DNA of 64,000 bases, taken from the NCBI RefSeq assembly GCF_012689525.1, contig NZ_CP051514.1, positions 2,422,080 through 2,486,079 of the forward strand, written 5' to 3'. The notes under the pieces are model-generated. The model was not told the origin of the DNA. It searched no databases and saw only the letters and a list, made by a program, of their open reading frames with translations. Positions within the stretch are counted from its first letter, which is position 1. Each line of letters starts with the position of its first letter. Position numbers and translations under genes: made by a program. Shown here one piece after another: positions 1-64,000 of the stretch. The stretch comes from Paraburkholderia aromaticivorans (GTDB lineage: Bacteria; Pseudomonadota; Gammaproteobacteria; Burkholderiales; Burkholderiaceae).

Positions 1-197
1 CTCTGGATTTTTCGCGCCCACCAGTGCGCCCCTCCGCATGCCTCCAGCGCCACCTTTCCTGGTGCCCGGGTTGCGAGAAACCGGATCAGCTGTTCACGAC
101 GGAATTTTCGACTACAGATCTCGCCACTTTGTCCATCTACCCAGTACATTTGAAACACGGCCTTTGCGATATCCAGACCATATGTCGTAGCATTCAT
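1..197 (-). CDS. IS110-family transposase, N-terminal part (cut by window edge)
   Basis: Reading leftward from an ATG at 197, the protein begins MNATTYGLDIAKAVFQMYWV and carries the GLDIAK motif that opens the DEDD (RuvC-like) domain of IS110/IS1111 transposases. The ATG is preceded by a good ribosome-binding site (AAGGAGAG on the minus strand). About 65 residues are visible and the rest lies outside the window, so completeness cannot be judged. It directly abuts the end of the IS605-type unit. Confidence 0.75.
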   Translation of the reverse strand, partial: MNATTYGLDIAKAVFQMYWVDGQSGEICSRKFRREQLIRFLATRAPGKVALEACGGAHWWARKIQ

Positions 198-259
198 TTG
201 GGCTCTCCTTACCTCAAGTGACTCGTGGAACTTTCACTTTGGCACATCGATGCCATCGG

Positions 260-1570
260 TCAAGCGAGAGCCCCTTTCGGCCCTGGCACTTCCCCGAGGG
301 GAGGGAGGTGTTCATACCATCTCCCCGCCGTGAACGGCGGGGATTCTACAGCGCTCAGGCCGCGATGGCCTGAGTCACTTCGGCGGGTTCCTGCTTCTTC
401 GAGCGGCCCGACTGCACCGTCTCCACAGGCTAACAAGCGCTGTCCGCGCTCTAAAACATTGATCGCGCCGACGTGATCGGCGTTTGCTTCGTGTGCGCAG
501 CGAACGCACGCGAACAGGGCTTGCGTCTTGCGGTTCCCGGCTGAAATATGCCCGCATGACGGGCACGTGCGGCTCGTGTTGGCAGCAGGGACGGCGACAA
601 AGAATCCGCCGCGCCACGCCGTTTTGTACTCCAACTGGCGACGAAACTCGAACCAGCCCTGGTCCAGAATCGCCTTGTTGAGGCCCGACTTGGCGCGGAC
701 ATTGCATCCCGGCGCTTCTGCGCTGCCCTTTGCTGACCTGGACACGTTGCGCACCTGCAAGTCTTCGACGGCGATCATTGCGTGGTTTTTGCTGATCGTG
801 TTTGATGCCTTGTGCAGGAAGTCGTAGCGGGCGTTCGCGATACGCGCGTGGATGCGGTTCACGCGGGCCTTCGCCTTTTTCCAGTTCGAGGAGCTTTTGA
901 CCTTTCGGGCCATGCGCCGCTGATACTTTGCGAGCCGCTGTTCGTGCTTTTTGAAACTTGCGAGCGGCGCGATGAACGTGCCGTCACTCAGGGTTGCAAA
1001 GCGGGCGATACCGACATCGACGCCAACGGCAGACCCCTGCGGAACCGGCTGCTCTACCTCGCGGCGCGTCAGGATCGAGACATGCCACTTTGCGCACCTG
1101 CTCGATACCGTGACACTGCGCACGTCGCCGAGCACCATGCGGCTGTTGCGATAGCGGATGAAGCCGGGCTTCGGCAGCGATATGCGGCCGTTCTCGCGGT
1201 CCAGCCTGATTTGTTTGGGGTCGGGATAGCGGAAGCTGTCAGCCGACTTCCCCTTGCGCTTGAACTTCGGAAAGTCCGCGCGCTTGGCGAAGAAGTTTTG
1301 AAACGCGCGATCGAGGTCGAGAATCGCCTCGTCTACCGGATGACGCGGAGATTCCGCAAGCCACGGGGTTTCCGCGCTGTTACGCCATTCCGTGAAGCAC
1401 TTCTTCATCGCAAACTTGCCGATGAACTTTCCGCCCGCCTCGTGGTTTTCCCTCTGGAACGCCAGCGCCTTGTTATAGACGAACCGGCACGCGCCTGCGA
1501 ACTGGCGCATCTTGCGCGCCTGTTCGCCGGTCGGCATGAGTTCGAATCGGAAGGCTTGAAGTCGTTCCAT
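260..1570 (-). CDS. tnpB: TnpB, IS200/IS605-family RNA-guided nuclease
   Basis: A 436-residue protein starting MERLQAFRFELMPTGEQARK, the usual TnpB opening. It has the RuvC-like active-site pieces in order: GVDVGI (first Asp), AVEDLQV (Glu), a zinc finger with CPSCGH and a later CxxC pair, and NADHVGAINV (last Asp). In this family the protein is an RNA-guided DNA nuclease that helps keep the element at its site; the guide RNA overlaps the 3' end of the gene and the right end of the element. The frame stays open upstream of 1570, but homology begins at this Met. The C-terminal tail after the last motif is encoded within the element's right-end hairpin region, as is usual. It is divergent from the broken tnpA. 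Confidence 0.88.
   Translation of the reverse strand: MERLQAFRFELMPTGEQARKMRQFAGACRFVYNKALAFQRENHEAGGKFIGKFAMKKCFTEWRNSAETPWLAESPRHPVDEAILDLDRAFQNFFAKRADFPKFKRKGKSADSFRYPDPKQIRLDRENGRISLPKPGFIRYRNSRMVLGDVRSVTVSSRCAKWHVSILTRREVEQPVPQGSAVGVDVGIARFATLSDGTFIAPLASFKKHEQRLAKYQRRMARKVKSSSNWKKAKARVNRIHARIANARYDFLHKASNTISKNHAMIAVEDLQVRNVSRSAKGSAEAPGCNVRAKSGLNKAILDQGWFEFRRQLEYKTAWRGGFFVAVPAANTSRTCPSCGHISAGNRKTQALFACVRCAHEANADHVGAINVLERGQRLLACGDGAVGPLEEAGTRRSDSGHRGLSAVESPPFTAGRWYEHLPPLGEVPGPKGALA
323..342. repeat. Right-end hairpin of the IS605-type element
   Basis: CCCCGCCG and CGGCGGGG form a perfect 8-bp stem around TGAA inside the last codons of tnpB. Subterminal hairpins of this kind are the TnpA recognition structures of IS200/IS605 ends and usually form part of the TnpB guide RNA. 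The exact element end, expected between about 200 and 260, was not determined. Confidence 0.6.
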
Positions 1571-1640
1571 AGCCAGAAGTATATTTTGGTACCTGGCTGC
1601 TAACAATGACCTTCGACACGGACGCCACTGCGTTTTCTTA

Positions 1641-1816
1641 ATGCACGTCCATTTGGTCTTCGTGAACAAGTGCCAGCGCGGCGTCTTCACGAAAGGGATA
1701 CTGGACGACATGCGCGTCGTGTTTGCGAGTGTGTGCGCCGACTTCGAAGCCGAGCTAGCGGAGTTCGACGGAGAGGACGACCATGTGCAGCTTCTGGTGA
1801 ACGACCCGCCCAAGGT
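1641..1816 (+). pseudogene. tnpA: tnpA (Y1/HUH transposase) fragment of the IS605-type element
   Basis: The frame gives MHVHLVFVNKCQRGVFTK, the first beta strand and helix of IS200/IS605 TnpA; homology extends upstream of the Met as HCVFL. The HUH signature, normally HxH in a DDHVHLLV context, reads DDHVQLLV, so the second histidine is lost. Homology stops at the left end of the IS4-type element near 1816, which removes the catalytic tyrosine region. It is inactive on two counts. Confidence 0.8.
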
Positions 1817-3338
1817 CTCAGGATTCCCCACATCTTCGTGAGCGAAGTGATGAATGGCCGCTTTGTAAACAGTCGGTGTCGATGTTAACTTTGTCCCATT
1901 CTGTTCGCAACGGTAGTCGGGATTGGTCGACGAGAACGAGACAGATGACTGGGCAAGTGGCGAATTTGGCGAGGCGAATCTTGGTGATGCGCGCCTGGCG
2001 CAGCGTCTCGTTGCGCTGGCTCGCCGACTCGCGTGCAGTCCGCAAGGTTCGTTTCCACAATCGCTCAAGCCTGCCGAACTGAAGGCTGCCTACCGTTTCT
2101 TCGATAATACGCAGGTCGACACGAACGGCATCCTCGCGCCCCACATTGCGCAAACGCTCGATCGCATGAGACAGGTGCCGATCGTGCTGGCGGTTCAGGA
2201 CACAACGGAGTTCAACCTGTCGCATCTGCACGCGACGGAAGGTCTGGGTCGCGGCACCGGCAACAATGAGCAGGGCTTCATGTTGCACAGTCTGCTGGCA
2301 GTCACGCCTGAGGGCTTGCCGCCAGGCGTGCTTGGCATGAAGACCTGGGTGCGCCCCGAAGAGGTGTTCGGCAAGAGGGCTCCCGCAGTTACGCGCCCCA
2401 TCGAACAGAAAGAAAGCATCAAATGGCTTGAAGGGATCGACCATCTCGCGGCACTCAGGTTACGTTGTGCAAAGACGCGGTTTGTCTGTGTTGGAGACCG
2501 CGAGAGCGACCTGTACGAACTGTTTTCTGCCGAACGCCCCGCCGGGGTGGATTGGTTGATCCGCGCAGTACACAACCGTGTAGCGCGTCATCCGCAAGGC
2601 TACCTTTGGGAAGCTGTTCTGGCCACCACGCCCCGTGGCCACACTGAGCTGCGGATGCCAACCCGAGGCAAAGTTCCTCAGCGCACAGCGCGGCTGACGT
2701 TGCGTTGTGCGAGCGTGCGGCTGCATTCTCCAAGAGCGCGCGCGAGCCGCCGCAGCCTGCCTGAGGTGGACGTCTTTGCGATTCATGCTATTGAGGATAA
2801 TCCACCGCACGGCGTTGAACCGCTTGAATGGATGCTGCTGAGTTCGGTACCCACGACCTCGCTTGAAGAGGCTCTCGAACGGCTGGCCTGGTACGCGCGG
2901 CGCTGGACCATTGAGACGTGGCACCGTGTGCTCAAAAGCGGCTGCCGAATCGAGGCGCGCCAGTTCGGCACGCTCGACCGGTTTGTGAGAGCGACTGCTC
3001 TGTTTGCCGTCATCGCGTGGCACATCCTGTATGCAACACTGCTTGCGCGAACTGATACGGAGCTGTGCTGCGAAGTACTGCTGCAACCCGTTGAATGGCA
3101 GGCGCTGTATTGCCATACCCACCGAACGACGCAACTGCCAGCGCAGGTCCCAACGCTGCAGCAAACCATCGTTTGGATAGGCATGCGCGGCGGCTACCTG
3201 AATCGCAAGCATGACCGGCCGCCAGGACCGACCGTCATATGGCGTGGATTTCTCGTCCTGCACGAAATTACGAAGATGTATCAGCTCTTCAGGCAAAGCG
3301 GATAGCAAGCTCAGTAAAAATGTGGGTAAACCTGAGGT
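1816..3338 (+). mobile_element. IS4-family (IS50/Tn5 group) insertion sequence, complete copy
   Basis: The left end, CTCAGGATTCCCCACA from 1817, and the right end, TGTGGGTAAACCTGAG at 3321-3336, are imperfect inverted repeats around one transposase gene. The left end matches that of the truncated copy at 59897, which helps fix the boundary. No clear target duplication was found, so the ends are good to a few bases. The insertion removed the 3' part of tnpA on its left; a Rieske gene scrap lies on its right. Confidence 0.75.
1923..3305 (+). CDS. IS4-family transposase (Tn5/IS50 group)
   Basis: A 460-residue DDE transposase. The three catalytic regions are visible: VLAVQDTTEF (first Asp), CVGDRESDLYEL (second Asp), and the YREK-type signature WYARRWTIETWHRVLKSG holding the catalytic Glu. 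The N-terminal GEANLGDARLAQRLVALARRL matches the DNA-binding domain of Tn5-like transposases. The start is TTG, chosen because homology begins at once. A nearly identical copy truncated after about 290 residues lies at 60003. Nothing in the sequence suggests inactivation. Confidence 0.88.
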   Translation: MVDENETDDWASGEFGEANLGDARLAQRLVALARRLACSPQGSFPQSLKPAELKAAYRFFDNTQVDTNGILAPHIAQTLDRMRQVPIVLAVQDTTEFNLSHLHATEGLGRGTGNNEQGFMLHSLLAVTPEGLPPGVLGMKTWVRPEEVFGKRAPAVTRPIEQKESIKWLEGIDHLAALRLRCAKTRFVCVGDRESDLYELFSAERPAGVDWLIRAVHNRVARHPQGYLWEAVLATTPRGHTELRMPTRGKVPQRTARLTLRCASVRLHSPRARASRRSLPEVDVFAIHAIEDNPPHGVEPLEWMLLSSVPTTSLEEALERLAWYARRWTIETWHRVLKSGCRIEARQFGTLDRFVRATALFAVIAWHILYATLLARTDTELCCEVLLQPVEWQALYCHTHRTTQLPAQVPTLQQTIVWIGMRGGYLNRKHDRPPGPTVIWRGFLVLHEITKMYQLFRQSG

Positions 3339-3369
3339 TTGCAGGGGGGGCGACGCCGCGCCGCAGTCG

Positions 3370-3565
3370 CTCGCTGAAGCGGTCTCGCAAATCGATGCCG
3401 TTCGCGTGAGGCTTGCTCAGCGAAGACTTCGTCGCATTTCGCAATAGCGACAGTGAGGTCGGCTTGCTCGAAGAGCAATGTCCGCACCGCCGCGCACCTC
3501 TCGCGCTCGGTGACGATACCGGGTCGGCCTGCGTTGCCTCTTCGATCTATCGCGATCTTCACTAT
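3370..3565 (+). pseudogene. Remnant of a phthalate-dioxygenase-type Rieske oxygenase
   Basis: The reading SEDFVAFRNSDSEVGLLEEQ, followed by CPHRRAPLALGDD, closely resembles residues about 50-82 of the intact Rieske oxygenase at 20198 (GEDLVAFRDSHGKVGLLEEQ, CPHRRASLALGDN). Only the first Rieske Cys-His pair survives; the second (CLYH) is replaced by degenerate sequence, and a one-base shift separates the upstream VRVRL part. It is about 65 codons of a gene otherwise lost next to the IS4-type element, evidence that a second copy of the oxygenase once lay here. Confidence 0.75.
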
Positions 3566-3656
3566 TCCGGCTTTCTATCGCCCCAGATGGGTCTTTGGAA
3601 TTCCAGGTCCTAGCTGTGCCCACGATGGCTTCGCCGATTTTAGGTGAATGGTGAGA

Positions 3657-3688
3657 GCCTGCGGACCGGGTAGTCCCGCGGGCTTTTT
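3657..3688 (+). terminator. Rho-independent terminator
   Basis: GCCTGCGGAC pairs with GTCCCGCGGGC across a short loop, with one bulge, and TTTTT follows. It lies just upstream of the GntR gene and separates it from the IS/Rieske debris. Confidence 0.6.
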
Positions 3689-3745
3689 GTGTCTAGTACC
3701 TCGCGGATTCGACACATGCGCCGCTTTTGGGGATGGGTTCGCGAA

Positions 3746-3755
3746 TCGCATACAA
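3746..3755. promoter_or_regulatory. Candidate GntR-type operator (TCGCATACAA)
   Basis: This site 58 bp before the GntR start matches most of TTGCATACAA, which occurs exactly at 40071 and in related form at 53966, 24391 and 17326, each upstream of catabolic or transport genes. FCD-type GntR proteins often bind TTGTATACAA-like palindromes. Autoregulation is an inference from position. Confidence 0.35.
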
Positions 3756-3812
3756 TATGGTCGAAATTCGAACTGACGAAACCGACGAGCTGCGTCGGAC
3801 ACGGCGAACTAT

Positions 3813-4490
3813 ATGACTACACACGTGGGCAAAATCGAACTCATTGATATCGATCTTCCGGCGCAGATTGCTGATGAGGTGCGCAAGCTGATCAACAGAG
3901 GCGTCTTGTCGCCAGGGCAACAAATGCGCCAATCGGAACTGGCGGACCGCTTCGGCGTCAGTCGGGTGCCTATACGCGAGGCATTGAATCTGCTCGCAGC
4001 GTGGGGCGTGATCGTGCATGATCCAAACCGGGGTTTTTTTGTGGGGCCGCTATCGTCGGATGAGGCGGCGCAGCTCTACCGCTACCGCTATTTGGTAGAG
4101 CGCGATTTGTTTCAATCCATAGAGTGGCCCGATCGAACTCAAATGGCCGAGCTCAATGGAATGCTTGCCAAGCTCGACGAGTACCTGGCAAGCCATCAGC
4201 GCGCCGAATGGCTCGATGAATACTACGCATTCTACGGGCTGCTCTTTGATCTTTCACCCGACAAGATTATACGCCGCGAGGCCCTGCGCTTGATTCGACT
4301 GACCGACCGGTACCGCGCACTAGCGACCGAAGCGCATCGGCCGGGCGAACGTCCGAAGGCGCACCTCGAACACCGGCTCATGACTGCAATTCGCACTCGC
4401 GAGCGTGAAAAAGTCATGCGAGTCTACGAACTCGAGCGAGAAAAAATAAATCAGTCGATACTGGCCGTGCTTGCCGGGCGCGGGCTCTAA
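3813..4490 (+). CDS. GntR-family transcriptional regulator (FCD subfamily)
   Basis: A 225-residue regulator. The winged helix is at about residues 15-80, with recognition-helix text LADRFGVSRVPIREALNLL and wing text HDPNRGFFV; an all-alpha FCD ligand domain follows. Such proteins usually respond to organic acids made in catabolic pathways and act as repressors. Its paralogue at 9470 has the same architecture, and a third, decayed copy ends at 48394. A terminator precedes it and a TCGCATACAA site lies in its promoter. The effector is unknown; a role in the nearby aromatic cluster is inferred from position. Confidence 0.85.
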   Translation: MTTHVGKIELIDIDLPAQIADEVRKLINRGVLSPGQQMRQSELADRFGVSRVPIREALNLLAAWGVIVHDPNRGFFVGPLSSDEAAQLYRYRYLVERDLFQSIEWPDRTQMAELNGMLAKLDEYLASHQRAEWLDEYYAFYGLLFDLSPDKIIRREALRLIRLTDRYRALATEAHRPGERPKAHLEHRLMTAIRTREREKVMRVYELEREKINQSILAVLAGRGL

Positions 4491-4807
4491 GCGTTACGTG
4501 GTTCGCCTGCAGCCAGAGCTGTTTCATGGGCGGCATCGTCGATCCGCGCAGGCAGGCGGATGCTGGTGCGGGCGCTCAGGCTTACACCGCATTCGAGCAG
4601 AAAGCCGGGAAGCCGATTGGTGGTAACCCTGCGTTCGGCCACCAGTGTATCGCGCAGACTGTGAAGCGAGCAGTGTTCGCTGTTCGGGCATTGACGGCCG
4701 TGAAGCGCATGGACGATCGCGACGCCGCCTCGCAGATAGCCCACGAGGAAACGGTCCGATCAGCGGACGGCGATCGGGCCGTTTGGTCAGGCTGACCATC
4801 TCATTAG
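4491..4807. other. Intergenic stretch without a recognisable gene
   Basis: Both strands carry short open frames (for example 4487-4744 on the minus strand, 85 codons) but none shows a family motif or a convincing ribosome-binding site. The stretch ends at the hairpin at 4808. Confidence 0.5.
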
Positions 4808-4830
4808 CGCCGCTTGAGAAGCGGCGTTTT
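4808..4830 (+). terminator. Rho-independent terminator
   Basis: A perfect 8-bp stem, CGCCGCTT and AAGCGGCG, around GAG, followed by TTTT. It lies between the GntR gene and the convergent chemoreceptor remnant and could serve either direction. Confidence 0.75.
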
Positions 4831-4869
4831 CCGGGGTCACGTTAAGCAGCCGTCCTGGGACGCGCTAGA

Positions 4870-6415
4870 TCATATGCAGCGTGGGATCTTGAAGTTTTCG
4901 ACCAACGTCTGCAGGCGTTCGACTTCCGAGTGAACACCACGCGCAGCTGCCGCCGCTTCCTCGACGAGGGCCGCGTTGTGTTGCGCCACCTGATCGATTT
5001 CGGCGATAGCCTTGTTGTTCTCGATGATGGCTTGGTGGCCGTCGTTGGAAGCGCTGGTGGTCTCGTCCATCAGGGCGGAAACGTGGGCGAATTCGCGCAC
5101 CACATCGTTGATTTTCGACCCCGCATCGTTCACCAGATGGGATCCTTCATCAATGCGTTCCACCGAGTGACTCACCAGCTCCCTGATCTCTTTGGCGGCT
5201 AAAGCAGAGCGCTGAGCTAACGTCCGGACTTCTTGTGCAACAACGGCAAAGCCACGTCCCTCGTTGCCTGCTCGAGCGGCCTCAACCGCTGCGTTCAGGG
5301 CGAGAATATTGGTCTGAAACGCGATGCCCTCGATCGTCATGATGATGTTGGCGACTTTCTTAGACTGCCCCGCAATGCCGGACATCGTCTGGACGACCTG
5401 TCCCATGACCTGACCGCCGCTGTTTGCGAGATCGGACGTGTTTTGCGCGAGTTTAAGGCCCTGCTGTGCGTTCGTTGCATTGTTCTGTACCATCGCCGTC
5501 ATTTGAGCCATGCTGGCTACCGTCTGTTCGAGCGATGCTGCCTGTTCCTCGGTACGCTGACTCAGGTTCTCATCGCCGGCGGCGATTTCGGCAGCGCCCG
5601 TGAGAACAGCTTCACTTCCGGCGCGTACCTGCCTGACGATATCGATGAGATTCCTGTTCAGTTGCGAAGCGCGCGCATCAGCAGGTCAAGCTCAGTGTGA
5701 GTGTATGCGGTGACCTGCGAGGTCAAATCTCCCGCCGCAACAGCCTCTGCAATCTTCGCGGCAACATTCAGCGGATGAGTGATCGACGTCGCGACAGCAG
5801 TGCAGATATATATTGCTACGAGCACTGCGATCAGCATCACTGAGAACGTCAACATCAGCAGGCGGATAACGCCGGAGCCATCGTCGTTCGTGAATATCGC
5901 GTCGCTCTGAGCACTGAGTGCTTCCCCCGCTATTTTGAACAGTGCGAAGCTCTTGTTGCTGCTCGGAACCCGCTCGGCATCAAGGTCCGGGATATCCGAC
6001 GTCGCGAGATTGTAGAGTTCGTCGTACACCACCAGAAACGCAGCAATCGTTTTCTTGTCGTTTTCAGAATACTGACGATCTTCACACGGAAGATGGAGTC
6101 TCTCATAGGTGTCGATGTCCTTTTTGAGTCGCTCTGCCGCCATTGCCCGAATCGCGATGTTGGTATCTGTGGACTGCTAGTTGTCCGACAGGACCACCCC
6201 CAATGTAGCGCGCTGAGCACCATCGAAATTTCGACGTAGATCGCTGATCGTTTCGACCGAAGCCATCCAGGTGTCTTTAATGTCCAGCAGATGCGACTGA
6301 ATCTGGTGGGCCTGGTAGTGCGCGAAGCCAGCGGAAGCGCACAGGAGCACGATGACGATTGAAAAGCTGAAAACAACCGATCGCGTATTTTGATGCCACA
6401 CAGAGGTAGGATCAT
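4870..6415 (-). pseudogene. Methyl-accepting chemotaxis protein, inactivated
   Basis: Read together the frames give a full chemoreceptor of about 515 codons: N-terminal IKIRDRLFSAF, first membrane segment (SIVIVLLCASAGF), a periplasmic ligand domain, a second membrane segment (LLMLTFSVMLIAVLVAIYIC), a HAMP domain (THPLNVAAKIAEAVAAGDL), and a signalling hairpin with the conserved IAFQTNILALNAAVEAARAG tip. Three lesions break it: a probable one-base loss near 6372 just after LFSAF, an in-frame TAG at 6177-6179, and a one-base loss near 5657 that turns RNLNRN into RN-stop. The family senses attractants and signals through CheW/CheA. As written it cannot make a full receptor. Confidence 0.85.
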
Positions 6416-6828
6416 GTGTTCTTACTGTAGGGATTGGCTGAGGTCTGGATATCAGCGCGATTCCACCAGCGGCGAATGGACGTAAGGCGCGACGGTAGGC
6501 TCGCGCTTTTTTGCGGGGTTCAGATTCTTCGTATGGATTGCGCCGCCGCGCATTCGGCGGTCTTTCAGTATGCGCTTGGAAATATATGCTAGGACTACAG
6601 ATGAGCCATCGAAACATCAGTCTCGAAGCGGGTTGTGTCGATTCCCCGAACCGGAGTTCTGTTTAACCGGGAGTGTTCAGTCGCTCTCTCTTTTGCTCAA
6701 CGAGACCAGTGCATGATATCACGCAACGGCAACGTAGATTGACATATAATACAAAACAGTATTACATTGATGTGGTCGAACAGACCCGCCTCTCAGTCGT
6801 CATTTCGAATACGTGGAGACAATCGATC

Positions 6829-7362
6829 TTGAAACTCAACCGGAAACTCTTCTTCTCGGCAGTCCTCGCAGTAGGCGCACTGAACTCGGGCGTCGCCCTC
6901 GCGGGTACACCTGCTAAAGCGGCACCTGCTTCTGCGGCTAAACCGGCAGCGCCTGCGCCGGTTGTTGCGCCCACGGGTGTTGTCTTGGTCGCTGAAACAG
7001 GCAAAGGCGTGTCCGGAACCGACATCAAGGACTACGCGGATCTGATTAGCCGCCTGAAAGACAATCCGGATTGCTATACCTTCGGTACGACGGTTGACGG
7101 TGCGCGCGACCTGGCCGCGATGACCACATTGCAAAAGCGTAACGGCGTTCGCATGGTTAAGTTGTCCTACAAAGACACAGCGACAGAAATCGAAGGCTTG
7201 ATGAAAGCGAAGGTGCAAGTGATCCCGGTTCCGTACGATGTCGCAGCCCCGTACATCAAGAATGGTCAGATGCGTCCCCTGGTGGTCTTCGGTTCGGCGC
7301 GTATCCCAGCAATCAAGGACATCCCCACCGCTAGCGAAGTGATGCCCGGCTTCGTGTACTGA
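6829..7362 (+). CDS. Shortened Bug/TctC-family periplasmic binding protein
   Basis: A 177-residue product starting at TTG with signal peptide MKLNRKLFFSAVLAVGALN...ALA, an Ala/Pro-rich linker, then about 115 residues matching the middle and later part of tripartite tricarboxylate (Bug/TctC) binding proteins: DYADLISRLKDNPDCYTFGT, then MVKLSYKDTATEIEGLMKAK and RPLVVFGSARIPAIKDIPTA. Full-length relatives have about 300 residues after the signal, so half of the N-terminal lobe and the C-terminal part are absent. No TctA/TctB permease is nearby. The signal peptide and clean stop suggest the short form may be made, but ligand binding is doubtful. A TAATAC-N6-GTATTA repeat lies near 6747. Confidence 0.65.
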   Translation: MKLNRKLFFSAVLAVGALNSGVALAGTPAKAAPASAAKPAAPAPVVAPTGVVLVAETGKGVSGTDIKDYADLISRLKDNPDCYTFGTTVDGARDLAAMTTLQKRNGVRMVKLSYKDTATEIEGLMKAKVQVIPVPYDVAAPYIKNGQMRPLVVFGSARIPAIKDIPTASEVMPGFVY

Positions 7363-7388
7363 TTTGCATCCCGGTAGCGAGGAGGGAA

Positions 7389-7411
7389 AGCCCGCATCGT
7401 GCAGGCTTTTT
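7389..7411 (+). terminator. Rho-independent terminator and group IIC intron target
   Basis: AGCCCGCA and TGCAGGCT pair around TCG with one mismatch, and TTTTT follows. It ends the binding-protein gene. The intron begins four bases after the T run, the preferred setting for class IIC introns. Confidence 0.7.
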
Positions 7412-7828
7412 CTTGTGTGCCGAGCATGCGCAACAGCTTGGGGGTGCGAGTCTCCTGTCCAACCTGATGGTGGTGAGGGGCTAGCGAAACACGAGGGTGT
7501 CGCCGGGAGGCGGGGTCTGAAAGAAGCGTGTAGCAAAGCCACGACCTGACGAACAGAAACCAGATATGATGCCTACCCGGACGGACGAGCAAGCAAGTGA
7601 TTGCGAAGTCCATAGCCATCAAGGGCCGGGGTGGTAAATCTGTCAGGTGTGTGGTGAAGGCGGTTCAGCTTACCTCGGGAGACCTGCCCGACGTCCTGGA
7701 ATCAGGACTGAACGGACGGCGAGGGACGTCGACCACTGTGCAGGAGTCAGCAGCGGGCATAGTAGGTAGGGCGCACACGCCTGACGGCCCAAACGGAGAG
7801 GAGCGGCAATTAAGCCGGAGAACCCGAC

Positions 7829-9210
7829 ATGGGAGCGCAGCAGAAAACGCATCGCGTCCTTGACAGCGGAGGCAGGGGTGAAGCCCTGAGCGCCGCTGAT
7901 CGAGGGGCTGAACCTATGGCGGCGAACCCGGAGTCTGAAAGTCCGTCAGCTTGTGACCGACTGATGGAAGCGTTCTGTGAACGGGAGAACCTGAAGCAGG
8001 CGTTGAAGCGTGTGAAAGCGAACAAGGGTGCACCGGGCGTGGACGGTATGACGGTTCATGCACTGCCGGCGTACCTGCGGGAGCACTGGCCGTCGATACG
8101 GGCCACGCTGCTGAATGGCATGTACAGGCCGCAGCCTGTGAGACGGGTCGAGATACCCAAGCCGGATGGAGGTGGCGTGCGCAAGCTCGGCATTCCCTCT
8201 GCGCTTTACTGGTTTGTTCAGCAGGCGGTGTTGCAGCAGGTGCTGCAAAGGCAGTGGGACCCGACGTTCTCGGATTACAGTTACGGCTTCCGTCCGGGAC
8301 GCTCGGCACATCAGGCAGTGGGACGCGTACAGGGTTACATTCAGGCGGGGTATCGCTGGGTTGTAGACCTGGATTTGGAGAAATTCTTCGATCGCGTGAG
8401 CCACGATATTCTGATGAGTCGAGTCGCAAAGCGGGTTGGCGACAGCCGTGTCCTGAAACTGATCCGCTGCTTCCTGACGGCAGGTGTGCTGGAAAACGGG
8501 CTAGTTGGCGCAACGGACAAAGGGACGTCGCAGTGGTCCGCTGTCACCGTTGTTATCCAATCTGATGCTCGACGACCTCGACCGTGAGCATGAGCGACGC
8601 GGCTTGCACTTCGTGAGGTACGCCGACGACAGTAACGTCTACGTACGCAGCGAACGCGCAGGCAAGCGGGTGACGGCGGGGCTGAAGGCCTTCCTCACCG
8701 GCAGGCTAAAGCTGAAGGTCAATGAGGCGAAGAGCGCGGTCGCGCTTCCACACACGCGTAAATTGCTTGGATTCACCTTCTCGAACCGGGATCAGGCCAC
8801 ACGGCGCATTGCGCCCAAGGCGCTGGCCCGCTTCAAGGATCGAATCCGGGAGCTGACTCAGCGCACGCGCGGAATCAGCGTCGACCAGATGATCGGCATG
8901 CTGAAGGGATATCTGACGGGCTGGCGTGGTTACTTTGGATACTGCGAGACACCTGGCGTGCTTCGGAAACTGGATGAGTGGATCAGACGGCGCATGCGCT
9001 GCTTCTTCTGGAAGCAGTGGAAACACAGTCCTGCCCGATTCCAGGGACTGACGGCGCGCGGCGGTAGCCGTAATCTTGTTGCCCAGACGGTGGGTTCACC
9101 TCACGGGGGATGGCGACTCAGGTGCAGCCCTGCGCTGAGCATCGCCCTGTCCAATCACTACTTCGCTCGCTTGGGCTTCCATCGGTCGGTTCATAGTCGA
9201 TCAACTGATC
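7829..9210 (+). pseudogene. Group II intron reverse transcriptase/maturase, frameshifted
   Basis: The first frame (from ATG 7829, or 7916) carries RT motifs NKGAPGVDGMTVHALPAYL, RRVEIPKPDGGGVRKLGIPS and YSYGFRPGRSAHQAV, and DLDLEKFFDRVSHDILM with the first catalytic Asp. Near 8530 the expected KGTPQGGPLSPLLSN is broken: two bases are missing after the Gln codon and the frame changes. The second frame continues with SGPLSPLLSNLMLDDLDRE, the YADD box (FVRYADDSNVYV) and the group II maturase domain (MLKGYLTGWRGYFGYCETP). The usual stop is also missed, and the frame stays open to 9317. All catalytic residues are present but split between frames. Confidence 0.85.
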
Positions 9211-9212
9211 CG

Positions 9213-9246
9213 AACCGCCGTGTACGGACCCGTACGCACGGAGTTG
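9213..9246 (+). ncRNA. Group IIC intron domain V
   Basis: AACCGCCGTGTACGG folds against CCGTACGCACGG, with the CGC catalytic triad typical of class IIC rather than the AGC of IIA/IIB. It resembles the Oceanobacillus iheyensis intron domain V in layout. This places the catalytic core just before the intron end. Confidence 0.6.
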
Positions 9247-9441
9247 TGTGGAGGGGTCTGGCCGTGAGGCTCGCCCCTATCCCGATTTTGGAAACCCGGA
9301 TCGGGAAACTCGTTTGACTCGCTCACTCAACAAGAACAGGCTGGCATAGCAGGATCAGTCACATGACTAGGATGGCAGAAAGATGTTGACTCATTAATTG
9401 AGGGAGATTAACGAATCGCCTTGACAACCTGCTTGCGAACG

Positions 9442-9469
9442 TTGTCGGACAAAAATTCTGCGATATAAT
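9442..9469 (+). promoter_or_regulatory. Sigma-70-like promoter of the second GntR gene
   Basis: TTGTCG, a 16-bp spacer and a perfect TATAAT. The -10 box abuts the ATG at 9470, so transcripts would begin near the in-frame second ATG (9476). Either the message is leaderless from 9476 or another promoter upstream (TTGACA at 9421) is used. Confidence 0.5.
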
Positions 9470-10174
9470 ATGAAAATGAATACGATCGTGACGCAAAGCC
9501 GAGCGCCTGCCGCTACCCTCCCCGAACTGGATGGCATTGACTTTCCAGCTCAGGTGGCGTCAGAGACGCGGAAACTGATCAATAGGGGAACGCTCGCACC
9601 CGGCTTTCAATTGCGACAGTCGGACCTCGCTGAACGATTCGGCATCAGTCGTGTACCGGTGCGTGAGGCGTTGAAGCTGCTGGCGGCAGAAGGCATAATC
9701 GAACACGATCCGAACCGTGGATTCTTCGTCGCTCAGTTGTCAAGCGATGAGGCCCGACAATTGTATCGGATGCGCCAACTCCTCGAAGCGGAGGTGCTCA
9801 TGACGGTCCAATGGCCGACATCCGCGCAGATCAGGGAATTCAAGATCTTGCTCGCCCGGCTTGAAGAATTGATTCAAGCGGGTAATCGTGAGGGCTGGAT
9901 TGAATTACACCGTGAACTTCACGACAAGATTTTCGACCTCTCGCCTAATAAGGTGTTTAAACGGGAAGTCCTACGATTGATGCGACTCACCGATCGTTAT
10001 CGGGCGCTAGCTGCTGATATTTCAGCGCATCCGCAACATCGTAGCGCTAATATCGAAGCAAGACTCGTGAAGGCTTTGGAGAGCAAAGACCGGGGATTGC
10101 TGCTTGCAACTTATGAGAAAGGGCGGACGGTGGTTCTTGAGGGATTGATGAGAGTGCTTGCGGCCCGGGAATAA
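9470..10174 (+). CDS. GntR-family transcriptional regulator (FCD subfamily), second paralogue
   Basis: A 234-residue protein, paralogous to the regulator at 3813. Shared text includes LINRGTLAPG, LAERFGISRVPVREALKLLA and EHDPNRGFFVAQLSSDEARQLYRMR; the effector domain has the LMRLTDRYRALA block also present in the first copy. The helix-turn-helix is at about residues 45-75 and the FCD domain follows from about 90. It lies next to the porin end of the left catabolic block and faces it. The start could be the second Met given the position of the -10 box. A role as pathway repressor is inferred; the ligand is unknown. Confidence 0.85.
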   Translation: MKMNTIVTQSRAPAATLPELDGIDFPAQVASETRKLINRGTLAPGFQLRQSDLAERFGISRVPVREALKLLAAEGIIEHDPNRGFFVAQLSSDEARQLYRMRQLLEAEVLMTVQWPTSAQIREFKILLARLEELIQAGNREGWIELHRELHDKIFDLSPNKVFKREVLRLMRLTDRYRALAADISAHPQHRSANIEARLVKALESKDRGLLLATYEKGRTVVLEGLMRVLAARE

Positions 10175-10181
10175 ACGAAGA

Positions 10182-10206
10182 AGGACACCCCGAGGGTATC
10201 CTTTTT
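10182..10206. terminator. Bidirectional terminator between GntR and porin
   Basis: AGGACACCC and GGGTATCCT pair around CGA with one mismatch, followed by TTTTT on the plus strand. It separates two convergent genes. Confidence 0.65.
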
Positions 10207-10221
10207 AATGTACAGCCCGCG

Positions 10222-11364
10222 TTAGAACGACGTCAGCAGTCCGAGTTCGGTTACGCTCTGAACCTTGCCGCTGGAAACGATGTTGCCGATTTCAGCAGCA
10301 TAGGCGCCATTCGTATGCTGGTACACACTGGTCAGATAGACCCTCGTGCGCCTCGACAGTGTGTGCGTGCCCTGAACGGCGACTTGATTGACGCGAACGT
10401 TCTTCAGCAGGTTGTTGCCAAATTCGTACGTATACGCCACACCGACATTCACCGCCGACGTCAGATCGTAGCCAGCGCCGGTCGCCAGTGCCGAGATACG
10501 CGCACCCGACTCCGTATTGCGTGCTTGAGCGTATAAGCCCGTTACGGACAGGCCGCCGAACCTGGTACGGGCGCCTGCCGTCAGGTTGGCCAGTCCGCCG
10601 TGGCCGGCGTTGATCAATGGCCAGTTCTGTACCGTGTAAACGACGGTAGCGCGGGTGTCGCCATGACAATACATCAGGGACGCACTCTTGCCCGAGCTAT
10701 TGTTAAAGTCACCGGCCACACCACCCATACTGTACATGACGCCGCCAGAGAATCCGCCGAAGTCATCGCTCATGAACTTGATGGCACTGCTCATGCGCTT
10801 GCCGCCGACGCGATCCCAATCGATGGCGCCCATGCCGTTGGGGATGCCCTGTGCATTGGTAATTGGCGCGAACGGACCGCCGCTGGCATAACCGGGGTGG
10901 CCGACGAGATCGGAGCCGAACGAACCCGTGCGGAAGTTCAGCATACCGCCTGCGATGCCCGTTGCCGGATCGATGCCAGTGATCAAGAAGTCATCGAAAT
11001 TGAAATCGTTCTGACGGCCGAAGCGGACGTCACCGATACCGGCCTTGCCCAAAGCGACCCACGCGGAGTTTTCGAACAACGCGCCGCCCGACTGCGGATC
11101 CAGCTCACCCGTGCTGATGCTGATCATCGAGTCGAGACTGAACGTCGCACGCAGGCCGTTGCCGAGGTCTTCACGACCACGGAAGAAGAACTTCGACGGA
11201 AAGATTGCTGAGTCCTACATCTGGACCAAGCGCTTGCCATTCGAGTTCCCATACACCGCGATGCCTTCATCGAGAAGGCCGCCGATCGTAACACTGCTTT
11301 GTGCCTGAGCACCGCTCACGGCGAGAGCACAAAGACTGAGAGCCATACCAAAACTTTTTCTCAT
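10222..11364 (-). pseudogene. Gram-negative porin (OmpC-like), broken by an amber codon
   Basis: From ATG 11364 the frame gives signal peptide MRKSFGMALSLCALAVSGA followed by QAQSSVTIGGLLDEGI, the usual start of Burkholderiales porins. At 11215-11217 an in-frame TAG falls about 50 codons in. The same frame then continues without further damage through FFFRGREDLGNGLRATFSLD and a complete series of outer-membrane strands, ending in a terminal Phe (LLTSF) as trimeric porins require. A single substitution, probably of CAG (Gln), would explain the loss. It is the last gene of the left block, 99 bp after the flavin reductase, and probably served substrate uptake. Translation from 11127 would lack a signal peptide. 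Confidence 0.85.
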
Positions 11365-11463
11365 AACCAGATTCATCTCCGCCTTATTGTTTTTTATTAG
11401 TATAACTGTTTTTCTATTGCGTGCAGTATGATGCGTGCCGTACCGCCTTCCGAAATTGTTAAA

Positions 11464-12009
11464 TTAGTTTGCCCCCCAGTTGGAGATCCACAGCAAATCA
11501 TGGAAATCGATGGCCTTATTCGTCTGAAATTCGCCGTAGGATCCTTGGGAATACAGCAGCGGCGCCGTTGTGTGGCCATTGATGGCCGTGCCTTCGACAT
11601 GCCCAAAAATCACGGCGTGCGTACCTATCTCGATGATGCGTTCGACGCTGCAATCTAAATTGACCATAGCACTGGCCAAAGCCGGGGCACCCGTCTTAAT
11701 ACGATTCCACGTCCCTGCCTGAAACTTTTCCTGCGGCGAAATCGGTCTCGAGAAACGCTGTGCCAATTCCTGCTCGCTGCGCGCCAGAACGTTGACGACG
11801 AAGTTGCCAGTGGCCTGCACGTGCGCCAGAGACGAGTTCGCACGATTGATACAGACCAGCAGGATAGGGGGCACCGCGCTAACAGACGTCACAGCGGTCG
11901 CGGTCATGCCGGCAAGCGGGCCGTCCGTGTCAGAACCAGTGGTGATCAAACACACGTGCCCGGTCAAACAGCGCATGGCGCGTTTGAATTCAGATTCTTC
12001 TACGCTCAC
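11464..12009 (-). CDS. Flavin reductase (DIM6/NTAB, HpaC-like)
   Basis: A 181-residue protein of the flavin-reductase-like domain family: FKRAMRCLTGHVCLITTG at the start, the flavin-binding GMTATAVTSVSAVPPILLVC segment at about residues 34-53, NFVVNVLARSEQELAQRFS, and a C-terminal HAVIFGHVEG strand. These enzymes use NAD(P)H to reduce free FMN or FAD for a partner monooxygenase. The natural partner here is the acyl-CoA-dehydrogenase-fold oxygenase at 18633, encoded in the opposite block. It lies 98 bp after the RraA-like genes and before the broken porin, with probable co-transcription. Confidence 0.85.
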   Translation of the reverse strand: MSVEESEFKRAMRCLTGHVCLITTGSDTDGPLAGMTATAVTSVSAVPPILLVCINRANSSLAHVQATGNFVVNVLARSEQELAQRFSRPISPQEKFQAGTWNRIKTGAPALASAMVNLDCSVERIIEIGTHAVIFGHVEGTAINGHTTAPLLYSQGSYGEFQTNKAIDFHDLLWISNWGAN

Positions 12010-12107
12010 TTCACCTTCCTAATCATAAAAACTAGACGGACAAGATGATAGGGTGGTTATCTTTACTGACACCACCTCATGCGATAGACCCGCAAGTCTC
12101 AGCCGGT

Positions 12108-12779
12108 TTACTGGTCCCAACCGAAGATACTGAGCGTGCTCACGCCCGCCTCTAGTCGCTTCATCTGATGTGCTTCTGCAGCTTCGCGTGCTTCCGATGC
12201 TGTGATCGCCTCGGCGATTCGCTCCCGCGGAATGCACACGACACCGTCTTCATCACCCACGATCAGGTCACCTGCATTTACCGTCACGTCGTCGAACCGA
12301 GTCGGGGCGTTGATCCAACCTCTGGCACCGAAATCTTTTCCCGTGCCACGGATACAAAGTCCGCGAGCGAAAACCGGAAAACCGATCTCGGACAACAGTC
12401 GCTGATCGCGAACACAGCCGTTAATGACGAGACCGGCAAGCCCGCGAACTTTTGCGGCCGTTGACATGATCTCGCCCCAGTACCCATGCTCATACGCTTC
12501 GCTTACAGAGACGACCAGAACATCTCCCGGTTCGGCTGAGTAAATCGCACGGTGAAGCCAGAGGTTATCGCCACCGGGCGAATGGACGGTCACGGCGGGT
12601 CCGCAAATCTTGAATCCTGGCGCGACGGGCTTAATTTCATAAGGAAGGACTCCGATCTTTCCGGCAGCCTCGTGAAGCGTTGCTGCCGGCAGTTTTGCGG
12701 CGGCGTTAATCAGAGTGATGTCCGGTCGCCGGATATCGAGGCGCGTGGTCTCGTGACGATTGAAAAGCGGTCCCGTCAT
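12108..12779 (-). CDS. RraA/CHA-aldolase-like protein 1
   Basis: A 223-residue member of the RraA-like fold, which includes 4-carboxy-4-hydroxy-2-oxoadipate (CHA) aldolase / oxaloacetate decarboxylase of the protocatechuate 4,5-cleavage pathway. The signature GLAGLVINGCVRD at about 113-125 keeps the Arg-Asp pair that binds pyruvate and the metal, but has Asn where the usual motif has Asp. It overlaps the stop of the next gene upstream by four bases (ATGA), implying translational coupling. It is the last of three consecutive paralogues. A role in the final retro-aldol step is inferred from the neighbours. Confidence 0.8.
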   Translation of the reverse strand: MTGPLFNRHETTRLDIRRPDITLINAAAKLPAATLHEAAGKIGVLPYEIKPVAPGFKICGPAVTVHSPGGDNLWLHRAIYSAEPGDVLVVSVSEAYEHGYWGEIMSTAAKVRGLAGLVINGCVRDQRLLSEIGFPVFARGLCIRGTGKDFGARGWINAPTRFDDVTVNAGDLIVGDEDGVVCIPRERIAEAITASEAREAAEAHQMKRLEAGVSTLSIFGWDQ

Positions 12780-13453
12780 GCTTTTTCTCCGATCCGGCGT
12801 GTTTGCAGTTGGTGGTACTTGAACTGCTTGCGAGCCTCGTCCAGGCGCATACCTGTTGCAACAGCCTCACGGATTGCCTTCTCGGCGGCATCGATTTCTT
12901 CAGCAGCAGCAAGCACGCGCTCTTCGTGTTCCTTCGGAATCGAGATCACGCCGTCAGCGTCACCGCGTAGCAGATCGCCAGGAGCAACACGCACGTTACC
13001 GATATTCACCGGAACGTTGGTGGCTTCGACCTGAACGCGATCCTTGCCCGTTCGCATCCAGTTGTCCTTGGAGAAAACCGGGTAGCCGAGCGACAGGCAG
13101 AGGTGTACGTCGCGGTTGACGCCGTCGATCACGGTACCGGCGATACCACGGCGATGAGCGATCTCGGTCAGGATGTCGCCCCATACCGTTGCGTCTTCGC
13201 GACCGCCGTTGTCGAGGACGATGACCGAGCCGGGCGGAACGTCGTCGATGAAGTCACCCACGGTGCCTGCGGGCGATGCGGCCGGGCCGTAGAGAATTGT
13301 GAAGGCCCGACCGGCCATACGGAACGACGAATCATGCGGCTTGATCTTGTAGCACTGACCGTTCAGGCCGATGCGGTCCAGTGCGTCGCTCAGGGTAGCC
13401 GTTTCGAGTTTCGCTGCGCGCGCAACGTTCGTGTCTTGTTCGATTTCCGACAT
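12776..13453 (-). CDS. RraA/CHA-aldolase-like protein 2
   Basis: A 225-residue paralogue of its two neighbours. The signature GIAGTVIDGVNRD (about 103-115) is complete, with Asp110 and the Arg114-Asp115 pair; WGDILTEIAHRRG precedes it as in true aldolases. A C-terminal helical extension (AAAEEIDAAEKAIREAVATG) is typical of CHA/HMG aldolases and absent from RNase-E regulator RraA. It starts 2 bp after the third paralogue ends and overlaps the first by 4 bp. Among the three it has one of the two complete active-site motifs. Likely reaction: cleavage of CHA or a related hydroxy-oxo acid to pyruvate and oxaloacetate. Confidence 0.82.
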   Translation of the reverse strand: MSEIEQDTNVARAAKLETATLSDALDRIGLNGQCYKIKPHDSSFRMAGRAFTILYGPAASPAGTVGDFIDDVPPGSVIVLDNGGREDATVWGDILTEIAHRRGIAGTVIDGVNRDVHLCLSLGYPVFSKDNWMRTGKDRVQVEATNVPVNIGNVRVAPGDLLRGDADGVISIPKEHEERVLAAAEEIDAAEKAIREAVATGMRLDEARKQFKYHQLQTRRIGEKA

Positions 13454-13455
13454 GG

Positions 13456-14118
13456 TTAATCCTTAAGCATAAGTTCGTAGTTTCCGCCCATGACTTCATG
13501 GATCGGCGTGCCCGCCAATACGGCCTTCGCCATCAAGGCTTCGCGTGCCACGATCGATTCGGCAGTCTCGATCACCTTGGCGATGTTTACGTGGCTGATG
13601 AAGATCACGGCGCTGCTATCCGCGATCACGTAGTCGCCGGCTTCTACCGAGACCCTGAACACTTCAACCGGAACGTTCACACCTTTTTCGACGATACGAC
13701 CACGAGCGGTGAGGGCGGTGAACTCATTCGCGAACACCGGCAGTCCCATCTCGCGGGATTCATCGATGTCGCGAACCGGACCGTCCGCGATCACGCCAGC
13801 GATCCCGCGAACCTTGGCGCCCAACGACAGGATGCCGCCCCACGAACCGGCTTCAATACCGGTACGCTGCTCGACAACGATCACATCGTCGGAGCCGCCG
13901 AGTTCGATGGCCGTGGTGCCCAGATGACGCGGCGCCCCCGGAGGCGGATCGCCAACACCGAGTTTCATCGTGATAACGCGACCGGCAATGCGCTTCGTGC
14001 CTGAGGCTTGGGCGACGCCGCTCACGACGCCGGACAAGCCGAGTTTGTCCAGTGCGTCCGATACAGCGCAGCAGTCCAACCGACGAAGGCGGTGGACATA
14101 TTCGTCTTTGGTTGCCAT
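13456..14118 (-). CDS. RraA/CHA-aldolase-like protein 3
   Basis: A 220-residue paralogue, first of the three in transcription order, 15 bp after the extradiol dioxygenase gene. The signature GIAGVIADGPVRD (about 105-117) is complete with Asp112, Arg116 and Asp117. The glycine-rich SGTKRIAGRVITMKLG and GSWGGILSLGAKV segments fit the RraA-like fold. It diverges enough from the other two to suggest a different substrate or a hetero-oligomer, but nothing in the sequence decides between these. The product is cytoplasmic. Confidence 0.82.
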   Translation of the reverse strand: MATKDEYVHRLRRLDCCAVSDALDKLGLSGVVSGVAQASGTKRIAGRVITMKLGVGDPPPGAPRHLGTTAIELGGSDDVIVVEQRTGIEAGSWGGILSLGAKVRGIAGVIADGPVRDIDESREMGLPVFANEFTALTARGRIVEKGVNVPVEVFRVSVEAGDYVIADSSAVIFISHVNIAKVIETAESIVAREALMAKAVLAGTPIHEVMGGNYELMLKD

Positions 14119-14133
14119 ATATTTGATATTTCC

Positions 14134-15135
14134 TTATTCGGGCTGGGGCTTCCAGTACACAAAGCCCATCGCGTTGCCAGTACCGGCCTCGCTGCGATAG
14201 CAGGGCACGTAATCGACCACCGTCATGTTGAAGCCAAGTTCATCCATCATGCCGGCGACGGGAATCCAGTTCTTGATTTCCGAAGTGCCCGCCTGGAAGA
14301 TCTCTTCGCCCAACGCGAACACCGGCGTGAGATCGTGCTTTTTCATCGCGTCGAGTACCAGATTGTCAACGCGCTCATCGATGACAAAGTGCGTAAGACC
14401 ACCGGAGGCGATGACAGCCACTCGTGCGTCCGAATCCCACGATTCGATTGCGCGAGCAATCGATGCACCGAAGGCGTGGCAGCGTGCGAGTGTCGGCTGA
14501 TTCGGCGGATAGAACGTATTGACGAACACCGGCACGGTCGGAACGACCTGGTCTTTCATCAACTGGCGGAACACGAAGCCGTATGCATGCGGTGTTTCCG
14601 TTTCCGACAAGCGGCTGAGTGCGGCCACGTCGAAGTTGTCGACGATCGCGCTCTTGATGATGTGCTTTGCAAGTTCGGGAACGCCTTCATGCGTGGCAGC
14701 TTCCGGCTTGTAACCCGGCATCGAATGACGCACGCCCGGAGGCATTTGCATCAATTTATCGTGGCTGATCATGTTGTTCACGATCGTCGGGCCGTGCATC
14801 ACGCCAAATGCGGGAATGCAATCCGTGGTGAAGATTTCCATCTGATCGTTGCCGACAATGACAACGAAGTCAGGTTTGACTTCAGCCAGCACGCGCGCCA
14901 TTTCCTCGATAGCCGCCCGGCACTGAGCGTGCCGCTCCTTCCACTTCTCGGGCGTGATCTGGTCCGCGAGGTTTTCGTTACGCCGATATTCGACGAGTTC
15001 ATCGAAGGCCCATTCGCGGCCCTCGAAGTCATGCTTGGTCAGTCGATCATCGGGTACGCGAGCGCCCCAGGTCTCAGGTGGCGTGATGAGCATGGGGCCG
15101 TGCGACGTTCCCATTCCCAATACGATTTTTGCCAT
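14134..15135 (-). CDS. Class III extradiol ring-cleavage dioxygenase, LigB-type
   Basis: A 333-residue protein of the LigB superfamily (catalytic subunit of protocatechuate 4,5-dioxygenase and gallate dioxygenase). Expected iron and acid-base features are present: GTSHGPML with His12 near the N-terminus, VIVGNDQMEIF, TPHAYGFVF, NTFYPPNQPTLARCHAFG, and SGGLTHF with a late histidine. The start at 15135 is chosen because homology begins at MAKIVLGMGTSHGP. No separate LigA-type small subunit is adjacent. It lies between the LigJ-like hydratase and three aldolase-like genes, matching the step order of protocatechuate/gallate meta-cleavage. The exact diol substrate is not known. Confidence 0.85.
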   Translation of the reverse strand: MAKIVLGMGTSHGPMLITPPETWGARVPDDRLTKHDFEGREWAFDELVEYRRNENLADQITPEKWKERHAQCRAAIEEMARVLAEVKPDFVVIVGNDQMEIFTTDCIPAFGVMHGPTIVNNMISHDKLMQMPPGVRHSMPGYKPEAATHEGVPELAKHIIKSAIVDNFDVAALSRLSETETPHAYGFVFRQLMKDQVVPTVPVFVNTFYPPNQPTLARCHAFGASIARAIESWDSDARVAVIASGGLTHFVIDERVDNLVLDAMKKHDLTPVFALGEEIFQAGTSEIKNWIPVAGMMDELGFNMTVVDYVPCYRSEAGTGNAMGFVYWKPQPE

Positions 15136-15161
15136 GATATAAAGTCCTGTGGCCGCCGGGA

Positions 15162-16175
15162 TTATTCGTAATCCGCAAGGTTGAGCTTGAAGAAGTCGCG
15201 AGCGTTGCCGAAGAAAATCGCATTCTTCTCTGCCTGCGAGAGCCAGTCGAAGCCTTCGATGTACGGCTTGATGTCGTCGAAGGTGCGGCCGGTGTCCGGG
15301 TTGATAGCCGAACCCACGCCCGGGCACTCGGCGCCGAACATGCAGCGGTCAGCGCCAACCGTCTTGATCAGCAGACGCAGCGATTCTTCCGAGTAGAGGA
15401 CGGTGTCGTAGTACAGGTTACGCATGCCGTCGAGGAAGTTGCGGCCGGCGCGCGAAGCGCCTGACTGGAAACGGCCGATCTGGTAGGGAATCGAACCGCC
15501 GCCGTGCGACACCATGATCTTCAGATTCGGGAAGTCCTTGAAGACGTTCGAGTTGACGAGGTTGAACACCGCGATGGTTTCTTCGTTGATGAAGTGAACG
15601 GTGTACGGCGAACGTGCCGAGTGCGAGCCGGTAGCGTGGATGTGGGCCGGCACGTCGAGTTCACACAGCTTTTCGTACAGCGGGTACCAGTAACGGTCAC
15701 CGAGGCCCGGGGCCTCGACACCGCTGTTTTCGAACGGGTCCGGATTCAGCATCACGCCCTTGAAGCCGAGTTCCTTGATGCAGCGTTCGAGTTCCGGCAG
15801 CACGACTTCGATCGGGTCGCCCGACACTTGCGGCAGGCCGCCGATACCGATGAACCGCTTCGGCAGCAACTTGACCGTGCGCGAGATAATGTTGTTGGTT
15901 TCTTCCGTGAACCAGTGCACGAGTTTGCCCGGCTTCTGGCTGTGCATCATCTGGAACGGACGCGGCGACATCAGCTGGACGTTCGTGCCGACGCGGTCGA
16001 GCATGTCGAGGTGGCCGACGGGTGCCATTTCCTTCTTGTTGGCGTAGTGCAGAATTTCTTCGTCGGTCACTTCCGGCATCTTGCGACCGTGTTCGCCGCG
16101 ATGCGACAGAATGTGTGCCTTGTATACCCACAATTCTGCGGGTGCGCTGACGTGACCGTGGCAATCGATAATCAC
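15162..16175 (-). CDS. Amidohydrolase-2 family, LigJ-like (4-oxalomesaconate hydratase type)
   Basis: A 337-residue TIM-barrel metal enzyme starting MIIDCHGHVSAP, with the DCHGH metal motif. The centre reads GVMLNPDPFENSGVEAPGLG, then DRYWYPLYEKLCELDVPAHI and HATGS, and later KIMVSHGGGSIPYQIGRF. These blocks match LigJ, which hydrates 4-oxalomesaconate to CHA, more than they match the related decarboxylase ACMSD. A late FGAECPG replaces the GSD metal-ligand region common in the superfamily. It sits between reductase and extradiol dioxygenase, 26 bp from the latter. It is the best anchor for a LigJ-LigK type lower pathway here. Confidence 0.78.
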   Translation of the reverse strand: MIIDCHGHVSAPAELWVYKAHILSHRGEHGRKMPEVTDEEILHYANKKEMAPVGHLDMLDRVGTNVQLMSPRPFQMMHSQKPGKLVHWFTEETNNIISRTVKLLPKRFIGIGGLPQVSGDPIEVVLPELERCIKELGFKGVMLNPDPFENSGVEAPGLGDRYWYPLYEKLCELDVPAHIHATGSHSARSPYTVHFINEETIAVFNLVNSNVFKDFPNLKIMVSHGGGSIPYQIGRFQSGASRAGRNFLDGMRNLYYDTVLYSEESLRLLIKTVGADRCMFGAECPGVGSAINPDTGRTFDDIKPYIEGFDWLSQAEKNAIFFGNARDFFKLNLADYE

Positions 16176-16223
16176 TTACTTGTCTCCTAAACTAACGTGT
16201 GCCGATAGGCACGCCTATGTTTC

Positions 16224-17180
16224 TTAAAGATCGAGGACGAGACGATCGCCCTTGCAGCCGGAACAGCAGATAATCATCGTCTTGTTCGAAGCCTTCTCGG
16301 GCTCCGAGAGAATGGCGTCGCGGTGGTCCGGCTCGCCTTGCAGCACGCGGACTTCACATGCGCCGCATACGCCTTCTTCACACGAATACGAAATCGGTAC
16401 ACCGGCATCACGCACGACGTTGAGAATCGTTTTGCCCTGCGGGACGGTCAGCGTCTTGCCGCTCTTGCGCAGTTCAACGACGAAGTTGCCATCGAGTGCG
16501 GCTTCGTGCTTGGCACTGAAGTACTCGACGTGGACTTGTTCCGGGGGCAACCTGTTGCAGGCCTTTTCGAATGCTTCAAGCATCGGGCCGGGGCCGCAGC
16601 AGTAGAAGTGGGCCGACCCCGGCTCCTGCTTCACGACGTCCGCGATATTGAGGAATGCGCCGACTTCGGCATCGACGTGAACGACCGAACCTTCGAACGT
16701 CTTCAATTCTTCGGCGTAGGCGACGTCGACCCGGTCTCGGCACGAATAATAGATACGCGGCGACTTTCCGATTTCCTTCAGGCGACGCGCCATACACAGA
16801 ATAGGCGTGATCCCGATACCACCGGCAACCAGAACCGTGTGCTCAGCGTCTTCGTCGAGAGGGAAGTTGTTGCGCGGGGTTTCGACCTGCACGAGGTCGC
16901 CGACACGCATCGTTTCGTGGATGTAGCGGGAGCCACCACGCGACCGCGGGTCGAGTTTGACGCCGATGACGTACGAACGCTGCGTCAGGCTATTGCTGGA
17001 CTGAAGGAGGGAGTACTGACGCGTCAATCCGTTCGGCAGGAACAGTGCGACGTGCGAACCCGCGTCGGCCGCGGGCAGACGCTCGCCTTCGGGGTCTTCA
17101 AATGTCAGAGCCAGCGTGTTGCGCGCCAAATATTGACTCGCTGTTAAGCGCAGAGTCATCACATCATGAACTTCGGTCAT
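16224..17180 (-). CDS. Phthalate-dioxygenase-reductase-type oxygenase reductase
   Basis: A 318-residue electron-transfer protein of the class IA (PDR/VanB) type: FMN domain with TRQYSLLQSS, NAD domain with VLVAGGIGITPILCMARRL and FYCCGPGPMLEAFEKAC, and a C-terminal plant-type 2Fe-2S domain with YSCEEGVCGACEVRVL and a later CCSGC. It would pass electrons from NADH to the Rieske oxygenases encoded at 20198 and 24519, neither of which has its own reductase. The start at 17180 has GGAGGTGAC directly upstream. First gene of the left block; the promoter lies in 17181-17417. Confidence 0.9.
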   Translation of the reverse strand: MTEVHDVMTLRLTASQYLARNTLALTFEDPEGERLPAADAGSHVALFLPNGLTRQYSLLQSSNSLTQRSYVIGVKLDPRSRGGSRYIHETMRVGDLVQVETPRNNFPLDEDAEHTVLVAGGIGITPILCMARRLKEIGKSPRIYYSCRDRVDVAYAEELKTFEGSVVHVDAEVGAFLNIADVVKQEPGSAHFYCCGPGPMLEAFEKACNRLPPEQVHVEYFSAKHEAALDGNFVVELRKSGKTLTVPQGKTILNVVRDAGVPISYSCEEGVCGACEVRVLQGEPDHRDAILSEPEKASNKTMIICCSGCKGDRLVLDL

Positions 17181-17417
17181 GTCACCTCCAAAATCGTAGA
17201 ACGCACGGAACCCCGTCAATGGTGCGCAAGCATTACACATCACGTTTTCTCAGGTACCGGCTTGTTGCATCGCAATCACCAATCATCGAAAGTCTCTCTC
17301 AACCCATTTGACGAAGAATTCTTTTTTGCATATTATTTGGGCTAGACAGAAAAAAGTCAAAGGCTCTTCAGAGCAAAACAGGCGACATCAGATAGGGTAT
17401 TCCCTTAAGGAGGAGAA
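17181..17417. promoter_or_regulatory. Divergent promoter region of the two catabolic blocks
   Basis: A 237-bp AT-richer interval between divergently read first genes. It contains TTGCATATTA at 17326-17335, related to the candidate GntR operator, and the right block begins with a strong AAGGAGGAG ribosome-binding site at 17407. No clear -35/-10 pair was assigned with confidence. Joint control of both blocks from here is likely by position. Confidence 0.5.
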
Positions 17418-18560
17418 ATGATCGCAGTTCTGACCACCAACGGTGGGACCGTTACGCACGGTGATGGCGCGGCAACGACGCTGCTGGTTGCTACGATTCG
17501 CGGCATGCTCGTGTTCGAGCGTGCAGATACCAGTGCCCCGTGGAATCTCACGCGTAAGACGCTGGAAGATCGCCACGTGAGCGCATTGCTCTATGTTCCG
17601 AATGCCGGCCTGCTGTTCGCGGGCGCACACGGCCACGGCGGTCTCGTGATCTCGAAGGATCTGGGCGTGACGTGGGAACCGGCCAACAATGGCCTGAACA
17701 GCACGCATATCTATACGATGGCGCAGCAGGAGCGCGAGGGGAAGACCGTCCTGTTCCTGGGCACCGAGCCGTCCGCGCTCTATCGCAGCGGCGATCTGGG
17801 TGCTTCGTGGGTCGAAATCCCCGAAATGATGACGGTACCGGACCAGGACAAGTGGACGTTTCCGCCGCCCCCGCATATTGCACACGTCAAGAACATTTCG
17901 TTTCACCCGGCCGAACCGGAAACGCTCTATGTCTGTATTGAACAGGGCGCACTTCTCAAGACTACCGACGACGGCAAGACGTGGACCGAGCCGCGTTCGT
18001 ACGAATCAGAAAACGACAAGTTCTACCACGACAACCACCGCGTGCTGATTCGCCCGTCGAACCCGAAGCAGATGTTCATGTGCGGCGGCGAAGGCCTGCA
18101 TTACAGCGCAGACGCTGGCGAAACGTGGGTTCACCTGATGACGCGTCAAGACCTTATCGGCTATCCCGACGCCATGTTCATCGACCCGCGCGACGAAAAC
18201 GTTCTGTATCTCGGCGGGCCGGGCAACGCACCGCGTGATTGGGGCGCCCGTAAGTCGGCGAACGCAACTGTTCTCAAGAGCACCGATGGTGGTGTTACCT
18301 GGGGACATATGCGCAATGGTCTGCCCGAGGAAGTGATCGGCAACATCGAGGGCATGGGGCTGCACCATTGGGATGACAAGATCATGCTCATCGCCGGTAC
18401 CGCAACGGGCGAAATCTATGCGACGGAAAACGATGGCGAAAGCTGGTACCTCGTTTCCGACGATGTCCCGCCGATCTCGAAGGGCGGGCACTATCGCTGG
18501 TTCCTCGACGCCAAGGAGCGTATGAACGTCGAGGGTCGTTACGGTCGCAACGAACACTGA
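17418..18560 (+). CDS. Beta-propeller protein with BNR/Ycf48-like repeats
   Basis: A 380-residue soluble protein made of repeats with the Asp-box/BNR pattern: ISKDLGVTWEP, YRSGDLGASWVEI, KTTDDGKTWTEP, YSADAGETWVHL, KSTDGGVTWGHM and ATENDGESWYLV, about six blades. There is no signal peptide or membrane segment, so it is probably cytoplasmic, unlike secreted sialidases. It is the first gene of the right block, behind an excellent ribosome-binding site. The function is not known; a scaffold, lactonase-like or isomerase-like role in ring-fission chemistry are open possibilities. Annotation as a sialidase would be misleading. Confidence 0.75.
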   Translation: MIAVLTTNGGTVTHGDGAATTLLVATIRGMLVFERADTSAPWNLTRKTLEDRHVSALLYVPNAGLLFAGAHGHGGLVISKDLGVTWEPANNGLNSTHIYTMAQQEREGKTVLFLGTEPSALYRSGDLGASWVEIPEMMTVPDQDKWTFPPPPHIAHVKNISFHPAEPETLYVCIEQGALLKTTDDGKTWTEPRSYESENDKFYHDNHRVLIRPSNPKQMFMCGGEGLHYSADAGETWVHLMTRQDLIGYPDAMFIDPRDENVLYLGGPGNAPRDWGARKSANATVLKSTDGGVTWGHMRNGLPEEVIGNIEGMGLHHWDDKIMLIAGTATGEIYATENDGESWYLVSDDVPPISKGGHYRWFLDAKERMNVEGRYGRNEH

Positions 18561-18632
18561 CCGATTTATAAACAGAACTATTCTGCGCGCCGGGCCCTGT
18601 TCCACGGCAGCAAGTCCCACCAGGAGAATGTC

Positions 18633-19817
18633 TTGAGCCGTATTAACAGTCGCGAGGAAGCCCTTGATATCGCTCGTGGTTTGCATGATGCGATTCGTTC
18701 GCGCGTCAAAGAGACCGAAAGCGATCGCGTAGTGCCTAAAGAGACGATCGATGCACTGCGCAATTCGGGTCTCTTCAACATCATTACGCCGAAATCGTTT
18801 GGCGGTTCCGAATTGGGCTTTACGACGCTCGTCGAAGCTACGGCAGAAATCGCTTCGGCCTGTGGCTCGACAGGCTGGGTGTTCGGCGTTCTGGCCGGTC
18901 ATAGCTGGATGTTGAATCTGTTTCCTCTGCGAGCACAGCAAGATGTGCTTGGCGAAGGCCACGCGCTGACGGCGACTGTGTTCCGCTTGGGCGGCACGAT
19001 TACCGAAGTTGAAGGCGGCTACAAACTCGTGAACGGCGACGGTCGCTTCTGTTCGGGTATCGACCATGTGCAATGGGTCATCATCGGAAACGCCGTGCAG
19101 CTTCCGGACGGCACGCCTGAACCGCGCTTCTTCGTGATCCCCCGTTCCGATATCGAAATTGTCGATGACTGGCACACGGCAGGCCTGCGTGGCACCGGTA
19201 GCCGCACGATCAAGGTCGCGGAAGCGTTCATTCCGAAGCATCGTTCGGTGTCGGTCAAAGACATGATGACGGGCAACGTCGAAGGCGCTGACGCAATGCG
19301 TGCCCCGATCTACCGGATGCCGTTCCAGAACGTCACGCCGTTCTCGCTCATCGGTGCACCGCTGGGCATGGCACGCGCAGCACTCCGGTCGTTCGGCGAG
19401 GGTTTGGCACCGCGTCTCCAGGCAATGCCGGCCGATCAGATGGCAGAACAGTCGGCGACGATCGAACGCCTGGCACATGCGACGGCAGATCTCGACGCGG
19501 CCTATGCGTTGATTCTCGAAGACACGCGCCGCATCGATACGGCAGAAAGTGCAGAGTCACTGACGGCACTCGAATGGTCGCGTATTCCGCGCGATTGGGC
19601 GTATTCGGCTCAAACCGCTCGTCGCGCGGCCAACAGTGCGTTCGAAGCTGCAGGCGGCACCAGTATTTACAACGCTTCGGACCTCCAACGTATCTGGCGC
19701 GACGTCAATTCCGCCGCACAGCACTTCGCTTTCACGTGGGATTCGGCGCTGACGGCCTTTGGTCGCCATGCGCTCGGCCTCCCGCCTTCGCAGTTCGGTC
19801 CTGGTCTCAAGAAATAA
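18633..19817 (+). CDS. Flavin-dependent monooxygenase, acyl-CoA-dehydrogenase fold (HsaA/HpaH-C2-like)
   Basis: A 394-residue oxygenase component with acyl-CoA-dehydrogenase architecture: N-terminal helices with ETIDALRNSGLFNIITPKSF, the GGSELGFTTLVEATAEIASA substrate-side segment, GSTGWVFGVLAGHSWM, a beta domain with DWHTAGLRGTGSRT, and a C-terminal helical bundle with QRIWRDVNSAAQHFAFTWD. These features mark the HsaA / p-hydroxyphenylacetate hydroxylase C2 group, which uses reduced flavin from a separate reductase, here probably 11464. The start is TTG with CAGGAG upstream; the nearby ATG at 18627 leads to a stop at once. It probably hydroxylates an aromatic intermediate. Confidence 0.85.
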   Translation: MSRINSREEALDIARGLHDAIRSRVKETESDRVVPKETIDALRNSGLFNIITPKSFGGSELGFTTLVEATAEIASACGSTGWVFGVLAGHSWMLNLFPLRAQQDVLGEGHALTATVFRLGGTITEVEGGYKLVNGDGRFCSGIDHVQWVIIGNAVQLPDGTPEPRFFVIPRSDIEIVDDWHTAGLRGTGSRTIKVAEAFIPKHRSVSVKDMMTGNVEGADAMRAPIYRMPFQNVTPFSLIGAPLGMARAALRSFGEGLAPRLQAMPADQMAEQSATIERLAHATADLDAAYALILEDTRRIDTAESAESLTALEWSRIPRDWAYSAQTARRAANSAFEAAGGTSIYNASDLQRIWRDVNSAAQHFAFTWDSALTAFGRHALGLPPSQFGPGLKK

Positions 19818-19826
19818 GGATTAGCT

Positions 19827-20132
19827 ATGAACGTGGATGATATTCACTCGATCGAAGATTACTCGCCGGAAACGCTGCGTGAACTGATCGGGCGCGTGGA
19901 CAAGTCGAGTACGTTCGAACACATGATTTACCGCGAATCCGAGCTGGATGAAGTCTGGCGGCTGCTCGATAACGATATCGTGGCCGCTGCACGGCAGGGC
20001 TCGAATGCGCGGGAGGTGCAGAACCTTGTTGCCCTGCGCAAACTGATTGTCGACGCGCACGATTTCATTGGCAACGACAGCAACACCGTAGACGCGCGTG
20101 ATCGACTGCTGAAGTCCGTCGAACTCGTTTAA
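19827..20132 (+). CDS. Uncharacterised 101-residue protein
   Basis: A small, acidic, probably all-helical soluble protein (MNVDDIHSIEDYSPETLREL at the start) with no cysteines and no recognised motif. It begins 9 bp after the monooxygenase stop with AAGGA upstream and precedes the Rieske oxygenase gene, so it is clearly in the same transcript. Codon use matches its neighbours, which supports a real gene. It may be an accessory subunit of one of the flanking oxygenases; no evidence beyond position. Confidence 0.7.
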   Translation: MNVDDIHSIEDYSPETLRELIGRVDKSSTFEHMIYRESELDEVWRLLDNDIVAAARQGSNAREVQNLVALRKLIVDAHDFIGNDSNTVDARDRLLKSVELV

Positions 20133-20197
20133 GGCTAGCGGGAGAGCAAATATCTCCCACGTGTATTCACAGATAAAGAAAATCTAGGAGCAAACCC

Positions 20198-21451
20198 ATG
20201 CTTTCCCGCGAAGATAACGACGTCCTGACCCAAGTTGGTAAAGGCACGCCGACCGGCGATATGATCCGTCAATTCTGGATTCCGGCGATGCTGGCATCGG
20301 AAATCAGCGAGCCAGGCGGTAAGCCCGTGCGTCTGCGTCTGATGGGCGAGGACCTCGTGGCATTTCGCGACAGCCACGGCAAGGTTGGCCTGCTCGAAGA
20401 ACAGTGCCCGCACCGTCGTGCGTCGCTCGCACTGGGCGACAACTCGGACGGCGGTCTGCGTTGCCTCTACCACGGCTGGAAGTTCGGCGTCGATGGCCAG
20501 TGCATGGACACCCCGACGGAGCCGGAAGATTCGAAGCTGTGCTCGCGTATCAAGGCAGTGGCCTATCCGATTCGTGAAGTCGCTGGCGTGATCTGGACGT
20601 ACATGGGCGATCCGGCGAGGGTTCCGCAATTCCCCGACTTCGACTTCCTGTCGTACCCGGTAGAAAAGGTTGCTGCGTTCAAGGTACTCGAAGACTGCAA
20701 CTACGCTCAAGCCGTCGAAGGCACGATCGACTCCGCACACGCAGGAGTCCTGCACCGCGAACAACCGTGGTCGGAGCCGGCCAAGTACGAACACGAACGC
20801 GATCTGCGTCCGAAGATCGAAGTCGAATACACCCTGTACGGCCTGCGCTACGCCGGCGTCCGCAATTTCCGTGAAGAAGGCAAGTTGCACGCCCGTGTCA
20901 CGGAAGTTATCCTGCCGTTCTTCACGCTGATCCCGCCCGATGGCTTCGGCGTCCGCAAGAACCGTCGCATGGCCAATGCATTCGTTCCGCGCGATGACGA
21001 ATCGACGTGGCACATCCAGTGGTTCTTCGACGAAACGCAGCCTGTCGATATCGAATATCGTATTCAGGAAGGCGGTCACTGGGTCAATGAAAACTTCCGC
21101 AAGGGACTCAACATCGACAACTGGTACAAACAGGACCGCGAAGCCATGAAGACGTCGTCGATGTCGGGCATCAAGGGCATCCTGACGCAGGACCACGCAG
21201 TCAGCGAAACGCAGGGGCGTATTCTCGACCGCACGAAGGAACACCTCGGCACGTCGGACGTCGCGGTTGTTGCATGGCGTCGTCAGATGATCCGTTCGGC
21301 TCGTACTTACGCAGAAAGCGGCGAACTGCCGAGCGTGCTGACGAACACAATCCCGTGGAATCAGATTCACGCTTCGACGGTGATCTTCGCGAACGATCGT
21401 ACGTGGAAGGAAGAAGTGCCCCTCAATCCGGACGTCGCCCTGAAGGCCTGA
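20198..21451 (+). CDS. Rieske non-heme iron oxygenase, phthalate-dioxygenase type
   Basis: A 417-residue alpha subunit. The Rieske 2Fe-2S site is Cys70-x-His72 (CPHRR) and Cys89-x2-His92 (CLYHG). The mononuclear iron site is in EGTIDSAHAGVLH, with Asp178, His181 and His186. This spacing and the alpha-only organisation (no beta-subunit gene) are those of phthalate 4,5-dioxygenase and related demethylases, which work with a PDR-type reductase such as that at 16224. A ribosome-binding site (AGGAG) precedes the ATG. A decayed piece of a close relative lies at 3370. The likely role is to hydroxylate or dealkylate the upstream aromatic substrate. Confidence 0.9.
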   Translation: MLSREDNDVLTQVGKGTPTGDMIRQFWIPAMLASEISEPGGKPVRLRLMGEDLVAFRDSHGKVGLLEEQCPHRRASLALGDNSDGGLRCLYHGWKFGVDGQCMDTPTEPEDSKLCSRIKAVAYPIREVAGVIWTYMGDPARVPQFPDFDFLSYPVEKVAAFKVLEDCNYAQAVEGTIDSAHAGVLHREQPWSEPAKYEHERDLRPKIEVEYTLYGLRYAGVRNFREEGKLHARVTEVILPFFTLIPPDGFGVRKNRRMANAFVPRDDESTWHIQWFFDETQPVDIEYRIQEGGHWVNENFRKGLNIDNWYKQDREAMKTSSMSGIKGILTQDHAVSETQGRILDRTKEHLGTSDVAVVAWRRQMIRSARTYAESGELPSVLTNTIPWNQIHASTVIFANDRTWKEEVPLNPDVALKA

Positions 21452-21458
21452 GTTCCAC

Positions 21459-22253
21459 ATGATCGTCGATAGTCACGCGCACGTTTCGCCTTATTGGTAC
21501 GAGCCTGTCGGGACGTTGCTCGATCAAATGAATGAATATGGTGTCGATATGGCCATTCTCACTCAGATGATCGGACAGACAGATAACCGATATCAGCAAG
21601 ACTGCGTCAAGCGATATCCAGGCCGTCTATCGAGCGTGGCTTGGGTCGATGTCGAAGCCCCGGACGTTGCAATGACGATCGAAAGCTTGGCACGCGAAGG
21701 CGTGTCCGGTATTCGGCTTCGCCCCTCCTCGTGTCTTCCGGACGGCCGTCTTCCGGAAGCGTGGCGTGCAGTTCAGGAAACTGGACTGCCCGTCAGCTGT
21801 GTGGGGTCGGCCGAAGCATTCAACGCGCCGGGGTTTATCGAACTGGTTGCGAAGTTGGCAGGGACGACTGTCGTCCTCGAACACTTAGGCGGCAACAGCA
21901 CCCCCGTCACGACGGATGAGCAGTTGGCTATTCGTCGCCAGGTGTTCAAACTCGCGGCCTATCCGAATGTCATGCTAAAAGTTCCGGGGCTCGGCGAATT
22001 GATGCCTCGCGACCCGAAAACATGTCATTTGGACCGCCCCTTCGGGGACGCGACGTCGCCGCTTGTCCACGAGGCGGTAACTACATTCGGCGCAAATCGC
22101 CTGATGTGGGGTTCCGATTTCCCCGTCGTGAGTTCTCGCGAAGGCTACGGGAATGCATTGAAACTCACCCGTATTGCACTCAACGGATTACCTAATGAGG
22201 ATCTCAATGCGATCTTTGGCGCTACCGCACGTCGCGTATTTTCGAAACTCTGA
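21459..22253 (+). CDS. Amidohydrolase-2 family TIM-barrel hydrolase, first copy
   Basis: A 264-residue protein starting MIVDSHAHVSPYWYEP (DSHAH metal motif) and ending the active site with LMWGSDFPVVSS, where the Asp is the usual proton shuttle. VLEHLGGNSTPV supplies the middle histidine. Size and motifs resemble 2-pyrone-4,6-dicarboxylate lactonase (LigI) and related lactone hydrolases. The gene follows the Rieske oxygenase by 7 bp. With a second such gene at 23429, a lactone or ring-fission product hydrolysis is plausible; the exact substrate is unknown. Confidence 0.75.
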   Translation: MIVDSHAHVSPYWYEPVGTLLDQMNEYGVDMAILTQMIGQTDNRYQQDCVKRYPGRLSSVAWVDVEAPDVAMTIESLAREGVSGIRLRPSSCLPDGRLPEAWRAVQETGLPVSCVGSAEAFNAPGFIELVAKLAGTTVVLEHLGGNSTPVTTDEQLAIRRQVFKLAAYPNVMLKVPGLGELMPRDPKTCHLDRPFGDATSPLVHEAVTTFGANRLMWGSDFPVVSSREGYGNALKLTRIALNGLPNEDLNAIFGATARRVFSKL

Positions 22254-22280
22254 GATCGAAAACGAGCAGGAGACAAACAC

Positions 22281-23384
22281 ATGACGAAAAAGGTACTGGC
22301 CGCAGTCAAGACAGATGTCGAAACCACGGAAATCCGTGAATTTGATTATCCGACTGTCAGGCCTGAAACCGGAATTCTGCGCATCGAAGCCAGCGGAGTC
22401 GGCGGCAGCGATCCTGAGTTGTACCGTAAGGCCGGTCACGTTCCTGTCATTATGGGCCACGAAAACGTCGGAACCATCGAGGAAGTCGGGGAAGTCGCGG
22501 CCAAGCGTTGGGGCGTCAAGTCTGGCGACCGCGTTGCTCTCCACGAATATCTCCCGTGCTGGAACTGCGAATGGTGCATGAAGGGCGATTTCCGTCTGTG
22601 TATGGAGGTCGATTTCTTCAATGTGAAGGACCGCCTGAATACCGATCGTTTCGGTATGTCGACTGCCAACAAGGCACCGCACCTGTGGGGTGGCTACGCG
22701 CAATATATGCATATGCCGCTCAACACGGTGATGCACAAGATTCCGCAAGACATGCCGGCCACGCACGCAACGCTGGCGGTGCCGTTCGGTAACGGCGTGC
22801 AGTGGGCGTGTCTCGACGGCGGCGCAGGTCCCGGTAAGGTCGTACTCGTGTGGGGACCGGGCCAGCAGGGCTTGGGCTGCGTGCTGGCGGCAAAGGCCGC
22901 AGGCTCATATACGGTGATTCTGGCCGGCATGACACGCGATCAAAGCCGTCTCGATCTGTCGCTGCGCGTTGGCGCGGACTACGCAATCAACGTCGAAACG
23001 CAAGACCTCGAGACCGAAGTGATGCGTATCACCAAGGGTCGGGGCGTCGACGTCGTGGTTGATACGACCGGCGACCCCAAGGGCGAGATCGTCAAGCAGT
23101 CGATCGCTCTGGCGGCAAAGGGCGCCTATTTGAGCCTGAACGGCCTGGAGCAGCAGGTACCCATCGGCGAGATCAAGAAGCGCTATCTGACCGTTCGTGC
23201 ACCGCGTGGTCGTAGCTACGCAGCGGTCGAACTGGCACTGCGCTATGTTGGCTCCGGCCGCTATCCGATCGACGAAGTGTGCTCGCACACATTCGGCCTG
23301 TCGCAGGTTCACGAAGCGATTCTGGCCACCGCGGGTCGGGGGGTTCAAGGTGCGATCCACGTGTGCGTGGACCCTTGGAAGTAA
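22281..23384 (+). CDS. Zinc-type alcohol dehydrogenase family (MDR) lacking the catalytic cysteine
   Basis: A 367-residue medium-chain dehydrogenase. The structural zinc loop is intact (Cys93, Cys96, Cys99, Cys107 in CWNCEWCMKGDFRLC), as is GHENVG (His60) and the nucleotide-binding VWGPGQQGLGCVLAAKAAG. The first catalytic zinc ligand, normally Cys in G-x-C-G-S/T-D, is Gly41 in GVGGSDPELY. The protein may bind zinc differently or use a zinc-free mechanism. Probable NAD(P)-dependent oxidation of an alcohol or hydroxy acid in the pathway. Good ribosome-binding site (CAGGAG); co-transcribed with flanking amidohydrolases. Confidence 0.82.
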   Translation: MTKKVLAAVKTDVETTEIREFDYPTVRPETGILRIEASGVGGSDPELYRKAGHVPVIMGHENVGTIEEVGEVAAKRWGVKSGDRVALHEYLPCWNCEWCMKGDFRLCMEVDFFNVKDRLNTDRFGMSTANKAPHLWGGYAQYMHMPLNTVMHKIPQDMPATHATLAVPFGNGVQWACLDGGAGPGKVVLVWGPGQQGLGCVLAAKAAGSYTVILAGMTRDQSRLDLSLRVGADYAINVETQDLETEVMRITKGRGVDVVVDTTGDPKGEIVKQSIALAAKGAYLSLNGLEQQVPIGEIKKRYLTVRAPRGRSYAAVELALRYVGSGRYPIDEVCSHTFGLSQVHEAILATAGRGVQGAIHVCVDPWK

Positions 23385-23428
23385 CGCCGCACATCGTTGG
23401 CTAAACTGAATTTGATAAAGGTAACTTC

Positions 23429-24274
23429 ATGATCGACAGCCACGCACACCTGATTTCGACCGACCGTGAGAAGTATCCGCCGTCGCCGCTGAGCGGTGTT
23501 CTCGAAGAAAACGCATTCGACAACCCCGTGACGGCCGAGCGCCTGATCGACCTGCTCGACGCATTGGGTATCGATAAGGCGCTCGCGGTCCAACGTGCGC
23601 ACCTCTACGGCTTCCACAACGACTACGTCGTGGATTCGGCACAGAAATACCCGAATCGTCTGCGTTCGCTGTGTATGCTCGACGCACTGGCACCGAACGT
23701 CGAAGAAACGGTGAAATACTGGGTCGGCGAGCGCAAGTCTGTCGGCATCCGTCTGACGGAACCGAAGAAAGGTGCAGACAGCAGCTGGTTCGCATCGACG
23801 GAAGCGCGTCGTGCCTGGGCAGCAGTGACGGATCTCGGCGGCTCGGTGCGTCTGCACTTCTACCGCTGGAATCGTCTGGCAGCACTCGAAGCACTCCAGG
23901 ACGTCGTGAAGAAGTTCCCGGATACGCCGGTCATTCTCGATCACTTCTCGAATATCGTCGGCGAAGACCCGGGACCGGACTACGGTGTGGACGAAGCATT
24001 GCTGAAGTTCGTGGACAGCCCGAACGTCTTCCTGCTGTACTCCATGATCAACCTCGGCAAGTTGAAGGCGCTCGACCTGCCGTCCGCGCCGGTTGTTGAG
24101 CGCGTGGTGCGTTCGTTCGGTGCCGATCGTGTGATGTGGGGTTCCGACATCGCTCAGTCGAAGGGCGAGTACAAGGACATGGTTCAGATGGCTAAGGACT
24201 CCGTGTCCACACTGTCGGCTGAAGATCAGCAGAAGGTCCTGCATACGACAGCTGAACGCGTCTACTTTAGCTAA
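23429..24274 (+). CDS. Amidohydrolase-2 family TIM-barrel hydrolase, second copy
   Basis: A 281-residue protein starting MIDSHAHLISTDREKYPPSP, with the same overall design as the hydrolase at 21459 but low direct similarity. VILDHFSNIVGEDPGPDYG holds the middle histidine and VMWGSDIAQSKGEYKDM the catalytic Asp. It closes the first part of the right block: a strong hairpin follows 12 bp later. The likely substrate is a lactone, pyrone or beta-keto acid derived from ring opening; the sequence does not identify it. Confidence 0.75.
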   Translation: MIDSHAHLISTDREKYPPSPLSGVLEENAFDNPVTAERLIDLLDALGIDKALAVQRAHLYGFHNDYVVDSAQKYPNRLRSLCMLDALAPNVEETVKYWVGERKSVGIRLTEPKKGADSSWFASTEARRAWAAVTDLGGSVRLHFYRWNRLAALEALQDVVKKFPDTPVILDHFSNIVGEDPGPDYGVDEALLKFVDSPNVFLLYSMINLGKLKALDLPSAPVVERVVRSFGADRVMWGSDIAQSKGEYKDMVQMAKDSVSTLSAEDQQKVLHTTAERVYFS

Positions 24275-24285
24275 CGAATTTGTAG

Positions 24286-24325
24286 ACATAAACGGCGTTC
24301 TAGTTACTGAGAACGCCGTTTATGT
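24286..24325. terminator. Strong hairpin terminator inside the right block
   Basis: A perfect 16-bp inverted repeat (ACATAAACGGCGTTCT and its complement) around an 8-base loop, 12 bp after the amidohydrolase stop. It lacks a long T run but its arm ends in GTTTATGT. It probably terminates or attenuates transcription, so the genes from 24519 on may have their own promoter. Confidence 0.65.
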
Positions 24326-24390
24326 GCATTTCAGGGTTATCCCGAGTCATGTCGCGGGGGGTAACGCGATAAGATTCGAAGAATACTTAA

Positions 24391-24400
24391 TTGAATACTA
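24391..24400. promoter_or_regulatory. Candidate operator TTGAATACTA
   Basis: It resembles the TTGCATACAA motif found upstream of other cluster genes and lies between the terminator and the VanA-like gene. A second partial match (GAATACTTA) is 10 bp upstream. This fits separate control of the second transcript. Confidence 0.3.
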
Positions 24401-24436
24401 TATGAGATGCTGATCCGGTTAGGTCAAGGAGGTCGG

Positions 24437-24580
24437 ATGCGCAAACTGGCAGGTCCGTTGTGTGTCGCACCTTGTTCTCGATTTATCCGTTCTCGATTCC
24501 TTTCTCAGGAGACTGAAAATGAAGTTCCTCCGGAATTGCTGGTATATGGTTGGATGGTCGAGCGAGTTGTCGGCTACTGA
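24437..24580 (+). CDS. Possible 47-codon leader ORF
   Basis: ATG at 24437 is preceded by AAGGAGGTC, a better ribosome-binding site than that of the oxygenase itself. The frame runs 47 codons and ends 60 bp inside the VanA-like gene in another frame, so its translation could couple to or interfere with that gene. No homology recognised. It may be fortuitous. Confidence 0.3.
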   Translation: MRKLAGPLCVAPCSRFIRSRFLSQETENEVPPELLVYGWMVERVVGY

Positions 24581-25583
24581 TATCGTCCCGTTCACGCTGA
24601 TGAACGAGGCACTGGCGCTCTATCGCAAAGAAGACGGCACGCTGGTAGCACTCGAAGATCTGTGTCCGCACCGCCTGGTTCCGCTGTCGGTCGGCCGTAA
24701 GGAAGGTGATGAACTGCGCTGCATGTACCACGGCCTGAAATTCGCCGCAGATGGACGCTGCACTGAAATCCCGGGCACCGATCGTATCTCGTCGAAGGTC
24801 TGCGTTCGTAGCTACCCGATCGAAGAAAAGCATGGTGCTGCATGGGTCTGGATGGGTGACGCTGCAAAGGCCGATCCCGCACTGATTCCGCCGATCGAAG
24901 GTCCGGACAGCGCTATCTTCGCGATGAAATGCTCGAAGAAAGTATGGAAGGGCAATGCGGAAATTGTCGCTGATAACTTGCTCGACCTGTCACACGCACC
25001 TTATGTTCACGAAGCGACGTTCGGTGCCAACAACAAGGTGTCGATCAAGATTCAGAAGGAAGGCGAAGCAAAACGCGGTATCGATACGATCGAGCGTGGC
25101 GTCGTTGCTGACCGCTGGCACCTGGGCCGTCCGTCAAATCCTTACTTCGGTGAAATCCCCTCCGACGATAACGTGGTCAGCACGTTCCTCGTACCGGGCG
25201 TCTTCATCCTAAAGATCCATTCGTACGCACCGGGCGTTCAGGATCGTCTCGTCGATGGCAAGCCTGCAGAAGAGCCGATCTTTCGCCGTTGCACATGCCA
25301 GATGATCACGCCGATCAACGATACGGAATCGATGTTCTTCTACAACTTCGGTCCGGATCACGAGCATGCCGATTTGGCAGATCACGCTTTCGCGATCGCC
25401 GAAGCAGCATTCGCCGAAGACAGGGCAATCATCGAGACGCAGCAGGCAACGATCTCGAAAACGCCGGCTCGCAAGATGATTATGTTGGTGATGGATCAGC
25501 CGGTGCTGCGTTACAACGAAATCTACAACCGTCTTCGCTCGGCGGAGGAGACTGAGCAAGCCGCGGCTGCGCCCTCAGCGTAA
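24519..25583 (+). CDS. Rieske non-heme iron oxygenase, VanA-like
   Basis: A 354-residue alpha subunit beginning MKFLRNCWYMVGWSSELSAT, close to the start of vanillate O-demethylase and related oxygenases. Rieske site: Cys49-x-His51 and Cys68-x2-His71 (CPHR, CMYHG). Mononuclear site: NLLDLSHAPYVHEATF with Asp156, His159 and His164. The start at 24519 has CAGGAGA upstream. It differs from the phthalate-dioxygenase type at 20198 and probably performs a demethylation or a second hydroxylation, using the reductase at 16224. First clear gene of the second right-hand transcript. Confidence 0.88.
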   Translation: MKFLRNCWYMVGWSSELSATDIVPFTLMNEALALYRKEDGTLVALEDLCPHRLVPLSVGRKEGDELRCMYHGLKFAADGRCTEIPGTDRISSKVCVRSYPIEEKHGAAWVWMGDAAKADPALIPPIEGPDSAIFAMKCSKKVWKGNAEIVADNLLDLSHAPYVHEATFGANNKVSIKIQKEGEAKRGIDTIERGVVADRWHLGRPSNPYFGEIPSDDNVVSTFLVPGVFILKIHSYAPGVQDRLVDGKPAEEPIFRRCTCQMITPINDTESMFFYNFGPDHEHADLADHAFAIAEAAFAEDRAIIETQQATISKTPARKMIMLVMDQPVLRYNEIYNRLRSAEETEQAAAAPSA

Positions 25584-25633
25584 GTAGATCGCACGGCGCT
25601 GGTATGTTTTCTGAGACACAGGGAATGACGAAA

Positions 25634-27196
25634 ATGGAATTGAACTGGACCGAGCCCCAATGGGATGAGCAAGCCGATATGGTTGTTGTCGGCTATGGCG
25701 GCGCAGGCGCGGTGTTTGCATTCGAAGCCGCTGAACAGGGCGCCGACGTGCTCATTCTCGAAAAGGGTGTGCAGGGCGGCGGCAACTCGGTCTGTGTCGC
25801 GGGTGGTCTGATCATGACCTCCGTGGATGAAGACGAGTCGTTCAAATATCTGGATTGGCTGTGCGGAGGCCAAACAGATGAAAGCGTTCTTCGCCATTTC
25901 GTTTCGAGTCTCAAGAACATACCGTCGTGGCAGCACAAACTCGAATTGCCGCTCAAGGATAACCCGCAGCCGTTCTCGGCACCGGGGTTTTTTCCCGAGT
26001 TCCCGGGCGCTCCGGGCGGGGAAAGCATCAAGGGTATGAGCGTCGTAGCCGCACCGGGCGGTGCAGGCCTCTGGAATGCGATCTCCGCACAAGCGGAGAA
26101 GGCGGGTGCCCGCGTTCAGTGCAATACACGGGTCACCAGGTTGGTTCAGCACCCGGTGACGAAACGGATCCTTGGCGTTCAAGCCGAACATGATGGCAAG
26201 ACGATCGCAGTTCGTGCTCGCAAGGCAGTAGTGTTGGCCAGCGGCGGCTTTGAAGCCAACGATGCCATGTGCAAACAGTTCCTGACTGCATGCCCGATCT
26301 ACTTCCTTGGTAGCCCGAATCTGACCGGCGACGGCATCCGCATGGCGCAGGAAGTTGGTGCGCAACTATGGCACATGAACGCCGTAGCGGGCCCGCTAAA
26401 CATGGGCATCAAGACGAAGGAAGGCTACGTCTACGTGACGTACGATCTGAACAAGGTCGCGGGCTTCGGCTACAAAAACGGTGCCTTTAAGGACGGCGGC
26501 AGTCTGTTGTGGGTGAACCGACAGGCGAAGCGCTTCCATAACGAAACCGTGGATACATCGGTTGTTCAACACGGATTGGCAAACCGCGATACATGGTTGG
26601 CAACGACGCCGGGCACCCCGGAATTCACGAACGTGCCGGCATTTCACATCTTCGATGAGAAGGTCCGTTCCGGTGGCGCGGCAATGACGACGCTGAATTC
26701 GCGCGTGCCGCCGTGGTCGCAAGACAACGTCAAGGAACTCGAAGAAGGTCTGATCATCAAGGCCGATACGCTCGAAGAACTGGCGTTGAAGTGCCAGTGG
26801 CCGGAAATCAAGGGTGTGTGCAAGGCAGGCCACCTCGATCCGGCCGCACTTCGCGAGACGGTCGAGCGTTACAACGATCAATGCCGCAACAACGTCGATC
26901 GAGATTGCGGTCGCGAAACGTTCCTCGTGCCGCTCAACGATGAAGGCCCGTTTTACGCGATTGGGCCGATGCTACCGACATATCTGAACACGCACGGCGG
27001 TCCGAAGCACGATGCCGGTCAGCGTGTTCTCGATCACCAGAACAAGCCGATTGCCGGTCTTTATGCAATCGGGGAGTGTGGATCGCTATGGGGTCCGTAT
27101 TACAACTCGATGGGCGATATCGCCGAATTCATCGTGTCTGGCGTGACTGCGGCAAGAACCGCACTTGCCGACAGTGAGGCGCGGGAAAGTCGCTAA
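25634..27196 (+). CDS. FAD-dependent oxidoreductase, fumarate-reductase/ketosteroid-dehydrogenase type
   Basis: About 520 residues. The N-terminal dinucleotide fold is MVVVGYGGAGAVFAFEAAEQ, then ADVLILEKG; the second FAD part (GLYAIGECGSLWGPYYNSMG) lies near the C-terminus, giving the FAD_binding_2 layout. A middle capping domain carries VVLASGGFEAND. ATG at 25634 is preferred because AGGGA lies 9 bp upstream; ATGs at 25625 and 25604 are in frame. Family members reduce or oxidise carbon-carbon double bonds, so a role on an enoate or cyclohexadiene intermediate is plausible. Confidence 0.82.
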   Translation: MELNWTEPQWDEQADMVVVGYGGAGAVFAFEAAEQGADVLILEKGVQGGGNSVCVAGGLIMTSVDEDESFKYLDWLCGGQTDESVLRHFVSSLKNIPSWQHKLELPLKDNPQPFSAPGFFPEFPGAPGGESIKGMSVVAAPGGAGLWNAISAQAEKAGARVQCNTRVTRLVQHPVTKRILGVQAEHDGKTIAVRARKAVVLASGGFEANDAMCKQFLTACPIYFLGSPNLTGDGIRMAQEVGAQLWHMNAVAGPLNMGIKTKEGYVYVTYDLNKVAGFGYKNGAFKDGGSLLWVNRQAKRFHNETVDTSVVQHGLANRDTWLATTPGTPEFTNVPAFHIFDEKVRSGGAAMTTLNSRVPPWSQDNVKELEEGLIIKADTLEELALKCQWPEIKGVCKAGHLDPAALRETVERYNDQCRNNVDRDCGRETFLVPLNDEGPFYAIGPMLPTYLNTHGGPKHDAGQRVLDHQNKPIAGLYAIGECGSLWGPYYNSMGDIAEFIVSGVTAARTALADSEARESR

Positions 27197-27230
27197 TAGT
27201 TGTACGGATAATTAACAAGGAGACACCGTA

Positions 27231-28568
27231 GTGAGTGAGACCGCAGAAGTACAAACGAAGTCGGCGCCCGCCGACAACGTGGAAGATTCAAAGACGTCCA
27301 AAGGTGCATGGTGGATGCTCATCGTCTTGACGGCCACGTATGTCATCTCGTTTATCGATCGGGGCGCGCTGGCTCTCGTCGTCGGGCCGATCAAGGAAGA
27401 CCTCGGAATTTCCGATCTTCAGGTCAGTTTGTTGCTTGGCCTTTCTTTCATGTTGCTGTATAGCGTGCTCAGTATTCCAATGGGCATACTGGTCGATAAG
27501 TACCAGCGTAAGACGCTCCTCGGCGGCGCGATCATGGCATGGTCGGTGGTGCAGATGCTGTGTGGTCTGAGCACGACCTATATCCATTTGTTCTTGACGC
27601 GCGTTGGTCTCGGTGTCGGTGAATCGGCGCTGGCTCCCGGTTCTCAGTCGATGATTCGTGACGCATTTCCGCCGCATCGTCGCAGTATTGCCTTCGGTAT
27701 CTACAATATCGGCCCGATGTTGGGTACGGGTTTGTCGATGGCTCTCGGTGCCGTCCTGTTGAAGGCAGCATCGGCAGGCGCATTCGATAGTCTACCCCTC
27801 GTCGGCGGCATGAAGCCGTGGCACTATGTGCTGCTGGTGCCCGGCATCATTGGGATTCCGTTCGCGATTCTCCTTTTGCTGCTGCGTGAGCCGGCCCGTC
27901 GCTTTCAGACCGATACTTCCGAGGTGACGTACAAGCAGACCATGTGCTTCGTATGGAAGAATCGTGGCGTGTACATTCCGCTCTGGACTGCGATTTGTCT
28001 ATACGGTATTGCCATCGGCTCGCAGATGGCATGGCTTCCGGAAATCATCGCTCGTACGCTACATGTTGCGCGTCCGGAAATCGGTAAGGCAATCGGTGGC
28101 GTTGCACTGCTCGCTTCCCCGCTCGGTCTTCTGATCTGCGGCAGTATCGCGGACCGGCTGCGCAAGCGCGGTATGGTCGATGCGCCTGTTCGGGTGGCGG
28201 CGGTAACAACGGCAATCGCGGCAGTCGCTACGGCATGCTTCCCGCTTGTCCATACGATGAGCGCGGGTATCGTCCTCTACTTCATCCAAATGTTCATGTT
28301 TGCGATGTTCGCGGTGGCAGGCGGTGCAACGAATGCCAACTTCACGCCCGGTAACATGATGGGCAAGATCACCGCCATCTATTACTTGATCACGAATCTC
28401 GTCGGTTTGGCACTCGGCCCTACAGTGGTGGCGCTCGTCGCTAAATTCTTCGACGGTCCGAATGCACTCGGCGCCTCGTTCGTCATCTGCTACGTGGTCT
28501 CCGTGACATTGGCGGTGATTCTGCTGATCCGCGTCTGCGGTGCATTGCGTGGGCCGGTTGTGCAATAA
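27231..28568 (+). CDS. Major facilitator superfamily transporter (spinster/ACS-like)
   Basis: A 445-residue protein with GTG start behind AAGGAGAC. About 12 membrane segments are visible, beginning WWMLIVLTATYVISFIDRGA. The MFS loop 2-3 motif is PMGILVDKYQRKTLLG and the motif after helix 4 is RVGLGVGESALAPGSQSMIR. The FIDRGALALVVGPIKEDLG start resembles aromatic-acid and anion:cation symporters. It is likely to import the pathway substrate across the inner membrane. It is embedded between catabolic enzymes with short gaps. Confidence 0.85.
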   Translation: MSETAEVQTKSAPADNVEDSKTSKGAWWMLIVLTATYVISFIDRGALALVVGPIKEDLGISDLQVSLLLGLSFMLLYSVLSIPMGILVDKYQRKTLLGGAIMAWSVVQMLCGLSTTYIHLFLTRVGLGVGESALAPGSQSMIRDAFPPHRRSIAFGIYNIGPMLGTGLSMALGAVLLKAASAGAFDSLPLVGGMKPWHYVLLVPGIIGIPFAILLLLLREPARRFQTDTSEVTYKQTMCFVWKNRGVYIPLWTAICLYGIAIGSQMAWLPEIIARTLHVARPEIGKAIGGVALLASPLGLLICGSIADRLRKRGMVDAPVRVAAVTTAIAAVATACFPLVHTMSAGIVLYFIQMFMFAMFAVAGGATNANFTPGNMMGKITAIYYLITNLVGLALGPTVVALVAKFFDGPNALGASFVICYVVSVTLAVILLIRVCGALRGPVVQ

Positions 28569-28634
28569 CTGGTAGTCGTCTCGGGGCATCATGTCTGACG
28601 TCCCTTTCTACGAATTCATATAGGTTTAAATCAG

Positions 28635-29810
28635 GTGAAGATTACCCGCGTTGAGTGCATTCCGATTTCGATGCCGCTGAAGAAGCCGATTAAGCTTCCG
28701 AATGTCACAATCACTTGCCTGAATACGCTTTTCTTGGCTATTACAGCCGACGACGGTCTCGTCGGCTATGCGGAATCGGGTGACACATCATCGTGGTATC
28801 GCGGTGAAAGCCAGGCATCCATGACGGCGATGATTTCCGATATTTTCGCGCCGCGAATCCTGCTTGGTGAAGATCCGAGCAATATCGAGAAGATCGTCGG
28901 CATGATGGATCAACTCGCACGCGACAACAATCAGGCGAAGGCGTTGGTTGACTGTGCGCTCCATGACCTGAAGGGCAAAGCTTTGGGCGTGCCAGTCTAC
29001 AGCCTGTTGGGTGGCCGCACTCGCGAGAAGATACCGCTCGGTTGGGTATTGTCGGCGGGTGAGCCCGAAAAGGTCGCAGAACTGGCGATCCAGGTCCGCG
29101 ATAATGGCTTCTCGGCGGTCAAGCTCAAAGTCGGCCGTCATACGTTCAACACCGACGTGGCTACGGTCCGCGAAGTGCGAGCGGCGCTCGGGCCGGAAGC
29201 CAAGATCATCTTGGACGCGAATGGCTCATGGAACTATGAACAGGCGTTGACGACGATGAAACGCCTCGATCAATACAACCTTTCGTTCATGGAACAGCCT
29301 CTGGCGCATCAATACCGCGACAGCCTGGCGAAACTGCGTGAGCGTGTCAACACGCCAATATACGCAGACGAGGGGGCGCAAGAGTTGGGCGATCTGCGTG
29401 AAATCGCAGAGCGTCGTTCGGCCGATGGCGTCGTTCTCAAGATTCAAAAGGTAGGCGGACTGGTCAAGGCACAGCGATTCCTAGCTGCATGTCGCATGTA
29501 CGACATTCCTGTGTTTTGCAGCACTCTGATCGGATCGGGCGTCGAATCCGGGCCGAGCACGCATCTCATGGTCGCAAACGATTGGGCATGCCAGTTCATG
29601 AGCGAAAGTATGGGGCCGCTCGCGATTCACGCGGCTTGGAACAGTGGCGATATCCGGGTAGATCAGGACTTGGCTTTCGGTGGCCAGCGCTTTAGCGGCG
29701 GCTTTGCATATCCGAGTGAAGGCGTCGGATTCGGCTTCGAATTGAATCAAGAACTACTGGCCAAGATTCATTCGCCGGGACAGCAGCATCGGGTCGCCGA
29801 AGCGCAATAG
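28635..29810 (+). CDS. Enolase-superfamily enzyme (mandelate racemase / muconate lactonising type)
   Basis: A 391-residue protein with GTG start. The barrel active site shows the AVKLKVG base motif (Lys163, Lys165), metal ligands in ILDANGSW (Asp194), FMEQPL (Glu220) and YADEGAQ (Asp245), and a KIQK second base region, the muconate-lactonising/dipeptide-epimerase arrangement rather than mandelate-racemase His-Asp. Such enzymes abstract a proton next to a carboxylate, giving racemisation, dehydration or cycloisomerisation. In this operon a lactone-forming or dehydration step on a ring-fission product is likely; the specificity cannot be read from sequence. Confidence 0.85.
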   Translation: MKITRVECIPISMPLKKPIKLPNVTITCLNTLFLAITADDGLVGYAESGDTSSWYRGESQASMTAMISDIFAPRILLGEDPSNIEKIVGMMDQLARDNNQAKALVDCALHDLKGKALGVPVYSLLGGRTREKIPLGWVLSAGEPEKVAELAIQVRDNGFSAVKLKVGRHTFNTDVATVREVRAALGPEAKIILDANGSWNYEQALTTMKRLDQYNLSFMEQPLAHQYRDSLAKLRERVNTPIYADEGAQELGDLREIAERRSADGVVLKIQKVGGLVKAQRFLAACRMYDIPVFCSTLIGSGVESGPSTHLMVANDWACQFMSESMGPLAIHAAWNSGDIRVDQDLAFGGQRFSGGFAYPSEGVGFGFELNQELLAKIHSPGQQHRVAEAQ

Positions 29811-29879
29811 CAGAGCACACAGCGGCGGACACGATTCGGCCGCGTCGCATAAACGTAATCCGACAGAGGAGATAATTCG

Positions 29880-30392
29880 ATGCAAGGACTTGCTTCGCCA
29901 CCGTGGAAATACGCGGTACTTTGGCTCCGGGTCTATTTCGGCGCCGATCTTTTGTGGTCTGGTTTCCGCTATCTCTCCACAGGCTGGGTTCCGTTTATTC
30001 CCGGCATCGCAGGTCAATACGTGCAGGCACTTGATGCCATTCACATGTTCTATGCCGTGAAGGCAATGGAAATGCTGGCTGGTATCCTGCTGCTGACGAA
30101 CCGATACGTGTTGCTCGGCGCGATTCTCGAATTCCCGACATCGATCTCGATTTTCTGGATCAATACCTTCATCGTTGGAACCCCACGTCAATTGTTCTCT
30201 GGCCCGAATCAGCTGCTGATGAATGGCCTCATTCTGCTGGCGTATGGCGGATATATGGCGAGCGTGTTCAAGCCAAACAAGCCGCTCGCGGTATGGGAAG
30301 GCTTCAAGGTCGATGTCTGGAAAGAGCACCTGAGGCTGAGTAAAGGTGCTAAACCGGCCGCGACAGTTGAAGTATCGGGCGACGTCGCGTAA
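29880..30392 (+). CDS. DoxX-like integral membrane protein, module copy 1
   Basis: A 170-residue protein with four probable membrane helices: WKYAVLWLRVYFGADLLWSG, then AMEMLAGILLLTNRYVLLGA, SISIFWINTFIV and NGLILLAYGGYMASVF. The conserved blocks SPPWKY at the start, TPRQLFSGPNQLLMNGL in the middle and a Trp-rich charged tail recur in the copies at 30701 and 41290. DoxX-like proteins often accompany oxidoreductases, possibly as membrane quinone or electron partners, but the family role is poorly known. It starts behind AGAGGAG and is followed 12 bp later by a small membrane protein. Confidence 0.78.
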   Translation: MQGLASPPWKYAVLWLRVYFGADLLWSGFRYLSTGWVPFIPGIAGQYVQALDAIHMFYAVKAMEMLAGILLLTNRYVLLGAILEFPTSISIFWINTFIVGTPRQLFSGPNQLLMNGLILLAYGGYMASVFKPNKPLAVWEGFKVDVWKEHLRLSKGAKPAATVEVSGDVA

Positions 30393-30404
30393 AGGAGTGC
30401 GCAA

Positions 30405-30602
30405 ATGAAAAAAAGTAATCGGAATCTTTATATCGGCCTCGCCTGCTGTGTGATCATGACGTGCTGGGTATTCTTCGGGTCCACAGGACTGGGCTATACC
30501 GAATATCGAGCATTGCGCGCACGCGATATGTTCGGCCTGGCAATTCCATGGATATGCGTCGTCATCGTCTTGATTCGCGATCGTCGCAGAGGCATTGTAT
30601 AA
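30405..30602 (+). CDS. Small two-helix membrane protein, module copy 1
   Basis: A 65-residue protein starting MKKSNRNLYIGLACCVIMTC, with a first membrane helix, a GSTGLGYTEYRALRARDMFG connector and a second helix ending VLIRDRRRGIV. The same pattern (MKK, helix, GSTG...DYR-LR--D-FGL, helix, LIRD) recurs at 31231 and, more weakly, at 41757, each time directly after a DoxX-like gene. AAGGAG precedes the ATG. Function unknown; it is likely a partner subunit of the DoxX-like protein. Confidence 0.75.
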   Translation: MKKSNRNLYIGLACCVIMTCWVFFGSTGLGYTEYRALRARDMFGLAIPWICVVIVLIRDRRRGIV

Positions 30603-30700
30603 CCGGCTCTCCGGTGGTAGCGGCTGTGCCACTACCTTTGGGATATGCTCTCGGCATATTTCGTCGCTGTACTGCAGTAACTTCTTGGAATTATTTCACT

Positions 30701-31219
30701 ATGCAAAGCGCTAATTCTTCCCCTTGGAAGTACGTCATTACGTGGCTTCGTCTTTATTTCGGCGCACACCTTTTCTTTTCCGGCATTCGATTCGTGATCG
30801 ACGGTTATGTACCGATGGTTCCAGGTCTCGCTGGTGAATATCTGGCCGGTGCCGACGCAATCGGTATGTATCACTGGGTCAAATATATGGAAGCGATTTA
30901 TGGTCTCCTGCTTCTGACAAACCGTTTTGTCTTCCTGACGCTGATTCTCGAAATGCCGACCACCGTCACGATTTTTTGGCTGAATACGTTCATTTCGGCA
31001 ACACCGCGTCAATTGTTTTCGGGCCCGCAAGAACTACTGATGAACGGTTTGCTGCTGCTCGCGTATAGCGGCTACATGGCGGCATGCTTCCGTCCGAGCC
31101 TGAATCCGATGTGGTTGTGGGACGGTTGGAAGGGGTTCCACCTGAAGGGCAAAGGTGGTCTGGTGAACACCAACCCGAGCTTGGTCGGCGTTTCTATCGA
31201 AGAAAAAGAATCGGCTTAA
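30701..31219 (+). CDS. DoxX-like integral membrane protein, module copy 2
   Basis: A 172-residue paralogue of the protein at 29880: SSPWKYVITWLRLYFGAHLF at the start, TPRQLFSGPQELLMNGLLLL in the centre, then a WLWDGWKGF-containing tail. Four membrane helices. The frame is open far upstream, but homology and the SSPWKY block set the start at 30701; no strong ribosome-binding site is visible there. Followed 11 bp later by its small partner. Confidence 0.78.
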   Translation: MQSANSSPWKYVITWLRLYFGAHLFFSGIRFVIDGYVPMVPGLAGEYLAGADAIGMYHWVKYMEAIYGLLLLTNRFVFLTLILEMPTTVTIFWLNTFISATPRQLFSGPQELLMNGLLLLAYSGYMAACFRPSLNPMWLWDGWKGFHLKGKGGLVNTNPSLVGVSIEEKESA

Positions 31220-31230
31220 GGAGCATTCGC

Positions 31231-31419
31231 ATGAAAAAGAATACCTGGATCGCAACCGCCATCTGTATCGCTCTGACGCTGCTGGCCATCGACGGCTCGA
31301 CGGGTTGGGGTTGGGCGGACTACCGTCCGCTGCGCAACTTCGACTACTTTGGTCTCGGCATTTCCTGGCTGCTTTTCATCTTCGTGCTCATCCGCGACAA
31401 GATCAAGGGCGAAGCCTGA
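31231..31419 (+). CDS. Small two-helix membrane protein, module copy 2
   Basis: 62 residues, MKKNTWIATAICIALTLLAI then GSTGWGWADYRPLRNFDYFG and a second helix ending FVLIRDKIKGEA. It is clearly paralogous to the protein at 30405. TAAGGAG precedes the ATG. It is the last gene of the core cluster before IS6 copy 1 begins 18 bp later, so anything originally downstream may have been lost. Confidence 0.78.
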   Translation: MKKNTWIATAICIALTLLAIDGSTGWGWADYRPLRNFDYFGLGISWLLFIFVLIRDKIKGEA

Positions 31420-31436
31420 GTCACCATAGTTAAAAA

Positions 31437-32255
31437 GGTTTTGTCGCGATAAGGGCGAGATGACGAAACATGCATCGTTATGGTAAGGATTATTTATGCA
31501 GCGAGGAGGTGGAACTGCTCGGCACGAGTGCATCCAATTCCTCGCTCCTCCATTTGACCCTTGGCGATCATGTGCATGAGTTCGATGCCGCTCAGCAATA
31601 TGCGGGCACAACGAAAATTCTTGAAGCCCAGCATGGGCCGTGTGCGCCGCTTTATCGCCCGGTGATCTTGCTCTATAACGTTGTTCAGATACTTGTTTTG
31701 GCGGATCTTGATCGGTATTTCCCGCTCCGCGTTAAGAGCATCCAGCGCGGCCAGGTTCGCACCGCTTTTATCGTTTGTCACCGTCTCGGGTTCGCCGTTT
31801 TGTTCAATCGACTTTTCGAAGTAGCGACGCGCCGCAGCCTTGTCACGATGGGCACGCAGCAGAAAGTCGACAGTGTTGCCCTCCTTGTCGACTGCGCGAT
31901 ACAAATACTTCCACTGGCCTCGGACCTTGATATACGTCTCATCCATTCGCCAGCTCCGGCCGACCGTTTTCTTGTGGCGGCGAAACGCCTTCTCCAGAAC
32001 CGGCAACACCTTGATAGCCCAGCGGTGCACGGTCGAATGGTCGACCGAAATTCCGCGCTCCGCCATCATCTCTTCCAGGTGTCGAAGACTCAGCGGATAG
32101 GCCACATACCAGCGCACGCACGTGAGGATGACATCGAGGGGATAATGCAAACGCTTGAGCACCCGTGCCACGGCTGGATTCAGAGTCTTCATCAAGTGCC
32201 CGATCGTTCGCATTGTTACGACACATGATACCCGACGCGTTACTGCGACAGATCC
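31437..32255 (-). mobile_element. IS6-family insertion sequence, copy 1 (intact)
   Basis: Terminal repeats GGTTTTGTCGCGATAAG at 31437 and GGATCTGTCGCAGTAACG (minus strand, ending 32255) flank one transposase gene; total 819 bp, a normal IS6 size. The flanking 8-mers do not match, so it did not arrive here by a simple insertion, or recombination followed. Two relatives interrupted by group II introns lie at 34476 and 44900. Confidence 0.8.
31494..32213 (-). CDS. IS6-family transposase
   Basis: 239 residues. DDE residues are visible in SWRMDETYIKVRGQWKYLYR (first Asp), VTNDKSGAN (second Asp) and NNVIEQDHRAIKRRTRPMLG (Glu). The N-terminal helix-turn-helix has RHLEEMMAERGISVDHSTVH. There is no frame damage. 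It contains ETYIKV at the codons where copies 2 and 3 carry group II introns, showing the uninterrupted state. Confidence 0.88.
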   Translation of the reverse strand: MRTIGHLMKTLNPAVARVLKRLHYPLDVILTCVRWYVAYPLSLRHLEEMMAERGISVDHSTVHRWAIKVLPVLEKAFRRHKKTVGRSWRMDETYIKVRGQWKYLYRAVDKEGNTVDFLLRAHRDKAAARRYFEKSIEQNGEPETVTNDKSGANLAALDALNAEREIPIKIRQNKYLNNVIEQDHRAIKRRTRPMLGFKNFRCARILLSGIELMHMIAKGQMEERGIGCTRAEQFHLLAA

Positions 32256-32365
32256 AGATGAATTGCCGGTGAGAGTGCGGTTTATGCAGACACAAATAAA
32301 CCCTAAGGGGCAGCGGGGAATAGTGGATCAGTGTGTAGTGGTCGACGCGCCGAGGCCGGCAGTTA

Positions 32366-33468
32366 CTCATAAGTCAGAAATTTAGCGGACATATAGTCTA
32401 TGCTTGAGCGAGTGTTACTGACAGGATCGCTCATGAAACGAGACGGCCGGGGCCTGACTCACAACACTCTAGAGGAGATGCGCATCCTGGCAGTTCGGCG
32501 CATGGCTGAGGGAGAACATCCGGACGACGTTGCAGCCTCGTTTGGGATGCATCGTTCCTGGGCATATAAGATCCGGGCTCAGGCGCGTGGTCGCGGCCGG
32601 GGGGTGCGTGTGCTGCTCTCGACCAAAGGCACGGGCCGCCCTCGCAAGCTTACGCAAGCACAGGAACGGCAGGTGCTACGCTGGATCAACGGCAAGAATC
32701 CAATGCAGTATGGATTTGAATTCGGGCTGTGGACGCGCAACCTGGTTCGCGAACTGGTTCAGCGGGAGTTCGGTGTCACGTTGAGCCTTGCATCGGTCGG
32801 CGCGATGCTCGCGCGCTTGGACCTGACGCCACAAAAGCCGTTGCAGCGCGCTTACCAGCGAGATCCGGAGGCGATCGAGCGCTGGCAGCGCGACACGTAT
32901 CCGGCCATTGTCAGACAGGCTCGCGAGGAAAGTGCTGACATCTTCTTCTGGGACGAATCTGGGTTTCGGGCCGACTCGGTGCACGGCAGGACTTGGGCGC
33001 AACGCGGCGAAACGCCAGTCGTTGAACGCCCGGGCCAGAGGCAAAGCATGAGCGCGGCGTCCGCCGTTAACTCGAAAGGGGCCTTCTGGTTTGCAACGTA
33101 CGAAGGCGGCCTCAGCGGTGAGTTGTTCGTGACGCTACTCAGGAAGTTGATGTTCAATCGCAAGAAGCCGGTCCATCTGATTGTCGACGGATTGCCGGCG
33201 CATAAGAAAGCTATCGTCAAGGACTACGTCGCCAGCACCCAGGGCAAGCTGAGCTTGCATTTCCCGCCGGGTTACGCGCCTGACCTCAATCCGGATGAGC
33301 TGGTGTGGAGTCACGTCAAGCGCACCGGCGTTGCGCGACGCCCTCTGCAAAAAGGCGAAAAGCTGGGTCCGCGAATTCACGAGCAGCTTGCTCAAATTGG
33401 ACGGGACCCAACACTCGTGCGCTCTTTCTTCAGACATCCATCTGTCCGCTATGTTTCTGACTTATGAG
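32366..33468 (+). mobile_element. IS630-family insertion sequence
   Basis: Inverted repeats CTCATAAGTCAGAAATTTAG at the left and CTCATAAGTCAGAAACATAG (minus strand) at the right end at 32366 and 33468. TA dinucleotides at 32364-32365 and 33469-33470 are the expected target duplication. The right end supplies ATGAG to the downstream AraC-type gene. Confidence 0.85.
32400..33467 (+). CDS. IS630-family transposase
   Basis: 355 residues. N-terminal helix-turn-helix (PDDVAASFGMHRSWAYKIRA) and the DDE domain: IFFWDESGFRADS (first Asp), LIVDGLPAHKK (second Asp), and YAPDLNPDELVWSHVKR (Glu/Asp). The sequence is intact to the stop, which lies in the right terminal repeat. ATG 32400 or 32433 may be the start. 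Confidence 0.88.
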   Translation: MLERVLLTGSLMKRDGRGLTHNTLEEMRILAVRRMAEGEHPDDVAASFGMHRSWAYKIRAQARGRGRGVRVLLSTKGTGRPRKLTQAQERQVLRWINGKNPMQYGFEFGLWTRNLVRELVQREFGVTLSLASVGAMLARLDLTPQKPLQRAYQRDPEAIERWQRDTYPAIVRQAREESADIFFWDESGFRADSVHGRTWAQRGETPVVERPGQRQSMSAASAVNSKGAFWFATYEGGLSGELFVTLLRKLMFNRKKPVHLIVDGLPAHKKAIVKDYVASTQGKLSLHFPPGYAPDLNPDELVWSHVKRTGVARRPLQKGEKLGPRIHEQLAQIGRDPTLVRSFFRHPSVRYVSDL

Positions 33469-34414
33469 TAATGTGGCAATCGTATTGTGCGACGGCTTCT
33501 CCCTGCTTGACGTTAGTCTTGTAGCTGAGGTGTTTCGGCAAGTAAATCAGGTTTCAGACATTGCACGCTCGATTGACAATCGTGCTTCAGTCACGATGCT
33601 TTCCTCGCGCGGAGGCTACGTTACAAATTCGCTATCGGTTCGTATCAAGACCGACGCAATCGACGAGCACTTATTCGAGCGTTTTGATGGGGTCTTCGTT
33701 TTTGGTGGGGACTCCGAGAATGCCGCCTCGATCGACCCAGCGGATCTTCGGGCATTGCGTAAAGTGCTTTTGAACGCGGACCTGGTGAAGTGGAGCGAGC
33801 AGGGATGGGAGATCATCGCGGCTTCAGGTTACAACCCCCCTTCGGCAGGTGCGGGGGGCAGGTTCGAATCATGTCGTCGGGAACAAGGTTCCTCGGGAAA
33901 TAAGAAGTCAATCGTTGGTTGCGGTATGAGCAGTTCGCTTGCCGCCGCACTATCCTTTATTCCAGGGAACCTTTGTATGGAGATCGCACACCGAATTAAC
34001 CGGCATGTGGTTGTGCCCAGCCTCGATCTGTCCTGTGTCGATGAGGACGCGCTCAATGAGGTGAGCGTGACGGATAGAGTTCATTCGGCGGTGGAATGGC
34101 TTCGCAAGAATTGCAGGCGTTCAATCTCAATTGCGCGAGTGGCGGAGGTGGCTGGAACGAGTGAGCGAACTTTTCTGCGGCATTTCAAGCTCGTAACGGG
34201 CAAGACTCCATCTGAATATCTTCTGGATGTCCGTTTCGAAATGGTTTGTCGGCTTCTCCAGGAGACAACTCTTCCAGTCGATAAGATTGCACGGCGGTGC
34301 GGGATGGGCAGCGGCGAGCATATTTCGCGGGTTTTTCGCAGGCGCTTATCGCAGACGCCGACGGAATACCGGACGGCTCATCGTGCGAATGGGGACCGCC
34401 ACCTAGAGTCCTGA
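33464..34414 (+). CDS. AraC/GlxA-type transcriptional regulator with DJ-1/PfpI domain
   Basis: 316 residues. The N-terminal domain has the class-I glutamine-amidotransferase-like (DJ-1/PfpI) fold (VAIVLCDGFSLLDVSLVAEV), seen in GlxA-type regulators. A C-terminal AraC helix-turn-helix pair begins near residue 205: SISIARVAEVAGTSERTFLR and the second helix pair RRCGMGSGEHISRVFRRRLS. The ATG at 33464 lies inside the right terminal repeat of IS630; the native start was probably GTG 33473 or further upstream and lost. It may still regulate nearby genes, but the native promoter has been replaced by the IS. Confidence 0.78.
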   Translation: MSNVAIVLCDGFSLLDVSLVAEVFRQVNQVSDIARSIDNRASVTMLSSRGGYVTNSLSVRIKTDAIDEHLFERFDGVFVFGGDSENAASIDPADLRALRKVLLNADLVKWSEQGWEIIAASGYNPPSAGAGGRFESCRREQGSSGNKKSIVGCGMSSSLAAALSFIPGNLCMEIAHRINRHVVVPSLDLSCVDEDALNEVSVTDRVHSAVEWLRKNCRRSISIARVAEVAGTSERTFLRHFKLVTGKTPSEYLLDVRFEMVCRLLQETTLPVDKIARRCGMGSGEHISRVFRRRLSQTPTEYRTAHRANGDRHLES

Positions 34415-34536
34415 GTTAAAAATTCATTGAATGATGCCGATCACGTACTAAAGTGTTCTGTGTAGCACTTGATACGGTTCTGTCGCAGTAAGCCGATCTG
34501 CTATGGTGGTCGGTCCCGAGACGAACGAAGTAACGA

Positions 34537-36193
34537 ATGATCACGACCCCGAACGCCGCTGTGAGCAAGGCCCTCAAACGGCTGCACTACCCGCTGGACG
34601 TGATGTTGACATGCGTACGTTGGTACGTCGCCTACCCATTGAGCCTACGTCATCTTGAAGAAATGATGTCCGAGCGGGCAGTGTCGGTCGACCATTCGAC
34701 GGTGCACCGCTGGGCAATCAGGCTTCTGCCTGTGCTCGGCAAGGCGTTTGGACCGCGAAAGCAGAGGGTCGGCAGAAGTTGGCGAATGGACGAGACCTAT
34801 AGTACGCCCAGCCAACATAACCCGCCCGCATGGGGGTGAAGTTGCTTGAGCATGTTTGGAATGCAAGACCCGGTGGAGTTGATGTTGCGGTACCGGGGCA
34901 TGCCCTTTCTCTGCTGCGAGAGGAAGTGAGCCGAAGCGGCGGTGACTTGCCGACACTGGCAACGTGACGAAGTCCGTGGGAAACGCAGCTTGAGGCGAAG
35001 CGGTTACGCCAAGATGAGCTTCCAGGCTGAGCATGGGACGGTTGAGGGACACGAACCTGTTTGAACGCATCTGAGGGTTGAATCGTCACCCCTGCCTACA
35101 CCGCTTAACAGGCAGGACGCGGATCGGCGTCGGTTATATGTAGGGACCGACGCCGCGAATACTGGCCGGAGATGTAAGCCGACCAGCAGGGCATCACGGA
35201 GAGCGCTCAGCTAGACCGTGATATCTGCGACGACTTGCGGAAAGCAAGGATACCAGTCGCAGCCGGTAGATCGGGTGGTAGAGCTGATCAATCCGGTGTT
35301 ACGCGGTTGGGTGAATTACTTCGCTGTTGGACATTCCAGCGAGTGCTTCAGCTTCATCAAAGACTGGGTAGAAAAGAAGATCAGGCGCCATATGGGGCGT
35401 TCCCGGAATCGGCGGGGCTTCGGCTGGAAGCGGTGGAGTAGGCGCTGGCTGTATGAGGAACTGAAGCTGTTCGATGGCTATCGTGTTCGTCGTGCTGCCG
35501 CACCGAAAGCGCGCCCAGCCTGATAGGTCGCATAAATCTTGGCATGAAGCACACAGGAGAGCGTAGTGCCGGAAATCGGCCCGCTGCGTTCGACGTGGCG
35601 GGAGCTGGAAACGTGACTACGGTTGCCGGATTGCGGCCATCGCGAAAGCGGTGGAATCACCACCGGCGCCTACCGGTGCGCGCGCCAGTTCTCGACCCTA
35701 CCGGGGAGGAGAGGCGGGGAAATAGTTCGACTACGCCCTGTCTCTTACTCCACTCAAGGTCAAGGGCGAATGGAAATACTTGTATCGGGCCGTCGATAAG
35801 GCCGGCGACACGGTTGACTTCCTGTTCCGCGCCAAGCGGGACAAGGCCGCCGCCCGGCGCTATTTCGGAAGGGTGATCGCTGGAAACGGCGTACCGGAGA
35901 CGGTGACGATCGACAAGAGCGGGGCGAATCTTGCAGGGCTAAATGCGATCAATGCTGATCGCGAAGTGCCGATCAAAATTCGACAATCGAAGTATCTGAA
36001 CAACGTGGTGGAGCAGGACCATCGAGCGATCAAACGCATCGTACGACCAATGCTAGGATTCCAGAGCTTTCGTTGTGCCCGCATCATTTTAGGCGGTATC
36101 GAACTCATGCACATGATAGCAAAAGGGCAAATGAAGTGTGACAGTGGACGGCATCGTTCAGTCGCCGAGCAGTTCTACGATCTTGCCAAATAA
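34537..36193 (+). CDS. IS6-family transposase interrupted by a group II intron (exons 34537-34800 and 35753-36193)
   Basis: Exon 1 (88 codons) ends ...GRSWRMDETY; exon 2 begins LKVKGEWKYLYRAVDKAGDT and continues with TIDKSGAN and NVVEQDHRAIKRIVRPMLG. Joining the two restores a 234-residue DDE transposase in one frame, so splicing would regenerate a functional message. The uninterrupted relative at 31494 reads ETYIKV at the junction. Without splicing, a stop follows soon after the intron starts. Confidence 0.78.
34801..35752 (+). mobile_element. Internally deleted (ORF-less) group II intron
   Basis: Length 952 bp. Bases 34801-35252 are nearly identical to the first 452 bp of the complete intron at 45226, and 35253-35752 align without gaps to its last 500 bp. 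The 1,914 bp between are missing, with GATA at both deletion points. Only the last part of the maturase remains (PVDRVVELINPVLRGWVNYF onward). The domain V-like hairpin is kept, with compensatory changes. It would need maturase in trans, and the complete copy 10 kb away could supply it. Confidence 0.8.
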
Positions 36194-36249
36194 GCATTCC
36201 TCTTCGTTTCACCCCGACTTTTCCTGTTTTTCCTTACTGCGACAGAACC

Positions 36250-36945
36250 GTTGCTCGCGTATGGCCGGCCACGCCGTCACCAGATGCCGCGCAGTCTGAT
36301 CAACGTCTAGACCACCGACTCCCGGCGCACCCGTGTTGGCCCGCACCTCTTTGAACGCCTGCCACGGGTTCTCTCTAGTCAGCACCGCATCCAGCAGCGC
36401 CTACCCTGTGTGGTCCTCGTTTCACGCCGCGGGTCGCAGACTTCGTCACTCACGGCTTCACGCGCAGCTTCACCGCGCGCCGCTACCGCTCGGCCAGCTT
36501 GCGCGGGCATTTGACACCGGGCCTGTTGCGTCGGCATGTCGTTGAACACCTCTCTTCGTTTGGCCCTTCGTTCGCGGTTTCAGCCTCACCGGCTGCCCCG
36601 CTCACTACTATGGCCGCTGCTGACTCCTCGTTCCGGCTCGACGCCGTTGCCCTTTCAGGCGCAAGCCGAGTATCCCAGGTAAGAACGCTCTCCTTCATCG
36701 CACAACCGCCTCATCTACGCCACTTTGCCTTGGTCACAAGAGTTTTGTGGTGTTTTGCCTGCTTGCGCTGCTTGCCCTGTCTTGGCAGCGCCTTCTCTGC
36801 GGTTCTTGTTCATTGGCTCGCGATTTACGCTCTGCGCTTCCTTCCCACACTCGGTCGCCCTCATGCATTTGCGCTTCACTTCATTCGCTATGACCAGCTT
36901 ATGGCGGGACTTGCACCCGCAGGAGTGCGCCCATTCTGGGCGCAC
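36250..36945 (-). mobile_element. Group II intron 5' fragment (probably class IIC), truncated by IS6
   Basis: On the minus strand the 5' end at 36945 reads GTGCGCCCAGAATGGGCGCA, like class IIC introns. The fragment runs to the IS6 end at 36249, where the N-terminal part of a reverse transcriptase is visible but frame-damaged (NPWQAFKEVRANTGAPGVGG, then DQTARHLVTAWPAIREQ). The intron begins just after the T run of a porin terminator, the normal class IIC setting. Catalytic domains V-VI are lost. Confidence 0.65.
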
Positions 36946-36998
36946 AAAAGAAAAAGCACCTATCTTGAACTGACCCCGCAAAGTTGGACAGTTTTCGG

Positions 36999-37835
36999 CT
37001 AGGGCCGGCAGGCCTGGGTCCTGTACATCACAGGACTCAGGCCGTTCAGTTTCAACGTGATGCGTTTGTGGTTGTAGTAACGGATGTACTGTCTGATACC
37101 CGCCTTTAACGCCTCAATACTCTCGAACCTGTTCAGAAGAAAGAACTCGGATTTGAGCGTGCCGAAGAAGCTTTCCATTGCCGCATTGTCGTAGCAGTTT
37201 GCCCTGCGCGACATACTCTGCGTCAGGCCGTGTTGATCCAGCAGCCTTCGATAAGCGCGCATCTGGTACTGCCAGCCCTGATCCGAATGCAGCAATGGCC
37301 TGTCCTCGTCTCCCAGTTTCGCCAGTGCTTTCCTGAGCATGCCGTTCACCATTTCAAAGACCGGACGCGTGTTCATCTGGTAAGCCACGATTTCGTTGTT
37401 ATACAGATCCATGATCGGCGAGAGATACAGTTTCTGTCCGAGCACGTTGAACTCCGTCACGTCCGTCACCCATTTCTGATTGGGCTGCGACGCGCTGAAC
37501 TCGCGGTTCAGCAGATTCGGTGCGATACGCCCGACTTCGCCGCGCCATGAGCGGTATTTCTTCGCGCGCACCAGCGATTTCAGGTTCAGTTTTCCCATCA
37601 GACATTGCACTGTCTTGTGGTTGACCAGCTGACCCGCCTTCCGGATCTCAAGGGTGATGCGCCGGTAGCCATAACGGCCCTTGTGGCGCTCATACACCGT
37701 CTTGATCCTGGCTTTGAGGTCCTTGTGCCGGTCGACGCCGTCCATCACCTTCAACTGATAGTAGAACGTGCTGCGCGCCAGACCCGCAGCCTTGAGCAAG
37801 GCCAGCGTCGCATGGTGCTGCCGCAGTTCCTGCAC
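36999..37835 (-). CDS. IS3-family transposase OrfB (catalytic part)
   Basis: 278 residues with the DDE integrase domain: VTDVTEFNVLGQKLYLSPIM (first Asp), LLHSDQGWQYQ (second Asp) and ANCYDNAAMESFFGTLKSEF (Glu). HTH_21-like text YGYRRITLEIRKAGQLVNHK precedes it. It starts at or before 37835 and overlaps orfA; an A-rich stretch at the overlap (AAAAGAAAAAG) is the likely -1 frameshift site that yields the OrfAB fusion. Confidence 0.9.
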   Translation of the reverse strand: MQELRQHHATLALLKAAGLARSTFYYQLKVMDGVDRHKDLKARIKTVYERHKGRYGYRRITLEIRKAGQLVNHKTVQCLMGKLNLKSLVRAKKYRSWRGEVGRIAPNLLNREFSASQPNQKWVTDVTEFNVLGQKLYLSPIMDLYNNEIVAYQMNTRPVFEMVNGMLRKALAKLGDEDRPLLHSDQGWQYQMRAYRRLLDQHGLTQSMSRRANCYDNAAMESFFGTLKSEFFLLNRFESIEALKAGIRQYIRYYNHKRITLKLNGLSPVMYRTQACRP

Positions 37836-38362
37836 TATTTGCGCTTTTTCTTTTGCGCGCCCTGCTTCTTCGCCTGAAGCAGGGCATCGAGCTTTTTTAG
37901 GTACGCCACCTCCGCGCGCAGGTACTCGTTTTCCTTGAGCAACTGCTCACGTGTGCGCTCATCCGGCGCACTCTCTCCGGTCGGCTGTTCGGGTGTCGGG
38001 TGGGTCATTGTTTTGGGGCGCCCTCGTGGGCGGGGCGCCAGAGCATCCATACCGCCCTCATGATACCGGCGTTCCCATTTCCCTACACAACTGGGGTTGC
38101 GAATGTCGAACACCACAGCCACTTGCCGACACGACAGATCCTTGCGCCACATATGAGTGAGGACCGACATCCTGAACTGCGCGTCGTAGTGACTGAATTT
38201 CTTGCGTAATCCATCACGGCCATGCTGCTCGTAAGTCGCCACCCAGTGCCGCAAAACAGAGGGACCCACACCGTACCGCTGTGCAATTACACCTGCACCG
38301 GCGACGCCAGCCAGGTATTGCTTAACCAGCTTCAGCTTTAACTGCTCACTGTACTTCGCCAT
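37835..38362 (-). CDS. IS3-family transposase OrfA (DNA-binding part)
   Basis: 175 residues starting MAKYSEQLKLKLVKQYLAGV, with two helix-turn-helix modules (GVIAQRYGVGPSVLRHWVAT and CRQVAVVFDIRNPSCVGKWE) and a C-terminal leucine-zipper-like coil (LLKENEYLRAEVAYLKKLDA). The Lys-rich end overlaps orfB. Confidence 0.88.
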   Translation of the reverse strand: MAKYSEQLKLKLVKQYLAGVAGAGVIAQRYGVGPSVLRHWVATYEQHGRDGLRKKFSHYDAQFRMSVLTHMWRKDLSCRQVAVVFDIRNPSCVGKWERRYHEGGMDALAPRPRGRPKTMTHPTPEQPTGESAPDERTREQLLKENEYLRAEVAYLKKLDALLQAKKQGAQKKKRK

Positions 38363-38454
38363 GAAAAACACCCCAAAGGTTGGATTGGTGTCCAACTTTT
38401 GGGGTGCAGTTCATCTTGATAGGTGCTTTTTTGATACTTCGGACAGCTGCGCTA

Positions 38455-39549
38455 TTAGAAACGCGTTGCCATGCCCAAGCCGATTGCCGTCACGTTGGTG
38501 TGCAGGCCAGTCGGCGCACCCAGACCACCCGGGGGATAGACTGCTTGGTTGGCGATGCCGCTGTTCCACAGTTTCTTGTAGAAGCCGTAAAGCATTGTCG
38601 ATTTCGAGACGTAATACGTGTAGCCGATAGCCGCCGAGCGGATGATCCAGTTACCGTAGAAGTTGTTCGTGGTCAACTGCTTGCCATCAGGACCGATATT
38701 CTGATCGCTCAGGCCACCATACGAGACGCGGATCGTGCCAGCGGGGCCGGTCGGCACCGTGAAACCGAATTGCCAACCCTTGTCCATTCGGCCCGGATCG
38801 TTCGTACGGATCTGACCCGTAGCGTACAGTTCCATAAAGTTCAGGTTGTAACGGATGCCGAGCACGTTTTCGTACGTGTTACGAGCAACGGCAGCAGATG
38901 GTTGCAAGCTGTGGCCGAAACCGTATTCAGTCAGCAGCGGACCGTTCTGATAACGGACGGTGACCAACTGGAAATGCTGCGCAGTTTGCAGGCCTTGGTT
39001 GTCCCCCCACGAATACGTGGCGGTGCCGCTCAAACCGTGGAACTGAGGCGACGAGTATTGAATTGTGTTGTCCGAGCGTGCCGGGTCTTGCAGCATGTTG
39101 TATAGCCACGGACGGGGGTTTTCACCGCCCACCGAACCCAGCGGCGATCCCGGTGCGAGCAGCATCGGATCGAACGTGCCGCCCCAGTCATAACCCATCG
39201 TCTGCAGACGGCCGGCGATCAGTTGACCGTATTGCTTGCTGTCGAGGCCGACATAGGCGCGGCGACCGAACAGACGGCCGCCCTGGCCGGACGTGCCGTT
39301 GTTGATGTTGAAGCCGCTTTCGAGGGTGAAAATTGCGGAAAGACCGCCACCGAGGTCTTCATTGCCGCGCAAGCCCCAGCGTGAACCACCGCCACCGCCG
39401 CTGTTCAGGCTGACGACGTGCTGACCGGTCGAGTTAGCGAAGTAGCCGACAAACGTATCGGCAACGCCATACAGGGTCACGCTGTTCTGCGCGTGAGCCG
39501 CAGGCGCGAATGCTACGGCAATAGCGCAGCTGACAAGAAGTTTACGCAA
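38455..39549 (-). CDS. Gram-negative porin (OmpC-like), intact
   Basis: 364 residues. Signal peptide MRKLLVSCAIAVAFAPAAHA, mature start QNSVTLYGVADTFVGYF. Conserved blocks SRWGLRGNEDLGGGLSAIFT and RRAYVGLDSKQYGQLIAGR, a constriction-loop region around 120-140, and a terminal Phe (ATRF). It forms a 16-strand outer-membrane pore for small anions such as aromatic acids. It is the only intact porin of three in the window (others at 10222 and 51018). Its terminator was split by IS3. Confidence 0.9.
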   Translation of the reverse strand: MRKLLVSCAIAVAFAPAAHAQNSVTLYGVADTFVGYFANSTGQHVVSLNSGGGGGSRWGLRGNEDLGGGLSAIFTLESGFNINNGTSGQGGRLFGRRAYVGLDSKQYGQLIAGRLQTMGYDWGGTFDPMLLAPGSPLGSVGGENPRPWLYNMLQDPARSDNTIQYSSPQFHGLSGTATYSWGDNQGLQTAQHFQLVTVRYQNGPLLTEYGFGHSLQPSAAVARNTYENVLGIRYNLNFMELYATGQIRTNDPGRMDKGWQFGFTVPTGPAGTIRVSYGGLSDQNIGPDGKQLTTNNFYGNWIIRSAAIGYTYYVSKSTMLYGFYKKLWNSGIANQAVYPPGGLGAPTGLHTNVTAIGLGMATRF

Positions 39550-39773
39550 TTCAAGTATCTCCTACGTATTGGATTTATTTTCGCAAAGTACGGACCACCC
39601 TGCAACAGGAGAGCAGTCCGGGCACGACGTTACGAATGCATAATAATATTCTTTTATGCCTACCGAATGACAGGTATTTCACAACTGTTGTGCACACGGG
39701 TATTCCCTAGATGCTGTATCAGGGCTATTTATGCATCTAGTTAACGTAGGATTCCGAAGTAAATCCAGAAAAA

Positions 39774-39804
39774 GGCGGGAGTGTGGCGATCCACACTCCC
39801 CGCC
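39774..39804 (-). terminator. Terminator of the TauD/TfdA remnant (minus strand)
   Basis: GGCGGGAGTGTGG and CCACACTCCCCGCC pair with one bulge around CGAT; on the minus strand TTTTT follows. The similar hairpin at 50604 follows the other TauD/TfdA remnant. Confidence 0.7.
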
Positions 39805-39814
39805 TCCAATTTCT

Positions 39815-40010
39815 TACAAGGTCAATCTACCAGAGGGTCGTACTCGCAATACTTGCGCAGCCCGCATTCACTGCCGATGCCAGCACAGAGTTGGCCAGCC
39901 CCGCCTCCCATACGTCGGCTTCAGGCTCACGTCAGTTCACGGGAATTCAGCATCGAGAGTCAGAGGCGGAACAGCCCCGGTCGCACGAGATGAGCCGGCA
40001 TGAATTCGAA
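39815..40010 (-). pseudogene. TauD/TfdA-family dioxygenase, C-terminal remnant A
   Basis: On the minus strand, scattered frames match the C-terminus of the TauD/TfdA fragment at 50641: RLFRL, LNSREL, LKPTYG and GIGSECGLRKYCEY in broken frames, each interrupted by stops or shifts. The remainder of the gene, including the iron-binding HxD, is absent. It is followed by a matching terminator. Confidence 0.6.
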
Positions 40011-40070
40011 TGGGGGTTTTCCCGGCGTTTACATGATTCGCCAGCGTGCTATACCATTCGGTAGGCTAAA

Positions 40071-40080
40071 TTGCATACAA
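40071..40080. promoter_or_regulatory. Candidate operator TTGCATACAA
   Basis: Near-palindromic site (one mismatch to TTGTATACAA) in the common context GTAGGCTAAATTGCATACAAA; a closely similar stretch (GTAGGCTAAAATGAATACAAA) lies at 53956, upstream of the decayed duplicate of this gene block. It probably controls the genes from 40131. Confidence 0.45.
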
Positions 40081-40130
40081 AAATGCGAGCTACGTGTCCC
40101 TCTTTTCATAAATGCTCCCAAGGAGGCAGG

Positions 40131-40655
40131 ATGTCGGTTAACCAAGAGGATCTCTCCTCGAATAGCAGTGCTACGCGTGCAGATGCGTGGCTCGACAGTG
40201 TGCAGGGACGGGTCGCCACCGCGCTTCTGGGCGTCTTGTTCATTCTCCAGATCGCTCACGGACTCCACTCAGACCCGCGTTGGCACTGGCACGCTGGCAC
40301 GGGTAAGCTCCCGCATGAAATTGTTACGGAGTTCTTGGACGAAGCTTATGCAAAGGGTAAGGGCGTCGATGCATACAAGACATACTTTGCAGAGAAGGCT
40401 GTTGATAGCGCGCCGAACACAATCGATCACCAAGACGGCGAACCGATCCCGCATACGGTGAAGAAACTGATCGTCGAAGGTAACGACGTCGCGGTCTTCC
40501 AAACGATCGGAGCCGCGCGCGGTCAGCCTGCGCAAGACGTCGTCGATGTCTACGAAATCAGCGGGTCGGGTTGGATCATCCGCCACGATCGCGTTGAACA
40601 GACGAGCGTCGCTACGCCGGCAAAGGCGGAAGCACCGGCCAAATCTGCGGAATAA
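40131..40655 (+). CDS. Membrane-anchored SnoaL-like (NTF2-fold) protein
   Basis: 174 residues. One N-terminal membrane helix (VATALLGVLFILQIAHGL), then a SnoaL-like domain: VTEFLDEAYAKGKGVDAYKT, EGNDVAVFQTIGAARGQPAQ, then DVVDVYEISGSGWIIRHDRV, where the VD-Y/F-x(7-10)-W/H-D pattern is typical. The Ala/Lys-rich tail is unstructured. SnoaL-like domains include cyclases, isomerases and dehydratases. ATG 40131 is preceded by AAGGAGG. It heads an apparent operon with DoxX-like and TRAP genes. Confidence 0.72.
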   Translation: MSVNQEDLSSNSSATRADAWLDSVQGRVATALLGVLFILQIAHGLHSDPRWHWHAGTGKLPHEIVTEFLDEAYAKGKGVDAYKTYFAEKAVDSAPNTIDHQDGEPIPHTVKKLIVEGNDVAVFQTIGAARGQPAQDVVDVYEISGSGWIIRHDRVEQTSVATPAKAEAPAKSAE

Positions 40656-40674
40656 CCAATAAAGAGTGTAGATT

Positions 40675-41184
40675 ATGTATAACGATCAGAAAACGATGCC
40701 GCAACTCGTTGGCAAAGTCATTCTCCTATTCTGTCGCCTGTATCTCGGTGGCTGGATGTGCGTCAGCGGCACAAGCTATTGGCTCGCGGCGACGGGCCAT
40801 GCGCCGATCTTCCCGCAACCGTTCGGCACGTTGCACGCATCGAACGAACTGCTGGTCACGATGGTTCACACGCACTTCTTCCATATTGTGAAGACTTGCG
40901 AAATCGTGGGCGGTATTTGCCTGATTACCGGCTGCTTTGTGCCCGTGGGCTTGCTGATGCTGCTGCCGGTGTCGTTCGTGGTCTGGTACAACGCGATCGT
41001 GTTGAACCAACGCTTCGACAAGATGTTCACGCCTTACATGGGCGTCGGATGTCTGTACATGAATCTGATTTTGATGGTGTGGTACATGAAGTACTACTTT
41101 CCGATGATGACGTTCAAACCGACGATCGGCCGTATCGCCGACTGGAGGAGGTTGCCGAACATCTTCAAGCAGGACGTCGCGTAA
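40675..41184 (+). CDS. DoxX-like integral membrane protein, divergent
   Basis: 169 residues, four probable membrane helices (VILLFCRLYLGGWMCVSGTS, GGICLITGCFVPVGLLMLLP, SFVVWYNAIVL, MNLILMVWYMKYYF). The arrangement resembles the other DoxX-like proteins but lacks their SPWKY and PRQLFSG blocks and has no small partner directly after it. The start at 40675 follows the SnoaL-like stop by 19 bp. Confidence 0.7.
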   Translation: MYNDQKTMPQLVGKVILLFCRLYLGGWMCVSGTSYWLAATGHAPIFPQPFGTLHASNELLVTMVHTHFFHIVKTCEIVGGICLITGCFVPVGLLMLLPVSFVVWYNAIVLNQRFDKMFTPYMGVGCLYMNLILMVWYMKYYFPMMTFKPTIGRIADWRRLPNIFKQDVA

Positions 41185-41289
41185 GTCCGGATATCGGATA
41201 TACGAATTCGCAACTGATGTACGCGAGTGAGGGTTGGCTACGTTGCATAGGTGACGTAGCCCTTTTTATCTGCGTCAAAGGAAAGCGCA

Positions 41290-41760
41290 ATGAGGATGGC
41301 ACATGAATCACCGTGGAAATACCTAGTCATGTGGGCGAGGTTGTACTTCGCATTCCACTATCTTGAGTCAGGCCTTTACTACGTAATTTTTCGATACGTG
41401 CCGGATTTCAGCCACGCGGGGAAAGTTGGCACTTATATCGGTGCGATGGCAGACGTGGGCTTCTATCAAATGGTCAAGTATCTTGAGACTATACTCGGTA
41501 CGTTGCTGCTACTCGATATCGCGGTGCCGCTGGCGCTGATCGTCATGGCTGGTATCAGTGCAACGATCGTCTTTCTGAATCTTTTCGTCTCGCCTGATCC
41601 GCGTGAATTGTTCACCGGCCTTCAAGAGTTGCTTCTGAACGGCGCGCTCTTGCTGGCGTACGGCGGATACTACGCGAATTTTTGCCGTATAAAAGCGAAG
41701 CCGTTTTGGTTTTGGGATGGGATGAAACGCGAAGGTCTTGAGCCGAGGAGTGAGTCATGA
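41290..41760 (+). CDS. DoxX-like integral membrane protein, module copy 3
   Basis: 156 residues with the module blocks ESPWKYLVMWARLYFAFHYL, SPDPRELFTGLQELLLNGAL and a WFWDGMKREGL tail, paralogous to the proteins at 29880 and 30701. Its stop overlaps the start of the small partner (ATGA), the tightest coupling among the three pairs. Confidence 0.78.
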   Translation: MRMAHESPWKYLVMWARLYFAFHYLESGLYYVIFRYVPDFSHAGKVGTYIGAMADVGFYQMVKYLETILGTLLLLDIAVPLALIVMAGISATIVFLNLFVSPDPRELFTGLQELLLNGALLLAYGGYYANFCRIKAKPFWFWDGMKREGLEPRSES

Positions 41761-41933
41761 AAAAGGATTTCATTGTGGTTTTTGCAGTCGTAGTGGCGGT
41801 CACGCTGATCGTGATTTCTACTTCGACGATTTTCTTCGTGCGCCACCTGCGTCTTTATGATTATGGTCCGCCCCTAGGCGCCGGGATCATTACTTTGGCG
41901 ATGATGATCCGGGCGGCGTTGTCTGAAGGATAA
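41757..41933 (+). CDS. Small two-helix membrane protein, module copy 3
   Basis: 58 residues: MKKDFIVVFAVVVAVTLIVI, STSTIFFVRHLRLYDYGPPL, then a second helix ending MIRAALSEG. It shares with the proteins at 30405 and 31231 the MKK start, helix, LRxxDYG-type connector and second helix. It begins within the stop codon of the DoxX-like gene. A decayed copy of its 3' half lies at 54191. Confidence 0.72.
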   Translation: MKKDFIVVFAVVVAVTLIVISTSTIFFVRHLRLYDYGPPLGAGIITLAMMIRAALSEG

Positions 41934-42000
41934 TTGGATTGATACGCCGTCCGCAGCGCATCTGTACGCTCATTTCACCGCCTTGAGGGATGCTGGAAAC

Positions 42001-43062
42001 ATGATGAAGCGATGTGCACGTTTCAAATCAGGCTGGTCACTAAACAAAATTTGCCATGACGTTATCGGAGCGCTGTTCGGAACGCTTCTGATTGCGCAGC
42101 CGATATGGGCGCATGCTCAACCGGTCCAAACGCTCACGATCATGGAATATCGGTCGCACCTGAACTCGGATCAACCGACAGTGCGCGGCATGATCAAGTT
42201 CGCGGAACTCGTGAACGAAGAATCCAACGGACACTTGGCAGTGACAGTGAGTAGGGCGACGGTTCCGGGGTCGCCCGAAGATCAGATCAAGACGTTGCAA
42301 AACGGCGGTCATGGTGCCCCCGATATGATGCTGCTGGTCACACCGGCACTGCGTCATGTCGAACCCGAATTCGAAATCATGGACCTTCCGTTCGTGGTCC
42401 ACAGCGATCGCCAAGCGCATGAACTTCTGGACGGTCCCTTCGGGCAGAAATTGATGTCGGGTCTCCAGGGCCATGGACTGGTAGGTCTCTCATGGTGGGA
42501 AAATGGATTCCGCCAGATCACGACGTCCGGGCGGTCATTCAAACACGCTAATGATCTGACGGACCGTCCAGTTCGTGTAATTCCCGAACCGGCATTCGTC
42601 GAGACGTTTAAGGCTTTGGGTGCCAAGGTCATCGGTCTTCCGTATCCCGAGCTATATAAGGCTCTCAAGTCAGGACAAGTGGAGGCTCAAGACAACTTTT
42701 ACTCACAAATCTTGGTCGGCCACCTGTATGATGTTCAATCAGCCGTGACGGTCACGAATCATTCCTATAGTGCGATTGCAGTCGTTGTCAATTCCTCAGT
42801 ATGGCAGGGGTTGTCGGTTCGGGACCGAAATGTTTTACGACACGCGGCTGTAGAAGCAGGACGCTATGAACGCGATCTGATTCGAGAACAGGCGAAGACG
42901 GACAGTGCCACACTTGCACATCAAGGGATGATTGTTTATAGCCTCTCGCCAGAAGAGACTGCGAAGATGGAAGCGATGACAGAGCCTGTCAGGCAGCAAT
43001 TCTTCCGCAACTACGATCCAAAAATTCTTGATATCTACCGGCGTCAGGTAGCAAAGCGCTAG
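42001..43062 (+). CDS. dctP: TRAP-type C4-dicarboxylate/organic-acid binding protein (DctP family)
   Basis: 353 residues after ATG 42001. A long N-terminal segment with a signal helix (VIGALFGTLLIAQPIWAHAQ) precedes mature PVQTLTIMEYRSHLNSDQPT. DctP features follow: LLVTPALRHVEPEFEIMDLP, WWENGFRQITTSGR (the conserved region with the carboxylate-binding Arg nearby), then PVRVIPEPAFVETFKALGAK and a C-terminal helix. No TRAP permease (DctQ/DctM) is in the window. An N-terminal duplicate lies at 54333. It probably delivers a carboxylated aromatic to an unlinked permease. Confidence 0.83.
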   Translation: MMKRCARFKSGWSLNKICHDVIGALFGTLLIAQPIWAHAQPVQTLTIMEYRSHLNSDQPTVRGMIKFAELVNEESNGHLAVTVSRATVPGSPEDQIKTLQNGGHGAPDMMLLVTPALRHVEPEFEIMDLPFVVHSDRQAHELLDGPFGQKLMSGLQGHGLVGLSWWENGFRQITTSGRSFKHANDLTDRPVRVIPEPAFVETFKALGAKVIGLPYPELYKALKSGQVEAQDNFYSQILVGHLYDVQSAVTVTNHSYSAIAVVVNSSVWQGLSVRDRNVLRHAAVEAGRYERDLIREQAKTDSATLAHQGMIVYSLSPEETAKMEAMTEPVRQQFFRNYDPKILDIYRRQVAKR

Positions 43063-43070
43063 ATAATTCG

Positions 43071-44507
43071 GTGATTGACAAAAATATAAGCCTCGGGGCA
43101 AAACAAGGCGCCAAATTGGCGTCGTTCTCTCGGCACACGCGACTGATTCCTATGATCGTCGCTGTGCCGATGTTTTTGCAGGCTGTCGATACATCGATAC
43201 TGGGGACGGCACTTCCGTCGATTGCTGCGTCGTTGAACGTTGAGATACTTCACCTCAACTTTGCCATCACCGCGTATCTCTTGAGTTTGGCGCTGTTTCT
43301 GCCCGCGAGCGGCTGGCTCATGGATCGCTTCGGTACCCGCCGCGTTTTCTGTTCGGCAGTCGCGATATTCTCGCTGGCGTCGGCACTGTGCGGAGCCGCA
43401 ACCTCTATCACCCAAATCGTTCTGTTCCGGATATTGCAAGGCCTCGGCGGCGCGATGATGGTGCCGGTCGGACGGCTGATCCTCTTGCGTAGCATCCCGC
43501 CTGCGCAGTTGGTAATGGCGATGGTGTGGTTTACCGTGCCGGGGACCATCGGTCGTGTCCTGGGACCACTTGTCGGTGGCTTCATCGTCACGCTGGCGTC
43601 ATGGCGCTGGATATTCCTGCTCAACATCCCTTTTGGTGTCGCGGGAATATTGTTGTCACTAAAGTTCGTGCCGGATTCGCGATCAGAAAAAACAGAACGA
43701 TTCGACCTCACAGGATGCGTTCTGATGGCGATCGGGCTTTCTGGAGTGATCTGCGGCCTGGAAACTATCGGGCACAATTTTGTTCCTCTCAGCGCTACAA
43801 TTTGCGTCACGGGCATCGGTATCGTGGCGTCGATCGCCTATTGGATCTATAGCCGAGATCGTACTGACGTGATCATTCCGCTCGGCCTTTTCCGATATAA
43901 AGCATTCAGTATCACAAATATCGGTGGTATGCCGTTACGAATAGCGGTTGGTTCGTCTCCTATTTTCGTTCCGCTGCTTTTGCAAGTCGGGGTAGGATTT
44001 ACGCCTATTCAATCCGGATTGACGAGTGCTTGGCTTTCGGTTGGTGCCTTTGGAATTCGCCCAATCATGCGGCGGGCCATTAATAAATTCGGGTTTAAGC
44101 CTCTTATGATTACAGCGACCGTATTGTCGGGTGCTTCATTTGCAGCCTATGGTTTGTTTTCGCCGGGAACATCAATTTACTTCATGTGTGCTGTGCTCCT
44201 CATAGCGGGCATCGTCAACTCGCTTGGTATGATCACGATGAATACGGTCGGATTTTCGGGTGTTCCGAAGGCTATCATGAGTAAGGCAACAGCACTTTCG
44301 ACTATGATGCAGCAGACGTCGATGAGTTTTGGTGTCGCATTATGTGCTTCCTGCCTGACGATCACCGCACAGGCTCACGGGCATAGCGAGGAACATTTGA
44401 CGATGAGCGATTTTCCGATGACGTTCTTTATCGTCGGAGCCTTGAGCTGTCTGTCAGCGGCCGCGTTCATCCGTCTTCCGGCTGATGAAGGTGCTGAGCT
44501 GCGATAA
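43071..44507 (+). CDS. MFS transporter, DHA2/EmrB-QacA type
   Basis: 478 residues, about 14 membrane segments. Family marks: PMFLQAVDTSILGTALPSIA in helix 1, SGWLMDRFGTRRVF in loop 2-3, ILQGLGGAMMVPVGRLI in helix 4, and GRVLGPLVGGFI (antiporter motif C) in helix 5. The GTG start lies 8 bp after the dctP stop. Exporter of drugs or toxic metabolites by family; here perhaps efflux of the aromatic substrate. Confidence 0.85.
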   Translation: MIDKNISLGAKQGAKLASFSRHTRLIPMIVAVPMFLQAVDTSILGTALPSIAASLNVEILHLNFAITAYLLSLALFLPASGWLMDRFGTRRVFCSAVAIFSLASALCGAATSITQIVLFRILQGLGGAMMVPVGRLILLRSIPPAQLVMAMVWFTVPGTIGRVLGPLVGGFIVTLASWRWIFLLNIPFGVAGILLSLKFVPDSRSEKTERFDLTGCVLMAIGLSGVICGLETIGHNFVPLSATICVTGIGIVASIAYWIYSRDRTDVIIPLGLFRYKAFSITNIGGMPLRIAVGSSPIFVPLLLQVGVGFTPIQSGLTSAWLSVGAFGIRPIMRRAINKFGFKPLMITATVLSGASFAAYGLFSPGTSIYFMCAVLLIAGIVNSLGMITMNTVGFSGVPKAIMSKATALSTMMQQTSMSFGVALCASCLTITAQAHGHSEEHLTMSDFPMTFFIVGALSCLSAAAFIRLPADEGAELR

Positions 44508-44521
44508 TCGAGGATAAAACG

Positions 44522-44713
44522 ATGAATAAGGGAAATGCACCGTCAGTCAGCAACGATTACGGACGGGATTTAGCCGAGCATTTTGGTGGCGACGACGCTA
44601 CAGTCACTTCCCATGCTTCATACTCGGCCCCATCGGATAGTCGAGTTGACGTTGCGGAGGATCACCTCGGACCTAATCGCTTAAAAAGAGGAATTCCCGT
44701 CACGACGGACTGA
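44522..44713 (+). CDS. Small hypothetical protein (63 residues)
   Basis: A hydrophilic 63-residue frame, start behind GAGGATAAA, 14 bp after the MFS stop. No motif, low complexity (Ser/Asp/His). It may be a real last gene of the operon or the start of a gene truncated by the IS6 unit downstream. Confidence 0.35.
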   Translation: MNKGNAPSVSNDYGRDLAEHFGGDDATVTSHASYSAPSDSRVDVAEDHLGPNRLKRGIPVTTD

Positions 44714-46557
44714 CCACATGAAGTTAGGCAAAGTCCAACTGCTGGGGCGCCGTTCACGACGGGGATTTTTCTGTCGCAGCGATACTTTAGGTCGTCGCCG
44801 CACGTACCGCTTGCGTCGAAACACTGATATTGCCGGCGCTGTCTCGCGATAGGCAGACGTGTCGGACCCACCGCTGGTCGGTTTGGGGGAAGTCTGTGCG
44901 GTTCTGTCGCAACAAGACGATCTGATATGCTGAGGTCATGAAAGCAGAGGCGACAGGGACGATGATCAACGGGATGAATGCAGCGCTCGGGCGGGTGCTC
45001 AAGCGCTTGCATTATCCGCTGGACGTGATGCTGCTGTGCGTGCGCTGGTACGTGGCTTATCCGCTGGGCCTGCGAGATCTCGAAGAGATGATGTCGGAGC
45101 GCGGCATTTCGGTCGACCATTCAACCGTGCACCGATGGGCAGTGAAGTTGCTGCCGGTGATGGAGAAGCTCTTTCGGCGACGCAAACGCCCGGTGGGCAA
45201 GAGCTGGTGCATGGACGAAACGTATAGTACGCCCAGCCAACGAAGCCCGCCCGCATGGGGGTGAAGTTGCTTGAGCATGCTTGGAATGCAAGACCCGGTG
45301 GAGTTGATGTTGCGGTACCGGGGCATGCCCTTTCTCTGCTGCGAGAGGAAGTGAGCCGAAGCGGCGGTGACTTGCCGACACTGGCAACGTGACGAAGTCC
45401 GTGGGAAACGCAGCTTGAGGCGAAGCGGTTACGCCGAGATGAGCTTCCAGGCTGAGCATGGGACGGTTGAGGGACACGAACCTGTTTGAACGCATCTGAG
45501 GGTTGAATCGTCACCCCTGCCTACACCGCTTAACAGGCAGGACGCGGATCGGCGTTGGTCACATGTACGGACCGACGCCGCGAATGCTGGCCGGAGATGC
45601 AAGCCGGCCAGCAGGGCATCACGGAGAGCGCGCAGCTAGACCGTGATATCTGCGACGACTTGCGGAAAGCAAGGATAAAGACTGCGACAGGCAACCTCGC
45701 CCGTGCGATTGAGTCCAGCATGTGAACTGGGGAAGGCTTGCACAGATGTTAAGGGAGTGTGCCCCCAATGATGTGCAAGCTGGCGGAGCCTCCGTAGTAA
45801 TCCGCGACCGGGAAAGCCGGCCACATGGCGAAGGGAGGCAGTCCGAGTGGTTTGCCTGGCAGATTAACTGACCGTAGTGAGGTGAAGACCTTTGATAATC
45901 AGTGAAATGCAAAGCAAACTGATGAGATGCCGCGTGGAGATCAACGGATGCTCGCTGGCTCCAGCGGTAGATTGTCTTCGCTTTCCGCTTTGAGCGGCGT
46001 TTGGATGGAGAGCCGGATGCGCTGAGAGGTGCACGTCCGGATGTGCGTCCAGCTAAGGCTGGCGTGTTCAGCAGGGGATAGACCTGCCGGGGTAGAAGTC
46101 AGAAGCCCCGTAGCTTGGATAGCAGGGTGGCGGGAAACCAAGACCTTGAAGCCTATCGACAGGCATTTCCTTGGGGAATGCGCGAGTCATCGGGCCGTAA
46201 CAAAAGTGAACGTAGATGTGGCCTCGAAAATGAAAATCTCCGAGGGCCGAGCCCGCAACCGTGAGGGTGAAGGCAGCATGGGTAGCCGAAATCTGACCGA
46301 TACGGCTATTCCACTTCGGCGGGGTGGAAGCGACGGCACGATGACAAGGACATGCTAAGCAACTGGAGAAGCCCTCCTCGCCCCGGCGCGAAATCGCCGG
46401 AGCAAGGTAGGTCCTATAACCGGCGAACCCGGGAAGTGGGCTGAAGGCGAGAGGGTGGCGGATGGGTCCGTAGTAGCTGTGAAGCCGGGTAACGCTGGTG
46501 GAGCGAAGGGGCCCTGCTGTTTGTAGTTTCCTCGACAACATGGGAGGCAAGGACGAA

Positions 46558-47865
46558 ATGACAAAGGCGTCCAGCAGTTTGCAGGACCTGAGGCGGGGAA
46601 TATACGTCAAGGCGAAGGCTGAACCGTCCTGGCGTTTCTGGGGGTTGTACGTCCATGTCTGCAAGATGGACGCACTGCGCGAGGCGTATGCGCTGGCCAG
46701 AAAGAACAACGGCGCTCCGGGTATCGACGGGGTGACGTTCGAGGCCATCGAGGCGCAGGGCGTGGAGGCGTTTCTTGAGCAGATACAGGGCGAACTGATC
46801 GGGCGGACCTACGTGCCGTTACGGGCGCGGCGGCAGGAGATACCGAAGGACGGGGGCAAGGTCCGTGTCCTTTCGATTCCGGCTATCCGTGACCGGGTGG
46901 TTCAAGGCGCGCTCAAGCTCATATTGGAGCCGATCTTCGAGGCAGACTTCCAGCCGGGGTCGTACGGTTATCGCCCCAGGCGTACCGCGCATGAAGCGGT
47001 GCATCGGGTGGCGACGGCAATTGTTCAGTGGAAGACCCGCGTCATAGATCTGGATTTACGCGCTTACTTTGACACAGTTCGGCATCACATACTGCTTGGA
47101 AAGGTTGCGCGTCGGGTCAATGACGACGACGTAATGCATCTGCTGAAGCTGATGCTGACGGCGTCGGGCAAACAAGGCGTTCCGCAAGGCGGGGTGATTT
47201 CACCGTTGCTCAGTAACATCTATCTCACTGAGGTAGACCGTATGCTGGAGCGGGCGAAAGAAGCCACGCGCAACGGGAAGTACACCTACGTCGAGTATGC
47301 CCGATTCGCTGACGATCTGGTGGTGCTGATCGATGCCCATCCGCGGCATGCGTGGCTGCTGAGGGCGGTGACCACGCGACTTCGGGAAGAGTTTGCCAAG
47401 CTGCAGGTCGAAGTAAATGAAGAGAAGAGCCGCACTGTGGATCTGGACCGCGCAGAGAGCTTCGGCTTTCTGGGATTCGACTTTCGTCGACTCCGCAGCG
47501 TAAAGAAGCACGTGTGGCGAGCGCACTACACGCCCAAGCTGAAGAAGCGGACGGCATTATTGCGTAAGCTCAAAGAGGTGTTCCGGCGATACCAGTCGCA
47601 GCCGGTAGATCGGGTGGTAGAACTGATCAATCCGGTGTTACGCGGCTGGGTGAATTACTTCGCTGTAGGACATTCCAGCGAGTGCTTCAGCTTCATCAAA
47701 GACTGGGTGGAAAAGAAGATTCGCCGCCACATGGGTCGATCCCGGAATCGACGGGGCTTCGGTTGGAAGAGGTGGAGTAGGCGCTGGCTGTATGAAGAAC
47801 TGAAGCTGTTCAATGGCTATCGGGTTCGTCAACGGTCGTCGTCGAAAGCGTCCCCAGCACGATAG
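46558..47865 (+). CDS. Group II intron reverse transcriptase/maturase, intact
   Basis: 435 residues. RT blocks in order: NGAPGIDGVTFEAIEAQGVE, RARRQEIPKDGGKVRVLSIP, QPGSYGYRPRRTAHEAVHRV, VIDLDLRAYFDTVRHHILLG (first catalytic Asp), KQGVPQGGVISPLLSNIYLT, then YARFADDLVVLI, where FADD is the catalytic box. The maturase (GIIM) part is PVDRVVELINPVLRGWVNYF. No HNH endonuclease domain is visible. ATG 46558 (MTKASSSLQDLRRG) has AAGGA upstream; an upstream GTG at 46498 is in frame. It could act on the short intron at 34801 as well. Confidence 0.88.
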   Translation: MTKASSSLQDLRRGIYVKAKAEPSWRFWGLYVHVCKMDALREAYALARKNNGAPGIDGVTFEAIEAQGVEAFLEQIQGELIGRTYVPLRARRQEIPKDGGKVRVLSIPAIRDRVVQGALKLILEPIFEADFQPGSYGYRPRRTAHEAVHRVATAIVQWKTRVIDLDLRAYFDTVRHHILLGKVARRVNDDDVMHLLKLMLTASGKQGVPQGGVISPLLSNIYLTEVDRMLERAKEATRNGKYTYVEYARFADDLVVLIDAHPRHAWLLRAVTTRLREEFAKLQVEVNEEKSRTVDLDRAESFGFLGFDFRRLRSVKKHVWRAHYTPKLKKRTALLRKLKEVFRRYQSQPVDRVVELINPVLRGWVNYFAVGHSSECFSFIKDWVEKKIRRHMGRSRNRRGFGWKRWSRRWLYEELKLFNGYRVRQRSSSKASPAR

Positions 47866-47897
47866 GTCCCATAAACCTTGACATGAAGCAGGCAGGA

Positions 47898-47930
47898 AAG
47901 CGTAGTGCGGGAAAACCGCCTGCTGCGTTT
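47898..47930 (+). ncRNA. Group II intron domain V-like hairpin
   Basis: AAGCGTAGT pairs with GCTGCGTTT (including the G-T pairs of the AGC triad), then a 2-base bulge and an upper stem GCGG/CCGC capped by GAAAA. In the short intron (35558 onward) the upper stem reads GCCG/CGGC: one base pair has flipped on both sides, a compensatory change supporting the fold. Confidence 0.6.
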
Positions 47931-48235
47931 GACGTGGCGGGAGCTGGAAACGTGACCATGGCAACCGGATTGAGGCCCACCGCGAAAGCGAGGGAGAAGC
48001 CACCGGGACCTACCGTGCGCGCGCCAGTTCTCGACCCTACCGGGGAGGAGAGGCAGGGAAATAGTTCGACTACGCCCTGTCTCTTACTCTACTCAAGATC
48101 AACGGCCAGTGGCGATACCTGGGCCGGGCCATGGATAAGGACGGCGCCACCGTCGATTTCCTGTTGTGAGCCCACCGGGACAAGGTTGCGGCACGCCGGT
48201 ACTTTAAGAAATCAGACACAACGGCGAGCCCGGGA

Positions 48236-48394
48236 CGGTACCCGCCAGGGAGCGCATCTCGACGAGCGCATCGAAGTGCATCTGGTCGAGGCCCTCGCTA
48301 CGAAGAATCGTAAGCTACCGCTCGAGACCTGCGACAAGGGTCGCTCCATCGTGCTGGAAGGGCTGATGGCGGTGCTCGCGGCGCGCGGCATCTA
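48236..48394 (+). pseudogene. GntR-family regulator, C-terminal remnant
   Basis: The frame LDERIEVHLVEALATKNRK, then DKGRSIVLEGLMAVLAARGI, matches the last 45 residues of the GntR protein at 9470 (ANIEARLVKALESKDRG..., EKGRTVVLEGLMRVLAARE). The upstream part of the gene is replaced by the truncated IS6 copy. A third member of this regulator family existed here. Confidence 0.7.
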
Positions 48395-48395
48395 A

Positions 48396-48806
48396 CGCGG
48401 TCGGAACCCATCCGTCATGCATGTGACGAGCGCCCGATAACGCCTTGAGATCGGCAGAAAAAAGCGGATGGCCAACGTTTCGTGAAATCGTGAAACGCAG
48501 GTATGAATGATTTGGATTCCATGGCGCTCTAACACGAGAGGGTTTTGTGATGCGGCTGCCAGGCTGGCATTGACCGCGTCGGTGTTTCGGAAGTGGCACG
48601 CCGGCTGTCGGTTTCGCTCTAGACGTTGCTGGGTACGTTCCGCAAAAGCAGGCAAACTGCAGAAAATTGGCCGCGACCAGAAGCCGATGGTGGTTGCCTT
48701 TCGACTGTCGACTTGATACCAGCTCGCAGTAGTAAGAAACCCCGCTCCGTTACGACAGTGGTTTTGGGGCGGATTAGTAAATCCGCCTACAGAATTTTGT
48801 GGGGAA
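48396..48806. other. Non-coding stretch without a recognised gene
   Basis: Short open frames on both strands (for example 48392-48655 minus) show no family motif. A small hairpin (GGCGGATT/AATCCGCC near 48773-48795) lies 12 bp beyond the stop of the MmgE/PrpD gene and may mark its transcript end. Confidence 0.45.
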
Positions 48807-50330
48807 TCAGGGTTTCAAGACCATGGCTGTGGTCAACTTTTTAGCGTTGGGCAGGGTCTCCAGTTGTTGGATATCGACCATCAGCGCTTGGGCCTGTGCA
48901 CTACTCATTCCCGCCTTTTCCGTGCAATCGAGGAATTTCTGACGGAACTCGATGGGCGACATTGGATTCTTGGGTCCGCCTTTGGCATAGGCCGACGTCT
49001 TGGTGAACGTCCGGCCGTCCTTCAGGTGAACTTCAAGGCGCGTGGCACCAGGTCCACCGCCCGGACGTTCTAAGCTCTGATCTTCCACCGTGTTAATGCG
49101 TTTGACCATAGCCAAGAGATCAGGGCGCTTGATTGCCGTCGTAGTGAAATGTTCGAATCCCACCTTATGGTCCACCAACGCGCACGTCACAATCCAAGGA
49201 TTGCTGAATTGTGCGTCCACGACAGACGTGAGGTTCTGCTTTTTGCTCAACGGACTATCGAGCAGCGGATACTCGCCCGGCCCATTGTAGATGGTGATGC
49301 TTTCCACATCGGATGTTTCAATTTTGTTCTCGGCGAACATAGTCAGTGCAGCATCCACCGCCGTATGACTACCACGGCACGACGGCCATGGTTTGAACGA
49401 GACATCAGTCGCGGCAAAGGTACTTCCCAGTCCCTCGAAGAGGAAATCGCGCGAATACTTATTACCGTGATACTGATAATAAAAACCACGGGGACCTTCG
49501 AGAATATTTTTGGCGCCCTGGACGCCACGCTTTGATAGACGCGCAGCCATTACGCCGGCATAGGAAGCGAAGCCAGCGCCCATACGCTTCGTCAATGCAC
49601 CGTCCAAATGTGCCTGGGAATTACCCGAAGCTTGGTGAAATGCAATGCCCAGTGCGGATACCATCTGATCACGCGTCAACCCCATCAGCTTACCTGCGAC
49701 AAAAGTCGAAGCAAAATAGCCATAGAGGCTGGTGTTGTGCCAGCCGACAATGAATGCATCGACGCCAGGCTGTGCCGAATTGGCCAAACGACAGGCAAGG
49801 TCCACGCCCAAAGCCGTAGCCGCAATTAGATCCTTGCCGCTGACATTGCCGAGCATATCAGTTACGGCCAATGCGGCGGGAACCGTGATGACTGAGGGGT
49901 GCAGGAAAGACCGCTCATAGGTATCGTCATAGTCGAGAGCGTCAGCCATGATTGCATTGACGCGAGCAGCATCTTGGGCGGGCACCTGAATATTGGTACC
50001 CCAGATTGCGGCTTCGCGCTTGCCGGCCATATCGATGGTGAACTCGCGTATCTCTTTGGCTCCGGGCTCATTGGTGCCCGCTAGAGCCGCGCCCACCGTG
50101 TCCAGAATCTGATTCTTTGTTATGGCAACCACCGCACTCGGTAGGTTGTCGTAGGCGGTCTTTAAACAATAATCTGCAAGTACAACAATGTCATCCGGCA
50201 CAGGGGACTCCTGTCCTGGGGACTTCTGTGCCAACGTCCCATCAGCATGAGCGGACGCCGGAGTCAGCATCAATCCGCCGACTGATGCCATTGAGGTCTG
50301 GATAAACGATCTGCGATTTAATTTGGCCAT
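48807..50330 (-). CDS. MmgE/PrpD-family protein with a twin-arginine signal
   Basis: 507 residues. It begins MAKLNRRSFIQTSMASVGGL, a twin-arginine (Tat) export signal with cleavage expected after ASAHA. The mature part has the MmgE/PrpD fold: LDTVGAALAGTNEPGAKEIR, then ADALDYDDTYERSFLHPSVI, SGNSQAHLDGALTKRMGAGF, KPWPSCRGSHTAVDAALTMF and a C-terminal lid domain. Characterised relatives (2-methylcitrate dehydratase, aconitate decarboxylase) are cytoplasmic, so export is unusual. AGGAGA precedes the ATG. Not clearly linked to an operon; a terminator of another gene lies upstream. Confidence 0.82.
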   Translation of the reverse strand: MAKLNRRSFIQTSMASVGGLMLTPASAHADGTLAQKSPGQESPVPDDIVVLADYCLKTAYDNLPSAVVAITKNQILDTVGAALAGTNEPGAKEIREFTIDMAGKREAAIWGTNIQVPAQDAARVNAIMADALDYDDTYERSFLHPSVITVPAALAVTDMLGNVSGKDLIAATALGVDLACRLANSAQPGVDAFIVGWHNTSLYGYFASTFVAGKLMGLTRDQMVSALGIAFHQASGNSQAHLDGALTKRMGAGFASYAGVMAARLSKRGVQGAKNILEGPRGFYYQYHGNKYSRDFLFEGLGSTFAATDVSFKPWPSCRGSHTAVDAALTMFAENKIETSDVESITIYNGPGEYPLLDSPLSKKQNLTSVVDAQFSNPWIVTCALVDHKVGFEHFTTTAIKRPDLLAMVKRINTVEDQSLERPGGGPGATRLEVHLKDGRTFTKTSAYAKGGPKNPMSPIEFRQKFLDCTEKAGMSSAQAQALMVDIQQLETLPNAKKLTTAMVLKP

Positions 50331-50603
50331 TTCATCTCCTAAAAGGACTAGTTCAACCATTGATCTTGCGTCTTCAGAGTCACAACTCGACCGGGCCGAA
50401 CGGGCTGCTGAGCAGCATATCCGCCCTCTCGATCATTACGGACGATAAACGGCAGATTTAGCCCCCTGATTCAGGCTCAAGATGCCGGCATCGCAGGTAT
50501 GACCAGCAGCGTCAGGTACGCGGAGCCATGCAAGGTTTTAATTTGCCAAACCGGCTACTTTGATATCATCCTCAACATCCAACGTCTGAAATAAAAAAGA
50601 GAG
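50331..50603. other. Upstream region of the MmgE/PrpD gene
   Basis: About 270 bp with no gene recognised; it presumably holds the leftward promoter of the MmgE/PrpD gene. No confident -35/-10 pair was assigned. Confidence 0.4.
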
Positions 50604-50635
50604 AGGCGGGAGCGTAGATTTCTACAGTCACGCCT
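50604..50635 (-). terminator. Terminator of the TauD/TfdA remnant B
   Basis: AGGCGGGAGCGTAG and CTACAGTCACGCCT pair with mismatches around ATTT; on the minus strand CTCTCTTTTTT follows. Confidence 0.65.
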
Positions 50636-50640
50636 CGTCT

Positions 50641-51009
50641 TTAGGAATCCATATTGTCAAGAAATTTACCCTGTTGGTCCGCCAAAGCCTCATATGACCG
50701 GTACTTTCTCAGACCACATTCGCCACCGATTCCACCGCGGACCATACCGGCGCGGACCTCACCATATGTAGGCGTTAGGCTTTCGTGTAGCTCTCGCGAG
50801 TTTGGCATGGAGAGCCAAAGCCGGAACAGGTGGCGCTTCAAGCCCTCGTCTTTGTAGTCCTCGAAGGCAGTCCGGCCATGAACGCATACGTAATTGTTGA
50901 CGAATTGCATGTCACCCGGCTCGAACTTCATCGACACTGCGAATTCCTCGCTTTCTGCAAGTTGAGTGACCAGATCGATCGCCTCGCGCTGCTTGTCCGT
51001 CAAATCCTG
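50641..51009 (-). pseudogene. TauD/TfdA-family Fe(II)/2-oxoglutarate dioxygenase, C-terminal fragment B
   Basis: About 120 residues: FEPGDMQFVNNYVCVHGRTA, FEDYKDEGLKRHLFRLWLSM, then PNSRELHESLTPTYGEVRAG. The last His iron ligand and the 2-oxoglutarate-binding Arg of the TauD/TfdA fold lie in this part, but the N-terminal HxD region is missing: at about 51010 the frame runs into porin sequence. Hence a fused, non-functional remnant. A more decayed version is at 39815. Confidence 0.75.
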
Positions 51010-51211
51010 AACCCCCGGCATCCCTTTGGGCCAGGTTGATCTTCACTGGAAGCCACGCGGTATTCAACTGGATACCGGATTCATACTTGAAGATCGCCGA
51101 CAAACCGCTGTCGAGGTCCTCGGTTCCCGTCATACCCCAAAAGTTCGGCGAACGCTTTTGGCTTGCGAGGGACCAAATCGCGTGCCCCTTGGAATTCGAG
51201 TTGTAGCTTAG

Positions 51212-52376
51212 GGCTACGCTGAAAAAGGTCAACGGCATTGGTCGCTCAATCGTTAGATGTGCATGAAACAACAGACCCTTGCGATGGCGGCCGATCAAGG
51301 CGCCGGATTTGAACAGTACCGTCGGCCAACCAAACGCGATGTGTTCCTTGAGACGATGGAGCAGATCGTGCCGTGGGCGCAGTTGTGCGAGGTTGTCGAG
51401 CCGTACTATCCGAAGGGTCAGGGCGGTCGCCCGCCAGTGGGTCTGGAGCGCATGCTGCGCATGCACTTTCTGCAGCACTGGTTCAACCTGGCCGATGAAG
51501 CCTGCGAGGAAGCGCTGCTGGATAGCACCGCATTGCGGCGATTCGTCGGCATTGACCTGGGGCGCGAGCGCGTTCCTGATGGTACGACGCTCTTGAAGTT
51601 CCGGCGGCTGCTGGAGCGCAACAAGCTCGGCGAGCAATTGTTCGCCAAGGTCGGCGAGGTACTGCAAGGGCGCGGACTGAAGGTAGGCAGCGGCACCATC
51701 GTGGATGCCACCATCATCGGTGCGCCGAGTTCCACAAAGAATGCGGACAAGGCGCGAGATCCCGAAATGCATCAGACGAGGAAGGGCCAGCAGTGGTACT
51801 TCGGCATGAAGTTGCACATCGGTGTGGATAGCCAGACGGGTCTGGCACACAGCGCGGTAGTGACAGCGGCGAACGTGCACGACAAGCATCCGCTGCCGGC
51901 GCTGCTGCATGGCGGCGAGCAGCGTGTGTACGGTGACAGCGCCTATGCGAGCCAGAAGGAACTCATCGCCAGCAAGGCGCCGAAAGCCAAGGACTTCACC
52001 AACCAGCGTGTGCGCAATCGCAGTGGTGAAGTCGATGAAGCCAGGCGCTCGAAAAACCGCAGCAAGTCGAAGATTCGTGCCCGGGTCGAACACGTCTTTG
52101 CGGTGGTCAAGCGGCTGTGGGGGTTCGGCAAGGTGCGCTATCGCGGCCTCGCGAAGAACGCCACGCGCGCCTTTACCACACTCGCGCTGGCCAACATCTA
52201 CATGAGCCGCACGCGGCTGATGGCACAGCTGCGTCCATGAGTAGCCAAAGTGGGTCGAGAGACCCGCTTGCAAGGCCCTTCAGGGCCAGAAAATCGAACC
52301 AGTCGGGTCGCTGATCTCGCATTCCGAAATTCAGCGACAAGCTGTTGGCGAAAACGCTGGCTTCTTCAGCGTAGCC
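51212..52376 (+). mobile_element. IS5-family insertion sequence, copy A
   Basis: A 1,165-bp element with terminal repeats GGCTACGCTGAAAAAGG / GGCTACGCTGAAGAAGC and a 4-bp TTAG duplication (51208-51211, 52377-52380). It appears identical to copy B at 52581. It splits a porin remnant. Confidence 0.9.
51257..52240 (+). CDS. IS5-family transposase, copy A
   Basis: 327 residues: N-terminal dimer/DNA-binding part (VVEPYYPKGQGGRPPVGLER, MLRMHFLQHWFNLADEACEE), DDE residues in GTIVDATIIGAPSSTKN (first Asp), VYGDSAYASQKEL (second Asp) and RARVEHVFAVVKRLWGFGKV (Glu). Intact. The long frame antisense to it is a shadow. Confidence 0.92.
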   Translation: MCMKQQTLAMAADQGAGFEQYRRPTKRDVFLETMEQIVPWAQLCEVVEPYYPKGQGGRPPVGLERMLRMHFLQHWFNLADEACEEALLDSTALRRFVGIDLGRERVPDGTTLLKFRRLLERNKLGEQLFAKVGEVLQGRGLKVGSGTIVDATIIGAPSSTKNADKARDPEMHQTRKGQQWYFGMKLHIGVDSQTGLAHSAVVTAANVHDKHPLPALLHGGEQRVYGDSAYASQKELIASKAPKAKDFTNQRVRNRSGEVDEARRSKNRSKSKIRARVEHVFAVVKRLWGFGKVRYRGLAKNATRAFTTLALANIYMSRTRLMAQLRP

Positions 52377-52580
52377 TTAGGCTGTCATCGACGACGCCAT
52401 ACAAGGTCACACTGGATTGGGCATAAGAATAGTTTGCGCCCGAGAAAAGCGTTGCCGCGCAAAGTGCCGCATAGACTAACTTCTTCATGCAAAGGTATCC
52501 TGATTACGTTTACTTTTTGGTGCCTTCTAAGAGCACTGAATTACAAAGTGAGCGTCTGGATAGCGCATCGATCGAATTAG

Positions 52581-53745
52581 GGCTACGCTGAAAAAGGTCA
52601 ACGGCATTGGTCGCTCAATCGTTAGATGTGCATGAAACAACAGACCCTTGCGATGGCGGCCGATCAAGGCGCCGGATTTGAACAGTACCGTCGGCCAACC
52701 AAACGCGATGTGTTCCTTGAGACGATGGAGCAGATCGTGCCGTGGGCGCAGTTGTGCGAGGTTGTCGAGCCGTACTATCCGAAGGGTCAGGGCGGTCGCC
52801 CGCCAGTGGGTCTGGAGCGCATGCTGCGCATGCACTTTCTGCAGCACTGGTTCAACCTGGCCGATGAAGCCTGCGAGGAAGCGCTGCTGGATAGCACCGC
52901 ATTGCGGCGATTCGTCGGCATTGACCTGGGGCGCGAGCGCGTTCCTGATGGTACGACGCTCTTGAAGTTCCGGCGGCTGCTGGAGCGCAACAAGCTCGGC
53001 GAGCAATTGTTCGCCAAGGTCGGCGAGGTACTGCAAGGGCGCGGACTGAAGGTAGGCAGCGGCACCATCGTGGATGCCACCATCATCGGTGCGCCGAGTT
53101 CCACAAAGAATGCGGACAAGGCGCGAGATCCCGAAATGCATCAGACGAGGAAGGGCCAGCAGTGGTACTTCGGCATGAAGTTGCACATCGGTGTGGATAG
53201 CCAGACGGGTCTGGCACACAGCGCGGTAGTGACAGCGGCGAACGTGCACGACAAGCATCCGCTGCCGGCGCTGCTGCATGGCGGCGAGCAGCGTGTGTAC
53301 GGTGACAGCGCCTATGCGAGCCAGAAGGAACTCATCGCCAGCAAGGCGCCGAAAGCCAAGGACTTCACCAACCAGCGTGTGCGCAATCGCAGTGGTGAAG
53401 TCGATGAAGCCAGGCGCTCGAAAAACCGCAGCAAGTCGAAGATTCGTGCCCGGGTCGAACACGTCTTTGCGGTGGTCAAGCGGCTGTGGGGGTTCGGCAA
53501 GGTGCGCTATCGCGGCCTCGCGAAGAACGCCACGCGCGCCTTTACCACACTCGCGCTGGCCAACATCTACATGAGCCGCACGCGGCTGATGGCACAGCTG
53601 CGTCCATGAGTAGCCAAAGTGGGTCGAGAGACCCGCTTGCAAGGCCCTTCAGGGCCAGAAAATCGAACCAGTCGGGTCGCTGATCTCGCATTCCGAAATT
53701 CAGCGACAAGCTGTTGGCGAAAACGCTGGCTTCTTCAGCGTAGCC
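52581..53745 (+). mobile_element. IS5-family insertion sequence, copy B
   Basis: A 1,165-bp element with the same ends as copy A and a TTAG duplication (52577-52580, 53746-53749). Direct orientation, 204 bp from copy A; the interval holds the porin start. The two could recombine and delete 1.37 kb. Confidence 0.9.
52626..53609 (+). CDS. IS5-family transposase, copy B
   Basis: 327 residues, same protein as copy A with VDATII, YGDSAYAS and RVEHVFAVVKR motifs. No differences were seen on inspection, so one of the two insertions is recent. Confidence 0.92.
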   Translation: MCMKQQTLAMAADQGAGFEQYRRPTKRDVFLETMEQIVPWAQLCEVVEPYYPKGQGGRPPVGLERMLRMHFLQHWFNLADEACEEALLDSTALRRFVGIDLGRERVPDGTTLLKFRRLLERNKLGEQLFAKVGEVLQGRGLKVGSGTIVDATIIGAPSSTKNADKARDPEMHQTRKGQQWYFGMKLHIGVDSQTGLAHSAVVTAANVHDKHPLPALLHGGEQRVYGDSAYASQKELIASKAPKAKDFTNQRVRNRSGEVDEARRSKNRSKSKIRARVEHVFAVVKRLWGFGKVRYRGLAKNATRAFTTLALANIYMSRTRLMAQLRP

Positions 53746-53749
53746 TTAG

Positions 53750-54190
53750 ATAAAAAATCCATCCTATTCAATCCACTTAGGGACACTCACCCAGCTAACC
53801 AAAATCTGATCTTCCTTGCGTTATATTCATTTTAGACGGCGGTTTGGTATGCAATAAGTGTAGGCAATATAGGCGGCAATCGTGCACCGGTTCGCCACGG
53901 ACGGAAATAGGGGAATCCCCGATCTTCACTTCAGACGCGTTGAAAGTGGTCTTTGTAGGCTAAAATGAATACAAACAATGATGGGCGCTGAGATTCAAGA
54001 AGGTCCCGATCTTGTAACGCCAACTGCCCCGTGAATGCCGCGCTGTCCGACCTCATCAAGGACCGCACGTGGCATTCCGTCACGGCGCCCGCCCTCATCG
54101 ATGGTCATCTGACGGCCGAACGAGCGCTTCTTCGATGAGGGGGCATTCCGTGGCGACAGTCATGCCATGCGCGGCGCTGTGCGCTTCCGA
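53750..54190. other. Intergenic stretch with a decayed promoter region
   Basis: No full gene. It holds GTAGGCTAAAATGAATACAAA at 53956, close to the promoter region at 40061, with candidate operator TGAATACAA at 53966-53974. A short frame starting GTG at 54032 (NAALSDLIKDRTWHSVTAPA, 34 codons) is not recognised. The layout suggests a duplicate of the 40.1-42.3 kb block from which the SnoaL/DoxX part was lost. Confidence 0.45.
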
Positions 54191-54265
54191 AATTATAGTC
54201 CGCCCCTGGGCGCCGGGATCATTACTTTGGCGATGATGTTCCGGGCCGGGTTGTCAGAGCGATAA
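54191..54265 (+). pseudogene. 3' end of a small membrane protein gene (module remnant)
   Basis: YSPPLGAGIITLAMMFRAGL and a stop match the last 25 codons of the small protein at 41757 (YGPPLGAGIITLAMMIRAAL). The following 67 bp up to the dctP remnant are also similar to the 41934-42000 interval. Confidence 0.75.
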
Positions 54266-54332
54266 TTGGATAGATGCGCCGTCCACAGCTCATCTACGCC
54301 CTCACTTCATCGTCTAGAAGGATGCTGGAAAC

Positions 54333-54614
54333 ATGATGAAGCGATTTGCACGGTTCAAATCAGGCTGGTCGCTGAACCAAGTTTGCCATGACGTTATCGG
54401 AGCGCTGTTCGGAACGCTTCTGATTGCGCAGCCGATATGGGCGCATGCTAAACCGGTACAAACGCTCACGATCATGGAATACCGGCCGCACCTGAACTCG
54501 GATCAACCGACAGTGCGCGGCATGATCAAATTTGCGGACCTTGTGAACGAAGAATCCAACGGCCGCCTGGCAGTGACAGTGAGTGGGGCGACAGTTCCGG
54601 GATCGCCCCAAGAC
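54333..54614 (+). pseudogene. dctP N-terminal fragment
   Basis: MMKRFARFKSGWSLNQVCHD and on through SGATVPGSPQD are about 90% identical to the first 94 codons of the TRAP binding protein at 42001. It ends at the junction with an IS6-like transposase fragment near 54613. Confidence 0.85.
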
Positions 54615-55099
54615 GCTTTCACGAATGCATGTTTCACGCCGGCCAGTTTGGGGACCTCCGCCTTTGCTGCCGGATAGCTATGCAGTTGATCGGTGACGAT
54701 CGTTCGGGGCACCGGGTGTGAGCGCAATACCTTCCTGAAGAAGTGTTTGGCCGCAGCCTTGTCGCACCGCTTTTGTAACAGCACGTCAAGTTCGGTGCCG
54801 TGTTCGTCCACCGCGCGCCACAGCACGTACGGCTTGCCGCGCAGCTTCACGAACACTTCATCGAGGTGCCAGGTCGAACCCGCCCTGCCACGCACGCCCT
54901 TCGCGCAACGCGCAAACTGCGAATCGAACCGGTCGCACCAGTTGCGCACCGATTCGTATGTGACACTTACGCCGCGCTCGAGTAGTAATTCCTCGTGGCC
55001 CGCAGGCCCAGGTTGAAGCGTGTGGTACCACCGTACTGCGCAGCTGATGACCGATGCCGGGAAACGGAAACCGTAGTAAGGTGATTTGCTGTTCTTCAT
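54613..55099 (-). pseudogene. IS6-like transposase, truncated and frame-damaged
   Basis: MKNSKSPYYGFRFPASVISC, then (after two compensating shifts around residues 27-35, where WYHRFNLGLRDVEE is expected) LLLERGVSVTYESVRNWCDR, WHLDEVFVKLRGKPYVLWRA and TIVTDQLHSYPAAKAEV. The C-terminal third with the catalytic Glu is missing after HAFVKA. It belongs to a different IS6 subgroup from the three copies above. Confidence 0.8.
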
Positions 55100-55379
55100 C
55101 CCGCCATTTACCCGGCACAGTCGTCATCTTGACAAAGCCTGATACGGGCATCGGATATATATCGCAGGCCCAAACATTTGGCGTCTGCATCTCGCGCCCC
55201 ACAATTGCAGTTAGCCTCTCTCGCTCTCGAATGGCACAAAGCATGGGTGGCCTCGCCGACAGGCTGAAGTCCCGATGCAGACAATAAACGTAGCTCGTCG
55301 GTCTGCGGAGCCTCGTCAATAATTAGGACGATTACTTTTAGCCATAGATCTGGTTCAAGCGCGTCCACTGACTGAGCCC
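55100..55379. other. Stretch without a recognised gene
   Basis: It presumably contains the outer end of the IS6-like fragment and the 3' flank of the MarR gene. Short frames on both strands lack motifs. Confidence 0.4.
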
Positions 55380-55853
55380 TCAAGCCAAATCCTCGCTATT
55401 CTCGAGGATCCGACGAAGCATATCTGTCAGAGACCGTTTTTCGTGCGCAGTAAACCCGTCCAGCGCACGGTCCATGATGACCGTGCAGAAGGCCGGCATG
55501 CGGGCAGCTACGGCCTGACCTTCCGGAGTCAGCGTCAAATGGGCGGTCCGCCGATCGCGTCCTCCGCGCTGGCGGGTAACTAGTCGGCGCTTTTCCAGCC
55601 GATCTATTAACCGTGTAGTAGAGCTTGCGTCAATGCCACATTCTCGGGCCAACTCGGACGCAAGTCGGAGCTTGCCACTACTCAACATACACAGGATGCC
55701 GCTTTGCGTGCCGGTGACGCCCAGCTCCCCTATCGTGTGATGGTTGACCATACTACTAAGGGTCGAGTGAACCCGAGGCAGAAGAAAGTTGAGGCAATCG
55801 CATAATTGAAACGTTTCGGCATTGGACTGAACTGTGACCTGGAAATTCTTCAT
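55380..55853 (-). CDS. MarR-family transcriptional regulator
   Basis: 157 residues from ATG 55853 (MKNFQVTVQSNAETFQLCDC). Winged-helix text: LGVTGTQSGILCMLSSGKLR, then LASELARECGIDASSTTRLI, then DRLEKRRLVTRQRGGRDRRT with the DRR wing. An upstream extension of the frame is open but has no homology. Usually a dimeric repressor released by aromatic acids. It is read toward the IS debris and has no obvious target next to it apart from the mob genes. Confidence 0.8.
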   Translation of the reverse strand: MKNFQVTVQSNAETFQLCDCLNFLLPRVHSTLSSMVNHHTIGELGVTGTQSGILCMLSSGKLRLASELARECGIDASSTTRLIDRLEKRRLVTRQRGGRDRRTAHLTLTPEGQAVAARMPAFCTVIMDRALDGFTAHEKRSLTDMLRRILENSEDLA

Positions 55854-56139
55854 TGTGGAAGAGTAGCTCGATGGGCTCGTGGGTAGAAGTAGGCCGATGT
55901 CCCTCAGGATGAGGGTCTGACGGGCGCAGGACAAATCGATCAGCGAGTTGCGCCACATTGAATAAGTTCGGACATCCCTGAGCATATTCCGCCATCATCA
56001 GGGCGATGAAGACGGTCAGCACAATTTAATCATGAACTTCCGAAACAGGGTACGCCGGCCGCTTGCATCCGGCGACAGACTGCATCGTCGTTACGCTCTT
56101 TGCGTGGCAGCAGCAACGTCTCCCCGAGCATCCCGCGCA

Positions 56140-56667
56140 CTATGTCCCTTGCGGCAGGAGTGCGAGCAACAGCCGCCGCAACTCAACAGACTCACGGGGC
56201 GTCAGCTTTGAAGTGAGGATGCGCTCCACTTCCTCGACGCGCGGGCGTAACGCAGCAAGCTGGTTGCTGCCTGCCGCCGCCAGTGACAGCACATAGCTGC
56301 GCCTGTCAACGGGATCGTCGCTCCGCTCGATCAGGCCATTACGAACCATGCGGGCGACCAGATCAGCGACCGTCGAGCGGTCCACGTCAAGTTCGTCGCC
56401 GAGTTGCCGCTGATTGACACCGGGTGTTCTCTGCAAGATCTCGAGCGCCGCGTACTGGACGCTCGTGATTTCAGCGGAGACTTCGCTGAGCCATACCGCT
56501 ACGTGACGCTGTTGGGCCCGGCGCACGAGGCTGCCGGTAAATTTCACCAGCGTATCGTGATTGTGCTGTTTGATCGGTAATTTGTCAGTGTTGGGCTGTT
56601 TATTGCGTGAGAAATATGGGCCGGAAGAAGGCGCTGAGTTCCGGATAGGCATCGAGCGGAAGAACAT
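56140..56667 (-). CDS. mobR: MarR-family regulator, probably MobR-like
   Basis: Up to 175 residues; homology begins about residue 38 (DTLVKFTGSLVRRAQQRHVA). HTH text: ITSVQYAALEILQRTPGVNQ, RQLGDELDVDRSTVADLVAR and the wing SDDPVDRRSYVLSL. The true start is unclear: the frame overlaps the end of mobA, and no Met lies closer, so GTG or TTG may be used. In Comamonas testosteroni the MarR protein MobR represses mobA, and the adjacent arrangement here supports the same role. Confidence 0.72.
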   Translation of the reverse strand: MFFRSMPIRNSAPSSGPYFSRNKQPNTDKLPIKQHNHDTLVKFTGSLVRRAQQRHVAVWLSEVSAEITSVQYAALEILQRTPGVNQRQLGDELDVDRSTVADLVARMVRNGLIERSDDPVDRRSYVLSLAAAGSNQLAALRPRVEEVERILTSKLTPRESVELRRLLLALLPQGT

Positions 56668-58495
56668 GCGCGATGTATTGATCCGGACGGACTACGACGA
56701 GCGCGCCCCGCTGTCGATCAATTGCGCGTTCGTCGAAGATATCAGTCGCTGCTTCGCTCGTAAATGCCTTCTCGTAATCGATCAGGCCGTGGCGACCCTT
56801 GCGCGGAAGCAGGAGCGGAGGCAGGTCTTCCAGACGCACTTCGCGATGAGGCTGCTGCAGCACGCTGCGCAGATCGAGTACGCTGTCCGCATCGGCATCG
56901 TCTGGAGTGACGAGCCGCAAAACGGATTCGGGCGATGTCGTCAGATGGTCACACAGTGCATGAAGGGCGCTTCGATCCGCGTCAGAGAACGCGTACAGAC
57001 GCCAGCGACCGTCTGCCTGCGCCGCGTGTCCGAGTTGAAAGGGCTTTGCATCCGCAAGCCGGACTACGGGCGAGGAATGGAAGCGCGTACCGATCAGAAA
57101 GCCCTTTGCAAGCGCCTGATGCGCAACATCACCTGTCAGCATGCCGGGCCTGTAACGTGTCGCGACGCCTGCAGTATAACGACCCGCGCGAACGAAATAT
57201 GCCTGAAGCTCCTCGGGATCGACGCCGCCGGCTTCGGGGCGACCGGGATCCCTGGGCGGAGCAGCCATCATTGCCGACCATTCCTTGTCGAAGTCGATCA
57301 GCTCCTGCGCAATCGGCTGACGCTCATCCGAATAGGTGCGCAACAGGCTCGGGCCGCTACGCCCTTGCAGCACCGCGCCCAGTTTCCAGCCGAGATTAAA
57401 CCCGTCCTGCATCGACACGTTCATGCCCTGGCCGGCCTTCGCGCTGTGCGTGTGACACGCGTCGCCCGCGATGAAAACGCGAGGCTCGCGCGCTGTGCCG
57501 TTGGCGGCGAGTGCATCGTCGAAGCGGTCCGTCAGGCGCTGTCCAACTTCATAGACCGAGAACCATGCGACTTCTTTTACATCGAGGGTATAGGGATGCA
57601 GGATCTGTTGTGCGGTCTGAATGATGCGATCGACCGTGGTCTGCCTGATGCTGTCACGGTTGTCGGGCGTGACGTCGCCGAGATCGACGTAAAAGCGCAC
57701 CAGATATCCACCTTCGCGCGGAATGATGAGGAGGTTGCCCTTGCTCGCGGACTGAATGGCCGCTTTTAACCGGATATCGGGGAAGTCAGTAACGGCAAGC
57801 GCGTCCATTACGCCCCATGCGTGATTGGCCGCATCACCGCGTAGCGTTTGACCGATAGCGGTGCGCACGCAGCTGTGAGCGCCATCGCAACCCACGACAT
57901 AACGGGCCCGCACGCTCACGGTCTGATCGAGACGCGCGACATCCATGCGGCGCATGGTGACGCACACCGGATAGTCGCCGGAATCGTCGCGTTGCACGTC
58001 GATCACCTCGAGGTCGTAGTCGGGCTCCAGTCGCTGCGACGAGCGGCGCATCACGTCCAGCAGATGGTCTTGCACACGCGCCTGATTGACAATCACATGC
58101 GGAAACTCAGACAACCCTGTTTCGGTATCCTGAACGCGTCCGGTACGCCTGATCGCACCGCGGTTAAGTGCGTCGGGCCGCCAGAACACTGTTTCATTGA
58201 CCCAGTAAGCTTCGTGCAGCAGGCGGTCGGCGAGCCCGAATGCATCGAACATCTCGACTGTCCGGCACGCGACACCGTCGGCCTGTCCCATCTGCATTGG
58301 CCCGCTGCGACGTTCGACGATGCGTGTCCTGATGGACGGAAATTGCGACAGTTGCGCCGCGAGCACGAGTCCCGCGGGACCGCTTCCGACGATAAGGACG
58401 TCAACTGTATCGGACATCGCGACGCTCGGCGAGCTGTCAGCGGCTGGCTCAATCATCGGATCGCCGACGTGAAAGCCGTTCAGATGAAACTGCAT
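56600..58495 (-). CDS. mobA: 3-Hydroxybenzoate 4-monooxygenase
   Basis: 631 residues starting MQFHLNGFHVGDPMIEPAAD, strongly like MobA of Comamonas testosteroni along its whole length. FAD-binding GSGPAGLVLAAQL near residue 37, the DG motif in GCDGAHSCVRTAIG, GDACHTHSAKAGQGMNVSMQ for the second FAD contact, and a C-terminal thioredoxin-like domain ending RGALVVVRPDQYIAHVLPLD. It oxidises 3-hydroxybenzoate to protocatechuate with NADPH and O2, in the cytoplasm. ATG 58495 has GGAGA upstream. Protocatechuate could then feed a 4,5-cleavage route such as that at 12-16 kb, although the regulators differ. Confidence 0.88.
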   Translation of the reverse strand: MQFHLNGFHVGDPMIEPAADSSPSVAMSDTVDVLIVGSGPAGLVLAAQLSQFPSIRTRIVERRSGPMQMGQADGVACRTVEMFDAFGLADRLLHEAYWVNETVFWRPDALNRGAIRRTGRVQDTETGLSEFPHVIVNQARVQDHLLDVMRRSSQRLEPDYDLEVIDVQRDDSGDYPVCVTMRRMDVARLDQTVSVRARYVVGCDGAHSCVRTAIGQTLRGDAANHAWGVMDALAVTDFPDIRLKAAIQSASKGNLLIIPREGGYLVRFYVDLGDVTPDNRDSIRQTTVDRIIQTAQQILHPYTLDVKEVAWFSVYEVGQRLTDRFDDALAANGTAREPRVFIAGDACHTHSAKAGQGMNVSMQDGFNLGWKLGAVLQGRSGPSLLRTYSDERQPIAQELIDFDKEWSAMMAAPPRDPGRPEAGGVDPEELQAYFVRAGRYTAGVATRYRPGMLTGDVAHQALAKGFLIGTRFHSSPVVRLADAKPFQLGHAAQADGRWRLYAFSDADRSALHALCDHLTTSPESVLRLVTPDDADADSVLDLRSVLQQPHREVRLEDLPPLLLPRKGRHGLIDYEKAFTSEAATDIFDERAIDRQRGALVVVRPDQYIAHVLPLDAYPELSAFFRPIFLTQ

Positions 58496-58606
58496 GAGGG
58501 TTCTCCAGGAGTGCATGTCAATTTGGCCTGAATATACTCCGTACACCAACTATCTGGAAGCGCATACTTATGGATGTTTACCCTGGTCTTTTACGACAAA
58601 CAGAAG

Positions 58607-58672
58607 TCAACACAGGACTTGCATCATGGTGGCCTCGATATAGATGGTGTTCCACAACACGATCATATTGAG
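58607..58672 (-). pseudogene. Tn3-family transposase C-terminal scrap
   Basis: On the minus strand LNMIVLWNTIYIEATMMQ and then a stop resembles the LNxIVLWNTxYM block near the C-terminus of Tn3-family transposases. Only about 20 codons remain, cut by the IS6 element on its right. Confidence 0.5.
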
Positions 58673-59513
58673 GGCTCTGGTGCAAATAGCGCGGGGGGGA
58701 ATCGGTTAGGTGTCGGTCTGAACGAATTGAGAGCCGCCGATGAGCAAGCTGAAGAGTCTGGAGGAACTGTTCGCGGGCCGTCATTTTGACCGCGATGTGA
58801 TCATTCTGTGTGTTCGCTGGTACCTGCGCTACAAGCTTAGCCTGCGCGATCTGGTCGAGATGATGGCGGAACGGGGTCTGTCGCTGGCGCGCACGACGAT
58901 CCTGCGCTGGGTGCGTCGCTTTGCGCCGGAATTCGTCAAACGGTGGAACCGCTTTTGCAGGCCCACCGGCCAGTCGTGGCGTGTCGACGAGACTTACCTC
59001 AAGCTGCGCGGCAAGTGGGTTTATCTTTATCGGGCGGTGGATCGGGCTGGTCAGACGGTCGACTTCATGCTCAGCGCCAGGCGCGACGTGAAGGCGGCAA
59101 AAGCGTTTTTCAGGAAGGCAATCAAACATCAAGGCCAGCCACCGAAGACCATCACGCTTGATGGCTACGCCGCCTCGCACCGCGCCGTGCGCGAGATGAA
59201 GGCTGATGGCTTGCTGCCGGAGGACACGAAGGTCGGATCCTCGAAATATCTCAATAATCTGGTCGAGCAGGACCACCGCAACATCAAGTCCCGGACGAAA
59301 GTCATGCTTGGCTTCAAACGTTTCCGGAACGCAGCGATCACTCTCTCAGGTATTGAACTGGTACATCGCATTCGCAAGGGCCAATTCAGCCTCGCGAAAC
59401 TCCGCCTCAAAGATACCGCTGCGCCCGCTAACTGGATGGCCGTCCTGTCTGTCTGATCAGGTATCCTTTATATAACAAAATATCTCGTCATATCGACTAT
59501 TTGCACCAGAGCC
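58673..59513 (+). mobile_element. IS6-family insertion sequence, distinct subgroup
   Basis: Perfect 17-bp ends GGCTCTGGTGCAAATAG at 58673 and (minus strand) ending 59513; 841 bp. Flanks do not match, consistent with replicative or recombinational events typical of IS6. Confidence 0.88.
58740..59456 (+). CDS. IS6-family transposase
   Basis: 238 residues: [20 protein letters not shown] (HTH), [20 protein letters not shown] (first Asp), [13 protein letters not shown] (second Asp) and [20 protein letters not shown] (Glu). Intact. It starts with ATG 58740 in frame with full homology. Confidence 0.9.
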
Positions 59514-59519
59514 GCGGGC

Positions 59520-59817
59520 GATGCGCATGCGCTCATCGAACTCGTTGACTGGTACCGCGCGAGGTGGGAAATAGAAATGTCTTCAACGTCCTGAAGAACG
59601 CCTGCCGGGTTGAGGCGCTGCAACTCTCACAGATGGAGCGGGTGGAGAAGGCGCTCGCGCTGTACATGGTCGTATCGTGGCGTATCGCGCGGCTCATCCG
59701 TGTGGGCAGAACCTGTCCGGAGCTGGACGCGTCGCTGTTCTTCGCAGCTGACGAGAACGCGCCATACGTCGATGTGGTCGTCGCGTTCAAAATAAAAAAC
59801 GAGGTAGGGATAACGTG
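59520..59817 (+). pseudogene. IS4-family transposase fragment (different IS)
   Basis: The part WYRARWEIEM belongs to the YREK signature; a one-base loss near 59577 changes frame, and the protein resumes as FNVLKNACRVEALQLSQMER, then VEKALALYMVVSWRIARLIR. It ends near 59817 short of the usual C-terminus. Confidence 0.7.
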
Positions 59818-59896
59818 AAAGCGACCAGGACCGCAGGCCGGGGAGATCCAGCTCGTAGGCGTATTGGGTTGAGCCGGTTGCGGGACGCCGCCCTAT

Positions 59897-60867
59897 GTCT
59901 CAGGATTACCCACACCTTGCGAGCGGAGTGATGAATGATCGCTTGTAAACCGTCGATGTCGATGTTAACTTTGTCCCATTCTGTTCGCAACGGTAGTCGG
60001 GATTGTTCGACGAGAACGAGACAGATGACTGGGCAAGTGCCGAATTTGGCGAGGCGAATCTGGGTGATGCGCGCCTGGCGCAGCGTCTCGTTGCGCTGGC
60101 TCGCCGACTCGCGTGCAGTCCGCAAGGTTCGTTTCCACAATCGCTCAAGCCTGCCGAACTGAAGGCTGCCTACCGTTTCTTCGATAATACGCAGGTCGAC
60201 ACGAACGGCATCCTCGCGCCCCACATTGCGCAAACGCTCGATCGCATGAGACAGGTGCCGATCGTGCTGGCGGTTCAGGACACAACGGAGTTCAACCTGT
60301 CGCATCTGCACGCGACGGAAGGTCTGGGTCGCGGCACCGGCAACAATGAGCAGGGCTTCATGTTGCACAGTCTGCTGGCAGTCACGCCTGAGGGCTTGCC
60401 GCCAGGCGTGCTTGGCATGAAGACCTGGGTGCGCCCCGAAGAGGTGTTCGGCAAGAGGGCTCCCGCAGTTACGCGCCCCATCGAACAGAAAGAAAGCATC
60501 AAATGGCTTGAAGGGATCGACCATCTCGCGGCACTCAGGTTACGTTGTGCAAAGACGCGGTTTGTCTGTGTTGGAGACCGCGAGAGCGACCTGTACGAAC
60601 TGTTTTCTGCCGAACGCCCCGCCGGGGTGGATTGGTTGATCCGCGCAGTACACAACCGTGTAGCGCGTCATCCGCAAGGCTACCTTTGGGAAGCTGTTCT
60701 GGCCACCACGCCCCGTGGCCACACTGAGCTGCGGATGCCAACCCGAGGCAAAGTTCCTCAGCGCACAGCGCGGCTGACGTTGCGTTGTGCGAGCGTGCGG
60801 CTGCATTCTCCAAGAGCGCGCGCGAGCCGCCGCAGCCTGCCTGAGGTGGACGTCTTTGCAATTCATG
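59897..60867 (+). mobile_element. IS4-family (IS50 group) element, truncated copy
   Basis: Nearly identical to 1815-2787 apart from a few substitutions and small indels in the leader. The copy stops abruptly after ATTCATG at 60867, inside the transposase gene, and continues as the Lrp/AsnC-type gene. Confidence 0.85.
60003..60867 (+). pseudogene. IS4-family transposase, N-terminal 288 codons
   Basis: Same protein as 1923-3305 up to PEVDVFAIH; the third catalytic (YREK) region is lost. The frame then runs on into unrelated codons to 61130. Confidence 0.88.
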
Positions 60868-61338
60868 GTGTCTTCAACAGAACTCGATGCGATCGATCGC
60901 AAAATACTCAAGGAACTGCAGGAGGACGCGCGTCTAACCAACGTAGAGCTTGCCTCGCGAGTCAATCTGTCGCCGTCTCCCTGTCTGGCTCGGGTGAAGG
61001 CAATGGAGCAGTGCAACATTATCCGCCGGCGCGTGACCCTCCTGGATCCGGGCGCAGCGGGATTGAACCTAAGCGTGTTCATCGATGTGTCGCTCGAGAA
61101 TCAACGGCGCGAGGGACTGGACGAATTTGAACGCGCCGTTGTCGCGCTGCCGAGCATCGTGGAGTGTTACCTGATGACGGGCGACGCGGATCACCTGTTA
61201 CGGGTTCTCGTACGGGATACACAGGCGCTCGAGCGCCTCATCGTCGATGAACTCACAAGGATCCCGAACGTCCGGAGCATCCGCTCCAGCGTCGCGCTCA
61301 AGCAGGTCATGTATTCAACTGCGATTTCCGTCACTTGA
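60865..61338 (+). CDS. Lrp/AsnC-family transcriptional regulator
   Basis: 157 residues starting MVSSTELDAIDRKILKELQE. N-terminal HTH_AsnC-type domain (LTNVELASRVNLSPSPCLAR, VKAMEQCNIIRRRV), C-terminal RAM ligand domain (VECYLMTGDADHLLRVLV). The ATG lies in the residual IS4 sequence; the first codon after the junction is GTG, which may be the native start. Upstream native regulatory DNA has been replaced by the IS. Target unknown; may regulate the flavin monooxygenase genes further right. Confidence 0.85.
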   Translation: MVSSTELDAIDRKILKELQEDARLTNVELASRVNLSPSPCLARVKAMEQCNIIRRRVTLLDPGAAGLNLSVFIDVSLENQRREGLDEFERAVVALPSIVECYLMTGDADHLLRVLVRDTQALERLIVDELTRIPNVRSIRSSVALKQVMYSTAISVT

Positions 61339-61487
61339 AACCAATGATCCACATCACGGCAACCTGCCGCGCCCGGATTCAATCCCACCTGTGCTCCCAC
61401 TGGCCACGCGAGTCGGCAGCGCTGCGCTTTCCTGCCTTTGAAGCGCAACGTGTGGCGCGTGCCGCATCTACGGACGCTGTCGTGGGT

Positions 61488-62258
61488 CTACGAATCTGCG
61501 ACGATAGCAGGCTTACTCCCGTCGCCGGACGCGTCGAGGACCGAGCCGGGAGTGTGCGAGAGAAACAGTCTGCCGTCCTTCGAATTCATGTTCAGCGCCC
61601 AGAAAGGCCTGGCTGCGGCGAGTTCGCCGCGCGCCCACGATTTCAAATAAGAGTAGGAAAAGGCAGCGCCGCGTTCACAGGTCTGCTGGTCACAACCGAG
61701 GCTTGAGAGCGCCATGCGCACGCTCCCGTCCATATATCGAATCGGGTCAGGCACGCCCTGCCGGATCGCCTGTATTCCGTGAGCGGACGCACCCATAAGG
61801 AAGTCGGTGGCGACGTCGACGAGATCGAACGTGAACTGACCGAGCGCCTTCCCATTCTCCAGGTCCGCGGCCATGTACTGCGCGACGAGCGTGTGATGCG
61901 GCCAGACGTCGACCCGCGTGACGAAGCCGGCCCACTTCCGGTCGAGAAGGGCACGCACGAGGAAGACGCGAAAGCCGACGGCGGCACGCTGCCACGGTTC
62001 GGTCAGCAGGTCATACACCGGCAGTATGTCGCTCGTCATCTGATTGCTGAGTTCCTGGCCGAGCGCCACGAGCACCTGTTCCAGCGAGTCGAAGTATTTG
62101 TAGAACGTGCCCCTCGAGACCTTCGCCTCGCGGATCACGTCGTCGATGACAGGCCCCGGGCCGACATGATCAGCATAGACACGCATCGCGGCGTCGAGGA
62201 GCTTCGCCCTCATCAGCAGGCGCTTTTTTTCCGCGACCTTCGAACGATGATCCACCAT
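61488..62258 (-). CDS. TetR-family transcriptional regulator
   Basis: 256 residues from ATG 62258 (MVDHRSKVAEKKRLLMRAKL), which has GAGGA upstream; ATG 62270 is in frame too. HTH: PVIDDVIREAKVSRGTFYKY, FDSLEQVLVALG. A long C-terminal part extends beyond usual TetR size (about 200). It is divergent from the monooxygenase gene at 62559; a palindrome TTTTGTCA-TAG-TGACAAAA between them is the likely operator. Confidence 0.85.
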   Translation of the reverse strand: MVDHRSKVAEKKRLLMRAKLLDAAMRVYADHVGPGPVIDDVIREAKVSRGTFYKYFDSLEQVLVALGQELSNQMTSDILPVYDLLTEPWQRAAVGFRVFLVRALLDRKWAGFVTRVDVWPHHTLVAQYMAADLENGKALGQFTFDLVDVATDFLMGASAHGIQAIRQGVPDPIRYMDGSVRMALSSLGCDQQTCERGAAFSYSYLKSWARGELAAARPFWALNMNSKDGRLFLSHTPGSVLDASGDGSKPAIVADS

Positions 62259-62309
62259 CGCGTTCCTCATCCTTATGGAAATGCAGTACGCCGAAATACC
62301 GAAGTGACG

Positions 62310-62328
62310 TTTTGTCATAGTGACAAAA
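62310..62328. promoter_or_regulatory. Palindromic operator for the TetR protein
   Basis: TTTTGTCA, TAG, TGACAAAA: a perfect 8-bp inverted repeat 52 bp before the TetR start. A half-site TGACAAAA recurs at 62414-62421 nearer the monooxygenase. Size and symmetry suit a TetR dimer. Confidence 0.6.
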
Positions 62329-62558
62329 TCATTCTAATCGGAAACCCTAACTGGTGCCAGTTTAGCTTGCACAGCACCCAACGGGCTTCTAATATCTGAC
62401 TCAGGTGTCGGAGTGACAAAAGTGTTGATATGAAACATTTAGAATCGTCCAGATTCTTGGTGATGGACGGTCTGACTAGTTGCTTTTCACCTAGTGTCTG
62501 GCAGTCGGCTCAGACATTTAATAGTAACATCAATGTACATTATGATGCGGAGACAAAA

Positions 62559-63788
62559 ATGATCAAGGAAGCACTGGCACTCGCCGAAGCATACGTACCG
62601 GACCGCCCGATGAATGGGGCAAGCCTGCAGGAACTCACGCGGCGCGCCGAAGCGTTGCAGCCGCTGTTGTTCAGGAACGCGGCCGAATCCGACAGGAATC
62701 GCCGTGCTAGCGAAGAAAATATCCGTGCGATCGCCGAAGCGGGCCTTTTCCGCCTGATGGTGCCAAAGCGCTACGGCGGCTACGAAGGTAACGTGCGGTC
62801 GCATCTGGAAGTCTCGGCCGCACTCGGCGAAGCGTGCGGCGGGACCGCTTGGGTGGTTGCGTTGATCAATGTCTGCGCATGGTTCACCGGGCTGTTTCCG
62901 CAGCAGGCACAGGACGAGGTGTTTGGCGTTAATGCCGATGCCCGCGTGTCCGGTGTCTTCACGCCGTCGAAGCAGTCGCGCCGCGTCGCAGGCGGACTGG
63001 TCATTTCCGGCAAGTGGTATTTCTCATCGGGCTCGCTTCACGCGGATTGGGCCATGGTCGGCGTCATCGAGCACGACCAGAACGGCGCATTCAAGGCTCA
63101 GTATCTGGCGCTCGTTCCGATGAGCGAACTGTCAATCGAGGACACCTGGTACACCGCGGGTATGCGTGCCTCAGGAAGCAACTGCATCGTCGGTAACGAC
63201 GTGTTCGTGCCGGATCACCGCCTGATGGACATTATGGCGGCAGTAAAGGGCGTCTACCCGACCGAACTCAAGGACGAGGCAAGCTATCGCGCAGCGTTTG
63301 TACCGCTCGCGGCGCTCATTCTCACGGGGCCGCAACTCGGAATGGGCCGCGCGGCGCTCAGGTACGTCATCGACAAAGCGTCGCAACGCGCAATCGCCTA
63401 TACGTCGTTCGAAAAGCAGACAGACTCCACCGTGTTCCAGATGCAGATCGCCGATGCGGCCCTCAAGGTCGATACGGCCGAACTGCGCGCATTCCGTTCG
63501 GCAGACGAAATTGACGACGCCGCAAAGCGCGGTGTGCAGCTCGACTACGTGGTCAAGGCCCGGGTTCGCGCTGATACCGGCATGATCACGACGCTAATCA
63601 CTGATGCGATCAATGTTCTGCTTTCCGCCCACGGCGCAGGCAGTTTTGCCGAGGGCAGCCCGATGCAGCGCTGGTGGCGCGATTCGAATACCGCTGCCCG
63701 TCACGCGATCGGCCTTCCGGCAATCGGCAGTGAGGTGTACGGCAAGGCACTGCTCGGCGTGGAAAACACGGTTACCCCGCTGGTGTGA
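62559..63788 (+). CDS. Flavin-dependent monooxygenase, acyl-CoA-dehydrogenase fold (second system)
   Basis: 409 residues from ATG 62559 ([20 protein letters not shown]) with GGAGACA upstream. Fold marks: [80 protein letters not shown], and a C-terminal bundle with [20 protein letters not shown]. Same group as the enzyme at 18633, with clear but moderate similarity. The adjacent flavin reductase at 63791 is the likely partner. Substrate unknown. Confidence 0.85.
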
Positions 63789-63790
63789 TC

Positions 63791-64000
63791 ATGGACGATA
63801 TTTCTTCCCCTCAGGCGACGAGTCCGGTGGATCCGAAGCTGTTGCGCGCGACCATGGGACTTTTCGCCACCGGCGTAACGGTTGTCACCTATACCGCTGA
63901 CGGCCAACCGGCAGGGATGACCGCGAATGCGTTTATGTCGGTATCGCTCGAGCCGCCATTGGTACTTGTCTCAGTCAGATCGAGCTCACGATTCAACCAA
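63791..64000 (+). CDS. Flavin reductase, N-terminal part (cut by window edge)
   Basis: The visible 70 residues show the flavin-reductase-like domain: [53 protein letters not shown]. It starts 2 bp after the monooxygenase stop, so the two form a two-component system. It runs off the right edge. Confidence 0.85.

Follow-up and report, generated by a model that had tools for sequence, protein, structure and literature searches.

We have found, in a 64-kb window of Paraburkholderia aromaticivorans (the whole stretch of DNA analyzed), two gene blocks meeting at one divergent promoter (Table 1). We read them, with a probability of about 0.5, as a pathway that degrades some bulky aromatic acid, the likeliest candidate being a biaryl distinct from 5,5'-dehydrodivanillate (DDVA). 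Homology, gene order, co-occurrence and a conserved promoter sequence are what we observe; every reaction, the biaryl character and the identity of the substrate are inferred. Every enzyme class named by the first-pass annotation had Pfam support in the 10.2–31.4 kb block. That annotation had recognized no pathway that matched the combination with a beta-propeller and DoxX modules; the core turned out to be of the DesZ/LigZ-LigY type, while the remaining genes are still without an assigned pathway.

Table 1. Features of the island and its flanks (positions in the window).
Feature	Position	Strand	Evidence
Left flank collinear with P. fynbosensis, including GntR/FCD regulator 3813-4490	3657..4723	+	blastn 87%; Pfam
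Left flank collinear with P. fynbosensis, including TctC-like fragment 6673-7362	5736..7369	+	blastn 77%; Pfam
GntR/FCD-family regulator beside minus block	9470..10174	+	Pfam GntR+FCD
Porin gene, broken by one in-frame stop	10222..11376	-	Porin_4; frame check
Flavin reductase, presumed partner of flavin monooxygenase	11464..12009	-	Flavin_Reduct
RraA1, LigK-like HMG/CHA aldolase class, E-x20-R-D	12108..12779	-	PRK09262; clade and motif
RraA2, RraA-fold, aldolase motif D-x20-R-D	12776..13453	-	Aligned to HMG/CHA aldolase 3noj
RraA3, RraA-fold, G-x20-R-D-x2-E	13456..14118	-	Clade alignment; SYK-6 gene order
DesZ/LigZ-type extradiol dioxygenase, 333 aa	14134..15135	-	PF02900 (LigB domain); SYK-6 identities; tree
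LigY-type meta-cleavage product hydrolase (Amidohydro_2)	15162..16175	-	5vn5, E 2.1e-146; SYK-6 identities
Oxygenase reductase, NAD-binding and C-terminal [2Fe-2S]	16224..17243	-	PF00111, PF00175
Conserved divergent promoter	17308..17360		Alignment of 11 Burkholderiales loci
Beta-propeller, BNR/YCF48-like	17418..18560	+	Pfam; alignment; AF2 pLDDT 91.7; fold comparison
Group D flavin monooxygenase, HsaA/HPAH-C2-like	18633..19817	+	HsaA model; 3afe, 2rfq, 2jbr
101-aa four-helix protein adjoining Rieske gene	19827..20132	+	Alignment; AF2 pLDDT 92; 33 homologues
Rieske oxygenase A, LigXa_C family	20198..21451	+	PF19301
Amidohydrolase AH1, lactonase-like	21459..22253	+	PF04909; weak PDC-hydrolase match 2ffi, E 2e-10
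Zinc-type medium-chain alcohol dehydrogenase (ADH)	22281..23384	+	PF08240, PF00107
Amidohydrolase AH2, lactonase-like	23429..24274	+	PF04909; weak fuconolactonase and sulfomuconolactone hydrolase matches
Rieske oxygenase B, VanA-type (VanA_C)	24462..25583	+	PF19112, PF00355
FAD_binding_2 flavoprotein, flavocytochrome c / ketosteroid dehydrogenase superfamily	25604..27196	+	Domain/model matches
MFS transporter	27231..28568	+	PF07690
Enolase-superfamily enzyme (MR_MLE), MLE-like	28635..29810	+	Closest solved relative 2qde, E 1.3e-135
Two DoxX-like membrane proteins (29880-30392, 30701-31219)	29880..31419	+	ORFs; weak DoxX
Displaced right end of island	38450..44685		86% blastn block to P. fynbosensis; Pfam/NCBIfam

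The first-pass annotation had placed adjacent LigB, LigJ-like and RraA genes in the LigAB/GalA-LigJ-LigK frame. The adjacency and the LigB domain stand, but the LigJ-like reading of the hydrolase does not, as it scored 490 bits to the LigY structure (PDB 5vn5) against 217 bits (E 2.6e-63) to LigJ-type ones. The dioxygenase, whose 397-aa reading frame was over-long and was shortened to the ATG at 15135 that gives the family N-terminus, reached at most 79.6 bits with the NCBIfam models for class III enzymes, which require at least 286 (46 against 412 bits for the gallate dioxygenase model, 79.6 against 290 for PRK13364). The LigAB/GalA identity was therefore dropped, and the frame built on it is not supported.

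Comparison with Sphingobium SYK-6 was more informative, since this strain has two related loci. The island dioxygenase is 46% identical to LigZ of the DDVA pathway and 55% to a second copy, the hydrolase 62% to LigY and 72% to the copy adjoining that second dioxygenase, and Rieske A 36% to the presumed LigXa and 60% to its counterpart at the second locus; orthology with DDVA LigZ and with LigXa was rejected accordingly. In the tree LigZ, a long branch, falls outside the 24-row fork that contains the island and second SYK-6 dioxygenases (support 88/94). In the LigY tree another Paraburkholderia locus is closer to the island than the second SYK-6 copy is (84/92), and the Rieske tree was without resolution; both results count against the proposed reading. 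The second dioxygenase, at 2.10 Mb, is the only class III enzyme found between 1.36 and 4.04 Mb of SYK-6, and the desZ tag SLG_19030, interpolated from tag numbers, falls at about 2.06–2.10 Mb. It is thus probably desZ, encoding 3-O-methylgallate 3,4-dioxygenase, and DesZ would probably be the nearest characterized relative of the island enzyme. In the available text of two sources DesZ cleaves 3-O-methylgallate, a single ring (PMC12997858; PMC6888825), which weakens the biaryl reading.

The RraA-like genes number three, not one; their products fall into distinct clades, each with its own catalytic motif. RraA1 has E in the motif and scores 188 bits with PRK09262 (cut-off 179) and 174 with TIGR02798 (cut-off 304.5). 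RraA2 is below both cut-offs, although D of its motif is kept in 27/27 clade rows, and the RraA3 motif in 26/26. The SYK-6 DDVA locus has the order ligZ-RraA3-RraA2-ligY, and the island RraA2 is 75% identical to the copy between those genes (83% between the two SYK-6 loci), a conservation that suggests a dienoate identical to that of the DDVA pathway. All three proteins could be lyases, and an RraA hydratase is a candidate role; the available part of PMC12673573 gives the hydration of 4-carboxy-2-hydroxypenta-2,4-dienoate (CHPD) in SYK-6 as not identified.

Several of the other proteins stay below family cut-offs. The flavin monooxygenase scores 286 bits with HsaA against an NCBIfam equivalog cut-off of 450, the flavin reductase is RutF/HsaB/HpaC-like with every equivalog score under its cut-off, and the FAD enzyme is below that for ketosteroid dehydrogenase. 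The propeller has numerous invariant polar residues in the alignment and no signal peptide seen on inspection by eye; the 101-aa protein had no Pfam match. The "DoxX modules" of the earlier annotation exist as two genes, each followed by a small membrane protein of ~62–65 aa, but the DoxX assignment itself is weak (E 0.006, under the gathering score, for one copy and no match for the other).

The promoter elements, TTGACG-17-TATTAT (+) and TTGACT-17-AATAAT (-), have −10 hexamers overlapping by 5 bp and are kept in 11/11 aligned Burkholderiales loci. The predicted start sites would be 18 bp apart by sequence geometry, assuming each 7 nt beyond its −10; the 18-bp start-site spacing used for comparison, that of bacterial bidirectional promoters sharing a −10 region, was taken from the available text of PMC10268837. 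Five marker genes co-occur, similarly spaced, in exactly the same 10 of the 144 genomes of the genus, with a dioxygenase-FAD gene distance of 13.0–13.8 kb in all 10, and the gene order is maintained into Cupriavidus. The co-occurrence, the gene order and the shared promoter support the idea of the first-pass annotation that this is one catabolic unit, with extra enzymes for a substrate of greater complexity that is perhaps methoxylated.

Averaged across five loci, identity was 74% for RraA2, 59% for LigY, 59% for RraA3, 41% for LigZ and 41% for Rieske (RraA1, 62% over four loci). This is the pattern to expect from a single lower pathway fed by different substrates. Of five partner genes of the island, one or more accompanied such a dioxygenase at 19 of 32 loci, and none did at 13; one Hyphomonadaceae locus combines the dioxygenase with upper genes, but no LigY or RraA lies within 21 kb. 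Both observations speak against the proposed reading. The island is best read as a horizontally shared, mobile catabolic pathway.

Neighboring genes of the minus strand lie −4 to 98 nt apart; on the plus strand the gaps measure 7 to 187 nt as far as the first DoxX-like gene, and the next is 308 nt. The island extends beyond the 10222–31419 limits first given. Blocks collinear with Paraburkholderia fynbosensis (blastn) span 3657–44685, with interruptions that include a group II intron-type RT at 7.8–9.3 kb (Pfam) and ~7 kb with insertion sequences at 31.4–38.4 kb (blastn; Pfam). The displaced right end holds a porin (-), small proteins, a DoxX-like protein, a DctP-type binding protein and a DHA2-type MFS. 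At the other end, ORF 10222–11127 is the downstream piece of the interrupted porin gene, and GntR/FCD homologues occupy the same end of the loci in Paraburkholderia and in Cupriavidus, wherever the retrieved sequence extends that far.

In the proposed pathway, the substrate would enter via porin and MFS, and Rieske A with the reductase, and/or the flavin monooxygenase with the flavin reductase, would produce a catechol beside the ring substituent. Ring opening by the dioxygenase would take place between the catechol and the carbon bearing the substituent. The LigY-type hydrolase would then release the substituent as an acid, leaving a C6 dienoate, most likely CHPD as in DDVA catabolism. RraA3/RraA2 (with RraA1) may turn this into two pyruvates by hydration and cleavage, while Rieske B, the FAD enzyme, ADH, the lactonase-like amidohydrolases, the MLE-like enzyme and the propeller may act on side chains or on a second ring.

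The main rival, which we consider unlikely, is a methoxy- or aryloxy-gallate pathway. Here the ring opened by the dioxygenase would be that of 3-O-methylgallate or of a 3-O-aryl analogue (4-O-5 diaryl ether type), and the LigY-type enzyme would act on the ester so formed instead of on a C-C bond. The similarity to probable DesZ fits it, as do RraA1 above a CHA-aldolase cut-off, the two Rieske enzymes, which could be O-demethylases, and the hydrolase converting the DesZ product CHMOD to 4-oxalomesaconate, left unnamed for SYK-6 in the available text of PMC6888825. However, RraA2 and RraA3, common with the DDVA locus, indicate CHPD and not 4-oxalomesaconate, the hydrolase is 62% identical to a C-C hydrolase, and a single methoxylated ring would leave much of the gene set superfluous. 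Besides, the same text gives the route via gallate, with LigM and DesB, as the crucial one for syringate, so 3-O-methylgallate may not be the main substrate of DesZ.

A Burkholderiales version of the DDVA pathway seems improbable: the LigY and LigZ identities, the shared ligZ-RraA3-RraA2 order and a VanA-type Rieske speak for it, but SYK-6 has both loci and the island fits the other one better in all three enzymes compared, ten island genes had no tblastn match (E 1e-5) in 38 kb around ligZ/ligY, and the regulator is of another family. Rather improbable too is that LigZ/LigY-type chemistry handles a different group on the ring, either an aryl ketone or one of flavonoid-like or steroid-like type. 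The HsaA-like monooxygenase and the FAD_binding_2 enzyme resemble steroid-ring enzymes, and the lactonase-like amidohydrolases, ADH and MLE-like enzyme indicate an alicyclic or lactone part; against this, the relevant equivalog scores are under cut-off and the LigY-type enzyme is closest, among solved structures, to a biaryl meta-cleavage hydrolase. We give very little credit to the earlier frame, protocatechuate 4,5-cleavage or gallate degradation plus additional enzymes, where RraA1 passing PRK09262 is opposed by the dioxygenase and hydrolase scores. Equally hard to sustain is a junction of two or more unrelated operons by insertion sequences: transposase and RT genes are numerous in the window (Pfam/NCBIfam), but none of the former was found within the 10.2–31.4 kb block, and the constant spacing and the Cupriavidus order argue against it.

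Returning to the biaryl-acid reading, a bolder and doubtful extension would unite the probable desZ locus with the island as one undescribed pathway type, with the 3-O-methylgallate activity of DesZ a side reaction, the propeller a new cytoplasmic enzyme, the 101-aa protein a new Rieske partner and RraA3 (or RraA2) an RraA-fold hydratase filling the CHPD step. If the reading is right, Paraburkholderia, Cupriavidus and sphingomonads would have a second route for bulky lignin-type acids, and one that is more widespread. What textbooks assign to desZ in SYK-6 may then cover just part of its function, the CHPD hydration given as not identified in PMC12673573 becomes directly testable, and the propeller and the small helical protein are candidate pathway components.

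Among known systems, the probable desZ locus (SYK-6, 2.08–2.11 Mb) has in common with the island the flavin monooxygenase, flavin reductase, propeller, LigY, dioxygenase, RraA1-3, Rieske A, AH1, ADH and GntR, a 38% match to the 101-aa protein and an AH2-like gene at 33%. Rieske B is without a clear counterpart (29% only), the FAD enzyme, MFS, MLE-like, DoxX-like and reductase genes had no match there (E 1e-5), and a TonB-receptor-like ORF (by eye) stands in place of the porin. No description of this neighborhood was found in the literature searched, where only desZ is named. The DDVA system of SYK-6 (LigXacd, LigZ, LigY; ddvTKR) shares LigZ- and LigY-type enzymes, a LigXa_C Rieske and the RraA3-RraA2 pair adjoining ligZ, at lower identities than the other locus; 38 kb around ligZ/ligY gave no tblastn match (E 1e-5) to the flavin monooxygenase, propeller, 101-aa protein, flavin reductase, AH1, AH2, ADH, MFS, FAD enzyme or MLE, and its regulator is a MarR (available text of PMC6874591) instead of a GntR. 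The protocatechuate 4,5-cleavage and gallate pathway (LigAB or GalA/DesB, LigJ, LigK) has superfamilies and folds in common with the island (class III extradiol, Amidohydro_2, RraA), but its dioxygenase and hydrolase are of other subfamilies. The Paenibacillus mhqPOD DDVA pathway, whose demethylase and dioxygenase are given as unrelated to those of SYK-6, has the same proposed chemistry, including CHPD hydration and an HMG aldolase (available part of PMC12673573).

The key REASSIGNMENT of the island, the aromatic catabolic block within the window, would be, as judged from sequence, a hydrolase of the LigY type and a dioxygenase of the DesZ/LigZ type. The enzyme classes listed in the first-pass annotation were confirmed by Pfam and NCBIfam scans. 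Its "LigJ-like" call was not: the best match of the hydrolase was LigY (structures 5vn5/6e6i, E 2.1e-146, 490 bits), the hydrolase of the 2,2',3-trihydroxy-3'-methoxy-5,5'-dicarboxybiphenyl meta-cleavage compound, whereas LigJ-type 4-oxalomesaconate hydratases reached 217 bits. The dioxygenase gave weak scores to all class III NCBIfam models. Sphingobium SYK-6 has two close copies of it, at 818.8 kb (46% identity) and 2.0999 Mb (55%), and LigY homologues were found with the first (821.2 kb, 62%) and with the second (2.0989 Mb, 72%).

The island is made of two divergent gene groups, the minus block (see table) and the plus block. The latter contains, in order, the propeller, a flavin monooxygenase, a 101-aa four-helix protein, the oxygenase Rieske A, the lactonase-like amidohydrolase AH1, an ADH and a second such amidohydrolase, AH2, followed by the oxygenase Rieske B, an FAD enzyme, an MFS gene, an MLE-like enzyme and two DoxX-like modules. 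Neighbouring minus-strand genes are −4 to 98 nt apart; on the plus strand the gaps measure 7 to 187 nt as far as the second DoxX-like gene, itself 308 nt further on. The two modules, at 29880-31419 (+), stand in tandem, each pairing a DoxX-like gene with a downstream gene for a membrane protein of ~62-65 aa. At the other end, the place of the broken porin gene holds just a remnant in P. fynbosensis.

Genes of the minus block and predicted promoters between the two blocks
Feature	Coordinates	Strand	Remark
Reductase	16224-17243	minus	innermost of minus block
LigY-type hydrolase	15162-16175	minus	next outward from reductase
DesZ/LigZ-type dioxygenase	14134-15135	minus	next outward from LigY-type hydrolase
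RraA3	13456-14118	minus	
RraA2	12776-13453	minus	
RraA1	12108-12779	minus	
Flavin reductase	11464-12009	minus	
Porin gene, one in-frame stop	10222-11376	minus	outermost of minus block, adjoins flavin reductase
Predicted promoter TTGACG-17-TATTAT	17308-17336	plus	
Predicted promoter TTGACT-17-AATAAT	17360-17332	minus	

The gap between the blocks is 174 bp long, and the −10 hexamers of the two divergent predicted promoters overlap by 5 bp. If each start lies 7 nt past its −10, the predicted starts would be 18 bp apart, a spacing described as the commonest layout of bacterial bidirectional promoters (PMC10268837, PMC12825309). With GCATATTATTT as anchor, positions −29 to +34, which include the anchor, had a mean identity of 88% in 11 of 11 loci (the window, L019-L027 and L045, several of them close relatives; the stretches of L023 and L045 were located via the motif search itself), compared with 49% and 56% for the flanking sequence. 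A single copy of the 15-mer TTTTTTGCATATTAT lies in the window, and neither the sphingomonad loci compared nor the Caballeronia locus has one.

A pattern scan with one genome per species (84,980 species) gave 53 matches, 32 of which encode a relative of the dioxygenase. These 32 loci were surveyed with flanks of up to 10 kb, several contigs being shorter, and a gene counted as present if ≥50% of the query aligned at ≥35% identity. The propeller was present in 18 of them, and the flavin monooxygenase, Rieske A, the 101-aa protein and AH1 in 17 each. None of these five partners was detected at this threshold in 13 of the 32, namely 10 Acidobacteriota, 2 Nocardiaceae (with Rieske relatives at 33-34%, below threshold) and 1 alphaproteobacterium. 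Across 144 genomes of the genus, the window's own included, each of five markers was found in the same 10, with thresholds that we chose to exclude distant paralogues (Rieske A E≤1e-150, dioxygenase E≤1e-140, propeller E≤1e-100, FAD enzyme E≤1e-150, 101-aa protein E≤1e-8); in all 10 the dioxygenase and FAD genes are 13.0-13.8 kb apart. In Cupriavidus pinatubonensis the order Rieske B-FAD-MFS-MLE-DoxX is kept, plus additional DoxX-like genes. A Hyphomonadaceae MAG (L028) has the dioxygenase, flavin monooxygenase, 101-aa protein, Rieske A, ADH, AH1, propeller, AH2 and a MetE-like gene, with neither LigY nor RraA within 21 kb. Two sphingomonad loci (L033, L035) have a YciI-domain gene after RraA1, and the L033 cluster also includes one more Amidohydro_2 gene as well as an alpha/beta hydrolase.

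Mobile elements are found on both sides of the island. To its left are an OrfB/IS605 transposase with a Cas12f1-like TNB domain, i.e., a TnpB-type protein (260-2068, −), and a group II intron-type reverse transcriptase in two ORFs (7829-9317, +), flanked by parts collinear with P. fynbosensis. To its right, ~7 kb with transposase genes (31.4-38.4 kb) lie between the island and its displaced right end; this stretch holds an ORF (31494-32213, −) overlapping a sequence annotated as IS6 in one plasmid record, a DDE_3 transposase gene at 32400 and an rve-type one at 36999, as well as a regulator of the AraC type (33464-34414). Further on are a second, unbroken group II intron reverse transcriptase/maturase ORF (46498-47865, +), a flavoprotein of the phenol 2-monooxygenase subfamily (56600-58549, −; 1044 bits vs a cut-off of 560) and, close to the right end of the window, a second HsaA-like flavin monooxygenase (62430-63788, +).

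The search with the propeller found 1053 homologues. In an alignment of 44 sequences (the window's and 43 from the best 120 of the 1053) many polar residues were invariant, including H97, H156, K158, D205, H207, R208, D251 and E311, which lie at or beside the beginnings of five different predicted strands. Such a pattern would fit an active site better than a scaffold; the propeller's fold matches other than 3b7f were generic. For the 101-aa protein, a word-based search of 5.8 billion proteins gave 33 homologues; those named are from Burkholderiales, almost all annotated as "hypothetical" or as having an unknown function, and the sphingomonad copies in the compared loci are more distant.

The two RraA motifs, as Mazurkewich et al. 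reportedly described them in 2014, are D-x20-R-D and G-x20-R-D-x2-E/D. When 76 distinct RraA-like proteins of the loci were placed in a tree, they fell into three separate groups. At the position aligned with the Asp of D-x20-R-D in the HMG/CHA aldolase 3noj, E was found in all 22 proteins named RraA1 and in one row named RraA2 that was placed inside their group, D in 27 of 27 remaining rows of the RraA2 group and G in 26 of 26 of the RraA3 group, all 26 with G-x20-R-D-x2-E. In most RraA homologues, according to PMC5065237, metal binding and catalysis are served by either of two motifs. The genes for RraA3 and RraA2 sit between ligZ and ligY in SYK-6, and because of this location we propose that the pair would carry out the hydration of CHPD (4-carboxy-2-hydroxypenta-2,4-dienoate) and the cleavage of HMG, with a division of labour either way, although both could be lyases. 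For SYK-6, the alkene hydration step is marked NI (not identified) in Table 2 of PMC12673573.

As to the SYK-6 genes themselves, the 818.8/821.2 kb pair was taken as ligZ (SLG_07720) and ligY (SLG_07750), since the order is right, two genes lie in between and ligXa, ligZ and ligY are stated to be located together (PMC6874591); the LigXa assignment at this locus is presumed. The other dioxygenase gene, at 2.0999 Mb, is very probably desZ, the 3-O-methylgallate 3,4-dioxygenase, listed as SLG_19030 in a table of PMC12997858. SYK-6 has two aminomethyltransferase-family matches, at 1385.6 kb and 2693.0 kb, taken as ligM (SLG_12740) and desA (SLG_25000). With these as assumed anchors SLG_19030 was interpolated near 2.06 Mb, and from the ligZ-LigB slope near 2.10 Mb; the LigZ query matched six places in SYK-6, of which 2.0999 Mb is the sole one in the 1.36-4.04 Mb interval.

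Elsewhere the genome of the window carries two more dioxygenase/LigY/RraA loci (1.12 and 1.14-1.15 Mb; L016, L017 and L071, C1 1.112-1.165 Mb). Their dioxygenases are only 35-38% identical to that of the island, suggesting that one genome may hold up to three related specificities. We compared the island, these two loci and the two of SYK-6. Mean pairwise identities were 74% for RraA2, 62% for RraA1 (present in four loci), 59% for LigY and for RraA3, and 41% for LigZ and for Rieske; between the SYK-6 loci RraA2 was 83% identical. This conservation argues that the substrate would be of biaryl rather than METHYLGALLATE type. If RraA2 and RraA3 both handle CHPD in the catabolism of DDVA (5,5'-dehydrodivanillate), their presence suggests that the island LigY would cut a C-C bond and release CHPD as it does there. 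The main rival is an ester route, in which a LigY-type enzyme acts on the methyl ester formed from 3-O-methylgallate: DesZ is reported to convert 3-O-methylgallate to CHMOD, from which "a hydrolase" gives 4-oxalomesaconate (PMC6888825). Such an ester, however, would not yield CHPD, and the same paper describes the gallate route via LigM and DesB as the crucial syringate path.

The second SYK-6 locus resembles the island in ADH (71%), flavin monooxygenase (61%), propeller (57%), LigY, RraA3 (65%), RraA2 (74%), RraA1 (63%), flavin reductase (44%), Rieske A (59%) and AH1 (42%); it also has two GntR regulators (46%), an AH2-like gene (33%) and a match to the 101-aa protein (38% over 72 residues). 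In contrast, the 38 kb searched around ligZ/ligY share with the island ligZ, RraA3 (55%), RraA2 (75%) and ligY, besides distant Rieske genes (31-32% to Rieske A) and a 25% match to LigY, and, RraA- and Rieske-family cross-matches aside, had no other island counterparts. We found no earlier description of the second neighbourhood in the main text of open-licence papers, although one may exist, for instance in the original desZ paper. In the dioxygenase tree (46 rows) a fork of 24 rows (support 88/94) joined the island and the second SYK-6 copy together with sphingomonad loci, three Acidobacteriota and two Nocardiaceae, with ligZ outside on a long branch of unsure placement. The Rieske tree (24 rows, 74/78, long branches) did not resolve the relationship. 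In the LigY tree (33 rows) the island, the second SYK-6 copy and another Paraburkholderia locus formed a fork (91/92) with ligY outside, the other Paraburkholderia copy being closer to the island than the second SYK-6 copy is (84/92).
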